A stretch of 49,682 nt of DNA, taken from the NCBI RefSeq assembly GCF_009866965.1, contig NZ_SPKJ01000023.1:1-49682 (forward strand), read 5' to 3'. The notes beneath the pieces were generated by a model. That model did no database searches and was not told the origin of the DNA. It saw only the letters and a list, made by a program, of their open reading frames with translations. This stretch comes from Propylenella binzhouense (GTDB taxonomy: Bacteria; Pseudomonadota; Alphaproteobacteria; Rhizobiales; Afifellaceae). Position numbers and translations under genes: made by a program. Position 1 is the first letter of the stretch. Every line of letters begins with the position of its first letter. Positions 1 through 49,682 of the stretch are shown here, piece by piece.

Positions 1-1071
1 CGGCTGCGGCACGATCCGGCCCTGGCGCGGCGCCGGCAGCGGGGCTGCAGCCGGCGCCTGGATCCGCGGGCTCTGGATGCGGCGGCCCGCGACGGGCGCG
101 GGATCCCGGGCCGGCGGCGCGAGGTCGTCGTCATCCTCCTCGGCCGGGTAGAAGTCGTCCTCAGGGGGGTAATCCTCGTCCGGCGCGGGCCCGTCGGGGC
201 TCGCGTCCGCCTGGCGCTGTCCCTGGAATCCGGAAAGGACCGGCTCCCGTCGTGCTCCGCCCGCCGGCGATGCGACGGGCTCGATTCTCGGCTGGCCGCC
301 GCGCTTCCGCTTCGAGCCGAAGCGCCGCGCGAGGCCGGCCCGGAACGAAAGACCCCAGTGGGCGAGAAAGCCGGCCAGAAGCCGGAGGCGCCCGCTCTCT
401 CCATCGTCGTCTTCGCCGTCGAACGCGGAGGAAGGCGCCGCGACCTGCGTCGGCGAGGCCTTCGGCGCCTTCTGGCGGCGCGGACGGTTGAGGCGCTCGG
501 CGAGCGGCTCGGTTCGCGCGAAGCTCGCGACGAGGAGCGGCAGCGAGACCATGCCGCAGACGATCCCGATCGCCGCGCGCGCGCCGGCGCTCATCATCTC
601 GCCGGACATCGCTTCCGGGACCCGCAGCACGAGATCGCCCACCGCGCCGCCGAGTCCGACCGGGAGCGGCCAGCCAGCCGGCGTGGGGAAGCAGGCGAGC
701 GCCGTCGAAAGCAGCAGGATCCCCCCGAGCCAGTAGGCGGACTGAATGCGGATCTGGCGCGGCACGCGGAGCCGGAAGAGCTTCCAGCCATGCCCGGCGA
801 CCGGGAGCACGAGGCCGAGAATGGCCAGCCCGAGAAACTGCATCGCGAGATCGGCGAAGATCGCTCCCGGTCCGAGGAGCAGGTTCCGGACCGGGCCGTC
901 CGCCGCATAGCTGAGGCTCGGGTCGTCGGCGTGCCAGCTCGCGAGGCTCACCGTCATGGCGAGCGCGACGAGGATGAGGAGAAGCCCCGCGAGCTTCGTG
1001 CCGTTGCGGGTGGCGAACTCGCGAAATCGGCCGTGGCCGCCGTGGAAGTCGGCGAGAGTTCCGTAGGTCAT
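1..1071 (-). CDS. ftsK: DNA translocase FtsK, N-terminal part (cut by window edge)
   Basis: The minus-strand frame opens at ATG 1071 (MTYGTLADFHGGHGRF) and stays open to the window edge, giving 357 codons of an incomplete gene. Several hydrophobic segments in roughly the first 190 residues match the FtsK four-helix membrane domain. A Pro/Asp/Glu-rich linker follows, with acidic runs such as EEDDDD. The motor and gamma domains would lie beyond base 1. FtsK couples chromosome-dimer resolution and terminus segregation to the division septum. The gene lies downstream of amtB, separated by a hairpin terminator, so it is probably transcribed separately. The call rests on the membrane-plus-acidic-linker layout and position, because the ATPase motifs are not visible. 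Confidence 0.8.
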   Translation of the reverse strand, partial: MTYGTLADFHGGHGRFREFATRNGTKLAGLLLILVALAMTVSLASWHADDPSLSYAADGPVRNLLLGPGAIFADLAMQFLGLAILGLVLPVAGHGWKLFRLRVPRQIRIQSAYWLGGILLLSTALACFPTPAGWPLPVGLGGAVGDLVLRVPEAMSGEMMSAGARAAIGIVCGMVSLPLLVASFARTEPLAERLNRPRRQKAPKASPTQVAAPSSAFDGEDDDGESGRLRLLAGFLAHWGLSFRAGLARRFGSKRKRGGQPRIEPVASPAGGARREPVLSGFQGQRQADASPDGPAPDEDYPPEDDFYPAEEDDDDLAPPARDPAPVAGRRIQSPRIQAPAAAPLPAPRQGRIVPQP

Positions 1072-1184
1072 GTCGGTCTGACGCACACTGCTGGGGCCAA
1101 GCGGCCGTCCCGATCCGGACCGTAGTGAACCCCGGTAAATCGTGCATTAACCACGCGGCCCGGGGGCCGGCTTCCGTGAACGCC

Positions 1185-1214
1185 AAACGGCCCGGCAGTT
1201 GCCTGCCGGGCCGT
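1185..1214 (-). terminator. Intrinsic terminator of glnK-amtB
   Basis: A perfect 11-bp stem (1187-1197 with 1204-1214, ACGGCCCGGCA / TGCCGGGCCGT) and a 6-nt loop is followed on the minus strand by a short T run. It lies between the amtB stop and ftsK. Confidence 0.75.
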
Positions 1215-1252
1215 CCAGGTCCGCTCGCTTGGGAGGGAGCGAGGAAGTCTTC

Positions 1253-2590
1253 TCAGCTGTGGTACGCCGCCTCGCCGTGCGAGCTCAGGTCGAGGCCGGT
1301 CCGCTCGGCCTCGGTGCTGGCGCGCAGGCCGATCACGAGGTCGGCGATCTTGTAGGCGATCGCGCTGCCGATGCCGCACCAGACGATGGTCACGCAGACC
1401 GCAAGGAACTGGGTCCAGACCTGGCCGGCAATGCTGAAGTCCTCGGCGCCGGTGCCGCCGAGCGACGGCGCGGTCAGGATGCCGGTTCCGAGCGCGCCGA
1501 TGATGCCGCCGATGCCATGGACCCCGAAGACGTCCAGGCTGTCGTCATAGCCGGCCGCGGGCTTCACCACGGAGACGAAGAAGTAGCAGCCTGCGCTCGC
1601 CACGACGCCGAGGATGATCGCGCCGACCGGCCCGATCGTGCCGCAGGCCGGCGTGACGGCCACCAGGCCGGCCACCAGGCCGGACGCGGCGCCCAGCATC
1701 GACGACTTGCCGCGCACGACGGCCTCGATGATCGACCAGGCCACGATCGCGCCGGCCGTCGCCGTGAAGGTGTTGATCATCGCGAGCGTCGTGCCGCCGT
1801 TCGCCTCGAGATTGGAACCGGCGTTGAAGCCGAACCAGCCGACCCACAGGAGCGAGGCGCCGACCATGGTGAGGGTCATGGAATGCGGGGCCATCATATC
1901 GCGCCCGAGGCCTTCCCGCTTGCCCACCATGAGGCAGCCGACGAGGCCGGCAATGCCCGCATTGATGTGGACGACGGTACCGCCGGCGAAGTCGAGGGCG
2001 CCCCAGTTGAAGAGCAGGCCGCTGCCCGCCCAGACCATGTGGGCGACCGGGAAGTAGACGATCGTCACCCAGATCGCGGCGAAGAGCATGATGGCGCCGA
2101 ATTTCACCCGCTCGGCGAAGGCGCCGACGATGAGCGCCGGGGTGATCGCGGCGAACGTCATCTGGAAGCAGATGAAGACGAACTCCGGGATGACCTCGTC
2201 GGAGAACGTCGCCGCGGTCGAATCCGCCGTCACGCCTGCCAGGAACATCTTGCCGAAGCCGGAGATGAACGCGTTGCCGCCGTCGCCGAAGGCCATGGTG
2301 TAGCCGTAGAGGACCCAGATGATCATCACCATCGCGGTGATCATCATGACCTGCATCAGCACCGAGAGCATGTTCTTGGCGCGGACGAGGCCGCCATAGA
2401 ACAGGGCGAGGCCGGGGATCGTCATCAGGAGGACGAGCACCGTGGCCGTCATCATCCACGCGGTGTTGCCGGGGTTGGGGACCGCGGGTGCGGCCTCTGC
2501 CGCCGCCGGCGCGGCGTCCTGGGCGAACGCGGCCATCGTGCTCGCCGCGACCAGGGCGAGCGCGGCCGGAATGATCCTACTGAACTTCAT
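1253..2590 (-). CDS. amtB: Ammonium transporter AmtB
   Basis: This 445-residue inner-membrane channel conducts ammonia/ammonium. The start at 2590 (MKFSRIIPAALALVAAS) is chosen because it begins a signal peptide (cleavage near AFAQ) and has GAGGGAA just upstream; the frame also extends to 2632 but would then start inside a non-hydrophobic leader. About eleven transmembrane helices follow. Family signatures are clear: GLALFYGGLVRAKN, FAGGTVVHINAGIAGLVG with the first pore histidine, and VHGIGGIIGALGTGIL with the second. glnK lies 31 bp upstream in the same direction, the classic glnK-amtB pair in which GlnK plugs the channel when nitrogen is plentiful. Confidence 0.96.
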   Translation of the reverse strand: MKFSRIIPAALALVAASTMAAFAQDAAPAAAEAAPAVPNPGNTAWMMTATVLVLLMTIPGLALFYGGLVRAKNMLSVLMQVMMITAMVMIIWVLYGYTMAFGDGGNAFISGFGKMFLAGVTADSTAATFSDEVIPEFVFICFQMTFAAITPALIVGAFAERVKFGAIMLFAAIWVTIVYFPVAHMVWAGSGLLFNWGALDFAGGTVVHINAGIAGLVGCLMVGKREGLGRDMMAPHSMTLTMVGASLLWVGWFGFNAGSNLEANGGTTLAMINTFTATAGAIVAWSIIEAVVRGKSSMLGAASGLVAGLVAVTPACGTIGPVGAIILGVVASAGCYFFVSVVKPAAGYDDSLDVFGVHGIGGIIGALGTGILTAPSLGGTGAEDFSIAGQVWTQFLAVCVTIVWCGIGSAIAYKIADLVIGLRASTEAERTGLDLSSHGEAAYHS

Positions 2591-2621
2591 CGTTTCCCTC
2601 GCGAATGGATAGTGCCCGAGA

Positions 2622-3053
<432 letters not shown>

Positions 3054-3144
3054 TCAGCGTTTGCGGCGGAACCGCGGCGCCGAAGCGCCTACAGACTGAT
3101 CGAATGCACAAATCGTGGGCAGAATCGGTCGAAAGGCGAATCTT

Positions 3145-4011
3145 TTAGTCAGACTGCCTCACCCGGATCAGCCCTTCCTGGGCCACGGAGGCCACCAGCG
3201 TTCCGTCCGGCGCATAAATCGCGCCCCGCGTGAGGCCGCGGCTGCCCGAGGCGTTCGGGCTGTCCTGGTCGTAGAGGAGCCAGTCGTCGGCGCGGAACGG
3301 CCTGTGGAACCACATCGCGTGGTCGAGGCTTGCGACCTGCAGGTCGCTGTCGAACACGGAGCGCCCGTGGGCAAAGAGCGACGTGTCGAGGAGCGTCATG
3401 TCGGACGCGTAGGCGAGCACGCAATCGTGGATGGCTGGATCGTCCGGAAGCGGGCCGGTCGCCCGGAACCAGACGCGCTGAACGGCCTCGAGCTTCGTGC
3501 GGCTGACATAGTGCTTCAGGCTGACCGGGCGGAACTCGAGCGGACGCTCGCGCTCCCAGTAGGCGCGGATCGGCTTCGGCGCGCTCGACATCATGAGCGC
3601 CTTCATATCCTCCTCGGACATCAGGGATTCGGGCCGTGGCACGTCGGGCATGGCCATCTGGTGCTGGAGCCCGCTCTCGCGGACCTGGAACGAGGCCGAC
3701 ATGGAGAAGATCGCCTGGCCGTGCTGGATTGCGACGACGCGGCGGGTCGTGAAGCTCTTGCCGTCGCGGATGCGGTCGACCTGATAGACGATCGGAACCG
3801 TGGGATCGCCGGGACGCATGAAATAACCGTGCAGGGAATGCACGTTCCGGCCCGGCTCGACGGTCCGGGTCGCGGCGACCAAAGCCTGCCCGATGACCTG
3901 GCCGCCGAAGACGCGCTGCCAGCCGGCCTGAGGGCTGCGGCCGCGAAACAGGTTGTGCTCAAGCGGTTCGAGATCGAGAATGTCGAGCAGGTTCTGAATG
4001 GCGTTTGGCAT
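3145..4011 (-). CDS. tesB: Acyl-CoA thioesterase II
   Basis: The 288-residue protein is the usual TesB length and hydrolyses medium- and long-chain acyl-CoA to fatty acid and CoA. It is a double hot-dog fold. The N-terminal half has RVFGGQVIGQALVAA and YFMRPGDP. The C-terminal half has SLDHAMWFHRPF, the SRGLTRG segment and VAQEGLIR near the end, which supply the family's Asp, Ser/Thr and Gln catalytic residues. The start is ATG 4011 (MPNAIQNLLDIL). The frame stays open about 640 bp further, but that extension is antisense to the next gene and unlike any TesB. It is divergent from the hydroxylase gene, with 85 bp between starts. Confidence 0.93.
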   Translation of the reverse strand: MPNAIQNLLDILDLEPLEHNLFRGRSPQAGWQRVFGGQVIGQALVAATRTVEPGRNVHSLHGYFMRPGDPTVPIVYQVDRIRDGKSFTTRRVVAIQHGQAIFSMSASFQVRESGLQHQMAMPDVPRPESLMSEEDMKALMMSSAPKPIRAYWERERPLEFRPVSLKHYVSRTKLEAVQRVWFRATGPLPDDPAIHDCVLAYASDMTLLDTSLFAHGRSVFDSDLQVASLDHAMWFHRPFRADDWLLYDQDSPNASGSRGLTRGAIYAPDGTLVASVAQEGLIRVRQSD

Positions 4012-4096
4012 GGACCTTCCGGTCGTCGCGGATCCCAGTCGGGGCTCGGCAAGGTCGGCAGAGTGCCGGGCTGAGTCAAGCAAGCGGGGACAAGGA

Positions 4097-5332
4097 ATGG
4101 CGAACATGGGAGATCGCGAGGCCCCGGAGGTGGTCGTTGCGGGCGGCGGCTCGGCCGGCCTCTGCCTCGGCCTTGCGCTCAAGCGCTTCCTGCCCGATCT
4201 CGCCGTCGAGGTGATCGATGCGCGCCCGTCCGGCGCGGCATCCTCCGACGAGCGCTCCTCCGCGATCGCCGCGGCCGCCCGCCGCATGCTCGAGCGGCTC
4301 GGCGTGTGGGATGTCCTCGCCGACGACGCCCAGCCCATCCTTTCGATGGAGGTGACGGACAGCCGGACGGGCGACGCGACGCGCCCGGTGTTCCTCACCT
4401 TCGACGGCAATGTGGCGGAAGGCGAGCCGTTCGCGCACATGGTGGGCAATGCGCCTCTCCTGGAGGCGCTGCGCGCCGAAGCGGAGGCGGCGGGCGTGAA
4501 GACGACCTGGAGCGACGGCGTCGCCGGGTTCTCTCCCGAGCCGGGCGCCGTGCGGATCGACCTTTCGTCGGGCAAGCGCCGCAGCGCCAGGCTGCTGGTG
4601 GCGGCCGACGGCGTCAGGTCGCGGCTGCGCAGCCTCGCCGGCATCAAGACCGTCGAGTGGAGCTATCCGCAGATGGCGCTGGTCTGCACGGTGGGCCACG
4701 AGCGGCCGCACCACGGCGTCGCGGTGGAGCACTTCCTGCCGGCGGGCCCTTTCGCCATCCTGCCGCTCAAGGGCAACCGGTCCTCCCTCGTCTGGACCGA
4801 GCGGAAGGAGGATGCCGAGCGGCTCCTGAACGGCGACGAGTTCGTGTTCCTGGTCGAGCTGGAGCGCCGGTTCGGTCACCGGCTCGGCAGGATCGAGCTG
4901 GAGAGCCGGCGGCAGGGCTATCCGCTCGGCCTGATCCTCGCCCGCGATTTCGTGAAGCCGCGGCTCGCCCTTCTCGGCGATGCGGCCCATGGCATCCACC
5001 CGATCGCCGGCCAGGGGCTCAATCTCGGCTTCCGCGACGTCGCGGCGCTCGCCGAAACGCTCGTCGATGCGGCGCGGCTCGGGCTCGACATCGGCGGTAT
5101 CGACGTGCTGCGCCGGTACGAGCGCTGGCGGCGCTACGACACCTGGCAGATGGGGGTCACGACGGACATCCTGAACCGCCTGTTCTCGAACGACATAATG
5201 CCCGTGCGGGCGTTCCGCGATTTCGGGCTCGGCCTGGTCGACCGCATGCCGCAGCTGAAGCGGATGTTCATCGGCGAGGCCGCCGGCCTCGGCGGCGACC
5301 TGCCGAAGCTCCTCGCCGGCCACGCGATCTAA
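4097..5332 (+). CDS. UbiH/UbiF/VisC/COQ6-family FAD-dependent hydroxylase
   Basis: The 411-residue flavoprotein mono-oxygenase probably hydroxylates the ubiquinone precursor ring. It has an N-terminal Rossmann motif VVVAGGGSAGLCLGLAL, the ADGVRSRLR motif (DG signature) in the middle, and GDAAHGIHPIAGQGLNLGFRDV, the second FAD-binding motif typical of UbiH. The start is ATG 4097 with AAGGA directly before it; ATG 4106 is an alternative. Which ring position it acts on cannot be read from sequence alone, so no exact symbol is assigned. It converges on the Trm112-like gene with 18 bp between the stops. Confidence 0.88.
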   Translation: MANMGDREAPEVVVAGGGSAGLCLGLALKRFLPDLAVEVIDARPSGAASSDERSSAIAAAARRMLERLGVWDVLADDAQPILSMEVTDSRTGDATRPVFLTFDGNVAEGEPFAHMVGNAPLLEALRAEAEAAGVKTTWSDGVAGFSPEPGAVRIDLSSGKRRSARLLVAADGVRSRLRSLAGIKTVEWSYPQMALVCTVGHERPHHGVAVEHFLPAGPFAILPLKGNRSSLVWTERKEDAERLLNGDEFVFLVELERRFGHRLGRIELESRRQGYPLGLILARDFVKPRLALLGDAAHGIHPIAGQGLNLGFRDVAALAETLVDAARLGLDIGGIDVLRRYERWRRYDTWQMGVTTDILNRLFSNDIMPVRAFRDFGLGLVDRMPQLKRMFIGEAAGLGGDLPKLLAGHAI

Positions 5333-5350
5333 CGGCGGGAGGCGGGGCGC

Positions 5351-5545
5351 CTATTCTTCCAGGGGTCGCGCCTCCTCCTCGAGAAGGATCGGGATGCCGT
5401 CGCGGATCGGGTAGGCGAGCTTCGCCGCGCGGCTCACCAGCTCCTGCCTGGCGCGGTCGTATTCGAGCGTCGTCTTGGTGACCGGACAGACCAGGATCTC
5501 GAGCAGCTTCGGATCGACCTGCCGCGGCTGTGAACGCTCTTCCAT
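5351..5545 (-). CDS. Trm112/UPF0434 (YcaR) family small protein
   Basis: This 64-residue protein begins [24 protein letters not shown] and has the family core [16 protein letters not shown] and [18 protein letters not shown]. Bacterial members resemble the Trm112 zinc-ribbon scaffold of methyltransferases, but this one keeps only one cysteine (LVCP), as many do, so zinc binding is doubtful. It follows the LON-domain gene in the same direction with 21 bp between. No precise role is known. Confidence 0.88.
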
Positions 5546-5566
5546 GTCTGCTTCCTCCGAGCCGGC

Positions 5567-6241
5567 CTATTGCAGCGACGGCGATGCGCGGCCGCCGGCG
5601 AGCGCGATCTCGGTTATGGCGATCAGGGTCTGCGCGCGGCGCGCGTGGTCCGGCGCCTCGAGGAGCGCCTGCTTCTCGGACGGACCCCACGGGCTCATCA
5701 TGGAGAGCGCGGTCACGAGGCTTGCATTCGATGCCTTGTTGACGCTCTCCCAATCGGCCTCGAGCCCGTGCGCGTCGAGATAGGCCCGGAACGTCTTCAG
5801 GAGCGCCTTGCGGTCCACCCCCGCCTCGCCCTGCCGCGGCTCGGCGATGTCGAAGAAGGAGGCCGTGCTCACGCGCGCCTGCCGGAACGGCGTCTCCACC
5901 TCGATCTCCTCGACGACCTTGAACCGCGTGATGCCGGCGAGCGTGACGAGGTACCGGCCGTCGCCGCTTTCGGAGAACTGGACGATCCGGCCGGCGCAGC
6001 CGATCTCGCAGAGGTCCGGGTCGCGCTCGTTGGCGATCTGGTCGAGCTGGGGCTGGATCATGCCGATGATGCGGTCGCGTCCGAGCACCCAGTCGATCAT
6101 GGCGACGTAGCGCGGTTCGAAGATGTTGAGCGGAAGCTGGCCGTTCGGCAGGAGCAGAGCGCCGGCGAGCGGAAAGACGGGGATGACGTCCGGCAGATCG
6201 GACGGCTCGTCGTAGCGCTGATTGCCCGCTTGCACCGTCAC
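5567..6241 (-). CDS. LON peptidase substrate-binding domain protein
   Basis: A 224-residue stand-alone Lon N-terminal domain: VIPVFPLAGALLLPNGQLPLNIFEPRY, then GRIVQFSESGDGRYLVTLAGITRFKV. No ATPase or protease domain follows. The likely start is GTG 6241, with a second GTG at 6235. Such proteins occur widely in Alphaproteobacteria next to thioredoxin-like co-chaperones, as here. A role in protein quality control is inferred; the substrate is unknown. Confidence 0.9.
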   Translation of the reverse strand: MTVQAGNQRYDEPSDLPDVIPVFPLAGALLLPNGQLPLNIFEPRYVAMIDWVLGRDRIIGMIQPQLDQIANERDPDLCEIGCAGRIVQFSESGDGRYLVTLAGITRFKVVEEIEVETPFRQARVSTASFFDIAEPRQGEAGVDRKALLKTFRAYLDAHGLEADWESVNKASNASLVTALSMMSPWGPSEKQALLEAPDHARRAQTLIAITEIALAGGRASPSLQ

Positions 6242-6275
6242 GTCTCGCCTCGCGCCGCACCGCCTTTCAGAGAAG

Positions 6276-7196
6276 TTAGGCGAAAAGCAGGGACGACAAG
6301 CGCTGGCGGCCCCTGATCGTCGCCGGATCCTTCGGACCCCAGGCCTCGAAGAACTGCACGAGCTGCTTGCGCGCGCCGTCCTCGCTCCACTCGCGGTCGC
6401 GCCGGATGATCTCGAGGAGCTGTTCCACCGCGCCGAGGCGGTCGCCGCGGGAATTGAGCGCGAGCGCGAGATCGAAGCGGCTCTGGTGGTCGTGCGGGTG
6501 CCGCTCGATGCGGGCACGGAGCTCCGCCGGGCTGCCGAGCTCGGAGGCCTGCTCCGCCAGCTCCAGCGCCGCCCGTGCACCGGCGACGGCGGCATCCTTC
6601 GCCAGTTCCGGGGGAAGGCTGTCGAGGATCGCGCGGGCCTGCTCGACGCCCCCGAGCGCGATCTCGCAGCGTGCCAGGCCGGCGACCGCCTTGGCGTTCT
6701 CCGGCTCCTCCTGCAGCACCGCGCCGTAGAGGTTGGCGGCACCCGCATAATCCTTCTCGGCGAAGGCCGCCTCGGCCGCCTCGAGCGCCTGCTCGGCCGC
6801 GCTCGGTCCGATCGGCCCGGCGACGCGTTCGATGAAGGCGAGCACCTGGCTCTCCGGCAGCGCGCCCATGAAGCCGTCGAGCGGCTGGCCGTTCTTGAAG
6901 GCGATCACCGCCGGAATCGACTGGATGCCGAGCTGGCCCGCAATCTCCGGGTGCTCGTCGATGTTCATCTTGACGAGCCTCACCTTGCCGCCGGCCTGGC
7001 GGACGGCCTTCTCGATGACGGGACCGAGCTGGCGGCACGGGCCGCACCAGGGCGCCCAGAAGTCGACGAGAACGGGGACGGTTCGCGAGGGCTCCAGCAC
7101 GTCCGCCCGGAAGGTGCGGGTCGTGGTGTCCTTGACGAGCTCGTCCTGGCTCGACGGCGCGCTCTGCCGGCCGCCGGTGATGAAGCTGTCGCTCAT
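6276..7196 (-). CDS. Thioredoxin/TPR co-chaperone, CnoX (YbbN) type
   Basis: The 306-residue protein has a thioredoxin domain (about residues 25-130) with active site WAPWCGPCRQLGP and the cis-proline region GIQSIPAVIAFKNG. TPR-like helices fill the rest (for example AEQALEAAEAAFAEKDYAGAANLYGAVL and NSRGDRLGAVEQLLEII). This layout is that of CnoX/YbbN, which holds oxidised proteins for DnaK and GroEL. Unlike E. coli YbbN (SxxC), it keeps both catalytic cysteines, so it may also act as an oxidoreductase. It lies 34 bp upstream of the LON-domain gene and is probably co-transcribed with it. Confidence 0.92.
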   Translation of the reverse strand: MSDSFITGGRQSAPSSQDELVKDTTTRTFRADVLEPSRTVPVLVDFWAPWCGPCRQLGPVIEKAVRQAGGKVRLVKMNIDEHPEIAGQLGIQSIPAVIAFKNGQPLDGFMGALPESQVLAFIERVAGPIGPSAAEQALEAAEAAFAEKDYAGAANLYGAVLQEEPENAKAVAGLARCEIALGGVEQARAILDSLPPELAKDAAVAGARAALELAEQASELGSPAELRARIERHPHDHQSRFDLALALNSRGDRLGAVEQLLEIIRRDREWSEDGARKQLVQFFEAWGPKDPATIRGRQRLSSLLFA

Positions 7197-7245
7197 GATG
7201 TCGGTCCTTGTCAGGTTCGGCTCAAATGTGGCGTCGCGGCGGCCT

Positions 7246-7761
7246 TCAGGGAAGCCCCGCCGGCACCGTCTCCGACAGGGCGACGATCAGCGGCTCGTGC
7301 CCCGTCGCGCGGAGGAAGGCGATGAGATCCGCGCCGGCGATCGCGGTGGTGGCGGTGTTCTCGAGCGGATGGAAGTTGAGCGGATCGTGCGAGAGCAGGG
7401 CCTCGTCGAGCACCACCGTGACCCGGCGCTCGCTGTCGTTGAGCGCGCCGAACGGCGTCACCGAGCCGGGCGCGACGCCGAGCGTCTCGTAAAGCAGTTC
7501 CGGCCGCCCGAACGAGAGGCGGGCGCTGCCGATCCGGCCGTGGAGCGACTTCAGGTCGATCGCCGTGTCCTCCTCCGCGACGACGAGGAACAGCCGTTCC
7601 TTCTTGTCCTTGAGGAACAGGTTCTTGGTGTGGCCGCCGGGGATTGCGCCGCGCAGGCGCTGCGATTCCTCGACGGTGAAGAGCGGCGGGTGCTCGTGCG
7701 TGGTCGTGGCGATCCCGAGCCGGCCCAGGAAGTCCATAAGGTCGCGGCGGCTCATCGGCAT
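7246..7761 (-). CDS. Prolyl-tRNA deacylase, ProXp/YbaK family
   Basis: A 171-residue free-standing editing domain that removes mischarged amino acid, usually alanine, from tRNA-Pro. Family features: a TTTHEHPPLFTVEES N-terminus, GAIPGGHTKNLFLKDKK with the conserved lysine, and GVAPGSVTPFGALND, the GxxxP-loop region. The size matches PrdX/ProXp-ala. It is followed by the thioredoxin gene on the same strand with 49 bp between. Confidence 0.92.
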   Translation of the reverse strand: MPMSRRDLMDFLGRLGIATTTHEHPPLFTVEESQRLRGAIPGGHTKNLFLKDKKERLFLVVAEEDTAIDLKSLHGRIGSARLSFGRPELLYETLGVAPGSVTPFGALNDSERRVTVVLDEALLSHDPLNFHPLENTATTAIAGADLIAFLRATGHEPLIVALSETVPAGLP

Positions 7762-7915
7762 GGCTCTGTTCCTGCAGGCGTGCGACGGCGCGGGTTAACG
7801 CATGCCGGCGCCCTCGACAACTCCCGCCCCCTGGCCCCGCGCTGCGCGGGATGGCGCCAAGGGGCGGGACATGCCGCGCCCGCCGAAGGGGCCCCGGACC
7901 GCAGTCACTCCGCTG

Positions 7916-7944
7916 TTGCATTCGCCGGGGCCTTGCGCCATATA
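7916..7944 (+). promoter_or_regulatory. Likely promoter of tRNA-Gly
   Basis: TTGCAT (7916-7921), a 17-nt spacer and CATATA (7939-7944), ending 30 bp before the mature tRNA 5' end. The -10 match is partial. Confidence 0.5.
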
Positions 7945-7974
7945 CGCGCCACTGGATGCGTATCGCGCGTCGAC

Positions 7975-8049
7975 GCGGGTGTAGCTCAGGGGTAGAGCAC
8001 AACCTTGCCAAGGTTGGGGTCGAGGGTTCGAATCCCTTCGCCCGCTCCA
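7975..8049 (+). tRNA. tRNA-Gly (anticodon GCC)
   Basis: A full cloverleaf is visible: acceptor GCGGGTG pairing with CGCCCGC, D arm GCTC/GAGC, anticodon stem CAACC/GGTTG around loop TTGCCAA (anticodon GCC), T arm GAGGG-TTCGAAT-CCCTT, discriminator T and an encoded CCA. Everything to its left is core chromosome and everything to its right is accessory, so its 3' end is the likely integration site of the element. Confidence 0.97.
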
Positions 8050-8080
8050 GTTTTCTTCAGCAACTTCAGAGACTTCGAAG

Positions 8081-8101
8081 CGGCCCTGCGGGGCCGTTTC
8101 T
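8081..8101 (+). terminator. Terminator after tRNA-Gly
   Basis: Stem CGGCCC (8081-8086) / GGGCCG (8091-8096) with loop TGCG, followed by TTTCT. Confidence 0.65.
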
Positions 8102-8306
8102 GCTTCCCTGGCGTCTCTACAAACTCCGGGGAAGCATGGGGGAAGCAGCCGTCAGGGAAAGTTTGCGCGCTCCGCACAGCCGTGGCGTAGAACGGACGCC
8201 CCTGATGTTCGCACAGGGAAGTGCTCCGCGGCGCAGAGCGCGCTGCTTCGCAGTGCTTCCCCAAACTTGCTTCGATCGCCATTCGGCTTCCCCGAACTGC
8301 TTCCCC
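8101..8306. repeat. Six copies of TGCTTCCCC / GGGGAAGCA beside the tRNA
   Basis: The 9-mer occurs at 8101-8109 (last base T), 8254-8262, 8285-8293 (first base G) and 8298-8306 on the plus strand, and inverted at 8128-8136 and 8139-8147. There is no convincing gene between 8050 and 8403. Clustered short repeats next to a tRNA attachment site resemble arm-type binding sites of a tyrosine integrase or excisionase sites. That role is inference; no integrase gene is present here. Confidence 0.55.
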
Positions 8307-8353
8307 GGCTGAATCGTGTCCTGACGGTATCACCGCGCCAGTAGCAAAATCGC

Positions 8354-8395
8354 TTGCCCTGCACGGCGATCCACCGTACAATCTATCGCAGATTG
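8354..8395 (+). promoter_or_regulatory. Promoter and palindromic operator of the toxin-antitoxin operon
   Basis: TTGCCC (8354-8359), 17 nt, then TACAAT (8377-8382). A perfect inverted repeat, CAATCT-atcgc-AGATTG (8379-8395), overlaps the -10 element and runs into the GGAGG ribosome site (8395-8399). This arrangement fits autorepression by the antitoxin or the toxin-antitoxin complex. Confidence 0.7.
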
Positions 8396-8403
8396 GAGGT
8401 GAT

Positions 8404-8700
8404 ATGGCAAGCTCATCCGAACGCAGACAGGCGCCCAAGGACCGGGAGTACAAGACCGAACGCCTGGAACTCCGGCTGGCGCCGTCGGCAAAGCAGCTCA
8501 TCCAGCGAGCCATGTCGGTTACCGGCCTTAATGCCGGCGACCTAGCCTACGAAGGCGCGCGGCGCGTGCTCGATGAGCACGAGCGAATGGTTCTGACCGG
8601 CGCGGACCGTGAAGCTTTCCTGGAGGCGGTAAGAAATCCGCCTGAGCCAACAGACGCACTCGTCGAGGCCCTCCGGCGTCACCGCACCGTGGTCGGCTGA
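8404..8700 (+). CDS. DUF1778 antitoxin (TacA-like)
   Basis: This 98-residue protein has an N-terminal ribbon-helix-helix segment (residues about 18-60: KTERLELRLAPSAKQLIQRAMSVTGLNAGDLAYEGARRVLDE) and a C-terminal tail (FLEAVRNPPEPTDALVEALRRH) of the type that wraps and neutralises a GNAT toxin. The start is ATG 8404 behind a strong GGAGGTGAT. It is 7 bp from the toxin gene. DUF1778 antitoxins bind DNA at palindromes, and one overlaps this promoter. Confidence 0.92.
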   Translation: MASSSERRQAPKDREYKTERLELRLAPSAKQLIQRAMSVTGLNAGDLAYEGARRVLDEHERMVLTGADREAFLEAVRNPPEPTDALVEALRRHRTVVG

Positions 8701-8707
8701 CCGCCCC

Positions 8708-9214
8708 TTGCCCGTGACCATTGAGCCGCTCGGCCCGCATCATGAGCGGCGTGCCTTCACCTGCGGTCAACCTGCCCTTGACATCTGGTTCCGCGAACGC
8801 GCTGGCCAGGACGAGAAACGCAATCTTGCGCGCGTGTTCGTGGCGACCGACGACCAGGGCATTGCCGGATTCTACTCGCTCAGTACCTATACGCTGAGCC
8901 TCTCCGACCTGCCGACTGACCTCGCGCGCAAGCTGCCCCGCTATGAGGCCTTGCCCGCTGCCCTCGTGGGGCGCCTTGCGCGGGCCGAGCGCGTCCGCAG
9001 GCAGGGCGTGGGCGAGCTACTGATCGCCGACGCCCTGAGGCGCACGCTCTCTGCTGCGCAGAGCGTGGCTGTCTATGCCATTCTGGTTGACTCGAAGGAC
9101 GAGCGCGGATCGGCATTCTACAAGAGGTTCGGATTTCAACCTTTTCCGTCAAGGCCAAGCCGCTTGTTCCTTCTGGCCGAAACCGCCGCAAAGGCACTTA
9201 GACGGCTCGGATGA
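8708..9214 (+). CDS. GNAT-family toxin acetyltransferase (TacT-like)
   Basis: A 168-residue GNAT fold with the acetyl-CoA loop RRQGVGELLIADAL (R-x-x-G-x-G) and the C-terminal AFYKRFGFQPFPSRPSRLFL typical of the TacT/AtaT toxins paired with DUF1778. These toxins acetylate the amino acid on charged tRNAs and stop translation. The start is TTG 8708 or GTG 8714, directly after the antitoxin stop. It probably stabilises the element by addiction, or serves in abortive defence. Confidence 0.92.
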   Translation: MPVTIEPLGPHHERRAFTCGQPALDIWFRERAGQDEKRNLARVFVATDDQGIAGFYSLSTYTLSLSDLPTDLARKLPRYEALPAALVGRLARAERVRRQGVGELLIADALRRTLSAAQSVAVYAILVDSKDERGSAFYKRFGFQPFPSRPSRLFLLAETAAKALRRLG

Positions 9215-9579
9215 AGTTGCGCCATCCAAGGCGAGACCCCCGTGGCTTTGCACTCCGAAGGCTGCCAACCTCTTGGATTTGGGTTTTTACATCAGCAGCT
9301 TAAAGCCTGTTTGGAGTCTCCCTCCAGAGCCTTGCAACCACATTGCAACCACCTGAGGCGCACTCTGATTCCGTTTAGGCGTCCTGGAACGTCTTCGGAA
9401 CGGTCGGACCTAGCGCCGCTTTGAACCGCCTCGCTCGCCACTTCGCACAACGAGACGTGCGCTGTGCCGTTGCTCCTCCACCCTCGAAAGAAGCTTCGCT
9501 CGTGCGCACAGTCTCCGGATAGGTTGGCCCTAGTAGCTTGTCACCAGCCGGCCAGGCGCCGGGAACACGGAGGATGACA
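9215..9579. other. Non-coding gap before the defence cluster
   Basis: 365 bp without a credible gene. It holds the 17-bp dyad at 9520-9536 and a weaker relative, GGTCGGACCTAG, at 9402-9413. A direct repeat GGAACG lies about 10 bp upstream of the weaker copy. No clear sigma-70 promoter was seen. Confidence 0.5.
9520..9536 (+). promoter_or_regulatory. Dyad motif copy 1, upstream of the first GHKL ATPase
   Basis: TAGGTTGGCCCTAGTAG contains TAGG-N5-CCTA. It ends 43 bp before the ATG of the first ATPase. A copy with 16 of 17 bases identical lies upstream of the sigma-factor gene. It may be the recognition site of the encoded sigma factor or of a dimeric regulator. Confidence 0.55.
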
Positions 9580-11535
9580 ATGACCATCGACAGCCAGACC
9601 AGCGACCGCCTGCTAACCGAGATCGAGCGGCAGCAGAAGTACCTCGACAAGTTGCCCGAGGACTTCGAGTTTCCGCTTTTCAATGCGGCTCAGGCTCTCG
9701 AGTCGCAGCGCCGTAGCGGCTACCGCAACACCGCCGCCGCCGCGCGCGAGATCGTCGACAACGCCATGGAGGCCGGCGCGAGCCGCATCGACGTCTGCCT
9801 CGCGAAACCTAAGCAGCTAAAGCAATATCAGCGCTCGGAATCGATCAACGCGATCGCGTTCATCGACAACGGCTCGGGCATGCTGCCGAAGATGGCGCAG
9901 TATGCGCTCTCCTGGGGTTCGGGCACCCATTTCGACGACCCCTCCTTCATCGGTAAGTTCGGCTTCGGGCTGCCGAACGCCTCGATCAACCAGACGCGTC
10001 AGGTCGAGGTTTATACCCGCACCAAGGCCGATGAACCGATCACCATGGCCAAGCTCGATGTCCGTGAGGTGAAGCAGCACGGGCTCCAGACCATCGGTGA
10101 CCCGGTCGAGGCTTCGTTGCCCGATTTCGTGCAAGCCTATCTCGACAAGCATGGGCTGCCCTTCGATCACGGGACCGTCGTGGTCTGGGTCGAGCCGGAC
10201 CGGCTCACCTACCGCACGCTGTCGACCATGCGCGAGCACCTGCTCGATGACTTCGGGGTGACATATCGTTATCTCCTGGATCGCGCCAGCATCTACATTG
10301 ATGGCAAGAAGGTCGAGCCGGTCGATCCGTTGTTCCTGACTCCAGGCGCCCGCTACTATTTGGACCCGGACAAGGGTGGAGCAGAGCAGAGCGCGGAATG
10401 GAACATTGCGGTCAAGTACGCGCTCGATCCCGAGACTGGTCAGATGGTGCTGTCGAGGGTCGCGGACGAGGCCGAACTCGACGCCGCAGATCCCAACGTC
10501 GTCGCCATGGGCGCGATCTATGTGCGGGTCAGCCGCTTTCCTTACGGCTTCGCCGAGCACAAGGATGGTAAGGCCGAGACTGACGCCCATCGCCGCTTCG
10601 AGATCCGTAAGAGCCGACGCGGCATGGCCTTCGTGCGGGCCAAGCGCGAGATCGAGACCGTGGACGTCTTTCCCAAGTCGCTGCGCGATCAGGCGAAGGG
10701 ACTGGGCGACTGGCCACTCCTGCAGTCCTACGCCTATCACTGGGGCGTCGAGGTCCGCTTCGAGCCGGCGCTCGACGAGGTCTTCGGCATCACCAACGAC
10801 AAGCAGACGGTCCGTCCGATCGAGGACCTGTGGCGACTGTTTGCCAGCAAGGAGATCGGCATCGACGCGCAACTCGGTCGCGAGCAGACCTTCCAGCGCA
10901 AGATGCGCAAGGCTGAGAGCGACAAGCGCAAGGCGGCCGAAGCTCGCCAAGCTGACGCTCCCACCTTGGGCGAGGCGGCTGCCGCGAAGGCCGACAGCGT
11001 GGCGGGCCAGCGTCCGCGCGTCGCCGATCACGGCAAGGCTGACGCGCGGGAAGCGTTCGAGGAGGAAGCGAAGCGCCGGTCGAAGGTCAATAAGGTCTCA
11101 ATCGACGCTGCGCGGAAAGCGCTTGAGGATGAGGCCAAGAAGCGGCCCTATGTCATCGACTTCTACGACGAAGCGCGCGGGCCGTTCTACAAGCCGGAGT
11201 GGCGGCACGGCACGCAGGTGGCCGTTCTGATCAACCGCCAGCACGCTTTCTTCCAGACGCTCTATGGCCCACTTCTCAAGACGCCCGATGTCGGTCAGGC
11301 CAAGCACGCGCTCGATGTGCTGCTGATCGCCCTGGCTCGCGCCGAACTCACGGTCGACGACGAGCAGGCGTCGCTCTGGTACGAAGCGCAGCGCGAACGC
11401 CACTGGAGCAGCTTCCTCAACGACGCCTACCGTTCGCTCCAGCAGACGATGGCACCAGTGGACGAGGAGACCGCCGAGCACGAGACCGCTGGCAACCCAC
11501 CCGGCGAGGACGGCGACTTGGAGAAGGCGGCGTAG
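9580..11535 (+). CDS. paraMORC-type GHKL ATPase 1
   Basis: A 651-residue GHKL ATPase. Motif I is REIVDNAMEA (Glu57, Asn61), motif II DNGSGM (Asp96, Gly98, Gly100) and motif III GKFGFGLPNAS (125-134). An S5-like transducer region follows, with RRGMAFVRAKREIETVD; then a charged, Ala/Lys-rich linker (about 445-525) and a C-terminal helical domain (HAFFQTLYGPLLKTP). The order matches the MORC/paraMORC relatives of MutL described with restriction-like operons (Iyer, Abhiman and Aravind 2008). Start 9580 is preferred because GGAGG (9569-9573) is 6 nt upstream; ATG 9574 would abut it. It is first in the cluster and a paralogue of the gene at 12374, including the C-terminal domain. The family is thought to clamp or remodel DNA using ATP; the role here is inferred. 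Confidence 0.85.
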   Translation: MTIDSQTSDRLLTEIERQQKYLDKLPEDFEFPLFNAAQALESQRRSGYRNTAAAAREIVDNAMEAGASRIDVCLAKPKQLKQYQRSESINAIAFIDNGSGMLPKMAQYALSWGSGTHFDDPSFIGKFGFGLPNASINQTRQVEVYTRTKADEPITMAKLDVREVKQHGLQTIGDPVEASLPDFVQAYLDKHGLPFDHGTVVVWVEPDRLTYRTLSTMREHLLDDFGVTYRYLLDRASIYIDGKKVEPVDPLFLTPGARYYLDPDKGGAEQSAEWNIAVKYALDPETGQMVLSRVADEAELDAADPNVVAMGAIYVRVSRFPYGFAEHKDGKAETDAHRRFEIRKSRRGMAFVRAKREIETVDVFPKSLRDQAKGLGDWPLLQSYAYHWGVEVRFEPALDEVFGITNDKQTVRPIEDLWRLFASKEIGIDAQLGREQTFQRKMRKAESDKRKAAEARQADAPTLGEAAAAKADSVAGQRPRVADHGKADAREAFEEEAKRRSKVNKVSIDAARKALEDEAKKRPYVIDFYDEARGPFYKPEWRHGTQVAVLINRQHAFFQTLYGPLLKTPDVGQAKHALDVLLIALARAELTVDDEQASLWYEAQRERHWSSFLNDAYRSLQQTMAPVDEETAEHETAGNPPGEDGDLEKAA

Positions 11536-11588
11536 CGCCAACAGACGTTACGTCGAAGGCCAGCTTGGCAGGTCGCACCGCGGCCTGC

Positions 11589-11605
11589 TAGGCTGGCCCT
11601 AGTAG
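11589..11605 (+). promoter_or_regulatory. Dyad motif copy 2, upstream of the sigma-factor gene
   Basis: TAGGCTGGCCCTAGTAG matches 9520-9536 at 16 of 17 positions and lies 109 bp before the sigma-factor start. The flanking bases do not match copy 1, so the block itself appears conserved. Confidence 0.55.
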
Positions 11606-11713
11606 GTGTACAGCTCGAGACCAGTGTAGGTACGGCCAAGTGCCGTCATGTCCCCGGACGCTGCATCGGCCTTCAAGCTGATCTGAAGGCCAACGCAGCG
11701 AAAGGAGGACTCC

Positions 11714-12370
11714 GTGAAGAACGGCGTCTCGACGATCACGTTTGCCGCCCTGATACAGGCGGCCCTCACTGGCACCCCCAAGTACAATAACCAGCGCTTC
11801 GGTCTCGCGGTGCTCGCCTATGCCCGCCGCATGTGCCGGGCCCGTGCGCCTGACCTCCCTGATCATTTGATTGAGGATGTGGCACAGGAAGCGATTGCCA
11901 ATCTCTTTGCCTCCGGACCGAGCGCCCTCAGCATGACGCCGCCTATGAAACTGCTCCGGCACGCCATGCTCGCCGCCATCCGCAAGGTGCGGGCCGACCA
12001 CGCCCCTCCCGGCCAGCGCACGCGTCGCTACCGCGAGGAGCCTCGCGACCGGGTCGCGGCCGAGGACGCCGCGCGCATCCCGAACACCGCCACGATCGAG
12101 GCCGCGACCGTCAGGCAGGGCGAGCACGCGGCCATCGACGTCAACGACTTTCCCTGTCCCGCGGCGGAACGCGCTATCATGGAGGCCGAGCAGCGGATCA
12201 CGATCGACCGCGCGCTCGCCAAGTTGCCGCCGAACATCGCCCAGGCGCTTCGGCTCGTCCGTTTGGAGGAGCGGCCAATGTCGGAGGTGGCGGCCCTTGC
12301 CGGCATCAGCCGCTTCGTCCTGCATCGCCGCATTGAGCAGCACTGCGCCGTGTTCCGCATGGCGGCCTGA
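11714..12370 (+). CDS. Sigma-70-family (ECF-like) factor within the defence cluster
   Basis: A 218-residue protein. Residues about 25-95 look like sigma region 2 (FGLAVLAYARRMC, then HLIEDVAQEAIANLF, the conserved E/D-DxxQE-xxxxLF pattern). Residues about 165-212 look like region 4: RALAKLPPNIAQALRLVRLEE followed by the helix-turn-helix MSEVAALAGISRFVLHRRIEQH. A linker of about 70 residues lies between. The start is GTG 11714 with AAAGGAGG 6 bp upstream. No anti-sigma gene adjoins it. Its stop is 3 bp from the next ATPase start. It may switch on the cluster, or act as a DNA-binding subunit. A non-sigma HTH role is possible because region 2 is divergent. Confidence 0.75.
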   Translation: MKNGVSTITFAALIQAALTGTPKYNNQRFGLAVLAYARRMCRARAPDLPDHLIEDVAQEAIANLFASGPSALSMTPPMKLLRHAMLAAIRKVRADHAPPGQRTRRYREEPRDRVAAEDAARIPNTATIEAATVRQGEHAAIDVNDFPCPAAERAIMEAEQRITIDRALAKLPPNIAQALRLVRLEERPMSEVAALAGISRFVLHRRIEQHCAVFRMAA

Positions 12371-12373
12371 GCC

Positions 12374-14068
12374 GTGTCGGGCATCACTGGTTCGCTGCGG
12401 GGAGCGGGCTTCGCGCCCGCCCTCGCGGCCCAGCGCGCCTACCTCGAGCAGGGCGGCGCGCGATTGAGATTCGGCCTGATCGTGCCAGAGGCCTTCGTCC
12501 GCGGCATCCGTGACCTCGGCTACCGAAGCAACGGTGATGCGATATCCGAACTGATCGATAACGCCGTCCAGGCCTACGCCGACCGCGTCGACGTGCTATT
12601 CGGCTTCGAAGGCGGCACTTCGCTCAAGAAGCCGGCGCAGCTCGCCGTCGTGGATAATGGTCACGGGATGGAGCCCGACATGATTCGCATGGCGGTCATG
12701 TGGGGCGGCACCCACCGGGAGAACGATCGTGGCGGACTGGGCCGCTACGGCTACGGTCTGCCCTGCGCCTCGGTTAGCCTGGGCCGCCGGTTTACCGTTT
12801 ATTCGGCGGTGGAAGGCGGTCGCCTCTTTGCCGTGACAGTCGACCTCGATCGCCTCGCCTCCGGCGACTATACCGATCCGACCGGTGAGATAGTTGTTCC
12901 AGTTGCGGAGCCTGCCACCCTACCGCCGTTCGTCGCGGATGCGATCGCTGCGGCCTATCCAGCGGGCTGGAGATCCGGCACGGTGATCCTCATTGAGAAG
13001 CTGGATCGGCTCGAGTGGACCACCGCACAGGGATTACGCGAGAACCTGTGTCGACAGTTCGGCGTCACCTACCACAAGCTGCGCGGCGACGCGGCAATCT
13101 ACGTAGATGGGCAGTTCGTCGAGCCGATCGACCCCCTGTTCCTTACACCTGGTTTCAGGTTCTTCGACCTCGACGCTGATCGAGCTGTCCCGCTCGATCC
13201 GATTCGGCTCGAGGCCCGGAACCCCGAGGACCGCACGTACATGGGCGCGGTTACGCTGCGCTACGCTTGGCTGCCCCCGAGCTTCGGCTCCGTCGACAAG
13301 GCCCGCGACGCCGTAGGCGTCAACGCTAATGATCGCTTCGCGGTCATGAAGGACTACCACGGGCTCATCTTCAGCCGGAATGGCCGGCTGATCGACGTGC
13401 AGACACGGACTCCCTGGACCAGCTTCATCAACAATGACCGCTACATCAAGGTGGAGGTCGAGTTCTCGGCCACGCTCGACGAGGCGTTCGGCGTAACGAC
13501 CTCGAAGCAGCAGGTGACTGTGTCCCCGTTCGCCTGGGACTTGCTCCTTCAGGCCGGCCTGCCCAAGGCGATCGAGCAACTCAGGATGAAGGTCAAGGAA
13601 GCCAAACTCGAGCGTCGCGCGCGAGCTCTGTCGCCGTCGCCGGGCGAACGTCGCCTGTCGGAGCGCGCCATGAGCGCACCGACTGGCCTCGCGTCGGGCC
13701 AAGGGCAACTCGACCTGCGACCGCCGCGCTACCGCACCGTGCTAGAGCATGTGCCCGACGAGCCCTTCTTCAAGGTCGATCGCAGCGGTGACCTTCGCAC
13801 CCTGCGCCTCAACACGGCCCACCGGTTCTTCAGCGACATCTACGATGCGCCGGCGGCCACGCCCGAGTTGCGCGCCGCGCTTGAGGTTATGTTGTTCGCA
13901 TTCGGCGATGCCGTTCTATGCGACGAGCCCCGAAGCGCGCACGGCACCGAGGGAGGCCTCGCGCCATGGTCGCAACGCCTTAACCAAGCTTTGGAAATGC
14001 TTGCTGCGCATCTACTTTCCGGTGAAGAAGAGGACGTTGGAGCGGGTGCTTGGGACAATGCCCGCTAG
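12374..14068 (+). CDS. paraMORC-type GHKL ATPase 2
   Basis: A 564-residue paralogue of the first ATPase. Motif I is ISELIDNAVQA (Glu59, Asn63), motif II DNGHGM (Asp94, Gly96, Gly98) and motif III GLGRYGYGLPCAS (121-133). The S5-like part carries YHGLIFSRNGRLIDVQ, close to the MORC consensus. The C-terminal HRFFSDIYDAPAATPELRAALEVMLFAFGDA mirrors the first protein's C-terminus, so the two likely arose by duplication and may form a heterodimer. The start is GTG 12374, 3 bp after the sigma gene, implying coupled translation. All ATP-binding residues I can check are intact in both. Confidence 0.85.
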   Translation: MSGITGSLRGAGFAPALAAQRAYLEQGGARLRFGLIVPEAFVRGIRDLGYRSNGDAISELIDNAVQAYADRVDVLFGFEGGTSLKKPAQLAVVDNGHGMEPDMIRMAVMWGGTHRENDRGGLGRYGYGLPCASVSLGRRFTVYSAVEGGRLFAVTVDLDRLASGDYTDPTGEIVVPVAEPATLPPFVADAIAAAYPAGWRSGTVILIEKLDRLEWTTAQGLRENLCRQFGVTYHKLRGDAAIYVDGQFVEPIDPLFLTPGFRFFDLDADRAVPLDPIRLEARNPEDRTYMGAVTLRYAWLPPSFGSVDKARDAVGVNANDRFAVMKDYHGLIFSRNGRLIDVQTRTPWTSFINNDRYIKVEVEFSATLDEAFGVTTSKQQVTVSPFAWDLLLQAGLPKAIEQLRMKVKEAKLERRARALSPSPGERRLSERAMSAPTGLASGQGQLDLRPPRYRTVLEHVPDEPFFKVDRSGDLRTLRLNTAHRFFSDIYDAPAATPELRAALEVMLFAFGDAVLCDEPRSAHGTEGGLAPWSQRLNQALEMLAAHLLSGEEEDVGAGAWDNAR

Positions 14069-14137
14069 CGGCTCCCCGCAGGATCGGCCATAGAATAGGA
14101 GGGTCGTGATCGGCCCAGAGGCGATTCTGGAGGCGGG

Positions 14138-16165
14138 GTGACGGCAGATAAGGACTTGTACGGGCCGGGGCGTCAGCGGCTCTTCTCCCCGTATCTCGCG
14201 CCGGGTGAGCGCGACCGCCTTCATGACGTTCTGGATTTTGGACGCGCCGTGCCACCCAGCTTCGCGAACGAGCTTCGCTCGCTCGCGCGGCGCTTTGTTG
14301 ACGATGGCGACAGTCTCAAGCTGCGGGCGATCTGCCTGCTCATAGCGGATCTCCACGAACAAGGTTGGCAGATCGACTTCGCCAAGGGTAGGATCACCTT
14401 TGCGCCGCCCGGCATCGGGCGCGAAAACCAGCAGAGCATCGAAGATATCAAAGAGCGCGTCCGCACCTCCTTGCAGGCGGCTCGCCAGCGGCAACTTGCC
14501 GAGCCATCCGTACGGCAGTTTCTCACACGCATGGAACGGCGCACGGCCCGGCCAGCCGGCCGGTTCTCCGTACTCGACTTGGTGGACAGCGGCGCCGACC
14601 TCGCTCGCGAAATTCGGGCGCTCTCACGCTTCGGCGATCTCGACCGTGAGGCTGCGCTCGCCCGCCTCATCGACCCGGTGATCGAGGTCTGTGAGGCCGG
14701 CGCCAAGTGCCCCGACACCGGCCTCGCTCTGACCGACATCTGGCGTTACTTCCGGCACACCTGGGCGCACGAGTATCGGGCCATTCCGGGGCGCCAGATG
14801 CTGGTGCTCGTCCGTAATGCCGCCAGGCCGCGCAGGCCGATTATCGGCATTGCCATGCTGGCGAGCCCGGTCATGCGTCTCGCCTGCCGCGATAATTGGA
14901 TCGGCTGGCTGCGAGAAGCTGCGCGGGATCGGGTTGAAACGGGCCTGTGGGATGCTCCGGCGCTCGGCGGCGCTCTTCTCGACCGTCTCACCGAGTCCAT
15001 CGCCAACATCCGCTCAGACGACTTGGTGACGGCAAAGGAGCTCAGGTCACCGTCTGAGGCCGTATGCCTGCGCTTGGAGCAACGCGCGGCCGGAGCAGCG
15101 GCTGCACGCGACGTCCAACTCCGAAGGCACTACGAGCAGCACCGGGACGAGGACGGCCGGGTGAAACCCCACCGTGGTGAGGTGAAAAGCGCCGGCCATG
15201 ACGTTGATTGGCGGCGCGCGTCGGAGGACCTCCTATTCGTCCGCAAGCGCGCCGAGAGCTTGGCACAGCTTCTTTTCGCCAAACGCACCTTCAACACGGC
15301 GCGCGTGGCGCGCGATCCGGTCGCTGGGCTGGAGAACCTATTCGCCTCCACTACGGGTCAGCGCGCGCTCGACATAGCCTTTGCCGAATTCCGCAAATCC
15401 GGCTTATCGAGCCAAGTCGCTGACGTAAGCATCTGCGGGGCGGTTCACCCCTACAATCAGTTGCTCGGCGGAAAGCTGGTTGCCTTGCTCCTCGCGTCTC
15501 GGGAGGTCAGCGACGCTTACGCCCGGCGCTACGGCGGGCAGGTCAGCGTAATAGCGTCGCAAATGGCGGGACGCCCGATCAGCAAACCCGCCGACCTGCA
15601 GATCCTGACCACGACCTCGCTCTATGGCGTCGGCTCCAGCCAGTACAATCGCCTCGCGCTAGCGAGTGCCGATCATCCTGAACTCGAATACGATTTGCGC
15701 TGGGGCGCAATTGGTAAAAGCTTGACTGGCGGCTTTGGAACACTGCACCTCGGGACAGAAACCGCCCACGCGTTACGTAGCATGGCTATGTTCCGGCACG
15801 ACGCCCGGCGCGTTAATAATCGCTTCGGTGAAGGTACTAGCCCAAGACTTCGCCAGATTCGCGAGGGTTTGGACGCGCTCGGCCTTAAAAGCGATTCCAT
15901 CCTTCACCACGCGACTCCCCGCCTGTTCTACGGCTGCGAACTCAACCCGCAGGCGCGCGAGGCGCTCGTGGGGCTGACGAGCGTCGAAGTACAGGGTCCC
16001 GACGTACGCAGCGTTGCCGCCGCATGGCGCCGGCGCTGGCTCAGCAAGCGCGTTCTGCGAGAGGAGACGCTGGTAAGGCTCTCCTCGCTCGGCCCCACCA
16101 GCGTCCTCGCCGCGCTCCACACCGATGCGAACGGCCAGTTCTCGCTGGCGCTCAACGATGGCTGA
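14138..16165 (+). CDS. DruA-like DUF4338 protein
   Basis: A 675-residue protein with the DUF4338 core of Druantia DruA. The pattern is LVRNAARPRRPIIGIAML and CRDNWIGW (about 228-258), then GAVHPYNQLLGGKLVALLL (about 434-452), ILTTTSLYGVGSSQYNRL (about 488-505), and VNNRFGEGTSPRLRQIREGL near 559. DruA is about 400 residues in typical Druantia type I, so this one has an N-terminal extension of some 190 residues and an insertion between the conserved blocks. The start is GTG 14138 with GGAGG 4 bp upstream. It lies 69 bp after the second ATPase. The biochemical activity of DUF4338 is not established to my knowledge. Confidence 0.85.
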   Translation: MTADKDLYGPGRQRLFSPYLAPGERDRLHDVLDFGRAVPPSFANELRSLARRFVDDGDSLKLRAICLLIADLHEQGWQIDFAKGRITFAPPGIGRENQQSIEDIKERVRTSLQAARQRQLAEPSVRQFLTRMERRTARPAGRFSVLDLVDSGADLAREIRALSRFGDLDREAALARLIDPVIEVCEAGAKCPDTGLALTDIWRYFRHTWAHEYRAIPGRQMLVLVRNAARPRRPIIGIAMLASPVMRLACRDNWIGWLREAARDRVETGLWDAPALGGALLDRLTESIANIRSDDLVTAKELRSPSEAVCLRLEQRAAGAAAARDVQLRRHYEQHRDEDGRVKPHRGEVKSAGHDVDWRRASEDLLFVRKRAESLAQLLFAKRTFNTARVARDPVAGLENLFASTTGQRALDIAFAEFRKSGLSSQVADVSICGAVHPYNQLLGGKLVALLLASREVSDAYARRYGGQVSVIASQMAGRPISKPADLQILTTTSLYGVGSSQYNRLALASADHPELEYDLRWGAIGKSLTGGFGTLHLGTETAHALRSMAMFRHDARRVNNRFGEGTSPRLRQIREGLDALGLKSDSILHHATPRLFYGCELNPQAREALVGLTSVEVQGPDVRSVAAAWRRRWLSKRVLREETLVRLSSLGPTSVLAALHTDANGQFSLALNDG

Positions 16166-16265
16166 GCCGGACGTCATTTTCGGGTTGGCACCGCGAATAA
16201 GGACGGTGGCCAGCGCAATGATCCTTCGGCCCCGGCTGTGTGGTCGAGTGCTCTAGATTTAGGAG

Positions 16266-16308
16266 CCACTTCAACTCTATCGTGCATCGCGGGAAGGCTA
16301 TGAAGTGG
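16266..16308 (+). other. Inverted repeat in the gap before the 975-residue gene
   Basis: CCACTTCA (16266-16273) and TGAAGTGG (16301-16308) form a perfect 8-bp inverted repeat with a 27-nt spacer, 31 bp before the next start codon. It could be a leader hairpin or an operator. It is the only sizeable gap (174 bp) inside the second half of the cluster. Confidence 0.4.
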
Positions 16309-16339
16309 TCGCCACAGGAGGCAGAGGGGATATCGTGAA

Positions 16340-19267
16340 ATGCACCGAGGACATATGTCCTCTCAAGGCGAGCCGACGGAACCAGACCTCGGGGTGATAA
16401 CGTCGCCCCCCGGCGTCCCTACTCTTAATGACTGGCAGAGGCGGCTCGAAGAGCATTTCGCCTCCCTGTCGGCCGTGCGGCGCGTGCGTAACCTCCCGCT
16501 TTTCGCGCTCGAGCATGGGCTAGATCGCCAAGAGCGCGCCAGCATCGCGACGGCTCTTCACGAAAGCCTGCGATCCGGCGAGCGGCTCGGTAAGCACTGG
16601 CTCGTCTGGGTGGTCTACGCGGCCGAGCAGGGCTACGACTACGACGGCGAGGAGTTCTGGTCGACCTTCGAGGCCAGAACACCTTTGTGGACCCAGCGCG
16701 CCGACCGCACCTCGCTGCGCAACTGGTTTCGCAAGTTCCACACCGCCTACGGCGGGTTCAAGCCCACCGGCCCCTGGGCGAACTGGTTCTCGATCATCGC
16801 CTGGCCGATCACACACGCGCTGCTGCCCAAGGATCTCCAGCAGCAGCTGGCCCGCGCCCTCTACCAGCTTCGCTTTCAGGTCGCCGCCCGCATCGAGAGC
16901 CCCCCAGCCGACCTCGGCCGCTATATCGCGCGCTTCTCCCAAGATGCCAGTTCGCGGTTTCGCAACTTCCTCGAACAAGAGGAGATCGTCGGCCGCATCG
17001 TCCTAGCGCTATTGGGCGGACGCGCCGCCGAAGCGCAGCACTTCATCCACCCCCCGACGCTGGCGCGGGTCGTCGAGGACTTGGAGCGGGCTCGAAGCGC
17101 CCGGGCCTGGCTACGCGACGCTCGTCAGGCGGTTGAGCGCGCCCAGATGAAGGGAGCGTCCCGAGGACTGGTGGTCACGCGCGGCCAGGCCGCCAACGAG
17201 CAGTCCGAGCCACAGAAGTCCGCCGCACCCTACATTCGTCCGCGCCTAACGCTGCGTCGCACGGGAACGTCCGAATGGACGCCAGTCGTCGAACTGCCGA
17301 GCTTGAGGCCGATTGCCGACCTCCATCCCGATGTCGGTCATTTCCTTCGGCGAACGCGATGCACGGTGGCCGGCTCGGCCGGCGCGCTCCCAGCCGGATG
17401 GCTCGCCTCAGGCGATCAGCGGCGCGTCCTCGCCGAATGGCCCGCGACCGGCCAACCGATGGTCCGATTCGAGAGCCAGAATGCCGTCGTCGAGAATCTT
17501 CTGCAAAGCGATGGCTGCATCAGCTCAGGCCCGCTCTGGGTCTTCCGCGTCGGTCCTGACGGCCTCGCGCATGAGATCATCGGCCGCTTGGTGCGACCAG
17601 GCCGAACCTACGTGCTGGTCTCAAGAGAGACGCTCCCTATACCTGCCCTCGCCGAGGCGGCGGTTCTCCGCTGCGCGGGCGTGCAGGCGTGGGTGCTCCG
17701 GGTGCCGGATCAACTCTCGGCCGCTGACATCGTCGCCTTCAAGGCCCTTGGTCTCTCCGTCGCCCAGACGGTCCGGATTCGGCCCGCTGGCCTCGATGCC
17801 CGCCGCTGGGATGGCGAGGGATTTAGCGAATGGGTTGAAGGTGAAACACCCTGCTTTGCCCTAGAGAGCGACTTCCCTCTCGCCGCGTACGACCTTCGCC
17901 TGAACGGAGAACAGTCCGTCCGTGTGTCGGCCGCCGGCGGACAGTTGCCACTGTTCATCAAGCTGCCGGCGCTCTCGACCGGGCAGCATCAGCTTATGGT
18001 CCGCGCCATCAGAGCCGACGGTGGTGGCGACGCCGCGTTGGCGCCGGTCGAAGGTTTCGTGTCGCTCGTCGTGCGTCCACCGCAGCCGTGGAGCACCGGG
18101 AGCGCGGGTCACAACGGCCTCGTCGTAACAGCGGAGCCGGCCGAGCCCAGCCTGGATCGCCTCTGGGAAGGCGAAGTGGCACTCCAAATCTTCGGGCCTT
18201 CTGGGCGCCGCGTCAGCGCGTGGGTCGAACTGCTCGACGGCGGAGGCGATCAGTTGTCCAGCGAGAAGGTCGCCGAACTCACGCTACCAACGACGCCAAG
18301 CGCATGGGAGCGCGCGTTAGCATCGTTCCTGCAGAGAGACCGTGATCCCTGGGCGTATCTGAGCGCGAGCGCCGGCACTCTCATCGTCGATGGCGAGGCG
18401 CTCGGCAGCCACCGCGTCCCGCTGACCCGCGACGTTAGCCCCGTCCGCTGGGTGTGGCACAAGACGCAGCGCTCGACGGCGCTTCGCCTTGTCGATGACC
18501 ACGAGGGTGACGATCCCCTCCATGTAATGTTCTATCCCTTCGCCGCGCCCGCCGAGGGGGTGCCGATCAGTCGCGACGTCCTCGCGACCGCGTGGGTTCC
18601 CGACGGGATTGGCGGCCTTTGCGTCGCCAGTTACGGCGCTCAGCGTCAAGCCCTCGTCGCGAGCATGCCGCAAGTAGTGGGCGGGTTCGCCGGACTGCTC
18701 GTCCAGCCGGTCATAAGGTCGCTACCGACCGGCGACGAGGCTGTGCTATTGCTCCACGACCTCATTCAACTCTGGTCTGGCGCGCGCCTCACCGGCCCCC
18801 TGGCTGGCCAGCGCCGTGACCGAGCCGTAGAGGGTCTCGCGGAACAGCTTATCCGATTGCTGTGCGGCGCCGACTGGGCGGCGGCCGAGGCTGCCTACAA
18901 GCGGTCATCGCGCGGCGAGCACGATCTGCGGCGCTTGGCAGACCGGGTCGGCGGGCCGCCGGCTTTTGCCTTCGTTCTCGCGCGCGATGCCATTCTCTAC
19001 CGATCAATGGGCCGGGACGAACGGCTCAATCACTTTGCTGGCCTAGCCGATCGGTACGGCGTTGCCCGGCGGGAGGCCTGCTCGGCGGCGCTCGACCTGT
19101 GTGACACCATGGGTCGCTACGCACCGCTGGATCGGCCGGCGGTCAGCCGTCTCGTCGCCGCCTCGCGGCCTTGGCCTGCCGTCATCCGGGGTGCGCGGCT
19201 GATCCACATCGCGACCCCGGTGCGCAGCGCCGCGCCTCTTGCGACGTCCGCGCCGAGGCGCGGATGA
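16340..19267 (+). CDS. Large cluster protein of unknown function (975 aa)
   Basis: I do not recognise this protein. The N-terminal third (about 25-230) is helical and rich in Trp, with segments such as WVVYAAEQGYDYDGEEFW, TSLRNWFRKFHTAYGG and WANWFSIIAWPITHALLP. The middle and C-terminal parts look beta-rich (VSRETLPIPAL, EGFVSLVVRPPQPW) and then helical. There is no Walker motif, signal peptide or convincing transmembrane helix. The start is ATG 16340, or ATG 16355, which has GAGGA close upstream. It overlaps the next gene by ATGA. It occupies the place where Druantia types carry their accessory proteins (DruB/C/D or DruH), but I cannot align it to them from memory. Confidence 0.8.
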   Translation: MHRGHMSSQGEPTEPDLGVITSPPGVPTLNDWQRRLEEHFASLSAVRRVRNLPLFALEHGLDRQERASIATALHESLRSGERLGKHWLVWVVYAAEQGYDYDGEEFWSTFEARTPLWTQRADRTSLRNWFRKFHTAYGGFKPTGPWANWFSIIAWPITHALLPKDLQQQLARALYQLRFQVAARIESPPADLGRYIARFSQDASSRFRNFLEQEEIVGRIVLALLGGRAAEAQHFIHPPTLARVVEDLERARSARAWLRDARQAVERAQMKGASRGLVVTRGQAANEQSEPQKSAAPYIRPRLTLRRTGTSEWTPVVELPSLRPIADLHPDVGHFLRRTRCTVAGSAGALPAGWLASGDQRRVLAEWPATGQPMVRFESQNAVVENLLQSDGCISSGPLWVFRVGPDGLAHEIIGRLVRPGRTYVLVSRETLPIPALAEAAVLRCAGVQAWVLRVPDQLSAADIVAFKALGLSVAQTVRIRPAGLDARRWDGEGFSEWVEGETPCFALESDFPLAAYDLRLNGEQSVRVSAAGGQLPLFIKLPALSTGQHQLMVRAIRADGGGDAALAPVEGFVSLVVRPPQPWSTGSAGHNGLVVTAEPAEPSLDRLWEGEVALQIFGPSGRRVSAWVELLDGGGDQLSSEKVAELTLPTTPSAWERALASFLQRDRDPWAYLSASAGTLIVDGEALGSHRVPLTRDVSPVRWVWHKTQRSTALRLVDDHEGDDPLHVMFYPFAAPAEGVPISRDVLATAWVPDGIGGLCVASYGAQRQALVASMPQVVGGFAGLLVQPVIRSLPTGDEAVLLLHDLIQLWSGARLTGPLAGQRRDRAVEGLAEQLIRLLCGADWAAAEAAYKRSSRGEHDLRRLADRVGGPPAFAFVLARDAILYRSMGRDERLNHFAGLADRYGVARREACSAALDLCDTMGRYAPLDRPAVSRLVAASRPWPAVIRGARLIHIATPVRSAAPLATSAPRRG

Positions 19268-20334
19268 TCGAACTCGCGAAAGCTGAGGACGTCGTCCGCG
19301 CGGCGCGGACGAACCTCGGCCTTGAAGCGTCGGCAACAATCGACGGCGAGTACATCGCTGCAGGACTGCGACGCCTGGCCGGCTTCCTATGCCCTTGCTC
19401 GCCGAAAACACTGCTTGGATCCATGGTGGAGAGCCACCGCGGGCTGGCCGGCGATGATTTCGCCGACCGCGTCGAGGAGGCTATCGATGCCTTGGTCGCT
19501 ATCGGCGACCTGCTGGAGTTGAGCGACGTCACGACGCTTGATGAAACGGTCAAGTCGACTTGGCTGTTCGCCGCCCCGCCGTCGTTCGTTCTGCGGGCCT
19601 CGGGAACCGCCTTTCTGCTGGGCTTGGCACCTGACGAGGCGACGCCGGTGCCCGTTGACCTTCAGCGTCGGCTGCGCACCCGCGGCACCACGCGCACGAT
19701 CGATCCCTCGCCCGGCGAGGATCTCGAGACCCTGCTCACAGGGCTCGGGCTTCGACACCTCTCCATGGAGAATTGGCTCCGACATCCCAAACAGGAGGCC
19801 GCACGAGCGCTCGTCGCGTCGCTGGACTCCCTGCTGGACCGTCAAACCCGTTCCGGCGAAGTGGCCGACCTTCGCGTTCTCGACGGGAGGCGGCCCTCGC
19901 GACGGTACCGGGCGCGTTGGTGCGAGCCCGGCACGCTGAACGGCCGGTATATCGTCCGCCGTCCGCAAGCCTACGGGGCCGATCTCTGGGGCTACGCCGA
20001 ACTGGCCAACGGAGCGGCGGTTAGGCTGATCGACTTTCCTCCCGCGGGCAGTCGTTGGCGCGGCTGCGACATCGCTTGGCGCGCCCAAATGGCCGTCGAC
20101 GCGCTCTCGGGTGACTGTCAGCTCTATCGCCGGCAGGCCTCGGGTGACGCGGTGACCATTGACCTCTTCTCGCCGATTCCCGACTGGGCGCGACGCCGCC
20201 TAGCGTTCGTCGGAGAGGAGTTGGAGCCCGAATCCAGCCTGCTGTCCTACCGCTTTTCTCCGGCAGAAGCGGCAACGGAAGAGCAGTTCCTGCGCGACTT
20301 CCTCTTCCTGCAGTCAGATCCAGCGTGGAAATGA
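19264..20334 (+). CDS. Cluster protein of unknown function (356 aa)
   Basis: This gene overlaps both neighbours by ATGA, which sets its start at ATG 19264 (MIELAKAEDVVRAARTNLGLEAS) rather than any upstream codon. It has an N-terminal helical part, then a mixed segment with SRRYRARWCEPGTLNGRYIVRRPQAYGADLWGYAEL and a C-terminal helix EEQFLRDFLFLQ. No enzyme motif is visible. Coupled translation with the 975-residue protein and the DruE-like helicase suggests a stable complex of the three. The function is not known to me. Confidence 0.8.
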   Translation: MIELAKAEDVVRAARTNLGLEASATIDGEYIAAGLRRLAGFLCPCSPKTLLGSMVESHRGLAGDDFADRVEEAIDALVAIGDLLELSDVTTLDETVKSTWLFAAPPSFVLRASGTAFLLGLAPDEATPVPVDLQRRLRTRGTTRTIDPSPGEDLETLLTGLGLRHLSMENWLRHPKQEAARALVASLDSLLDRQTRSGEVADLRVLDGRRPSRRYRARWCEPGTLNGRYIVRRPQAYGADLWGYAELANGAAVRLIDFPPAGSRWRGCDIAWRAQMAVDALSGDCQLYRRQASGDAVTIDLFSPIPDWARRRLAFVGEELEPESSLLSYRFSPAEAATEEQFLRDFLFLQSDPAWK

Positions 20335-23300
20335 AAAGACACATGGCCCGAACAATCCAAGACACGATCGATCATCTTCACGCTTCGCTGAAGGACTACA
20401 TCGAAGCAACCTATCATATCGGGAACCCGGCTCTGATCTGGCAACGGCGTAAACTCCTCGAGCGTGCGGGCGTTACTCACCAAATACCCTATCTCGAGTC
20501 GACCCCTAAGTATCAGGCCGGGAAACGGTTTGCCGAAATGAGCGGGCTACCGCCCGCAGCGCTCGCGATTTACACCACGCTGGCCAAGCCCGGAGACGAA
20601 GGTCCGAGGCTCCTGTTCGATCCGCCCTACCGGCACCAGGGCGACGCGATTACGCACGCGCTGATCGAGTCCAAGAACCTCGTCATCATGACTGGTACCG
20701 GCTCGGGCAAGACCGAGTCCTTCCTCATGCCGATCCTGGGCAAGTTCGCGCGCGAAGCCGCGGAGCGACCCGGCGGCTTCAAGCACAATGCCGTGCGCGC
20801 GCTCCTGCTCTATCCTATGAACGCGCTGGTCAATGACCAATTGGGGCGCCTCCGCGCGATCTTCGGGGACCCGCGACTGGTCGAGATGTTTCGCGGTTGG
20901 GCCCAGCGACCGCCGACTTTCGCCCGATATACGAGTCGTACGCCCTACGCCGGCGTGCGGTCCGGAAAGCGGGACGGCAAGAAGCTGGCCTCGTTCGAGG
21001 AGTTCTTCGTCGAGATCGAGCGGCAGGCGTCCGGGCCGTCGTCCGAGGAGCAGGCCCGCGCGGTGGAACTCCGCGCGCAGTTGAAGGCTCGTGGGAAATG
21101 GCCCGCCAAGCCCGATCTCAAACGTTGGTTCGGCGACAAGGGCGCGCGTTGGGTGAACCCGAAGACCGGCGAGTTCCTGCGCGCGGTCACGCTCGAAAAC
21201 GATTCGGAGTTGATCACCCGACACGAGACTCAGGTTGCGGCCCCCGACCTCCTAGTCACCAACTACTCGATGCTCGAGTACATGATGATGCGCCCGATCG
21301 AGCGGCCGATCTTCGACCAGACTCGCGCGTGGCTGGCGAGCAATCCGGGCGAGAAGTTCACCGTCGTGCTCGACGAAGCGCACCTTTACCGCGGCGCCGC
21401 GGGAGCCGAGGTCGGATTGCTGTTGCGTCGCTTGCGTGATCGGCTGGACATTCCGGTCGAGCGCTTCCAGGTCATTTGCGCGACCGCCAGCTTCAGCAGC
21501 CGAGACTACGCCAGCGACTTCGGCGCTCAGTTGTCGGGTGTGCCCGCGGAGAGCTTTGTTCCCGTCACCGGCAAACTCGATCTGCGCTCGCACGCCGCTT
21601 CCGGGTCGGTGCACGAGGCCGAACTGCTCGCATCGCTCGATCTTGTGCGCTTCTACGCAGCCGATCCCGCTGATCGCGCGGCCGCCGTCGCACCCCTCCT
21701 CGCGCATCGATCCGTCGAGCCCACCGGCGATGTTGAGAAGGACCTCCACGCTGCGCTCGTCGACTTCCCACCGCTCGGCCTGCTCGTGAACATGACCATG
21801 AAACAAGCGCGGCCCGTCGCGAGCCTCGGCGGCGCGCTCTTTCCTGACAGCCCGGCGCTCGCCGATCAGGCGGTGACAGCCCTGCTGGCGCTCGGCAGCG
21901 TCGCCCGCGAGTCGCCCGAGGCGGCCGGCCTGCTTCCGTGCCGGATCCACAATTTCTACCGCGGCCTGCCGGGACTGTGGGTGTGCATGGACGCCGATTG
22001 CACCGAACTGACGGACGAGGAGCGGTCGGGGATCTGCGGCCGCATGTACAGCCAGCCGCGGGAGACGTGCGGGTGCGGTGCGCGCGTCCTGCAGTTTTAC
22101 ACCTGCCGCAACTGCGGTGCCGCGCATGCACGGGCGCATTCCGATGACGTCGACACGCCGAACGCGCTCTGGTCGGAGCCCGGCCGCCGGCTCAGGATGC
22201 AGGGTGGCGAAACAGCGCCGTTGCTTGACCTCGACCTGCTCCTCGAAGCGCCGCGCCTAACCGACCTAGCCGAACTCGCCGACTACGACCTCGAGACAGG
22301 CCGCCTAAATCCGCCTAAGCTGGGTGCTCGCGCGCGGTCGGTCTACATCCGCAAGGACCGCATCACGCCGGCCGCCGACGATGACGGCGAGGTCGACACC
22401 CGGGCGGAGGTTCGCGGCCAGTTCACCCCATGTGCGGTCTGCGGCGAGAGCGCCGCCTACGGCCGCACCTCGATCCAGGATCACCAGACCAAGGGTGACC
22501 AGCCGTTCCAGGCGCTCGTAGCGCGGCAGATACAGGTCCAACCGCCCGCCCCGCAACCGGCAACCGGTTTCGCGCCACTTCGCGGTCGCAAGGTCCTGGT
22601 GTTTTCCGATTCCCGGCAGGTCGCCGCGCGGCTGGCGCCCAATTTGCAGATGTACTCCGTGCGAGACGCGCTGCGCTCGCTTATCGTCTGGGGCTTCGAC
22701 CGGCTGCGGCAGCATCCGATGATCCCGGCGATGCTGAGCCTCGACGACCTCTACCTCTCGGTCCTGCTCGGCTCCAAGGGGCTCGGCGTCCGCCTTCGGC
22801 CCGAACTCAAGCCGGGAGAGAGCTTCGCTGCCGAGGCGAGCGTCGACACGGCGGTCAGGGACGGCGCGCTCGACGACCCCATGAAGCTCCAGATGCTCTG
22901 GATGGAGGTGCGCAACGAGACCCCGCCGGAGGCGCTGCTCGACGACATCGTCAAGACCGTGCGCGACCGCCATCTCGGCTTAGAGGCGCTCGCGCTCGCC
23001 TCGCTGCGAGAGGCAGCGAACAAGGCCAAGGACGTGCACGCGTTGCCCGCGATCGCGGGCGTTGCTGAGACCAATGAGGACAAGATCGCGCTCGCGCGCG
23101 CATGGCTGCGCTGCTGGCGTTCCGAAGGATTCTGGCTGAACGCCATGCCGAGCACCTGGTACAAGCGGCCAAAGGGCCGGGGGACCAGCGTCAAAGCGCG
23201 CAAGGGCTCTTTCCAGGCGATGCGAACGGTGCTCCCCGACAAGGCCGCTTACAAGATCTTCGACAAGAGCTGGCACCCGACGCTGATGACCATATTCGCC

Positions 23301-25907
23301 GCCGATATGGAAAGCGGGTACAAGCGGCTCGCCGGGAAGAATCTCTCGCTTGAGCTGGACGGAGATTGGGTGCGCTGCTCCGCCTGCCGCTCGGTGCACC
23401 GGCCAGTTCCCAAGCTCCCGCATTGCCTGGATTGCGGAAGCGCGGACGTGGCCGCGCTCGACCCCGAAAACGATCCCGTCTTTGCCGCCCGCAAGGGCTA
23501 CTACCGGTCTCCGGTCGTCGCCGCGCTGACCGATCCCAGCGGCAAGCCGATGGCACTCATCGCGGCCGAACACACGGCGCAACTGAACGCCCCGCAAAGC
23601 GAGGACGTGTTCTCCAAGGCGGAAGAGAACGAGTTGCTGTTCCAGGACGTGGAGATGAACTGGGGCGCGGCAGCGAAGCGTGCAACCGCCATCGACGTGC
23701 TGTCGAGCACGACGACGATGGAGGTCGGCATCGACATCGGGGCGCTCTCTGGCGTGGCCCTTCGCAACATGCCCCCTGGGCGCGCCAACTACCAGCAGCG
23801 CGCCGGCCGCGCCGGCCGCCGCGGCAACGCCGTCGCGACGGTCGTGGCCTTCGGGAGCGCCGATAGTCACGACGAGCATTACTTCAGCGAACCAGACGCG
23901 ATGATTGCGGGGCCGGTCGTCGACCCCAAGCTCACGCTCGACAACCCCGACATCGTCCAGCGGCACATCCGGGCCTTCCTGCTCCAGAGCTACCACCAGG
24001 ATCGGATTCCCGCGTTCGATCCGACGGCGGATCCTAACCTGTTCTCGGTTCTCGGCACGATCGAGGACTTTCGGACCACGACCGCCCGACTCAACCGAAG
24101 TGACTTCGCCGATTGGCTGGCTTCGAATGCTCCGGCGCTTCGGGCGCGCGTGGCGAGTTGGATCCCGCACCAATTGACTCAGGGGGATCGCGCCAAACTG
24201 CTCGACGAGATGGCGTCCGACTGCTTGGCGGCGATCGATGAGGCGATGCGATCGCAGGCGCTGGGCGGAGACAAGTTCACCGAAGAGACGGAGGACACCA
24301 ACGACAACTCCGTCGAGGAGAGCGCTGAGGCACCTCCCGAAGCGGGCGAGGAAGCGCCGCCTCAGAAGGCGCTCACCGGGAAGCTCTTGGACCGGCTGCT
24401 CTATAAGGGAGTGCTCCCGCGCTACGCGTTCCCAACCGATGTGGCGCCCTTTAACGTGTTCGATGTCGACCGTTCGACCCCCCACCGCCCGATCATGAAG
24501 TTCGCCCCGTCGCAGTCGCTACCCGTTGCGCTTTCGCAGTACGCGCCCGGCAAGACGGTCTGGATCTCGGGCAAGTGCTACACGTCGGGGGCGATCTATT
24601 CGCCGATGGCGGAGGATCGCTACGATGCCTGGCAGAGTCGTCGCCTCTATCGCGAGTGCTCGGAATGTAGCTTCGCCGAGACGGTACCGCTCGACGCCGG
24701 GCTTGAGCCTGGGGTTGCCAAGGACTGCTACGCGTGCGGCGCGGAAGGGACGTTCGGGCCGACCCGCTACTGGCTGCGCCCGCCGGGGTTCGCGCATCCC
24801 GTCTACGAAGAGGAATTAACCTCTCCCGACGACATGCCGGAGACGGCGTACGCGACGCGCGCCAAGCTGACGATGCCGACGCCCGCCGACGACGCGAAGT
24901 GGATCGCGGTCAACGAGCGCATCCGCGCCATGCCCGACCGCAAGCATCTGCTCGTCTCGAACACGGGGCCCAAGCACGACGGCTACAACTACTGCACCAA
25001 ATGTGGGCGGATCGAAGCGACGGCCGAAAGTTCCGCGGCGATGAGCGGCCCCCACCGTAAGCCCTATCCCAACGACAAGGAGCCGGACTGCCCAGGGTCC
25101 GGCACCACGCGCCACCTGGTTCTCGGCACGGACTTCATCACTGACATTGCGCTCTTCTCGCTGCGGGTGGCGGCCCCGCTCAAGCTGAAGCCAGGCTTTT
25201 ACCCGACCGATGTGGCGCTTCGTACCGTCAGCGAAGCGCTCGCGAAAGCGGCCTGCGAAATGTTAGAAATCGAAGCCGGCGAGCTAATGGCGGAGTACCG
25301 ACCGGCACTCACGCCGGGTGGTCGCAACGGCCTCGAGGCGGAGATTTTCCTCTACGATACGCTCCCGGGGGGCGCCGGCTTCGCGGGCCAACTGGCGGGG
25401 CAAGGCGAGGAGTTGTTCCAACGAGCTCTAGCGCTCATGAAGACCTGCCCGGAGAGTTGCGATGCATCCTGCTATCGCTGTCTGCGCAGCTTCAAGAACA
25501 AGTTCGAGCACGGCTTCCTCGACCGCCATGTCGGTGCTGAACTGCTCGACTACCTGCTTCACGGTGAAATACAGCCGTTCGACCCGGGACGCATCAAGGC
25601 GTCGACGGAGCTACTGAAACAGGATTTGGAGCGTCAAGCAGACAGCACGAAGTTCACGCTGGAAGAGGAGATCAGCGTACCAGGTGTAGGCCAAGTGATC
25701 GTTCCCATCCTAGCCACCCGACCAGACGGTCGCCGCTACGCCATTGCATTGTCGGGCGCGCTCACCACCGATCATCCCGCTGACCCCCTGATCGCGCAGA
25801 TGCGCGAGGAATGGGATGGAGTCACTGTGATCTCAGTCAATGAATTGCTGGTGCGCGGTAACCTGCCTGCCGCCACTCGCGCGGTGCAGAGCCAGATCGC
25901 GAACTAA
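20331..25907 (+). CDS. DruE-like DEAH helicase with DUF1998
   Basis: A 1858-residue SF2 helicase. The N-terminal half has Walker A MTGTGSGKTES (about 120-130), YPMNALVNDQLGRLR, NYSMLEYMMMR, LDEAHLYRGAAGAE (DEAH, about 346) and motif III ATASF. The second helicase lobe carries VEVGIDIGALSGVALRNMP and QRAGRAGRRG (about 1156). Cys pairs suggest zinc sites (CGCGARVLQFYTCRNCGAAH, CSACRSVHRP, YCTKCGR). The C-terminus is a DUF1998 domain with YDTLPGGAGFA and the CPESCDASCYRCLRSF cluster (about 1705). Helicase plus DUF1998 in a single chain of this size is the DruE layout, while DISARM splits the two between DrmA and DrmB. The start is ATG 20331, overlapping the previous stop. Confidence 0.9.
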   Translation: MKRHMARTIQDTIDHLHASLKDYIEATYHIGNPALIWQRRKLLERAGVTHQIPYLESTPKYQAGKRFAEMSGLPPAALAIYTTLAKPGDEGPRLLFDPPYRHQGDAITHALIESKNLVIMTGTGSGKTESFLMPILGKFAREAAERPGGFKHNAVRALLLYPMNALVNDQLGRLRAIFGDPRLVEMFRGWAQRPPTFARYTSRTPYAGVRSGKRDGKKLASFEEFFVEIERQASGPSSEEQARAVELRAQLKARGKWPAKPDLKRWFGDKGARWVNPKTGEFLRAVTLENDSELITRHETQVAAPDLLVTNYSMLEYMMMRPIERPIFDQTRAWLASNPGEKFTVVLDEAHLYRGAAGAEVGLLLRRLRDRLDIPVERFQVICATASFSSRDYASDFGAQLSGVPAESFVPVTGKLDLRSHAASGSVHEAELLASLDLVRFYAADPADRAAAVAPLLAHRSVEPTGDVEKDLHAALVDFPPLGLLVNMTMKQARPVASLGGALFPDSPALADQAVTALLALGSVARESPEAAGLLPCRIHNFYRGLPGLWVCMDADCTELTDEERSGICGRMYSQPRETCGCGARVLQFYTCRNCGAAHARAHSDDVDTPNALWSEPGRRLRMQGGETAPLLDLDLLLEAPRLTDLAELADYDLETGRLNPPKLGARARSVYIRKDRITPAADDDGEVDTRAEVRGQFTPCAVCGESAAYGRTSIQDHQTKGDQPFQALVARQIQVQPPAPQPATGFAPLRGRKVLVFSDSRQVAARLAPNLQMYSVRDALRSLIVWGFDRLRQHPMIPAMLSLDDLYLSVLLGSKGLGVRLRPELKPGESFAAEASVDTAVRDGALDDPMKLQMLWMEVRNETPPEALLDDIVKTVRDRHLGLEALALASLREAANKAKDVHALPAIAGVAETNEDKIALARAWLRCWRSEGFWLNAMPSTWYKRPKGRGTSVKARKGSFQAMRTVLPDKAAYKIFDKSWHPTLMTIFAADMESGYKRLAGKNLSLELDGDWVRCSACRSVHRPVPKLPHCLDCGSADVAALDPENDPVFAARKGYYRSPVVAALTDPSGKPMALIAAEHTAQLNAPQSEDVFSKAEENELLFQDVEMNWGAAAKRATAIDVLSSTTTMEVGIDIGALSGVALRNMPPGRANYQQRAGRAGRRGNAVATVVAFGSADSHDEHYFSEPDAMIAGPVVDPKLTLDNPDIVQRHIRAFLLQSYHQDRIPAFDPTADPNLFSVLGTIEDFRTTTARLNRSDFADWLASNAPALRARVASWIPHQLTQGDRAKLLDEMASDCLAAIDEAMRSQALGGDKFTEETEDTNDNSVEESAEAPPEAGEEAPPQKALTGKLLDRLLYKGVLPRYAFPTDVAPFNVFDVDRSTPHRPIMKFAPSQSLPVALSQYAPGKTVWISGKCYTSGAIYSPMAEDRYDAWQSRRLYRECSECSFAETVPLDAGLEPGVAKDCYACGAEGTFGPTRYWLRPPGFAHPVYEEELTSPDDMPETAYATRAKLTMPTPADDAKWIAVNERIRAMPDRKHLLVSNTGPKHDGYNYCTKCGRIEATAESSAAMSGPHRKPYPNDKEPDCPGSGTTRHLVLGTDFITDIALFSLRVAAPLKLKPGFYPTDVALRTVSEALAKAACEMLEIEAGELMAEYRPALTPGGRNGLEAEIFLYDTLPGGAGFAGQLAGQGEELFQRALALMKTCPESCDASCYRCLRSFKNKFEHGFLDRHVGAELLDYLLHGEIQPFDPGRIKASTELLKQDLERQADSTKFTLEEEISVPGVGQVIVPILATRPDGRRYAIALSGALTTDHPADPLIAQMREEWDGVTVISVNELLVRGNLPAATRAVQSQIAN

Positions 25908-25924
25908 TACCCCGCTGCGGCTGC

Positions 25925-27961
25925 GTGAGTGAGATACGCGTGATCCAGATCCTAGGTGTTCAGGAAGGCCAGGAACATGAGGCGGCGATCCATCTTCGTC
26001 GCCTCATGCTCAATCGGTGGCCGGACCTCGCCCAGAGCAAGGTAGACATTGTAAAGATATTCGTCGGGCTGAAATTGTATGGCTACAGGGTCGAGGATCT
26101 CGACCTCGTCGTCATTGGCAACTTCGCCAGTCCACGTCCGTTTGATGTTGAGTTCCAATTCCACCCCCGAGACGGAGAGCCGTTCGTTCCGAAGAGCGCC
26201 AGCGTGAAGAACTTCGCTCTGGTGGTCGAGGTTAAATCCCATGACGCCACCGGTGTCCGATTCGAAAACCGGGTCGCGTCGGTCCGGTACGTTCGGAACG
26301 GTCGTTCGACATGGGAATGCGTGACGGAAAAGAACCGAACGCAGATGTTCGAGTTCAAGAAGTATCTGTCCCGCCAGGGCGTCGAGCGGGTTCACGTCCA
26401 GGACCTCGTTCTCTTCACGGGCCTTCGGGAGAGCGATTTACCCAAGCGGCCCCACAACTGCGTCGCCGGTGACGCAAGCTTCGAACGTGTCCTGAACGTC
26501 CTCGGGCAAATCTCGCGACCCGTGCGCAAAGGAAGCGCGGTCGACCTGATTTTTGGTTCTGATGATGTCTTCCGGGAGCTTTTGTCGCCGAACTTCCCGT
26601 TGTTCGAGGAGTTGGAGCCAACGCCGCTCGATCGTCGACGCATGGACATGATCGCCAAGCGCTCGCTCCCAGACGCTTGGCTGGACGATCTTGGTGAACG
26701 CCAAGTCATCCTCAAAGGCCGCGGCGGGGTCGGAAAGACCGTTATCATCCTTCAGATGGCCTATCGCGCATACGAGTTGCGCCAATTGCGGTCGCTCGTC
26801 TTAACCTTCAACAAGGCCCTTGTCGCTGATCTGCGTCGAACCATGGCGCTTCTCGGCGTACCGCGCGGCGTCGGGGGTGGCGGCATCGGTGTTGAAACGG
26901 TTCACAGCTTCTTCGGCCGGCTGATGCTGGGGCTTGGCGTCATCAACTCGTATGATGGCTTTCTAGAAGGCTACGACGGCCATAAGGCGACGTTACTGAA
27001 CTATCTCGAGAGTGGTGCCATCAGCCCTGGCGACCTTGACGCCCTTCGCCAACGGCAACCGTCCGACTTCGACTGGGATCTGGTTCTTGTCGACGAAGGG
27101 CAGGATTGGCCACGGGATGAAGTTGCGATCCTGCGCGCGGTTTTTGGTCCCGATCGGCTGACCGTCTCCGACGGTGTCGACCAGTTCGTGCGCGAGTCGG
27201 TTGCCGACTGGTCGACCGGAGTCGGTAAGTCCTCGCTCAGGGCGCGTCGCCTTACCCGGTGCATGCGAATGAAAGCCAATCTCGCGGCTTTCGTCGGCGA
27301 CATGGCGGTTCATCTCGGCCTTGAGGGCTGGGACCTTGAGCCCAATTCTGAGGCGTCGGGCGGCCGGGTGATCATCGTCGAGGGCGACCTGGCATCCGAC
27401 CCGGCGATGATCAAGCGACTTTGCGCCGAAGCGCGTGATCTCGGTAACTATCCCGTCGACATGCTCGCGTGCGTGCCGCCTTCGATGGTCGATCCCTCAG
27501 GGCCTGATCAGCTATGCCGGCCTGCATCGCAGTTCGTCAAAGCGGGTGGTGAGGTCTGGGACGGCACCTCGCGAGACATTCGCGAGCATTTTCCCACGCA
27601 CCGCGATCAACTGCGGTTCGTCCAATACGACTCCTGCCGCGGTTTGGAGGGATGGACCACGATCAACTACGAACTTGACGGCCTGTGGGAGTACAAGCGG
27701 CGCCAGTGGCTGGTAGAGCGTCACACAGTCGATGACCTATACCAAACGGCTGACGAAATGGCGCGAGCCCATGCATCTCGCTGGGTGATGATTCCGCTCA
27801 CGCGATCAATCGATACTCTGGTGATAAACGTGGGACTACAGCAGAGCTCCTTTAAGGAGGCGCTGCTTAAGACGTCGGCTATGCGCGGTGACTTCGTCCA
27901 ATGGCTCAGGGTTCCCGCTCAGGCGGAACCGGCCCCGCAAACGTTCGGGAGCCCGCCCTGA
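25925..27961 (+). CDS. NERD-like nuclease fused to SF1 (UvrD/DUF2075-like) helicase
   Basis: A 678-residue protein. The N-terminus resembles a NERD or PD-(D/E)xK nuclease: VEDLDLVVIG (Asp58/Asp60), then LVVEVKSHD (Glu102-x-Lys104). An SF1 helicase follows with Walker A LKGRGGVGKTV (about 263-272), FNKALVADLRR, VDEGQDWPRDE (DEGQD, about 394), SCRGLEGWT (about 572) and a motif VI-like LTRSIDTLVI (about 624). It starts at GTG 25925, 17 bp after the helicase stop, and is probably the last gene of the cluster. An IS21 remnant abuts the stop, so the final few residues (about TFGSPP) may come from the insertion and the native C-terminus may be lost. Confidence 0.85.
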   Translation: MSEIRVIQILGVQEGQEHEAAIHLRRLMLNRWPDLAQSKVDIVKIFVGLKLYGYRVEDLDLVVIGNFASPRPFDVEFQFHPRDGEPFVPKSASVKNFALVVEVKSHDATGVRFENRVASVRYVRNGRSTWECVTEKNRTQMFEFKKYLSRQGVERVHVQDLVLFTGLRESDLPKRPHNCVAGDASFERVLNVLGQISRPVRKGSAVDLIFGSDDVFRELLSPNFPLFEELEPTPLDRRRMDMIAKRSLPDAWLDDLGERQVILKGRGGVGKTVIILQMAYRAYELRQLRSLVLTFNKALVADLRRTMALLGVPRGVGGGGIGVETVHSFFGRLMLGLGVINSYDGFLEGYDGHKATLLNYLESGAISPGDLDALRQRQPSDFDWDLVLVDEGQDWPRDEVAILRAVFGPDRLTVSDGVDQFVRESVADWSTGVGKSSLRARRLTRCMRMKANLAAFVGDMAVHLGLEGWDLEPNSEASGGRVIIVEGDLASDPAMIKRLCAEARDLGNYPVDMLACVPPSMVDPSGPDQLCRPASQFVKAGGEVWDGTSRDIREHFPTHRDQLRFVQYDSCRGLEGWTTINYELDGLWEYKRRQWLVERHTVDDLYQTADEMARAHASRWVMIPLTRSIDTLVINVGLQQSSFKEALLKTSAMRGDFVQWLRVPAQAEPAPQTFGSPP

Positions 27962-28564
27962 GCGAGAGGCGCAGCGGGTGCGGACGTCGCTGAAGTTGTC
28001 CAACCTGCCCGTCGGGCAGACCCTGGAGAACTTCGACTTCGCCTTCCAGCCGGCCATCGGGCGCTCGCGCATCGACACGCTGGCCACCTGCGCCTGGGCC
28101 GGGCGGCGGAGACGGTCCTGATGCAGGGGCCGCCCGGCGTGGGCAAGACACACCTTTGCGTTGTGCTCGGGATCCGGGCGGTGGAGCAGGGCTTCTCGGT
28201 GCAGTACTTCCGCTTCGACGAGCTGATGGTGGCGCTTAAGGCCGACGCCGGGCAGGCGCCGACCCGGCTCAAGCGGCGCAAGTACATGTCGACGGCGCTG
28301 CTGCTGGTGGACGAGTTGGGCTTCGAGCCGATGACGCGGCAGGAGGTCAGCCTGTTCTTCCGGCTGGTGGCATACCGGTACGGCCGCGGCGCGATCCTGA
28401 TCACCACCAACAAGGGGATCCGGAACTGGACCGAGCTCCTGGCGGGCGACGAGGCGCTGGCGACCGCCATCCTGGACCGGCTGCTCCATCGGGCCGACGT
28501 CCTGAACATCAAGGGCCGCAGCTACCGGCTTCGAGACCTCGAGGAGGCCATGAAGCACGCCTGA
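27953..28564 (+). pseudogene. istB: istB remnant (IS21 helper ATPase), 5'-truncated and frameshifted
   Basis: The first frame reads LSNLPVGQTLENFDFAFQP and DTLATCAW, then stops. After a shift at about 28095-28106 the reading resumes in another frame as AETVLMQGPPGVGKTHL (Walker A) and continues through TALLLVDELGFEPMT (Walker B), ITTNKGIRNW and ILDRLLHRADVLNIKGRSYRL to the stop at 28564. This matches the IstB group with GQTLxNFDxxFQP. About 60 N-terminal residues are absent. Confidence 0.85.
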
Positions 28565-28595
28565 GGAAGCCGCCCGAGCAGGACGGTTCGTAGAC

Positions 28596-28637
28596 CTGGG
28601 TGTCGCCTTAGTTCGCAAAGCTGGGTGTCGCTTGACA
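28596..28637 (+). repeat. IS21 right-end repeats
   Basis: CTGGGTGTCGC occurs at 28596-28606 and 28621-28631, and the sequence ends TTGACA at 28637. Repeated short sites at the tip with a terminal CA are typical of IS21-family ends. Confidence 0.7.
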
Positions 28638-28721
28638 GCTGGACCTATTGCGGTGCCGCGGCGCCGAACCTGCCACCTGGATCGTGGAGTTGTCCGGGAA
28701 GGAGCGAAGCGCGTGGTGGCT

Positions 28722-28762
28722 GCCGCGGACGCCGCAGTGCAAGCCCCCGCGGCGTCCGCGGC
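28722..28762. repeat. 14-bp perfect inverted repeat in the gap after the IS21 remnant
   Basis: GCCGCGGACGCCGC (28722-28735) pairs with GCGGCGTCCGCGGC (28749-28762) across a 13-nt loop. The surrounding gap (28638-28891) has no credible gene. Without a T run it is a poor terminator. It could be part of another mobile element's end. Confidence 0.5.
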
Positions 28763-28891
28763 TGTATGACCGTGGGACCTTACCGAGAGAGAGACCATTC
28801 AATGCGATACAGCCGACGGGGACACGCCTCAGGCGAAATGGAGGTGTCGGCCGGGATGCGACAGGCGCGTTGATTCTGTTATCATACTCCG

Positions 28892-29725
28892 ATGAAGAAA
28901 CGATCCCCGAATCGCGCAATGCAGGACGCGCCAAGCCCAACGCCTGCTGCCAAAAGCCGGCCAACCGACGACTTCCGCAACCTAGTTAGGGAGCAGCCCG
29001 CTGGGCTTGATGAGCTACCTTCCGTGCATGTCACCGATGGACTTGGGTTCCGCTCGATTATGCAGGAGAGTGCTCTCTCAGCAGAACCCTGTTCGGTGTT
29101 CAACGATGAGCCACTCCTTTATCTGTTTTACGGGCGGCCATCGTATCGCGTGAACAGCCAGATACTCGCCTCAGCGATCCGCGCCTATGCACCAGTGTGC
29201 TTCGTGCTCAAGCCTGGGGTCGTCCAATCACCTAAGAGGGTCTTTCCGTTCGACAGCGGTGCCTTCCACAATGAACTCTTCCGCGCGTCCATGCACCGAA
29301 AGATGCAGCGCGACGACTTCGCGCTGGAGCCTGATCCCGCCTCGGCGCAACGCCTGATCAAACTCTTCTTCGGCGACAACCAGAGCTACTATGACAATAA
29401 GCCGATCACCTCGCTCGACCTCCCGCCACTGGCGTTCGAAGCGTCGAGCTATCACGCGTTGATCACCGACCGTCAGGAGAATGTCTACGACGAGCGCATC
29501 TCATCGATCGAAATCCAGATCGCCGAAGACCTACCCCTGAAGGGTGCCGTCGAGGCAGTGGTCCTGCCGGACGCCTTTCTGGTCAGGGAGGTCGTCGACT
29601 CGGTCAGCGCCATCGGTGCTGACGCGATACCCTATGCCTTCATCGACCGGCTCCGGCCCGAACTGTACGCCGCGACCATTTACCCTATCGTGAAGGACTA
29701 TTATCGGCGCCGAGGCTACCTCTGA
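28892..29725 (+). CDS. Possible ADP-ribosyltransferase-like protein (277 aa)
   Basis: A 277-residue protein from ATG 28892 (ATG 28922 is an alternative; neither has a strong ribosome site). After a disordered N-terminus, residues about 44-93 read VHVTDGLGFRSIMQESAL, CSVFNDEPLLYLFYGRPSYRV. The H-x-T...I...S.L pattern followed by FYGRPxY faintly recalls DarT-like and other ART folds. No catalytic Glu can be assigned with confidence. The middle has PFDSGAFHNELF and the C-terminus is helical. It directly precedes the 776-residue gene. Lower GC and less biased codons than the backbone suggest separate acquisition. ART membership is a hypothesis. Confidence 0.6.
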   Translation: MKKRSPNRAMQDAPSPTPAAKSRPTDDFRNLVREQPAGLDELPSVHVTDGLGFRSIMQESALSAEPCSVFNDEPLLYLFYGRPSYRVNSQILASAIRAYAPVCFVLKPGVVQSPKRVFPFDSGAFHNELFRASMHRKMQRDDFALEPDPASAQRLIKLFFGDNQSYYDNKPITSLDLPPLAFEASSYHALITDRQENVYDERISSIEIQIAEDLPLKGAVEAVVLPDAFLVREVVDSVSAIGADAIPYAFIDRLRPELYAATIYPIVKDYYRRRGYL

Positions 29726-29775
29726 CCAGCTGCCTGGAGACCTATCGCCTCTACGGGACTATCGATCCGGTCGGC

Positions 29776-32106
29776 GTGCCGCCCGGCTTCGTGGTACCGC
29801 TGTTTGTCAACACGGCACCTGACAATCGCCTTTATGTCCAGCAGATCACGCAGGATGACCGCATCAGGAGCTTCGAGGCGATCGACATCGGGGATGCTCG
29901 AGTTACGCCATATGATGGCGGATCCATTCGCGCGCCCGGCGACCTCGCACTGTGGAGTTTCCAGTTCGAAGACGAGAGTTGCGTGGTCGACATTCGCCCG
30001 GCCTTGCGCGCGACCCTTGCGAAGGGCGAGAGCCGCTTCTCCCCGCTTCTGCGACTTCAAATCGCCACGTTGTTCGAAGCGAGTGATCTGGCGGCGCACG
30101 TGGGAGCTGCTCATCGCTTCCTAGGCCAGATCGCGCCCCGATCGGCCGATCTCTGGCGCGATCTGGTCATCCTTCTGCCTCGTGTCCGCAAGACCGCCTC
30201 GGGCAGCTTGAAACACTTAGATTCTCGGCTTCACGCCGCAATCAACGCAATTGACCTCGAAACGCATGGCGATACGCTCAGGGTCACCGTTCCAGCCAAT
30301 CTGGTCGAGAACGCGGGCGGAGAAAGCGCGTTCGCCCGGTCACTTTCGGCGCTTAAGCCCATCTTCGCGGCGCTGGGAATTGTCCATCTCGACATTCAGC
30401 AGCGCAGCTTCGAGGCGCCGTCAGGCCCGTTGTTCCGACCAAGCGGACTGGCGATCGTGCATTGCTTGCGCGAGAGCGAGGCGGCACCGGCCAGGAAACT
30501 TCGTGGCGTCCGACACCTGGTTCAGCCGGACATCGTCGATTCCCAAGGCGTCCTCAACCGAGCGAAGCTACCCGACCCTCGCGAGATCGTCTTCCTCTTG
30601 GTGGAAGATGAACCGGAGCAACTTCGCGCCGCCGCTTTGATTGCGCAGGCGACGGCCGGCCTCAGTTCGATGACTGCTGCGCTGATCGTTCCCCGAATTT
30701 TTGGAAAGGGGCGGCAGCAACTCCATACGCCGATCCGGAAGACCGTCCAGGTGTCTGCATTGGGGAGTCACTGTCGATGGGTTGCCTTCTGCGGCGACGT
30801 GATCGACTATGACGACGATGGATATGAGCCGCTTGGCACCAATCCGCATTTCGATCGCCAGATCAGCGACGTCGCTCGATGGACGCCGCACGCCCTGCGC
30901 GCATGTCTTCGTGCGGGGCAAACAGGCGTCTCAGCACTGCATGCGCTAAGTAACGCCACCTCCGAGTCCAAGAGCGCGTCAATCGCAAGCGCCGCTTCAC
31001 GCGGAAAAGATGCCGGCGCGGTGGCCGCCACTGCCGCACTTACCGCCAGCAGGCGCACCGAGCACCCTGCGGCGAGGGCAAAATTGATCGTCCTCGTAGC
31101 TTTCCACAATCGAGCGATCAGTGCGCAGACGCGCGACGAGATCGAGCATGCTGCGCGAGCGCACAATCCCGAAGCCAAGATCTTGGTGGTCGAGGAACAT
31201 CGCGAAGACATGCTCAAGCGGGTCCGTGTCGTTGCTTTCAGCACCGGATCGCGGCGGGTCGCTCGCGACACCTACACCCCGCCGGCTCGATTCATGCCGC
31301 TCGTGAGAGCAGGATGGAAGGTCGGCCCATCACCGCCCCGATCTCCTTGGCAAGCTCATACCATTATCCATGGCGGCCATTCGTACCCATTACGCTTCGA
31401 GCCCCAACTCGTCGTTACAGAGGGCAACGTCGATGACATCATCCGCTCTACGCCAATGCATCATGGCGAAGTGGCGTTGCTCGTTCAGACTATCAGCGAT
31501 GACCCAGCAGTCGATCGCCTGCTTACCTCTGGCATCTTTTGCGCGGAGATCAGCAGTCGCCAGTCCTTCGATCGGTTTGGACATCACCCGGGTTCGGCCA
31601 TTCGGTCTGCACAGGCAGGGCTGAGCCGGCCGCTCATTTGTGAGAGATTAAGCCACCTCACCCGCCACTTTGTCCTGTCCGCGCTCGTGGATTTGATGAT
31701 CCGCTGGCAAGTTGACGGCAAGACTTACACACATTGGGTAGCCAGCGGGAATGAGAGTGAACCGACGCTTGAGCAGTTCGAAATGTACAGAGTGACGCAA
31801 GACGGAACCTGCTTTTTCAAAGGTATCATTCGCCTGGACGCTGCCGAAACCGACGTTCCAAAGCTTCGCTACGCTTTTGGGATGGCTCTCGAGAGAACTG
31901 GGGTTCGTCTCACCCGATTGAAGGCCGTGGAAGGTGAATACGACGTGCGCGCGGAAGCCCGCCGCCGCTTTGATGATCGTTTCGATGCTTCGCATGGACG
32001 CGATCATCGGAAACGCGTCGCGCGAAGCGATACCGCCAGCGCCGGCGCAGACGCGCAACTGGAACTGCCCGGACTGTCTGACCCAGAGCGGTCGCCGGAC
32101 AACTGA
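29776..32106 (+). CDS. Large protein of unknown function (776 aa), partner of the ART-like gene
   Basis: I do not recognise this protein. GTG 29776 is the first ordinary start, but the frame is open upstream and reads LTSCLETYRLYGTIDPVG before it, so translation may begin at a CTG (29722 or 29734) coupled to the preceding stop at 29725. An Ala/Ser-rich, low-complexity segment (about 385-435) separates two halves. The second half has KLIVLVAFHNRAIS, PEAKILVVEEHREDMLKRVRVVAFSTGSRR, RPLICERLSHLTRHFVLSALVDLMIRWQVDGKTY and FFKGIIRLD. No Walker, PIWI catalytic or HNH motif is evident. Its pairing with the preceding gene suggests a two-gene system. Confidence 0.7.
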   Translation: MPPGFVVPLFVNTAPDNRLYVQQITQDDRIRSFEAIDIGDARVTPYDGGSIRAPGDLALWSFQFEDESCVVDIRPALRATLAKGESRFSPLLRLQIATLFEASDLAAHVGAAHRFLGQIAPRSADLWRDLVILLPRVRKTASGSLKHLDSRLHAAINAIDLETHGDTLRVTVPANLVENAGGESAFARSLSALKPIFAALGIVHLDIQQRSFEAPSGPLFRPSGLAIVHCLRESEAAPARKLRGVRHLVQPDIVDSQGVLNRAKLPDPREIVFLLVEDEPEQLRAAALIAQATAGLSSMTAALIVPRIFGKGRQQLHTPIRKTVQVSALGSHCRWVAFCGDVIDYDDDGYEPLGTNPHFDRQISDVARWTPHALRACLRAGQTGVSALHALSNATSESKSASIASAASRGKDAGAVAATAALTASRRTEHPAARAKLIVLVAFHNRAISAQTRDEIEHAARAHNPEAKILVVEEHREDMLKRVRVVAFSTGSRRVARDTYTPPARFMPLVRAGWKVGPSPPRSPWQAHTIIHGGHSYPLRFEPQLVVTEGNVDDIIRSTPMHHGEVALLVQTISDDPAVDRLLTSGIFCAEISSRQSFDRFGHHPGSAIRSAQAGLSRPLICERLSHLTRHFVLSALVDLMIRWQVDGKTYTHWVASGNESEPTLEQFEMYRVTQDGTCFFKGIIRLDAAETDVPKLRYAFGMALERTGVRLTRLKAVEGEYDVRAEARRRFDDRFDASHGRDHRKRVARSDTASAGADAQLELPGLSDPERSPDN

Positions 32107-32676
32107 GCCTTCTCACCCCGTGAGGGAGCTTTGCGGCGCCCGCCGATCCTCCCTGCATCTGACGTTTCGGCACGCGTACGGGGGGGGCGGCACGGAGGGT
32201 GCCCTGCCGAGCCCCTTAGGCGAAGTCGGTTCAGCGGGTCTCCTGGCTGGTCCGGCTTCGGGGGCGTGATCTCTCGCGGGCGCGATCTCCTTGGCTGACG
32301 CCGGGGAACTCTCGCCCGGACCTCGGCGACGATCTTCATGCAGTCCGCCTGAACCGCTTGGAGGCGGCAAGGATCGGTGACGATCTTGACGGCCAGGTGT
32401 TCAATTCGGCCTCGATCTTACCGACGGCTTCGAATGCCTTCACCTGCTTGACCTGCTTCAGACCCATCTGAAGCGCCTGCCCATGATTGGCAGTCAATGT
32501 TCATGGCCATGAGAAACCTGCGCCTTTCCTGCCGGCCATGTAGCAAGCGCGATCCGGGAATCCAGGATCGGGGAGGGGAAAGCCTTCCCCTGACGGCGAG
32601 CCGCGGTCTCGCCGGACCCCTTCAGCGGGGCCGCGCCCCGCAACGCCCCGCGAGAGGAAGAGGCCGGCGGCTGTCG
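32107..32676. other. Gap of about 570 bp with no intact gene
   Basis: Between the 776-residue gene and the ardC leader I find no convincing gene. On the minus strand, around 32345-32480, a stretch reads ALQMGLKQVKQVKAFEAVG then KIEAELNTW, a helical fragment that could be a decayed gene. A run of seven or more G lies near 32180. This is the junction between the defence cargo and the element backbone. Confidence 0.4.
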
Positions 32677-32727
32677 CCGTGACGGGTTTGAGGGCTGCGA
32701 GAGAGGCTCGCGGCCGGCCCGTCACGG
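32677..32727 (+). promoter_or_regulatory. Structured leader 1 (upstream of ardC)
   Basis: Outer stem CCGTGACGGG (32677-32686) / CCCGTCACGG (32718-32727); inner stem GCGAG (32697-32701) / CTCGC (32707-32711) around loop AGAGG. It ends 9 bp before the ATG. CGAGAGGAAGAGG lies just upstream (from 32651), as in the parB leader. It may be an RNA element or an operator. Confidence 0.6.
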
Positions 32728-32736
32728 AGATCAGCC

Positions 32737-33696
32737 ATGGCGCGTTCAGCCGCTCGCGGCCGCCCCGGTCCTAACCGGGCGAGCCTCTACCAGGAAATCA
32801 CCGACAAGATCATCGCCGAGCTGGAAGCGGGGCGGTTGCCCTGGGTCCAGCCCTGGGGGTCGAGCGCCGTGGCCGCGCCGCTCGCCATGCCGAAGAACGC
32901 CGCCACCGGACGGGCCTACTCGGGGATCAATGTTCTCATCCTCTGGGGCGCGGTCGTCGCCCGCGGCTTCTCCTGCCAGAGCTGGCTGACCTTCCGTCAG
33001 GCGCTCTCGCTCGGCGGCAACGTGCGCAAGGGCGAGCGCGGCACCATCGTCGTCTACGCGGACCGCTTCGTACCGGACGACGAGCGCCGCCGCGCCCGCG
33101 AGACCGGCGAGGAAGCCGAGGCGATCCCGTTCCTGAAGCGCTTCACCGTGTTCTCGACCGACCAGTGCGAGGGCCTGCCCGAGGACCTCGTCACCGCGCC
33201 GCCGCCCGTCCCCGAGGGCCTGATCCTGCCCGAGGTCGAGGCGCTCATCCGGGCGAGCGGGGCCGATCTCCGGCTCGGCGGCGACAAGGCGTTCTACTCG
33301 CCGGCGCTCGACTACATCCAGGTGCCGCGACCCGAAGCGTATTTCGAGCCAGTCAACTGGCACCGCACCGCGCTCCACGAGCTGGGCCACTGGACCGGGC
33401 ACCCGACCCGGCTCGCCCGCGACCTATCCGGCGGCTTCGGCTCGGAGGGCTACGCCAAGGAGGAGTTGGTGGCCGAAATGACGGCCGCCTTCTGCTGCGC
33501 GTCGCTCGGCATCACACCGACGGTGCGGCACGCGGACTATATCGGCTCCTGGCTCGGCGTGCTGCGCGAGGACGACCGCGCCATCGTGCGCGCCGCCTCA
33601 TCCGCATCGAAAGCCGCCGACTTCATCCTGGCGTTCCGGCCGGAGCAGGCCGGGGCCGCGGCGCTCGCCGCCGAAGACGAGCGGGAGGCAGCGTGA
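32737..33696 (+). CDS. ArdC-like antirestriction protein
   Basis: A 319-residue protein with the two ArdC domains. The N-terminal ssDNA-binding DUF1738 domain (about 15-140) has LYQEITDKIIAELEAGRLPWVQPW, ATGRAYSGINVLILW and VRKGERGTIVVYADRF. The C-terminal zincin-like metallopeptidase domain has HRTALHELGHWTGHPTRL (HExxH about residue 214) and a downstream EELVAEMTAAF. ArdC proteins protect incoming single-stranded plasmid DNA from restriction during conjugation. It is first in an operon of four genes joined by overlapping start and stop codons. Confidence 0.93.
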   Translation: MARSAARGRPGPNRASLYQEITDKIIAELEAGRLPWVQPWGSSAVAAPLAMPKNAATGRAYSGINVLILWGAVVARGFSCQSWLTFRQALSLGGNVRKGERGTIVVYADRFVPDDERRRARETGEEAEAIPFLKRFTVFSTDQCEGLPEDLVTAPPPVPEGLILPEVEALIRASGADLRLGGDKAFYSPALDYIQVPRPEAYFEPVNWHRTALHELGHWTGHPTRLARDLSGGFGSEGYAKEELVAEMTAAFCCASLGITPTVRHADYIGSWLGVLREDDRAIVRAASSASKAADFILAFRPEQAGAAALAAEDEREAA

Positions 33697-34463
33697 TGCG
33701 CTTCCGCCGCTGGCCCCGTGTCGAGCCCTACAACGACACCTCGCGCAAGCGGGCGGCATTCCACCGCTCGCAGCGCCAGAAACGAGAGAAGCTGCCGCTC
33801 TTCGCCGAGCTGATTGCGGAGACGCAGCACGACGTCGACACCGAGATGGCGCGCCGGGCCGTCTGGTGGCCCGCGGAGCAGCAGGAGGGGCGGGACCGCC
33901 GCGCCGCCGAATGGCGGCGGGCCCGCGTGCGCCTGTTCGCGCACGGCGGCAATGTCCGCGCGCGGCTCACGGAGCTCTGGCGCACCTGTCCCTATCCGGC
34001 CGATCCCGTGTACCTCCACCGGCTTCTCACCGACTTCGATCGCGGCAGGCTCGACCTCGACGCGCCGCCCTGGACGCCGAAGGCGCTCCAGCCCCGCACC
34101 GCGCCGAACCCGGCGCGCTTCGACGAGGCGTTCCGGCAGATCGGCCGCTGGCAGGTCGGCGGCGGCCCGAAGACCACCCCTGCCGACGAGCTCCTGTTCT
34201 GCGGAAACCTGGGATCGGGGATCATCTTCCTCACCACGCGGGTGCGCCTGATCGAGCCGAACGAGAGCTTCTACACGCCCTCCAACATGCGGCTGCGCGA
34301 CAGCCATGTCGGCCGCGCAGGGCATTGGGTGGACATTGTGGTGCGCGGCGATTGCTCGGACGCGGACCTCGCGCTCATCGAGCGCCTGGCGCGGGACGCC
34401 GACGAGCGGCCCATCCGCGTCCGCCGCGCCTGCGACCTGCCGGATCGTGAGGTGCTGCCATGA
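33696..34463 (+). CDS. Backbone protein of unknown function (255 aa)
   Basis: The start ATG 33696 overlaps the ardC stop (TGATG) and its stop overlaps the next start (ATGA). The protein is basic at the N-terminus (MRFRRWPRVEPYNDTSRKRAAFHRSQRQKREK). It then has a helical region and a C-terminal mixed region, GSGIIFLTTRVRLIEPNESFYTPSNMRLRDSHVGRAGHWVDI. No motif known to me. Tight coupling suggests joint expression with ardC. Confidence 0.8.
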   Translation: MRFRRWPRVEPYNDTSRKRAAFHRSQRQKREKLPLFAELIAETQHDVDTEMARRAVWWPAEQQEGRDRRAAEWRRARVRLFAHGGNVRARLTELWRTCPYPADPVYLHRLLTDFDRGRLDLDAPPWTPKALQPRTAPNPARFDEAFRQIGRWQVGGGPKTTPADELLFCGNLGSGIIFLTTRVRLIEPNESFYTPSNMRLRDSHVGRAGHWVDIVVRGDCSDADLALIERLARDADERPIRVRRACDLPDREVLP

Positions 34464-35005
34464 GCACGCGCCTCCTCATCCTCGCCTGCTCGGGCACGAA
34501 GCGAGCGGATCCTGGTTACATGCCGGCGCGCGAGCGCTACGACGGCCCGCTCTGGCGCACCCTGCGGTTCGTCGATCCGGACGGTCCCAAGGCCAAGGTC
34601 GCGTTCCTCTCGGCGCGCTATGGCTTCCGGGCCGCCGACACCCCGATTGAGGACTACGACGCTCGGCTCACGGCCGAGCTGGCCGAGCGCATGATCGCGG
34701 GTGGCATGACGACCCGCTGGCCACGGCCGCCGTCGCCGCGCAAGCCCGACACCTACGGCATGCACCCGGGAGCTGAGATCGCCTCGCTCAGCCGCTACGG
34801 CGCCGAGCCGTTCGACGAGGTCGCGCTCGTCGGCGGCTCGCTCTACCTGGCCGTGATGCGCGCCATGCTCGGCGGCTTCCGCGACATGCGGTGCGTAACA
34901 CCGGACGCCGTGGTCACGGAGATCAACGGCCCAATCGGGATCATGCGCCGCCGCCTGCGCACCTGGCTTTTCGGCTGGACGCTCGGGCCGGGAGAGCGGC
35001 CATGA
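34460..35005 (+). CDS. DUF6884-domain protein
   Basis: A 181-residue protein beginning MSTRLLILACSGTKRADPGYMPARERYDGPLWRTLR. The LLxLACSxTK start and YDGPLWR segment are typical of the DUF6884 family, which is common on phages and plasmids. A later segment, AKVAFLSARYGFRAADTPIEDYDARL, is also characteristic. It may be a nucleotide-binding or DNA-modification-related fold; the function is not established. It overlaps its neighbours on both sides by ATGA. Confidence 0.82.
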   Translation: MSTRLLILACSGTKRADPGYMPARERYDGPLWRTLRFVDPDGPKAKVAFLSARYGFRAADTPIEDYDARLTAELAERMIAGGMTTRWPRPPSPRKPDTYGMHPGAEIASLSRYGAEPFDEVALVGGSLYLAVMRAMLGGFRDMRCVTPDAVVTEINGPIGIMRRRLRTWLFGWTLGPGERP

Positions 35006-35418
35006 GCGCGGGCCGGACCCCTGGCCTTGGCCACAACGGCGGCCCGCCGCTCGATGAGCCGGGGAGCGAGGCTCGCCGCTGTTGCCGCGACTGCCGGCAC
35101 TGGCATGCGCCGCCAGAGACCGAGCAGCGCGCCTACGAGTGGTTCCGGCTCGGGCTGTCGCGCCGGCGGGTGCGGCGGCCGACCGGCGCGTGCGACCGCG
35201 TCGTGCTGAGCGCCGGCCGCGCGCCGGCCTTCTCCGCCACCACGGCCGAGTTCGGCTGCATCAACTTCGAGCCGAAGCCGGAGCAGCCTCGGCCTCGAGG
35301 CGGCGGGTTCGTCACGATCTACGAGGGCGGCCGGATCGTCTGGCAGGGGCCGGAGGACGCCGTGCCCGCGCGGTTCAACAGCCAAGAGCTGGACCTGTTC
35401 GGGCCCGGCGATCCGTAG
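35002..35418 (+). CDS. Small Cys-containing backbone protein (138 aa)
   Basis: A 138-residue protein starting at ATG 35002 in ATGA overlap with the previous stop. The N-terminal motif GLGHNGGPPLDE is a tag I associate with alphaproteobacterial mobile-element proteins. It is followed by CCRDCRHWHAPP, and further cysteines (GACDRV, FGCINF) may complete a zinc site. The C-terminus reads TIYEGGRIVWQGPEDA. The function is unknown. Confidence 0.75.
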   Translation: MSAGRTPGLGHNGGPPLDEPGSEARRCCRDCRHWHAPPETEQRAYEWFRLGLSRRRVRRPTGACDRVVLSAGRAPAFSATTAEFGCINFEPKPEQPRPRGGGFVTIYEGGRIVWQGPEDAVPARFNSQELDLFGPGDP

Positions 35419-35460
35419 AGACGGCTTTCCGGCTCCGCGTCTTTCTTGATCTCCGGGTCT

Positions 35461-35551
35461 CCGGCGCAGCTCTCCCGAGAGGAAGAGGGCTGCGCCGGGC
35501 TTCGTGACGGGCTGGGGCGCCGAGAGAGAGGCTCTCGGCCGGCCCGTCACG
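35461..35551 (+). promoter_or_regulatory. Structured leader 2 (upstream of the parB-like gene)
   Basis: First hairpin CCGGCGCAGC (35461-35470) / GCTGCGCCGG (35489-35498) encloses CCGAGAGGAAGAGG. The second has outer stem CGTGACGGG (35503-35511) / CCCGTCACG (35543-35551) and inner stem CCGAGAG (35520-35526) / CTCTCGG (35532-35538) around AGAGG. Compared with leader 1 the inner stem sequence differs but pairing is kept. The ATG is 10 bp downstream. Confidence 0.65.
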
Positions 35552-35561
35552 GAGACTGACC

Positions 35562-37718
35562 ATGGCTCAAGCTGCCAAGAAGATCGTCCTGAGCGCGTCC
35601 CGGGACATTCCCTTCAACAAGCTCATCCTCTCCCAGTCGAACGTCCGACGCGTGAAGGCCGGCGTCTCGATCGAGGAACTCGCCGAGGACATCGCCCGGC
35701 GGGGTCTGCTGCAAGGCCTCAGCGTCCGGCCCGTGCTCGACGGCGAGGGCCAGGAGACCGGCATGTTCGAGGTGCCGGCTGGCGGCCGGCGCTACCGCGC
35801 CCTCGAGCTCCTCGTGAAGCAGAAGGGCCTCGCCAAGACCGCGCCGGTCCCGTGCGTCGTGAAGACGGCGGATGACGGCATCTCGGCCGAGGAGGACTCG
35901 CTCGCCGAGAACGTCCGCCGCATCGACCTGCACCCGCTCGACCAGTTCCGCGCCTTCCAGTCCTTGCGCGAGCAAGGCCAGTCCGAGGAGGAGGTCGCCG
36001 CCCGCTTCTTCGTCACGCCCGCGGTGGTGAAGCAGCGCCTGCGGCTCGCCGCGGTGAGCCCGAAGCTCCTCGACCTCTACGCCGAGGACGGGATCACGCT
36101 CGACCTCCTGATGGCGTTCACCGTGACGAACGACCATGCGCGCCAGGAGCAGGTCTGGGAGGCGCTCGCCCGCCAGGCCTACAAGGAGCCCTACCAGGTC
36201 CGGCGCATGCTGACCGAAGGCGCCGTTCGCGCCTCCGATCGCCGCGCCCAGTTCGTGGGGGTCGCGGCCTACGAGGAAGCCGGCGGCGTGGTGCTACGCG
36301 ACCTGTTCCAGGCCGACGATGGCGGCTGGCTGCAGGACCCGGCGCTCCTCGACCGGCTCGTGGTCGAGAAGCTGCAGGCGGAAGCGCAGGCGATCGCCGA
36401 GGAGGGCTGGAAATGGATCGAGGTCGCGACCGACTTCCCCTACGGCCACAGCTCGGGCCTTCGCCGGCTGCGGGCGACCGGTCCGGTCCTCACCGACGAG
36501 GAGCAGGCGACCTATGACGCGCTCCAGCAAGAGTACGGCGCGATCGAGGAGCAATGGGCGGATTCGCCAGACGACCTGCCGGACGAGGTCGACCAGCGGC
36601 TCGGCGAGATCGAGGCGGCGCTCGACGCCATCCACAACCGTCCGCCGAGCTTCGAGCCGGCCGAGGTGGCGCGCGCCGGCGCCTTCGTCAGTATCGACAG
36701 CGCGGGCAACCTGAAGGTCGAGCGCGGTTTCGTGCGGCCCGAGGACGAGGCGCCGGTCGAGCCGGTAATCCTGGCCGGCGGCACGGGCGATGAAGAGACC
36801 GCTACGGCGTCCGGCTCCGACGTCGGCACGGCGCCCGCCGTGCAGCGCGCCGTCATCACCATCGGCGGCGCGAGTGAGCCCGAGCCGGAGGAGGACGAGG
36901 GGCTGAAGCCGTTGCCGGAGCGGCTGATGCAGGAGCTGACCGCCCACCGCACGCTCGCGCTCAGGGACGCGGTGGCGAACGATCCGCACGTCGCGGTCAC
37001 CGCACTCTTGCACAAGCTCGTCACCGACACCTTCGTCCGCACCTCGACCGCGGGCGGGTGCCTTGAGGCCTCGGTCCGGCACGTCTTCTTCCCCGCTCAG
37101 GCGGCGGACCTGAAGGACAGCCCGTCCGCCCGTTCGGTGGACGAGCGGCAGAAGGCGTGGGCGGCGGACATGCCGGTCGGCGACGACCAAGCGCTGTGGG
37201 ACTGGCTGGATGCGCTCGACGAGGCGAGCCGGCTGGCGCTGCTCGCCCACTGCGTCAGCTACGGCGTCAACGCCCTGTTCGAGAAGGTCGACCGCTATGG
37301 CGGCGCGGGCCTCTCCCAACACGGGCTCGAGCGCCGCATGCGCCAAGCCGACCGGCTCGCCCGGGCGGTCAACCTCGACATGGCCGAGGCCGGCTGGACG
37401 CCGACGACCGAGAACTATCTCGGCCGCGTCACCAAGGGCCGGATCCTGGAGGCGGTGCGCGAGGCGAAGGGCGAGCAGGCGGCGCAGCTCATCGACCACC
37501 TCAAGAAGGGCGATATGGCGAAGGAGGCCGAACGGCTCCTCGCCGACACGGGCTGGGTGCCCGAGCCGCTGCGCACGCCGGGCGGTCCCGAGGAGTCCGT
37601 CGATGCCGGGCAGCCCGAGGCCGATGCCGCCGAGCTGCCGGCCTTCCTCGCCGATGACGAGGACGGGTCCGCTCCGGGCGAGGAGCCCGAGCCGGTCCAC
37701 GCGATCGCCGCCGAGTGA
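35562..37718 (+). CDS. ParB/RepB/Spo0J-family protein (718 aa)
   Basis: The N-terminal ParB domain (about 12-200) has FNKLILSQSNVRRVKAG, EELAEDIARRGLLQGLSVRPV, the CTPase motif PAGGRRYRALELL and AENVRRIDLHPLDQFRAF, then an HTH region EEEVAARFFVTPAVVKQRLRL. At 718 residues it is far longer than partitioning ParB (about 300). The extra C-terminal 400 residues include acidic linkers and a late segment AEAGWTPTTENYLGRVTKGRILEAVREAKG. No parA is adjacent, so it may regulate or replicate the element rather than partition it. The start is ATG 35562. Confidence 0.88.
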   Translation: MAQAAKKIVLSASRDIPFNKLILSQSNVRRVKAGVSIEELAEDIARRGLLQGLSVRPVLDGEGQETGMFEVPAGGRRYRALELLVKQKGLAKTAPVPCVVKTADDGISAEEDSLAENVRRIDLHPLDQFRAFQSLREQGQSEEEVAARFFVTPAVVKQRLRLAAVSPKLLDLYAEDGITLDLLMAFTVTNDHARQEQVWEALARQAYKEPYQVRRMLTEGAVRASDRRAQFVGVAAYEEAGGVVLRDLFQADDGGWLQDPALLDRLVVEKLQAEAQAIAEEGWKWIEVATDFPYGHSSGLRRLRATGPVLTDEEQATYDALQQEYGAIEEQWADSPDDLPDEVDQRLGEIEAALDAIHNRPPSFEPAEVARAGAFVSIDSAGNLKVERGFVRPEDEAPVEPVILAGGTGDEETATASGSDVGTAPAVQRAVITIGGASEPEPEEDEGLKPLPERLMQELTAHRTLALRDAVANDPHVAVTALLHKLVTDTFVRTSTAGGCLEASVRHVFFPAQAADLKDSPSARSVDERQKAWAADMPVGDDQALWDWLDALDEASRLALLAHCVSYGVNALFEKVDRYGGAGLSQHGLERRMRQADRLARAVNLDMAEAGWTPTTENYLGRVTKGRILEAVREAKGEQAAQLIDHLKKGDMAKEAERLLADTGWVPEPLRTPGGPEESVDAGQPEADAAELPAFLADDEDGSAPGEEPEPVHAIAAE

Positions 37719-37724
37719 GCGTCG

Positions 37725-37757
37725 GCTGCCGGGGTGCGCCCATCGCGCCCCGGCAGC
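37725..37757 (+). terminator. Hairpin after the parB-like gene
   Basis: GCTGCCGGGGTGCG (37725-37738) pairs with CGCGCCCCGGCAGC (37744-37757), a stem of about 14 bp with a 5-nt loop, followed by TCCTTTTCC. It could be a terminator or attenuator. GAAGGAGA for the next gene follows closely. Confidence 0.6.
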
Positions 37758-37780
37758 TCCTTTTCCGAAGGAGACATTCC

Positions 37781-38347
37781 ATGGATACCTGCCGTTACGG
37801 CGAGGTCTCGGTGCTGCATCTCGAGCCCGAGACCTACGCCAGGCTCCTCCACCTCGCCGAGACCGGCCCCGGCCGGCCGGGCGGCTCGCGCTACGATCCC
37901 GAGGATCCCTGGCACGGCCTGATCGTCGAACCGCACTCTTACGGCTGCTGGGTTCACACCGGCATCGTCGAGGACGGGGACACTGAAGGCCTGCCCGCTT
38001 CGCTTCTGGCCGTGTTGCGCGAAGCGCACGCGAGCGACGCCGCTTGGGTGCTCTTCGACGCCGATCTCGAGCCGATGCTCGACCTGCCCGTGTTCGAGCA
38101 TCCGGACGGGCCGTCGAGACCGGGCCGCGGCGGAGCTCCTCCGCCCGAACCGCGACGGGTCGTCTTCTCCTACCTCGTCCCGGTCCATGTCGAGGTGGAG
38201 GACGACCAGGTGACCAGGGTCGTCGTGATCGACGAGACGCCGGTCACCGACCCGAAGGTCGTCGAGGGCGACCCGGCCTACCTCGATCAGGCGCTCGCCG
38301 CGTCCGACAACGGCCAGGACTGGCCGAGCTGGCGCTTCGGCTACTGA
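37781..38347 (+). CDS. DUF5983-like backbone protein (188 aa)
   Basis: Starts at ATG 37781 behind GAAGGAGA. The stretch HASDAAWVLFDADLEPMLDLPVFEHPDG resembles the C-terminal signature of DUF5983 proteins found on plasmids (a WxxFDxD...LPxxE pattern). The preceding HSYGCWVHTGI also fits. The C-terminal part (about 120-188) has VVFSYLVPVHVEVEDDQVTRVVVIDE, a beta-rich segment repeated in other small backbone proteins. The function is unknown. Confidence 0.7.
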   Translation: MDTCRYGEVSVLHLEPETYARLLHLAETGPGRPGGSRYDPEDPWHGLIVEPHSYGCWVHTGIVEDGDTEGLPASLLAVLREAHASDAAWVLFDADLEPMLDLPVFEHPDGPSRPGRGGAPPPEPRRVVFSYLVPVHVEVEDDQVTRVVVIDETPVTDPKVVEGDPAYLDQALAASDNGQDWPSWRFGY

Positions 38348-38374
38348 CCACCAACCGTACCGACCAACCCCACG

Positions 38375-38393
38375 AGCCCGGCCGCGCCGGGCT
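38375..38393 (+). terminator. Intergenic GC hairpin
   Basis: AGCCCGGC (38375-38382) pairs with GCCGGGCT (38386-38393) across CGC. A closely similar hairpin occurs at 39318-39349. There is no T run, so an attenuator or mRNA-stabilising role is as likely as termination. Confidence 0.5.
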
Positions 38394-38415
38394 TCGTCGT
38401 TTCTGGAGATCGATC

Positions 38416-38907
38416 ATGAACGACACGACCCAGGCGGCTGCGTCCGCCCCGACCATCAACCCCGATTACTCCGCCTACCTCGCTCGGGAAGCCGAGCGCG
38501 ACCGCCTCGCCGCCGAGCTGCTCCCGGCCAACAAGGCCTCGCTGTTCGGCGCGCTCGAAGCCGCCGGCATCGTCATCGTCGTCGTCACCTTCGACGGCTG
38601 CGGCGACTCCGGTCAGATCGAGTCCATCGAAGCGCGCGACACGCACAACAATGTCGTCGCTCTGCCCGAGGATCGGATCGAGGTCATCAAGGCGCCGTGG
38701 GAAGGCACCGAGCCGGAGCGGCAGACGCTCCCGGCGCGCGAGGCGATCGAGGAGATGGCCTATCGCTTCCTCGAACAGACGCACGGCGGCTGGGAGGACA
38801 ATGAGGGCGCCTATGGCGAGTTCAGCTTCGACGTCGCCACCCGGACCATCACGCTCGAATACAACGAGCGCTTCATCGACACCAAATATTCCGAGCACGA
38901 GTTCTGA
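38416..38907 (+). CDS. DUF6878-family protein
   Basis: A 163-residue protein starting at ATG 38416. The segment IVVVTFDGCGDSGQIESIEARD and the C-terminal HGGWEDNEGAYGEFSFDVATRTITLEYNERF match the DUF6878 family common on alphaproteobacterial plasmids and islands. The acidic C-terminal half is typical. No biochemical function is known. GAGGAGGG for the next gene overlaps its stop. Confidence 0.85.
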   Translation: MNDTTQAAASAPTINPDYSAYLAREAERDRLAAELLPANKASLFGALEAAGIVIVVVTFDGCGDSGQIESIEARDTHNNVVALPEDRIEVIKAPWEGTEPERQTLPAREAIEEMAYRFLEQTHGGWEDNEGAYGEFSFDVATRTITLEYNERFIDTKYSEHEF

Positions 38908-38917
38908 GGAGGGCGCG

Positions 38918-39295
38918 ATGGGACATTGCTATCACCACGCGCTTTCCTCGGCGAAAAAGTGGGGCGGGACGGCCGAAGACTATCTCGCGCTCCACCAGTG
39001 GTTCGACGAGTCGAAGGCGATCACCGCCGATTTCCGCCACCGGGCCCTCCGCCACCATGCCGAAGGCATCTTCATGCTGGAGCGCTTCTTCGGCGCGACC
39101 ATCACGGTCTCGACCGGCCGCGTCGTGCCGGTCCGGCTGATCGGCGAACAGCACGTCCGCGAGGATCTCGGCTTCATCCCGAGCTTCGCTGACTGGGTGC
39201 GCTGCATCCGGGCCGAGCCCTGGATGGGCCGCGCCCAGCCGATCCACCGCGACGTCGATCCGTTCGAGGCGACGACGAGCCCCGCCGCCGCCTGA
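38918..39295 (+). CDS. DUF6915-family protein
   Basis: A 125-residue protein starting at ATG 38918 behind GAGGAGGG: MGHCYHHALSSAKKWGG, then HQWFDESKA and FRHRALRHHAEGIFMLE. The His-rich layout is diagnostic of DUF6915. The many histidines could bind metal. It lies 10 bp after the DUF6878 gene, a neighbour pair I associate with this element family. Confidence 0.88.
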   Translation: MGHCYHHALSSAKKWGGTAEDYLALHQWFDESKAITADFRHRALRHHAEGIFMLERFFGATITVSTGRVVPVRLIGEQHVREDLGFIPSFADWVRCIRAEPWMGRAQPIHRDVDPFEATTSPAAA

Positions 39296-39317
39296 CCTTC
39301 CATCACCAGCAACCATT

Positions 39318-39349
39318 CGAAGAGCCCGGCCGTCGCGCCGGGCTCTTCG
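39318..39349 (+). terminator. Intergenic 13-bp hairpin
   Basis: CGAAGAGCCCGGC (39318-39330) pairs with GCCGGGCTCTTCG (39337-39349) with a 6-nt loop, followed by CATTTC. It is near-homologous to the hairpin at 38375-38393. Confidence 0.55.
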
Positions 39350-39379
39350 CATTTCAGGACATGAGAAAGGAACTACGCC

Positions 39380-39979
39380 ATGGGCTGGCTCTACATGCAA
39401 TCCCTCAGCGGTCACTCTGGCCCGCGCCAATATCTCGACGCTCAGTTCACCTACGAGCGTCCCGATCATCGCTCGACCGTGGTCAAATCGGCGCTCGTCG
39501 GCATGCGCGTCTACTATGCCGCCGTCGAGCACATCCGGACGGACAGCGGACAGCGCGAGGTCTTCGCAGCCGTCTGCCTCGTCCGCTACAACCCGCGCGA
39601 CCGCGAGGGCTACATCTTTGGCTACAAGGATATGGACGAGGGCATGGGGCCTTGCGAGGCCGACTGCCCGGAGTCGATCCTCGACCTCCTGACGCCGACC
39701 GATCGTCTCTATGCCGTGAAGTGGCGCGCCCGCTGCCGCGAGAACGCGGCGGCGCGCCAGGCGCTCGCCGCCAAGCCGACGCCCCGGCCCGGGCAGACGA
39801 TCGTCTTCGAGGAGCCAGTCGCCTTCGCCGACGGCCGCAGCTTCGACCGGCTCGAGGTCGTGAAGAACCGGCGCAGCCATCGCACCGTGCTGTTCCGGGA
39901 CCCCGAACGTGGCGGGCTCTACCGCATCCCCAACGTCAAACGTCGGGAATACCGGCTCGTTGACGCGCCGCGCGCCTGA
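39380..39979 (+). CDS. DUF6927-family protein
   Basis: A 199-residue protein starting at ATG 39380 (MGWLYMQSLSGHSGPRQYLDAQFTYERP), the N-terminus typical of DUF6927. The middle reads VCLVRYNPRDREGYIFGYKDMDEGMGPCEADCPESIL with two cysteines. The C-terminus, FDRLEVVKNRRSHRTVLFRDPERGGLYRIPNVKRREYRL, is basic and beta-like. The function is unknown; the family belongs to the same conserved backbone set as DUF6878 and DUF6915. Confidence 0.85.
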   Translation: MGWLYMQSLSGHSGPRQYLDAQFTYERPDHRSTVVKSALVGMRVYYAAVEHIRTDSGQREVFAAVCLVRYNPRDREGYIFGYKDMDEGMGPCEADCPESILDLLTPTDRLYAVKWRARCRENAAARQALAAKPTPRPGQTIVFEEPVAFADGRSFDRLEVVKNRRSHRTVLFRDPERGGLYRIPNVKRREYRLVDAPRA

Positions 39980-40002
39980 GCGCGGCCGTTCCGTCCACCT
40001 CC

Positions 40003-40038
40003 AGGCCCGGCGCGTCCCTGCGTCGGGCCTTTTCTCTT
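40003..40038 (+). terminator. Terminator after the DUF6927 gene
   Basis: AGGCCCG (40003-40009) pairs with CGGGCCT (40024-40030), followed by TTTTCTCTT. Confidence 0.65.
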
Positions 40039-40045
40039 GGGGCGT

Positions 40046-40131
40046 CGGAGAGTGAGAGGCGGGCCGGGACGGGGTGAGCCGGGCGGGTCGAGAGAGCGCC
40101 CAAGTCCGGCCGATCCCGTCCCCGCTCTCCG
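40046..40131 (+). promoter_or_regulatory. Structured leader 3 (upstream of the methyltransferase/helicase gene)
   Basis: Nested stems CGGAGAG (40046-40052) / CTCTCCG (40125-40131), GGGACGGG (40066-40073) / CCCGTCCC (40115-40122) and GGGCG (40081-40085) / CGCCC (40097-40101). The GAGAGAG loop and a CGGCCG just before CCCGTC are shared with leaders 1 and 2. It ends 12 bp before the ATG. Confidence 0.55.
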
Positions 40132-40143
40132 AAAGCTCAAAAC

Positions 40144-43100
40144 ATGACCCCGATCTCGTCTGCGGCGGCGGCTCCGGCCGCGTCGCCGCTTCCGTTTGCG
40201 TCATCCCCCGCCGACCGTGCCGTCGCACTCTTCCGTGCCGGCGAGCAGCTCTTGCCCGTCCTTGCCCGCGGCGAAGCGGTCGACGCCCGCGCGCTGCGCA
40301 CCACGATGGAGTCCGCCTTCGGCGGCTCCGACGCGGAAGGGCTGTGGGGCTGGAAGGACGCCTATGAGGCGTGCGAGGTCGCGCAGCTCCTGTTTCTCCG
40401 CAAGTTCGGCCCGGCCATGCGCGCGAGACCTGTGGCCGCGCAGCTCGCCATGCTGGCCAAGGTCGCGGCGCTGTTGCCGTCGCAGACGCGCCGTTCGGAG
40501 GAGAGCCAAGCGCTCCAGCAGTTCTCGACTCCGATCGCGCTCGGCTTCGTGGCGGGCGTTGCCGCCGGGGTCACGCCCACCGATCTCGTGCTGGAGCCCT
40601 CGGCCGGCACGGGCCTCCTCGCCGTCTTCGCCGAGCTCGCCGGCGCGTCGCTCGTCCTCAACGAGCTCGCCGAGACCCGCGCAGGGTTGCTCGACCGGCT
40701 CTTTCCGGACGCGCCCGTCACCCGGCACGACGCGGCCCACATCAACGACCATCTCGACGCCGCGATCCAGCCCACCGTCGTGCTGATGAACCCGCCCTTC
40801 TCGGCGGGCGCGCACGTCGAGGGTCGCACCGCCGACGCCGCGTATCGGCATCTCGCTTCCGCGCTCGCGCGCCTCGCCGAGGGCGGTCGCCTCGTCGCGA
40901 TCACCGGGGCAAACCTCTCGCCCGAGAACCCGTCCTGGCGCGACGCCTTCGTGCGGCTGCAGGAGCGCGGGACGATCCGGTTCACGGCGGCGATCGACGG
41001 GCGGGTCTATGCGCGTCACGGCACTTGCGTTCAGACGCGGCTCACCGTCATCGACAGCGTGCCGGCCGCCGATCCATCCTCCTTCCCGGCTTCGCCCGGC
41101 ATCGCGGCGGACGCCGCCACCTTGCTCGCCCGGGTCACTGAGCAGGTTCCGCCCCGCGCCGCCGTCACGACGAGCCGGACAGGCGCACCCCCGGCTCTCC
41201 GCAAAGCCGCTTCTCCGGCTTTGCGCCCGCGGGCGCATGTCGCGCGTCCGCTCGCGCCAATCGCGGCCGATGCCGTCGAACTCGCTTACGAGACCTGCGA
41301 CTGGGCGCCGGCCGAGGGGCGGCCGATCAGCGAGGCGCTCTACGAGCCCTATGCGCTCCAGTCGATCCGCATCCCGGGCGCGCAACCGCATCCGACGCCG
41401 CTGGTCCAATCGGCCGCAATGGCCTCCGCCGCGCCGCCCAAGCCCAGTTACCGACCGCACCTGCCGGCCTGGCTTGTCGCCGAAGGGCTGCTCTCGGAGG
41501 CGCAGCTCGAGACCGCCATCTACGCCGGCGAGGCCCATTCCGGTCATCTCGCCGGGTCGTGGACGGTCGACGAGACCTTCGATCAGGTCTCGGCCGCCCC
41601 GGACGATGCCGAGGCCGCGGTCCGCTTCCGGCGCGGGTTCATGCTCGGCGACGGCACCGGCGCGGGCAAGGGCCGCCAGGTCGCCGGCGTCATCCTCGAT
41701 AACTGGCTGAAGGGCCGCCGCCGCGCGCTCTGGGTCTCGAAGAGCGACACCCTGATCGAGGACGCTCAGCGCGACTGGTCGGCGCTCGGCCAGGAGCGGT
41801 TGCTCATCACGCCGCTGTCGCGCTTCCGCCAGGGCACGCCCATCCGGCTGGAGCAAGGCGTCCTTTTCACCACCTACGCCACGCTACGGTCCGACGCGCG
41901 CGAAGAGAAGGTTTCGCGCGTCCGCCAGATCGTCGACTGGTTGGGTTCCGACTTCGACGGAGTGATCGTCTTCGACGAGAGCCACGCCATGCAGAACGCC
42001 GCCGGCGGCAAGGGCGAGCGCGGCGACCAGGCGCCCTCGCAGCAGGGCAAGGCCGGTCTGCGGCTCCAGCACGCGCTGCCGAACGCGCGCGTGCTCTATG
42101 TCTCGGCGACGGGCGCGACCACGGTCCACAACCTCGCCTATGCCCAGCGTCTCGGGCTCTGGGGCGGCGAGGACTTCCCGTTCGCCACGCGCGCCGAATT
42201 CGTGCAGGCGATCGAGGCCGGCGGCGTCGCCGCGATGGAAGTGCTCGCGCGAGACCTCAAGAGCCTCGGCCTCTACACAGCCCGCTCGCTCTCCTACGAG
42301 GGCGTCGAATACGAGCTCGTCGAGCACGAACTCACCCCCGAGCAGGTCCGCATCTACGACGCCTATGCCGGCGCCTTCGAGGTCATCCATAACAACCTCT
42401 CCGCCGCGATGGAGGCGGCGAACATCACCGGCGCGGAAGGCACGCTGAACCGGCAGGCGAAGTCGGCGGCGCGCTCGGCGTTCGAGAGCGCCAAGCAGCG
42501 GTTCTTCAATCACCTCATCACCGCGATCAAGACGCCGACGCTGATCCGCTCGGTCGAGCGCGATCTTGCTGAGGGCCACGCCTGCGTCGTCCAGATCGTC
42601 TCGACCGGCGAGGCGCTGATGGAGCGCAGGCTCGCCGAGATCCCGACCGAGGAATGGGGCGACGTCTCGATCGACATCACCCCGCGCGAGTATGTGCTCG
42701 ACTATCTCGCGCACTCCTTCCCGACCCAGCTCTTCGAGGCGTTCACGGACGGCGAGGGCAATCTCTCCTCCCGGCCGGTCTATCGCGACGGCCAGCCCGT
42801 CCAGTGCCGCGAGGCGGTTGAACGGCGTGATCGCATGATCGAACGGCTCGCCTCGCTGCCGCCGGTCCAGGGCGCGCTCGACCAGATCGTCCAGCGCTTC
42901 GGGACCGAACAGGTCGCCGAGGTCACCGGCCGCTCCCGCCGCATCGTGCCCAAGGTCGGCAGCGACGGCGAGATGCTGCTTGCCGTGGAGAGCCGGGCGG
43001 GCTCGGCCAACCTCGCCGAGACCTCGGCCTTCCAGGATGACGACAAGCGCATCCTTATCTTCTCCGACGCCGGCGGCACGGGGCGCAGCTATCACGCCGA

Positions 43101-44487
43101 CCTCGGGGCGAAGAACCGCCGCCTGCGCGTCCACTACCTGCTTGAGGCCGGCTGGAAGGCCGACGCCGCGATCCAGGGGCTCGGGCGCACCAACCGCACC
43201 AACCAGGCGCAGCCGCCGCTGTTCCGGCCGATCGCCACTGACGTGAAGGCCGAGAAGCGCTTCCTCTCTACCATCGCGCGCAGGCTCGACACCTTGGGCG
43301 CGATCACGCGCGGCCAGCGCCAGACCGGCGGCCAGGGCCTGTTCCGTGCCGACGACAATCTTGAGAGCGTCTACGCCCGCGCCGCGCTGCGCCAGCTCTA
43401 CATGCTGCTCTACGCCGGCAAGGTCGAGGGCTGCTCGCTCGGACGCTTTGAGGACGCGACCGGCCTCTCGCTCACCGACCGGGACGGCTCGCTGAAGGAG
43501 GAGCTGCCGCCGATCACGCAGTTCCTCAATCGCCTGCTCGCGCTCACCATCGACCTGCAGAACACCCTCTTCGAGGTGTTCGAGGGCTTGCTCCGCGCCA
43601 AGATCGAGGGCGCGATCGCGTCTGGCACCTACGACCGCGGCGTCGAGACGATCACGGCCGAGAGCCTGACCGTCGCCGAGCGGCGGACGATCTACACGCA
43701 TCCCGGCACCGGGGCCGAGACGCAGGTGTTCACGGTCGCACGCCGCGATCGAAACGACCCGCTGACGCTCGCCCAGGCGCTGGACCGCGCCCGCGAACGC
43801 GGTTGCCGGATGCTCGTCAATGCCAAGTCGCACCGGGCCGCCGTGCAGGTCCCGGCGCCGAGCCTCGTGCTCGACGACGGCGAGGTCGAGCGTCGCATCC
43901 GGCTCATCCGCCCGATGGAGCGCGTGTCGCTCGCCGCGGCCACGCTGCCGGCGACCTCTTGGGAGGAGGCGGAGGAGAACGTCTTTGCCGCCGCATGGCA
44001 AGCGGAGCTGGCCGAACTGCCCGCGTTCGCCGAGAGCACGATGTATGTCGTGACCGGCTTGCTGCTGCCGATCTGGCGCCGGCTGCCCGACGAGGGGTGC
44101 CGCGTTTACCGCCTCCAGACCGATGACGGCGAGCGGGTGATCGGGCGGCAGGCGTCGCCGGCCTGGGTGGCACAGGCGGTTGGCTCCGATGCGCCCACGA
44201 TGGCCGCAGGCGATGCCTGGACTGCCGTGCTCGCCGACGGCGCGACGCTCCATCTCGCCGACGGGCTGACCGTCCGACGCGCCACCGTGATGAACGCCTC
44301 ACGCGTCGAGCTTGCCGGCTTCAGCGACGGCATGGTTGACCGGCTGAAGGCGATGGGGCTCGTCTCCGAGATCATCGCCTGGAAGCTGCGGCTGTTCATC
44401 CCAACCGGCGCACAGGGGCCGAGAATCCTCGGGCTCCTGCTCGGCCGGCACCCGCTCGCGCGGGTCGCCGCGCGGGCGGCGGCGTGA
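40144..44487 (+). CDS. DNA methyltransferase-like / Strawberry-notch helicase fusion (1447 aa)
   Basis: The N-terminal domain (about 120-330) is an N6-adenine-type methyltransferase: LVLEPSAGTGLLAVFAELAG (SAM motif I, about 150), then VLMNPPFSAGAHVEGR (NPPF). A helicase of the Strawberry-notch family follows, with MLGDGTGAGKGRQVAGV (Walker A, about 500), VIVFDESHAMQNAAGG (DESH, about 610) and IQGLGRTNRTNQAQPP (about 1010, the SBNO arginine motif). Such fusions are common on alphaproteobacterial integrative elements and phages. They may modify element DNA against restriction or aid its replication. Both nucleotide and SAM motifs look intact. The start is ATG 40144. Confidence 0.92.
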   Translation: MTPISSAAAAPAASPLPFASSPADRAVALFRAGEQLLPVLARGEAVDARALRTTMESAFGGSDAEGLWGWKDAYEACEVAQLLFLRKFGPAMRARPVAAQLAMLAKVAALLPSQTRRSEESQALQQFSTPIALGFVAGVAAGVTPTDLVLEPSAGTGLLAVFAELAGASLVLNELAETRAGLLDRLFPDAPVTRHDAAHINDHLDAAIQPTVVLMNPPFSAGAHVEGRTADAAYRHLASALARLAEGGRLVAITGANLSPENPSWRDAFVRLQERGTIRFTAAIDGRVYARHGTCVQTRLTVIDSVPAADPSSFPASPGIAADAATLLARVTEQVPPRAAVTTSRTGAPPALRKAASPALRPRAHVARPLAPIAADAVELAYETCDWAPAEGRPISEALYEPYALQSIRIPGAQPHPTPLVQSAAMASAAPPKPSYRPHLPAWLVAEGLLSEAQLETAIYAGEAHSGHLAGSWTVDETFDQVSAAPDDAEAAVRFRRGFMLGDGTGAGKGRQVAGVILDNWLKGRRRALWVSKSDTLIEDAQRDWSALGQERLLITPLSRFRQGTPIRLEQGVLFTTYATLRSDAREEKVSRVRQIVDWLGSDFDGVIVFDESHAMQNAAGGKGERGDQAPSQQGKAGLRLQHALPNARVLYVSATGATTVHNLAYAQRLGLWGGEDFPFATRAEFVQAIEAGGVAAMEVLARDLKSLGLYTARSLSYEGVEYELVEHELTPEQVRIYDAYAGAFEVIHNNLSAAMEAANITGAEGTLNRQAKSAARSAFESAKQRFFNHLITAIKTPTLIRSVERDLAEGHACVVQIVSTGEALMERRLAEIPTEEWGDVSIDITPREYVLDYLAHSFPTQLFEAFTDGEGNLSSRPVYRDGQPVQCREAVERRDRMIERLASLPPVQGALDQIVQRFGTEQVAEVTGRSRRIVPKVGSDGEMLLAVESRAGSANLAETSAFQDDDKRILIFSDAGGTGRSYHADLGAKNRRLRVHYLLEAGWKADAAIQGLGRTNRTNQAQPPLFRPIATDVKAEKRFLSTIARRLDTLGAITRGQRQTGGQGLFRADDNLESVYARAALRQLYMLLYAGKVEGCSLGRFEDATGLSLTDRDGSLKEELPPITQFLNRLLALTIDLQNTLFEVFEGLLRAKIEGAIASGTYDRGVETITAESLTVAERRTIYTHPGTGAETQVFTVARRDRNDPLTLAQALDRARERGCRMLVNAKSHRAAVQVPAPSLVLDDGEVERRIRLIRPMERVSLAAATLPATSWEEAEENVFAAAWQAELAELPAFAESTMYVVTGLLLPIWRRLPDEGCRVYRLQTDDGERVIGRQASPAWVAQAVGSDAPTMAAGDAWTAVLADGATLHLADGLTVRRATVMNASRVELAGFSDGMVDRLKAMGLVSEIIAWKLRLFIPTGAQGPRILGLLLGRHPLARVAARAAA

Positions 44488-44497
44488 GGAGGGGCCG

Positions 44498-45634
44498 ATG
44501 CTGAGCCCCGCTGCCGACCTGGCGCACCGTCTCGCGCGCCACGCCGAGGCGGTGTGCCGCCACTATCTCTCCAACGGCCGCAAGGACGGCCGCTACTGGC
44601 TCGTCGGCGACGTGTTCAACACGCCGGGCCGCAGCCTGTTCGTGCGCCTGACCGGGCCGACCTCAGGCAAGGGCGCGGCGGGGAAGTGGACCGACGCCGC
44701 CACTGGCGAGCATGGCGACCTCCTCGACCTGATCGCGCTGAATCAGGACCTCGACTCGCTCAAGGACACCCTGGACGAGGCCCGCCGGTTCCTCTCGCTT
44801 CCGCGCCCGGTCCGCGAGGCGGAGCTGATAGCGCCTGCGCCGCAGGGATCGCCCGAGGCCGCACGCCGCCTGTGGGCGATCTCGCAGTCCATCGCCGGCA
44901 CGCTCGCCGAGACGTATCTGCGCAGTCGCGGCATTATGGATCTGCGGAATGTCGGATCGCTCCGTTTCCACCCGCGCTGCTACTACCGCGCCGACGAGGA
45001 CTCACCGACCGAGACCTGGCCGGCGCTGATCGCCTCCGTCCGTGACCTCGACGGCACGCTCACCGGCGTCCACCGCACCTGGCTCGACCCGACCACGCGC
45101 GGCAAGGCTCCGGTCGCCACGCAGCGCAAGGCAATGGGTGACCTCCTCGGGCACGCCGTCCGCTTCGGCACGGCTCTCGACATCATGGCGGCCGGCGAGG
45201 GGATCGAGACGATGCTGTCGCTGCGACAGGTTATGCCCGATCTGCCAATGGCCGCGGCGCTCTCGGCCAATCACCTCGCCGCACTGCTGCTGCCCTCGAC
45301 GCTGCGCCGTCTCTACATCGCTTGCGACGACGATCCGGCCGGTCACCGGGCGACGGTGCAATTGACCGAACGGGCGGAGGCGGCCGGGATCCAGGCGCTG
45401 ACGCTGGCGCCGGCCTTGGCCGACTTCAACGAGGACCTGCGCACCCTGGGCGCCGGGGCGCTCGCCGCGGCGCTCCGGGTGCAGCTCGCCCCGGAGGACG
45501 TGGACCGCTTCCTTGCCGCCTTCATAGCAGGCAAGGACCGGGAACGGGTGGCAGGCTCGTCGTTATCGGTCCCGGGCAATTCGGTCGCGGCCGGACCTGA
45601 GCGCCGGGAGAGAGCCCCGCCCACGGCCTTCTGA
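44498..45634 (+). CDS. Toprim-domain primase/helicase-like protein
   Basis: A 378-residue protein starting at ATG 44498 behind GAGGAGGGG. The N-terminus (about 1-100) resembles the zinc-free primase-associated domain of plasmid Toprim proteins (YWLVGDVFNTPGRSLFVRL, GKWTDAATGEHGDLLDLI). The Toprim fold (about 225-310) has MAAGEGIETMLSL (catalytic Glu) and RRLYIACDDDPAGHRA (DxD). It lies 10 bp after the helicase gene and likely works with it in element DNA metabolism. No helicase domain is present. Confidence 0.88.
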   Translation: MLSPAADLAHRLARHAEAVCRHYLSNGRKDGRYWLVGDVFNTPGRSLFVRLTGPTSGKGAAGKWTDAATGEHGDLLDLIALNQDLDSLKDTLDEARRFLSLPRPVREAELIAPAPQGSPEAARRLWAISQSIAGTLAETYLRSRGIMDLRNVGSLRFHPRCYYRADEDSPTETWPALIASVRDLDGTLTGVHRTWLDPTTRGKAPVATQRKAMGDLLGHAVRFGTALDIMAAGEGIETMLSLRQVMPDLPMAAALSANHLAALLLPSTLRRLYIACDDDPAGHRATVQLTERAEAAGIQALTLAPALADFNEDLRTLGAGALAAALRVQLAPEDVDRFLAAFIAGKDRERVAGSSLSVPGNSVAAGPERRERAPPTAF

Positions 45635-45677
45635 GAGGGCGATCGGACCGGAAGCGGCCCGGGCCGGCAACGGCTGC

Positions 45678-45736
45678 GGCCAAGTTTCTTCCCCGGCGCC
45701 GTGCCGGCGCCTCCTCGCGCGACAACAAACTTGGCC
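45678..45736. repeat. Nested inverted repeat in the gap before the DUF2493 gene
   Basis: GGCCAAGTTT (45678-45687) and AAACTTGGCC (45727-45736) form a perfect 10-bp inverted repeat. Within it, two GGCGCC-containing arms (about 45694-45710) can form an inner hairpin. The 228-bp gap (45635-45862) has no credible gene. It is a candidate cruciform, origin or transfer site, but there is no relaxase next to it. Confidence 0.5.
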
Positions 45737-45862
45737 TTCGCCGCCCTCCGCTGCGCTGCGGCCGCTCGGACGTCGCCCGGCGGTGCAGTCCCGGTCCGCC
45801 CCCGGTCTTCGTCGCCTGCGAAGGCCGCGATGGGCGCGGCCACCCGCCGAGAGGACCCGACC

Positions 45863-46801
45863 ATGACGACCGACCACCTTCCCGACGACGAGCCCGCGCA
45901 CGCCGACTCCCCGACCTCCTCGCTCCTGGCCGAACTCCAGCTCTACGGCCACCGTCCCTTCCAGGACGAGCCCGATCCCCGGCCGCTCCCCGAGGAGCCC
46001 GTCGTTCGCGGCGCGCTGGCTGACATCTTCGACGCCCTGGTCTCGACCTTCCAGGACACGCGCCTCGAACCCGACCTCGACGACCTCCTCTGGTCCACGG
46101 TCAACCTCTTCCACCGGGCGACCGACCGCATCGAGCGCGAACTCGACGACAACGAGCAGGCCCAGAAGCGCTCACAGCGCGAGCAGGATGGCTCGGAGGT
46201 GAAGTCCGTCGAGCTGGAACGGCTCCTGGCCGAGGGCCTGACCCTCATCGAACGGCGCAACGCCTTCGAGCTCATGCGCGACCAGGCCGCCGACCTGTTC
46301 GAGACCCACACCGGGTCGATGTGGCGCCCGCACACCGGCTCGATGGTCAACCGCCGCACCATGACCGCCGCGATGATCGACAGCCGCGACTTCCTCGCCG
46401 CCCGCCGCCGGGCCGAGACCGAGGTGATGCTACCCAGTGGACCCAAGGTCGCCTTCACCGGTGGGCTCGACTTCAACGACCACCGGGCGATCTGGACCGC
46501 GCTCGACAAGGTCCACGCCAAGCACCCCGGCATGGTCCTCCTCCACGGCGGCAGCCCCAAGGGCGCCGAGCGCATCGCCGCCTGCTGGGCCGACAACCGC
46601 AAGGTCACGCAGGTCGCTTTCAAGCCTGATTGGACACGCCACGCCAAGGCGGCGCCGTTCAAGCGCAACGACCAGCTCCTTGAGGTCATGCCGATCGGCG
46701 TCGTTGTCTTCCCGGGCTCGGGCATCGCCGACAACCTCGCCGACAAGGCACAAAAGCTCGGCATCCCGCTTTTCGACTTCCGCAAGGGAGGCGGCGCGTG
46801 A
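45863..46801 (+). CDS. DUF2493-domain protein (SLOG-like nucleotide-binding)
   Basis: A 312-residue protein starting at ATG 45863 after GAGAGGACC. The N-terminal half is helical and acidic. The C-terminal DUF2493 domain (about 190-310) shows KVAFTGGLDFNDHRAIWTALDKV, LLHGGSPKGAERIAACWADNRKV, VAFKPDWTRHAKAAPFKRND and VVVFPGSGIADNLADKAQKLGIP, the Rossmann-like pattern of SLOG/DprA-related proteins. It is a common plasmid-backbone protein of unknown substrate. Its stop is 7 bp from the convergent SRAP gene's stop. Confidence 0.9.
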   Translation: MTTDHLPDDEPAHADSPTSSLLAELQLYGHRPFQDEPDPRPLPEEPVVRGALADIFDALVSTFQDTRLEPDLDDLLWSTVNLFHRATDRIERELDDNEQAQKRSQREQDGSEVKSVELERLLAEGLTLIERRNAFELMRDQAADLFETHTGSMWRPHTGSMVNRRTMTAAMIDSRDFLAARRRAETEVMLPSGPKVAFTGGLDFNDHRAIWTALDKVHAKHPGMVLLHGGSPKGAERIAACWADNRKVTQVAFKPDWTRHAKAAPFKRNDQLLEVMPIGVVVFPGSGIADNLADKAQKLGIPLFDFRKGGGA

Positions 46802-46808
46802 GCGCCGC

Positions 46809-47309
46809 CTACCGCTCTCGCTGCACTCGGAAACTACCGGCCGGAAGCGGACGAAGCAGCTCCTCCTCAGGCCTGGTTGGGTCGAGCCAGTCCATTCGAT
46901 CCTCCCGCCGCATCACCACCATCTGCCGCCCGCTGTAGGGCGCGACGTCCGGATTGGCCGCGATCGTGAGGACCGCGTAGGACTCCGGCCAATCCTCCGA
47001 CGCCGGCCGCCAGATGCCCGCAAAATAGAAGGAGTCGCCATCCGCCAGGCTGAACTTCCATCGGGTGCGCTGCGCCCCGGAGCCCGTGGAGAAGAAGAAC
47101 TCCGAGGCGGGCACAAGGCAGCGATGGCTCGGGAAATGCCGTCCCTCCGAGCGGATGTTGATCGCCGGACGATCCTCCGGGCACCTCGGCTTCAGGCCCC
47201 AACGGAGCTCGACGAGCTCGATGTCGTCGCCCGTCCGCCGAATGACCGACGCAGGCTCGCCGGCCTTGTTTCGTGTCCAGTCCCCCCAGAAGCTAAGCTG
47301 CTGACGCAT
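46809..47309 (-). CDS. Degenerate SRAP-family (SOS response-associated peptidase-like) protein
   Basis: A 166-residue protein starting at ATG 47309 (MRQQLSFWGDWTRNKAG). Family core segments are present: LRWGLKPRCPEDRPAINIRSEG, SHRCLVPASEFFFSTGSG, SFYFAGIWRP and APYSGRQMVVM. It lacks the N-terminal Met-Cys that forms the thiazolidine cross-link to abasic DNA, and where active members have PxHxR it has PYSGR. It is therefore unlikely to cross-link abasic sites, but the fold and DNA-binding surface may persist. It is divergent from an intact SRAP gene 45 bp away. Confidence 0.85.
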   Translation of the reverse strand: MRQQLSFWGDWTRNKAGEPASVIRRTGDDIELVELRWGLKPRCPEDRPAINIRSEGRHFPSHRCLVPASEFFFSTGSGAQRTRWKFSLADGDSFYFAGIWRPASEDWPESYAVLTIAANPDVAPYSGRQMVVMRREDRMDWLDPTRPEEELLRPLPAGSFRVQRER

Positions 47310-47354
47310 CGAACCCAGTATATACGCAACCCAGCACCGAGTATTGGGCCTCTC
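47310..47354. promoter_or_regulatory. Divergent promoter region between the two SRAP genes
   Basis: A 45-bp gap with TATATAC (a likely -10 for the minus-strand gene) and an imperfect dyad CCCAGTAT ... GTATTGGG spanning most of it. Shared control of the two genes is likely. No GAAC-N7-GAAC LexA box is seen here. Confidence 0.4.
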
Positions 47355-47942
47355 ATGTGCAATGACTACCGCAGCCGCGTCGACCTGGACACGATCCGGC
47401 AGGACTTCAGCGACATCAAAGTCCGGATCCGTTTCCCGGAAGGCATCCCGAACCTGGAGCCGCGGGACGACATCAAGATCACCGACATCGGAGCGATCGT
47501 CAGGGCCACGCCCGACGAGCCCGGGACGGCCGACCTCCTCCAGCGCCGCTGGAGCTGGCCTGGTCCGAACAAACAACCGGTCTACAACTTCAGGTCCGAC
47601 GGTCGGCACTTCACGAACGGCCGCTGCCTCATCGTCGCCGACGGCTTCTATGAGTTCACGAAACACACGAACCCGAAGAGCAAGACCAAGCACAAGTGGC
47701 TCTTCACCAAGGCCGACGAGCCCTGGTTCTGCATCGCCGGCATCTGGCGCTCCACGGACGTCGGCGAGGCCTTCACCATGCTGACGACGGAGCCCGGTCC
47801 CGACGTCGCGCCTTACCACGACCGGCAGATCGTCGTCCTGCACCGGGCGGATTGGACGCGCTGGCTCGACCCCGACGACTCGGCCAAGGATCTCTTGAGG
47901 CCCCTGCCAGCCGGAAGCCTGCGCGTGGAGCAGGTTGCTTGA
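47355..47942 (+). CDS. SRAP-family protein (HMCES/YedK-like)
   Basis: A 195-residue protein starting MCNDYRSRVDLD, so Cys2 is available after Met removal to cross-link abasic sites in single-stranded DNA. Other family residues are present: WSWPGPNKQPVYNFRSDG, GRCLIVADGFYEFTKH (conserved Glu), FCIAGIWRSTD and APYHDRQIVVL (active-site His). The protein likely shields abasic sites during element replication or transfer. It pairs with the degenerate copy on the other strand. Confidence 0.92.
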   Translation: MCNDYRSRVDLDTIRQDFSDIKVRIRFPEGIPNLEPRDDIKITDIGAIVRATPDEPGTADLLQRRWSWPGPNKQPVYNFRSDGRHFTNGRCLIVADGFYEFTKHTNPKSKTKHKWLFTKADEPWFCIAGIWRSTDVGEAFTMLTTEPGPDVAPYHDRQIVVLHRADWTRWLDPDDSAKDLLRPLPAGSLRVEQVA

Positions 47943-48157
47943 GCGTCGTCACTCCTCGGAGGGCGGCCACCCCGCTCTTAGAGGCGCAATCCTTGGTCCG
48001 GCGCCTGGCCTGACGCCATCAACCCGTGAAGGGTCCGCTTACGCTGTCGCGTGCGGCCGCTGCGGCTGTGCCTTCGCGGTGATCGCGGCCAGCCTCCGGA
48101 CGCATCGGGCGCCTGTCGAGCGGGGATGGTCCCCGCTCCGAAGACAGGAGCCGACCG

Positions 48158-48331
48158 ATGTCCGACAACCTCAGCCTCGCCCAGCAGCTCGCCTGGGACC
48201 TCGCCAGCACGCTCATGGCCTGCATCACCGTGTTCAAGGCCGGCAACGGCCTCTTCAGCGTCTGCCCGTCGGCCGAGTTCGATGGCGACCCCGACACCAT
48301 CGTGGCCGAATATGACCCGTTCGCCGCCTGA
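48158..48331 (+). CDS. Small backbone protein (57 aa)
   Basis: MSDNLSLAQQLAWDLASTL begins a 57-residue protein that ends AEYDPFAA. The start is ATG 48158 with ACAGGAG upstream; a GAGCGGGGA/TCCCCGCTC hairpin lies just before. No family recognised. The same style of short acidic protein occurs in these element backbones. Confidence 0.65.
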   Translation: MSDNLSLAQQLAWDLASTLMACITVFKAGNGLFSVCPSAEFDGDPDTIVAEYDPFAA

Positions 48332-48339
48332 ACGGGTCA
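48314..48339 (+). terminator. Hairpin overlapping the stop of the 57-residue gene
   Basis: GACCCGTTC pairs with GAACGGGTC across GCCGCCT, spanning the stop codon. No T run follows. Confidence 0.5.
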
Positions 48340-48463
48340 TCCGCCGGTCGGCCCGGACCTCCTAAACCGGATTCCGGGCCGGCCGCTCACCTGCTATTGC
48401 TGCCGACGCGCCGTGGAGGAGGTGGGAAGCGCGTCCGATGATCCATTCGTCATGGAGGACGCC

Positions 48464-48979
48464 ATGTTTCTCGCCGTCGCGCTGACCATCCTCGGCCTTG
48501 GCTTCATCTGCTGGCTCCTGTTCACCCTTGCGGTCTACGCGCTGCCCTTCTTCGCGGCCGTGACCGCCGGCCTGTGGGCCTACGGCACCGGCGCGGGCGT
48601 CCTCGGCGCCTTGGCGGTCGGCCTCACCGCGGGAGTCGCCACGCTCGTCGGCGGCCAAATCCTGTTCAGCACCATTCGCTCGACCCTCATAAGTGTGGCG
48701 CTCGCGCTCGCCTTCGCCGCCCCGGCCGCGATCGCGGGTTACCACGCCATTCTCGGCATCTCCGCCATCGGCATCCCGTCCGAAACCTGGCGTCAGGTGT
48801 TCGCCGTCGTGGGCGCCGCCGTCGTCGGCTTCACCGCAGCCGCGCGCCTGACCCTGTTCACGGACCAGTACGGAGGCTCATCGCCGTCCGCTAGGGAAGC
48901 TCGGCCAGAGCCGGCGCCGGAGCCGCTGCGGCTTACGGCCCCGAGCGCCGAATTCACCCTGTCGCGGCTCGACCGCTGA
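48464..48979 (+). CDS. Small membrane protein (171 aa)
   Basis: Starts at ATG 48464 with GGAGG (48454-48458) 5 bp upstream; ATG 48452 is also in frame. Four hydrophobic segments fill residues about 3-145 (MFLAVALTILGLGFICWLLF, then YALPFFAAVTAGLWAYGTG, SVALALAFAAPAAIAGYHAI, VFAVVGAAVVGFTAAARL). A Pro-rich cytoplasmic or periplasmic tail follows. No family recognised. Confidence 0.75.
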   Translation: MFLAVALTILGLGFICWLLFTLAVYALPFFAAVTAGLWAYGTGAGVLGALAVGLTAGVATLVGGQILFSTIRSTLISVALALAFAAPAAIAGYHAILGISAIGIPSETWRQVFAVVGAAVVGFTAAARLTLFTDQYGGSSPSAREARPEPAPEPLRLTAPSAEFTLSRLDR

Positions 48980-49044
48980 TCTTTCGCTCCCGCTATCCAC
49001 AACCCGACCCGCCCTGCGGCGGATTGACTCTGCGGCGATCTGAA

Positions 49045-49059
49045 GAACATAACAGGAAC
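49045..49059 (+). promoter_or_regulatory. LexA (SOS) box upstream of imuA
   Basis: GAAC-ATAACAG-GAAC at 49045-49059 matches the alphaproteobacterial direct-repeat LexA box GAAC-N7-GAAC (GTTC-N7-GTTC). It ends 29 bp before the imuA start. imuA-imuB-dnaE2 operons are known LexA targets in this class. Confidence 0.85.
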
Positions 49060-49088
49060 ATGGATCGGCTCGCAGCCGTTGGAGGACC

Positions 49089-49682
49089 ATGGCGCATCCG
49101 CGGCACACCCGCGTTCTGGATGACTTGCGCGCGCAGATCGCGCGCGTCGAGCGTTCGGGCCGCACCCGCCGCGCCGTCCTGCCGTTCGGGGTGCCTGCCA
49201 TCGACGAGCGCTTGCCGGACGGCGGTCTGGCGCTCGGCGCTTTCCACGAGGTCGGGCCGTCCGGCCCTGAGCTGACGCACGCCGCCGGCGCGGGCCTGTT
49301 CGTCGGCGGCATCCTGGCGCGCCTCAAGGGGCCGGTGCTGTGGTGCCTCAGCCGCCGCGACCTGTTCGCGCCGGCGCTGTCGGCGGTCGGCCTGAAGCCC
49401 GAGCGCCTCCTGTTCGCCGAGACTCACGGCGGTGACTCGAGCGTGCTCCTCGTCATGGAGGAAGGCCTGCGCCACCGCGGCCTGGCCGGCGTCGTCGGCG
49501 AGGTCCGCAAGCTGTCCTTGACCGAGGCGCGCCGCCTGCAACTCGCCGCCGAGGCTTCCGGCGTCATCGCCCTCGCGATCCGGCGCTGGACCGGGGCGAC
49601 CGTCGCCGACCCGACCGCCGCGGCGATCCGCTGGCGGCTGACGGCGCTGCCCTCGACGCCGCTGCCGGTCGCCGGGGTCGGC
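49089..49682 (+). CDS. imuA: SOS mutagenesis protein ImuA, N-terminal part (cut by window edge)
   Basis: An open frame of 198 codons from ATG 49089 behind GGAGG to the window end. MAHPRHTRVLDDLRAQIARVE, LPFGVPAIDERLPDGGLALGAFHEV, GPVLWCLSRRDLFAPALSAVGL and LRHRGLAGVVGEVRKLSLTEARRLQLAAEASG are the ImuA (RecA-like, SulA-related) pattern. ImuA works with ImuB and DnaE2 in damage-induced translesion synthesis. The partner genes would lie just past the window. The LexA box supports SOS induction. Confidence 0.92.
   Translation, partial: MAHPRHTRVLDDLRAQIARVERSGRTRRAVLPFGVPAIDERLPDGGLALGAFHEVGPSGPELTHAAGAGLFVGGILARLKGPVLWCLSRRDLFAPALSAVGLKPERLLFAETHGGDSSVLLVMEEGLRHRGLAGVVGEVRKLSLTEARRLQLAAEASGVIALAIRRWTGATVADPTAAAIRWRLTALPSTPLPVAGVG

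What the first reader, a model, noticed from the sequence alone, without database searches (positions are those of the whole stretch)
9580..27961. Unclassified defence system: two paraMORC ATPases, a sigma factor, DruA-like and DruE-like proteins and an NERD-SF1 helicase
Seen: eight co-directional genes over 18 kb with three ATGA or near-zero junctions. They include intact GHKL motifs in two proteins, a DUF4338 core, a DEAH helicase with DUF1998 in one chain, and a nuclease-helicase fusion. Known: DUF4338 (DruA) and helicase-DUF1998 (DruE) define Druantia; paraMORC GHKL ATPases with SF2 helicases in restriction-like operons were described by Iyer, Abhiman and Aravind (2008). Inference: this is a Druantia-related system with a paired DNA-clamp ATPase module and its own transcription factor, not matching Druantia I-III, DISARM, Zorya or BREX as I know them.
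Basis: partly seen in the sequence, partly recalled or inferred. Interest (0 to 1): 0.95.

Follow-up and report, generated by a model that had tools for sequence, protein, structure and literature searches.

The report
Modular Druantia variant with MORC-like clamps
A bacterial anti-virus gene cluster related to the known Druantia system turns out to be a swap-in version in which two DNA-clamp-like ATPases, a private sigma factor and a candidate RNA switch ride with the classic helicase genes; its parts recur in many bacterial groups in different combinations, but nobody has yet tested what it does.

Summary
The eight genes are real, and the cluster is not unclassified: DruA, DruD and DruE match PADLOC's Druantia type I profiles over nearly their whole length (943, 517 and 2070 bits). 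No gene matches DruB or DruC; an unknown 975-aa protein (X) fills their slot. What is new is the rest. In 80 relatives of the window's long DruA, a MORC-like GHKL ATPase gene lies directly upstream in 70 (8 phyla); 8 of 8 systems with short DruA, as in E. coli Druantia I, have none. GHKL2-DruA and X-DruD-DruE look like separately inherited modules (distance correlations 0.93 and 0.96-0.99 within, 0.51-0.61 between). A sigma factor accompanies all 17 loci with two GHKLs and 1 of 52 with one. In 13 loci the sigma gene has a conserved, covarying leader RNA ending at or within a few bases of its start codon, without an Rfam match. Best reading: a Druantia-I-derived defence system in which a paired clamp plus DruA recognises or marks invading DNA and hands it to X-DruD-DruE and an exchangeable nuclease, with the clamp unit under its own sigma factor. 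Function is untested. Verdict: new variant of a known kind; identity strong, mechanism inferred.

The parts
9504..9534 (+). promoter-like element GCGCACA-N13-TTGGCC-n-TAGT upstream of GHKL1
   Evidence: like element in 8 of 8 close SIG+ loci, window included; the only exact GCGCACA-N(12-14)-TTGGCC match in the own 4.7-Mb genome
9549..9561 (+). CGGC-GCCG inverted repeat just before the GHKL1 ribosome-binding site
   Evidence: upstream copy in 10 of 11 SIG+ loci, copies before both GHKL1 and SIG in 9 of 11
9580..11535 (+). GHKL1: MORC/MutL-like ATPase, 651 aa (subclade seen only as first of two GHKLs)
   Evidence: Pfam HATPase_c_3 50.5 bits; motif alignment; tree
11573..11603 (+). second copy of the promoter-like element, upstream of the sigma gene
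   Evidence: untrained matrix hit 19.6 bits; a hit of 14 bits or more in this gap in 5 of 8 loci against 0.058 expected
11611..11716 (+). conserved structured leader RNA ending at the sigma start codon; predicted to pair the Shine-Dalgarno (GUCCCC/GGAGGAC); contains the inverted repeat 11633-11645
   Evidence: covariance model R1 and five untrained matches; pair counts; no Rfam match at gathering scores
11714..12370 (+). ECF-like sigma factor, 218 aa
   Evidence: NCBIfam TIGR02937 41.8 bits (cut-off 42.9); Pfam Sigma70_r4 23.2 bits (cut-off 24.1); homologues in all two-GHKL loci
12374..14068 (+). GHKL2: MORC/MutL-like ATPase, 564 aa, partner gene of long DruA
   Evidence: Pfam HATPase_c_3 62.4 bits; GHKL-DruA adjacency in 70 of 80 loci
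14138..16165 (+). long-form DruA (DUF4338), 675 aa; possibly GNAT-like core with helical insert about 270-416
   Evidence: PADLOC DruA1 943.1 bits, residues 9-664; model pLDDT 86.6; fold comparison
16340..19267 (+). X: unknown 975-aa protein in the DruB/DruC slot; helical ends, beta-rich middle
   Evidence: no PADLOC/Pfam/NCBIfam hit at E <= 0.1; 711 bits by phmmer to the N. watsonii X; model
19264..20334 (+). DruD
   Evidence: PADLOC DruD1 517.5 bits; the match starts at this ATG
20325..25907 (+). DruE: YprA-family DEAH helicase with MZB/DUF1998, 1860 aa
   Evidence: PADLOC DruE1 2069.6 bits over residues 7-1858
25925..27961 (+). SF1 helicase with N-terminal PD-(D/E)xK (NERD-like) region, 678 aa
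   Evidence: invariant D58, D60, E102, K104, Walker A and B residues in 13 of 13; PADLOC C3a187 NERD+UvrD 16.8 bits

Best explanation
A defence system built on the Druantia type I helicase core, assembled from exchangeable modules. Module 1 (GHKL2 + long DruA) replaces the short DruA of canonical Druantia I. Module 0 (GHKL1 + leader RNA + sigma factor) is an add-on. Module 2 (X + DruD + DruE) is the helicase effector, followed by one exchangeable nuclease gene. Proposed working (inferred): GHKL1 and GHKL2, from different subclades, form an ATP-gated heterodimeric clamp like MutL-alpha or MORC that closes on invading DNA. DruA, perhaps a GNAT-fold protein, recognises or chemically marks that DNA and couples the clamp to X-DruD. 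DruE then unwinds it and the NERD-SF1 protein cuts and resects it. The sigma factor raises transcription of GHKL1 and of itself from two like promoters, and its translation is gated by a leader RNA that hides the Shine-Dalgarno. Shown here: gene content, adjacency, module inheritance, sigma/second-GHKL co-occurrence, conserved cis-elements, covarying RNA. Inferred: every biochemical step, and that the target is phage DNA.
For: DruA/DruD/DruE profile matches. GHKL directly upstream of DruA in 70 of 80 loci; 0 of 8 short-DruA systems have a GHKL in the held flank. Distance correlations: GHKL2-DruA 0.933 (n=66), DruD-DruE 0.971 (25), X-DruD 0.956 (12), X-DruE 0.986 (7), against 0.506-0.610 between modules. 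Window vs L003: DruA 69% but X 20% identical. Sigma in 17 of 17 two-GHKL loci and 1 of 52 single-GHKL loci. All 17 first GHKLs lie in a clade of 45 (support 1.0), 13 of them in one subclade (0.999); their partners lie in other subclades. Closest solved relatives of the GHKL profile: MORC2, MORC4, MORC3, then MutL. Promoter-like element twice in the module and leader RNA. Nuclease beside DruE: NERD 13, PD-(D/E)xK 11 (three of them cut at the locus end, 53-63 bits), both 0, neither 14 of 38 loci with DruE; longer flanks turn two of the 14 into NERD (L005) and PD-(D/E)xK (L068).
Against: No experiment. GHKL-DruA occurs in 10 loci whose genomes (9) show no DruE-like hit over 50 bits (L004, L007, L028, L029, L036, L037, L045, L066, L072, L073), so it may work alone or with something else. 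52 of 69 tree loci have only one GHKL, so a heterodimer cannot be general. In an independent sample of 398 genomes of the phylum, long DruA turned up in three genomes besides the own one: one with GHKL (L140), one FtsK-type (L139), one without a seen partner (L138). Long DruA also occurs in FtsK-type loci without GHKL (7 of the 10 no-GHKL loci; L095), so the long form is not GHKL-specific. DruA's GNAT-like fold rests on Z 8.7, little above the 7-8 typical of models with no true match; Foldseek found nothing at E <= 0.001 in the PDB. In the seven loci with all five components the between-module correlations are high too (0.885-0.906). The promoter-like element is not found before GHKL1 in L028, L045 and L068. 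Loci are related, so P values overstate.
Confidence: 0.5

Rival explanations
1. Two neighbouring independent systems: a stand-alone GHKL-sigma-GHKL-DruA system and a Druantia I remnant (X-DruD-DruE-NERD) that lost its own short DruA.
For: GHKL-DruA without a DruE-like gene in 10 loci; weak between-module correlation in the wide sets; the two modules are often divergent or convergent.
Against: 50 of 70 GHKL-DruA loci have DruE/DruD or the SNF2-type effector within the held flank, and L034 has it about 14-28 kb beyond DruA. In the class A maps no second DruA appears beside the long one, although a short DruA scores 134-150 bits with the same profile, while short DruA is present when GHKL is not: the long form seems to substitute for the short one.
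Confidence: 0.25
2. GHKL1 is a sensor and anti-sigma partner (as GHKL-fold SpoIIAB/RsbW are, recalled): it holds the sigma factor until phage DNA or a nucleotide signal releases it, so module 0 is an alarm rather than part of the clamp.
For: Second GHKL and sigma co-occur almost perfectly; GHKL1 and SIG distances correlate at 0.963 (n=11); GHKL1 is 56% identical between the window and L068 while GHKL2 and DruA are 29-31%, so module 0 travels apart.
Against: These GHKLs are 560-650-aa MORC-like proteins with an S5-type lysine, unlike the small anti-sigma kinases (recalled); single-GHKL systems do without.
Confidence: 0.25
3. Ordinary Druantia type I with unrelated passenger genes upstream.
For: DruA, DruD and DruE score as type I.
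Against: GHKL adjacency across 8 phyla and r = 0.93 with DruA; sigma rule and leader.
Confidence: 0.04

Closest known systems
Druantia type I (E. coli E62 druABCDE; P. putida pKF715A)
   Same: DruA, DruD, DruE homologues in the same order; in E. coli E62 near a tRNA and an integrase
   Different: No DruB or DruC match here (X instead); long instead of short DruA; adds GHKL1, sigma, GHKL2 and NERD-SF1; these canonical loci have no GHKL
Short-DruA X variant (Nitrosococcus watsonii pNWAT01; L087, L088, L135, L154, L155)
   Same: X, DruD, DruE; L087 also NERD-SF1
   Different: Short DruA, no GHKL, no sigma hit
paraMORC/MORC GHKL ATPases in restriction-type operons (Iyer 2008, PMC2292703; abstract, passages, section 5 read)
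   Same: GHKL+S5 ATPases beside SF2 helicases and nucleases
   Different: Its text has no 'sigma', 'NERD' or 'DUF4338' (figure not seen); here two different GHKLs are paired with DruA
MZA system MzaB
   Same: GHKL ATPase region, 46-58 bits
   Different: Far below the family cut-off of 850 bits
ARMADA / DISARM (Bell 2025 preprint, PMC12458937; abstract, passages and sections 5-6 read)
   Same: YprA-family helicase; the class-B relatives here also pair it with an SNF2 helicase and an SF1 helicase
   Different: No PglX-like methyltransferase hit among the window's eight proteins; DruA, X and GHKL instead

Membership tests
Druantia type I | DruA (DUF4338) | tested here: met
   PADLOC DruA1 943.1 bits, Pfam PF14236 116.8 bits
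Druantia type I | DruB | tested here: not met
   No PADLOC DruB hit for any of the eight genes at E <= 0.1 (the list for DruE showed its best 25 of 39); X-DruB hhalign probability 32%, E 5e-4 over 204 columns, so a remote link is open
Druantia type I | DruC | tested here: not met
   No PADLOC DruC hit; no phmmer hit of X to E. coli or P. putida DruC; hhalign 0.1%, on a DruC set partly chosen by position
Druantia type I | DruD | tested here: met
   PADLOC DruD1 517.5 bits
Druantia type I | DruE helicase-DUF1998 | tested here: met
   PADLOC DruE1 2069.6 bits; next best DruE2 600.8
Druantia type I | anti-phage activity | not testable with these tools
   needs phage challenge
paraMORC/MORC-like GHKL | intact GHKL ATP-binding motifs | tested here: met
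   nine residues invariant in 28 of 28, E59 in 27 of 28
paraMORC/MORC-like GHKL | C-terminal S5 domain with catalytic lysine | tested here: inconclusive
   Lys378 invariant in 28 of 28; S5 fold itself not modelled
paraMORC/MORC-like GHKL | assignment to paraMORC1-5 | not tested
   no search with profiles of the five families was made
ECF sigma factor | regions 2 and 4 (TIGR02937 over cut-off) | tested here: inconclusive
   window 41.8 of 42.9 bits; relatives L066 63.2 and L036 61.0 pass, six other relatives score under the cut-off or have no TIGR02937 hit
ARMADA | PglX-like methyltransferase with BrxHII-like helicase | tested here: not met
   no methyltransferase hit among the eight window proteins
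GNAT acyltransferase fold (DruA) | GNAT fold | tested here: inconclusive
   VIA-align rows 1-6 all acetyltransferases, Z 8.7-7.8; Foldseek PDB no hit at E <= 0.001

The most novel reading that the evidence does not exclude
GHKL1, its sigma factor and the leader RNA form a transferable, RNA-gated alarm that arms a MutL-alpha-like heterodimeric clamp with GNAT-fold DruA. The GHKL-DruA pair would be a general recognition chassis plugged into at least three effector sets (X-DruD-DruE; X-SNF2-DruD-like-NERD-DruE; a DruB-containing set with DruD and DruE), and the leader a new class of regulatory RNA in phage defence.
Probability: 0.3. Interest if true: 0.88.

Novelty: new variant of a known kind. 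Interest (0 to 1): 0.73.

Why it matters
PADLOC-DB 2.0.0 scores DruA, DruD and DruE here but gives only a weak MzaB match to the GHKL gene beside long DruA, so annotation with it would overlook that gene. If the GHKL clamp is a working part, it links prokaryotic Druantia to MutL/MORC clamps, among them the antiviral MORC3 of animals (PMC13373173, search listing only), and hints at what DruA does. A dedicated sigma factor with a folded leader would be an unusual, directly testable form of control for an anti-phage system. No paper in the library searched holds 'Druantia' together with 'GHKL', 'GNAT' or 'sigma factor'. That library lacks most subscription journals, Doron 2018 was not held, and a search pairing Druantia, HATPase, MutL, paraMORC and MORC gave 333 papers of which only 25 were listed.

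Tried and rejected
Chance or passenger reading: rejected by the 80-locus maps. X as fused DruB-DruC: not supported. Sigma controlling the helicase module: in the 300 nt before X no site of 8 bits or more in the five SIG+ training loci with X (L003, L005, L006, L008, L011) nor in the window; one 11.2-bit hit in L068. Island by tRNA-Gly integration: tRNA-Gly at 7975-8049, but no second copy of its 3' end in the window. GHKL1 in viral contigs: none by pattern scan; one viral contig, L153, carries GHKL-DruA-X-DruD-DruE. Sigma-70 promoters and terminators in 9200-28200: no more than in shuffles. Leader elsewhere: 1 of 385 same-class genomes, the own one. The count includes antisense and chance rows (11 of 24); the 13-row count is the one to use. 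The matrix scan at threshold 11 has a high background (355 hits outside the training loci) and its output was cut; only one search's thresholds are used. L054 was filed as class B by a 49-bit hit elsewhere and is class A. Dropped rows: five single-GHKL loci with partial GHKL (L010, L023, L052, L067, L081) are not in the tree; none has a sigma hit. Three further short-DruA loci with few or no partners (L096, L136, L137) also lack GHKL and are not in the 8. The Pp_DruD row was cut in a wrong frame (15 stops written as X) and is not used. On checking, the gene in the DruC slot of L046 and relatives was not confirmed as DruC (hhalign 14%), while DruB was (98%).


Full report
Observation. The eight genes stand as described, with corrected starts and one added identity: the sixth gene begins at the ATG at 19264 and is DruD. 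The fifth protein, X (975 aa), has no match in PADLOC, Pfam or NCBIfam at E <= 0.1.

Comparison set. A scan of one genome per species with the window's DruA gave 126 relatives, of which the best 80 were kept with up to 10 kb on each side (L003-L082). Profiles of each component, built from these loci, were run on the six-frame ORFs of all 80 and tallied. A GHKL gene lies directly upstream of DruA, same strand, in 70 of 80. By my reading of the record titles the 70 span Pseudomonadota, Acidobacteriota, Bacteroidota, Verrucomicrobiota, Desulfobacterota, Myxococcota, Actinomycetota and Gemmatimonadota. The ten without GHKL are L012, L027 and L070 (no partner seen) and seven loci with DruA and an FtsK protein that scores as SspH at its end. 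The sample starts from this DruA, so it says nothing on how often such GHKLs lack DruA. An independent look at 398 genomes of the phylum found seven with DruA: three short, and four long, namely the own one, one with GHKL (L140), one FtsK-type (L139) and one without a seen partner (L138). A plasmid search with GHKL2 gave 25 records; 4 (Paracoccus, two Roseivivax, Leisingera) stand out at 42-57% identity and also hold long DruA; the other 21, at 30% or less, were not examined.

Short versus long DruA. E. coli (64 of 5426 genomes hold a DruA like that of pKF715A; E62 read), P. putida pKF715A and N. watsonii pNWAT01 have a 404-410-aa DruA. By profile the long form equals the short one plus an N-terminal extension and an internal stretch of about 147 residues (profile 270-416). 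Eight systems with short DruA (L087, L088, L090, L094, L127, L135, L154, L155) have no GHKL hit in the held flank. Fisher's test of 70/80 against 0/8 gives P = 7e-7, overstated because loci are related. Six of the eight have X-DruD-DruE, two have DruB-DruC with DruE; L087 also has the NERD-SF1 gene. So the window differs from L087 mainly by GHKL1-SIG-GHKL2-long DruA in place of short DruA.

Modules. Pairwise distances correlate at 0.933 for GHKL2-DruA (n=66), 0.971 for DruD-DruE (25), 0.956 for X-DruD (12) and 0.986 for X-DruE (7), but at 0.506 (GHKL2-X, 23), 0.562 (DruA-X, 24), 0.610 (DruA-DruE, 30) and 0.551 (GHKL2-DruE, 29) between modules. In the 7 loci that have all five, the between-module values rise to 0.885-0.906 (within: 0.969-0.986), so the contrast comes largely from the wider sets. 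Direct swaps are visible: window and L003 share DruA at 69% and GHKL1 at 76%, but X at 20%; window and L068 share GHKL1 at 56% but GHKL2 at 29% and DruA at 31%.

Effector sets beside the 70 GHKL-DruA pairs (L054 moved). Class A, DruD/DruE without SNF2: 37 loci, X seen in 30 of them; L046 and L050 carry a DruB homologue instead, the gene in their DruC slot being unconfirmed. Class B, X-SNF2-c8-NERD-DruE: 13 loci, X seen in 11, DruE on the same contig in 8 (L006, L008, L009, L011, L017, L024, L048, L060); c8 is a DruD homologue (hhalign 97.8%). The other 20 show no DruD, DruE or SNF2 in the held flank (L023 and L038 do show X, L043 the DUF1998 half): 10 lie in genomes without a DruE-like hit over 50 bits, three have one on another contig (L042, L061, L079), L034 is class B about 14-28 kb beyond DruA, and six were not searched. 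Full set: L005 has all eight components in two divergent operons, with NERD in two ORFs; L068 has GHKL1-SIG-GHKL2-DruA-X-DruD-DruE in the window's order, followed by a PD-(D/E)xK gene instead of NERD.

Nuclease. Bell et al. (PMC12458937, passage read) predict an inactive Vsr domain in type I DruE. The gene beside DruE is NERD-SF1 in 13 of 38 loci with DruE, a PD-(D/E)xK protein (DruK/Cas4-like) in 11, both in none, neither within the held flank in 14. This suggests an exchangeable nuclease.

Sigma factor and second GHKL. Fourteen of the 80 loci, the window and two plasmids (L091, L093) have two GHKLs; all 17 have a sigma-like gene, between the GHKLs, just before them, or convergent behind DruA. 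Of 52 single-GHKL loci one (L034) has it (Fisher P = 3e-15). Sixteen of the 17 were used to build the sigma profile, so the telling part is its silence in 51 of 52 single-GHKL loci and its untrained hits in L037 (1.4e-7) and L034 (1.2e-4). In the GHKL tree the 17 first GHKLs all fall in a clade of 45 (support 1.0), 13 of them in one subclade (0.999) and four elsewhere in it; their partners fall in other subclades.

Cis elements. An element of the form (G/C)CGCAC-N13/14-YTGG-TAG lies upstream of GHKL1 in 8 of 8 close SIG+ loci. A matrix trained on these finds a second, untrained site at a nearly constant place in the GHKL1-SIG gap in 5 of 8, against 0.058 expected from the background of loci without SIG. 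A CGGC-GCCG inverted repeat lies before GHKL1 and before SIG in 9 of 11; L091 and L093 have a different inverted repeat at the same place before GHKL1.

Leader RNA. The 106-113 nt before the sigma start have a mean column identity of 86% in eight loci, although the sigma proteins of the other seven are only 34-44% identical to the window's. The window stretch 11604-11713 folds with z = -3.14 and pairs its Shine-Dalgarno. A covariance model of the eight finds five untrained leaders among 44 searched sources (of about 160 held): L068, L045, L028, L093 and L091, 44.6-28.6 bits. In L091 and L093 the sigma gene lies on the other strand behind DruA and the leader still ends at its start. Eight further matches, up to 28.3 bits, are the antisense of training leaders, which are nearly self-complementary, and three are at E 0.3-0.8; so L091 alone would not convince without its position. 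On the 13 forward rows, 92.2% of cells pair against 83.9% in shuffles, 12 pairs show double changes against a shuffled mean of 4.7 (maximum 10), and extra pair types are 23 against 18.4 (9 of 500 shuffles reach it); the alignment is fitted to the structure, which favours it. Helix H4, which hides the Shine-Dalgarno, has all six pairs in six of the eight close loci, five in L008, two of four in L011, and 3-5 of 5-6 in the distant five, so gating is the weakest part. No Rfam family matches at gathering scores.

DruA and X. The DruA model (pLDDT 86.6) has no Foldseek PDB match at E <= 0.001. Re-alignment of Foldseek's list puts GNAT acetyltransferases on top (SpeG, Z 8.7, rmsd 3.5, 148 residues); this is only slightly above the usual background, so GNAT-like is a lead. 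In BFVD two giant-virus proteins of unknown function match at 1.9e-8 and 4.6e-7. X gives a low-pTM model (0.49); Foldseek's five matches at E <= 0.001 and most of the next listed are beta-rich, many of them Ig-, FN3- or macroglobulin-like by title.

Mechanism. By analogy with MutL and MORC (recalled, and Iyer 2008's looping proposal, PMC2292703, passage read), the GHKLs are likely DNA clamps. Their company with DruA suggests that the pair does the recognising or marking, X-DruD bridges, DruE unwinds, and the nuclease gene finishes. The order of events, the target and any chemical mark are inference.

Verdict. Not filed as Druantia type I in the strict sense, because DruB and DruC were tested and not met; filed as a Druantia-I-derived variant with a recurrent GHKL-DruA module and a sigma/leader-RNA unit.

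Noticed in passing
8221-9214: TacA-type antitoxin and GNAT protein pair between tRNA-Gly (7975-8049) and the cluster (Pfam TacA1 55.1 bits, Acetyltransf_7 35.8 bits).
   Followed up: no
28121-28564: IstB (IS21 helper) fragment just after the cluster. PADLOC scores it as DrmD (112.8 bits), so that PADLOC model apparently includes IstB-like sequence.
   Followed up: partly
28892-32106: Two genes of 277 and 776 aa with no Pfam or NCBIfam match at E <= 0.1 and only a marginal PADLOC hit (E 0.07) for the second.
   Followed up: partly
L030-L033, L057, L059, L069: Long DruA without GHKL, with c17 and an FtsK protein ending like SspH: a second partner of DruA. An archaeal plasmid (L095) has the same set beside a DruE.
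   Followed up: partly
L006:12555-13718 and six other loci: c12, a 361-447-aa family near GHKL-DruA in seven loci; the L006 member has no Pfam or NCBIfam match.
   Followed up: partly
L066, L072: In one Cyclobacteriaceae MAG two loci with SIG-GHKL-GHKL-DruA followed by two gene families that in L072 score as TIR (33.1 bits) and weakly as Piwi (20.6 bits, under the cut-off).
   Followed up: no
L156-L159: X and SNF2 helicase together without a DruA hit in the held 20 kb in four genomes of the window's order.
   Followed up: no
L092: DruE interrupted by an IS3 element on a Sinorhizobium medicae plasmid.
   Followed up: no
32737-33696: ArdC-type anti-restriction protein and, further on, a ParB-like protein (35562-37718): a plasmid-like neighbourhood.
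   Followed up: no
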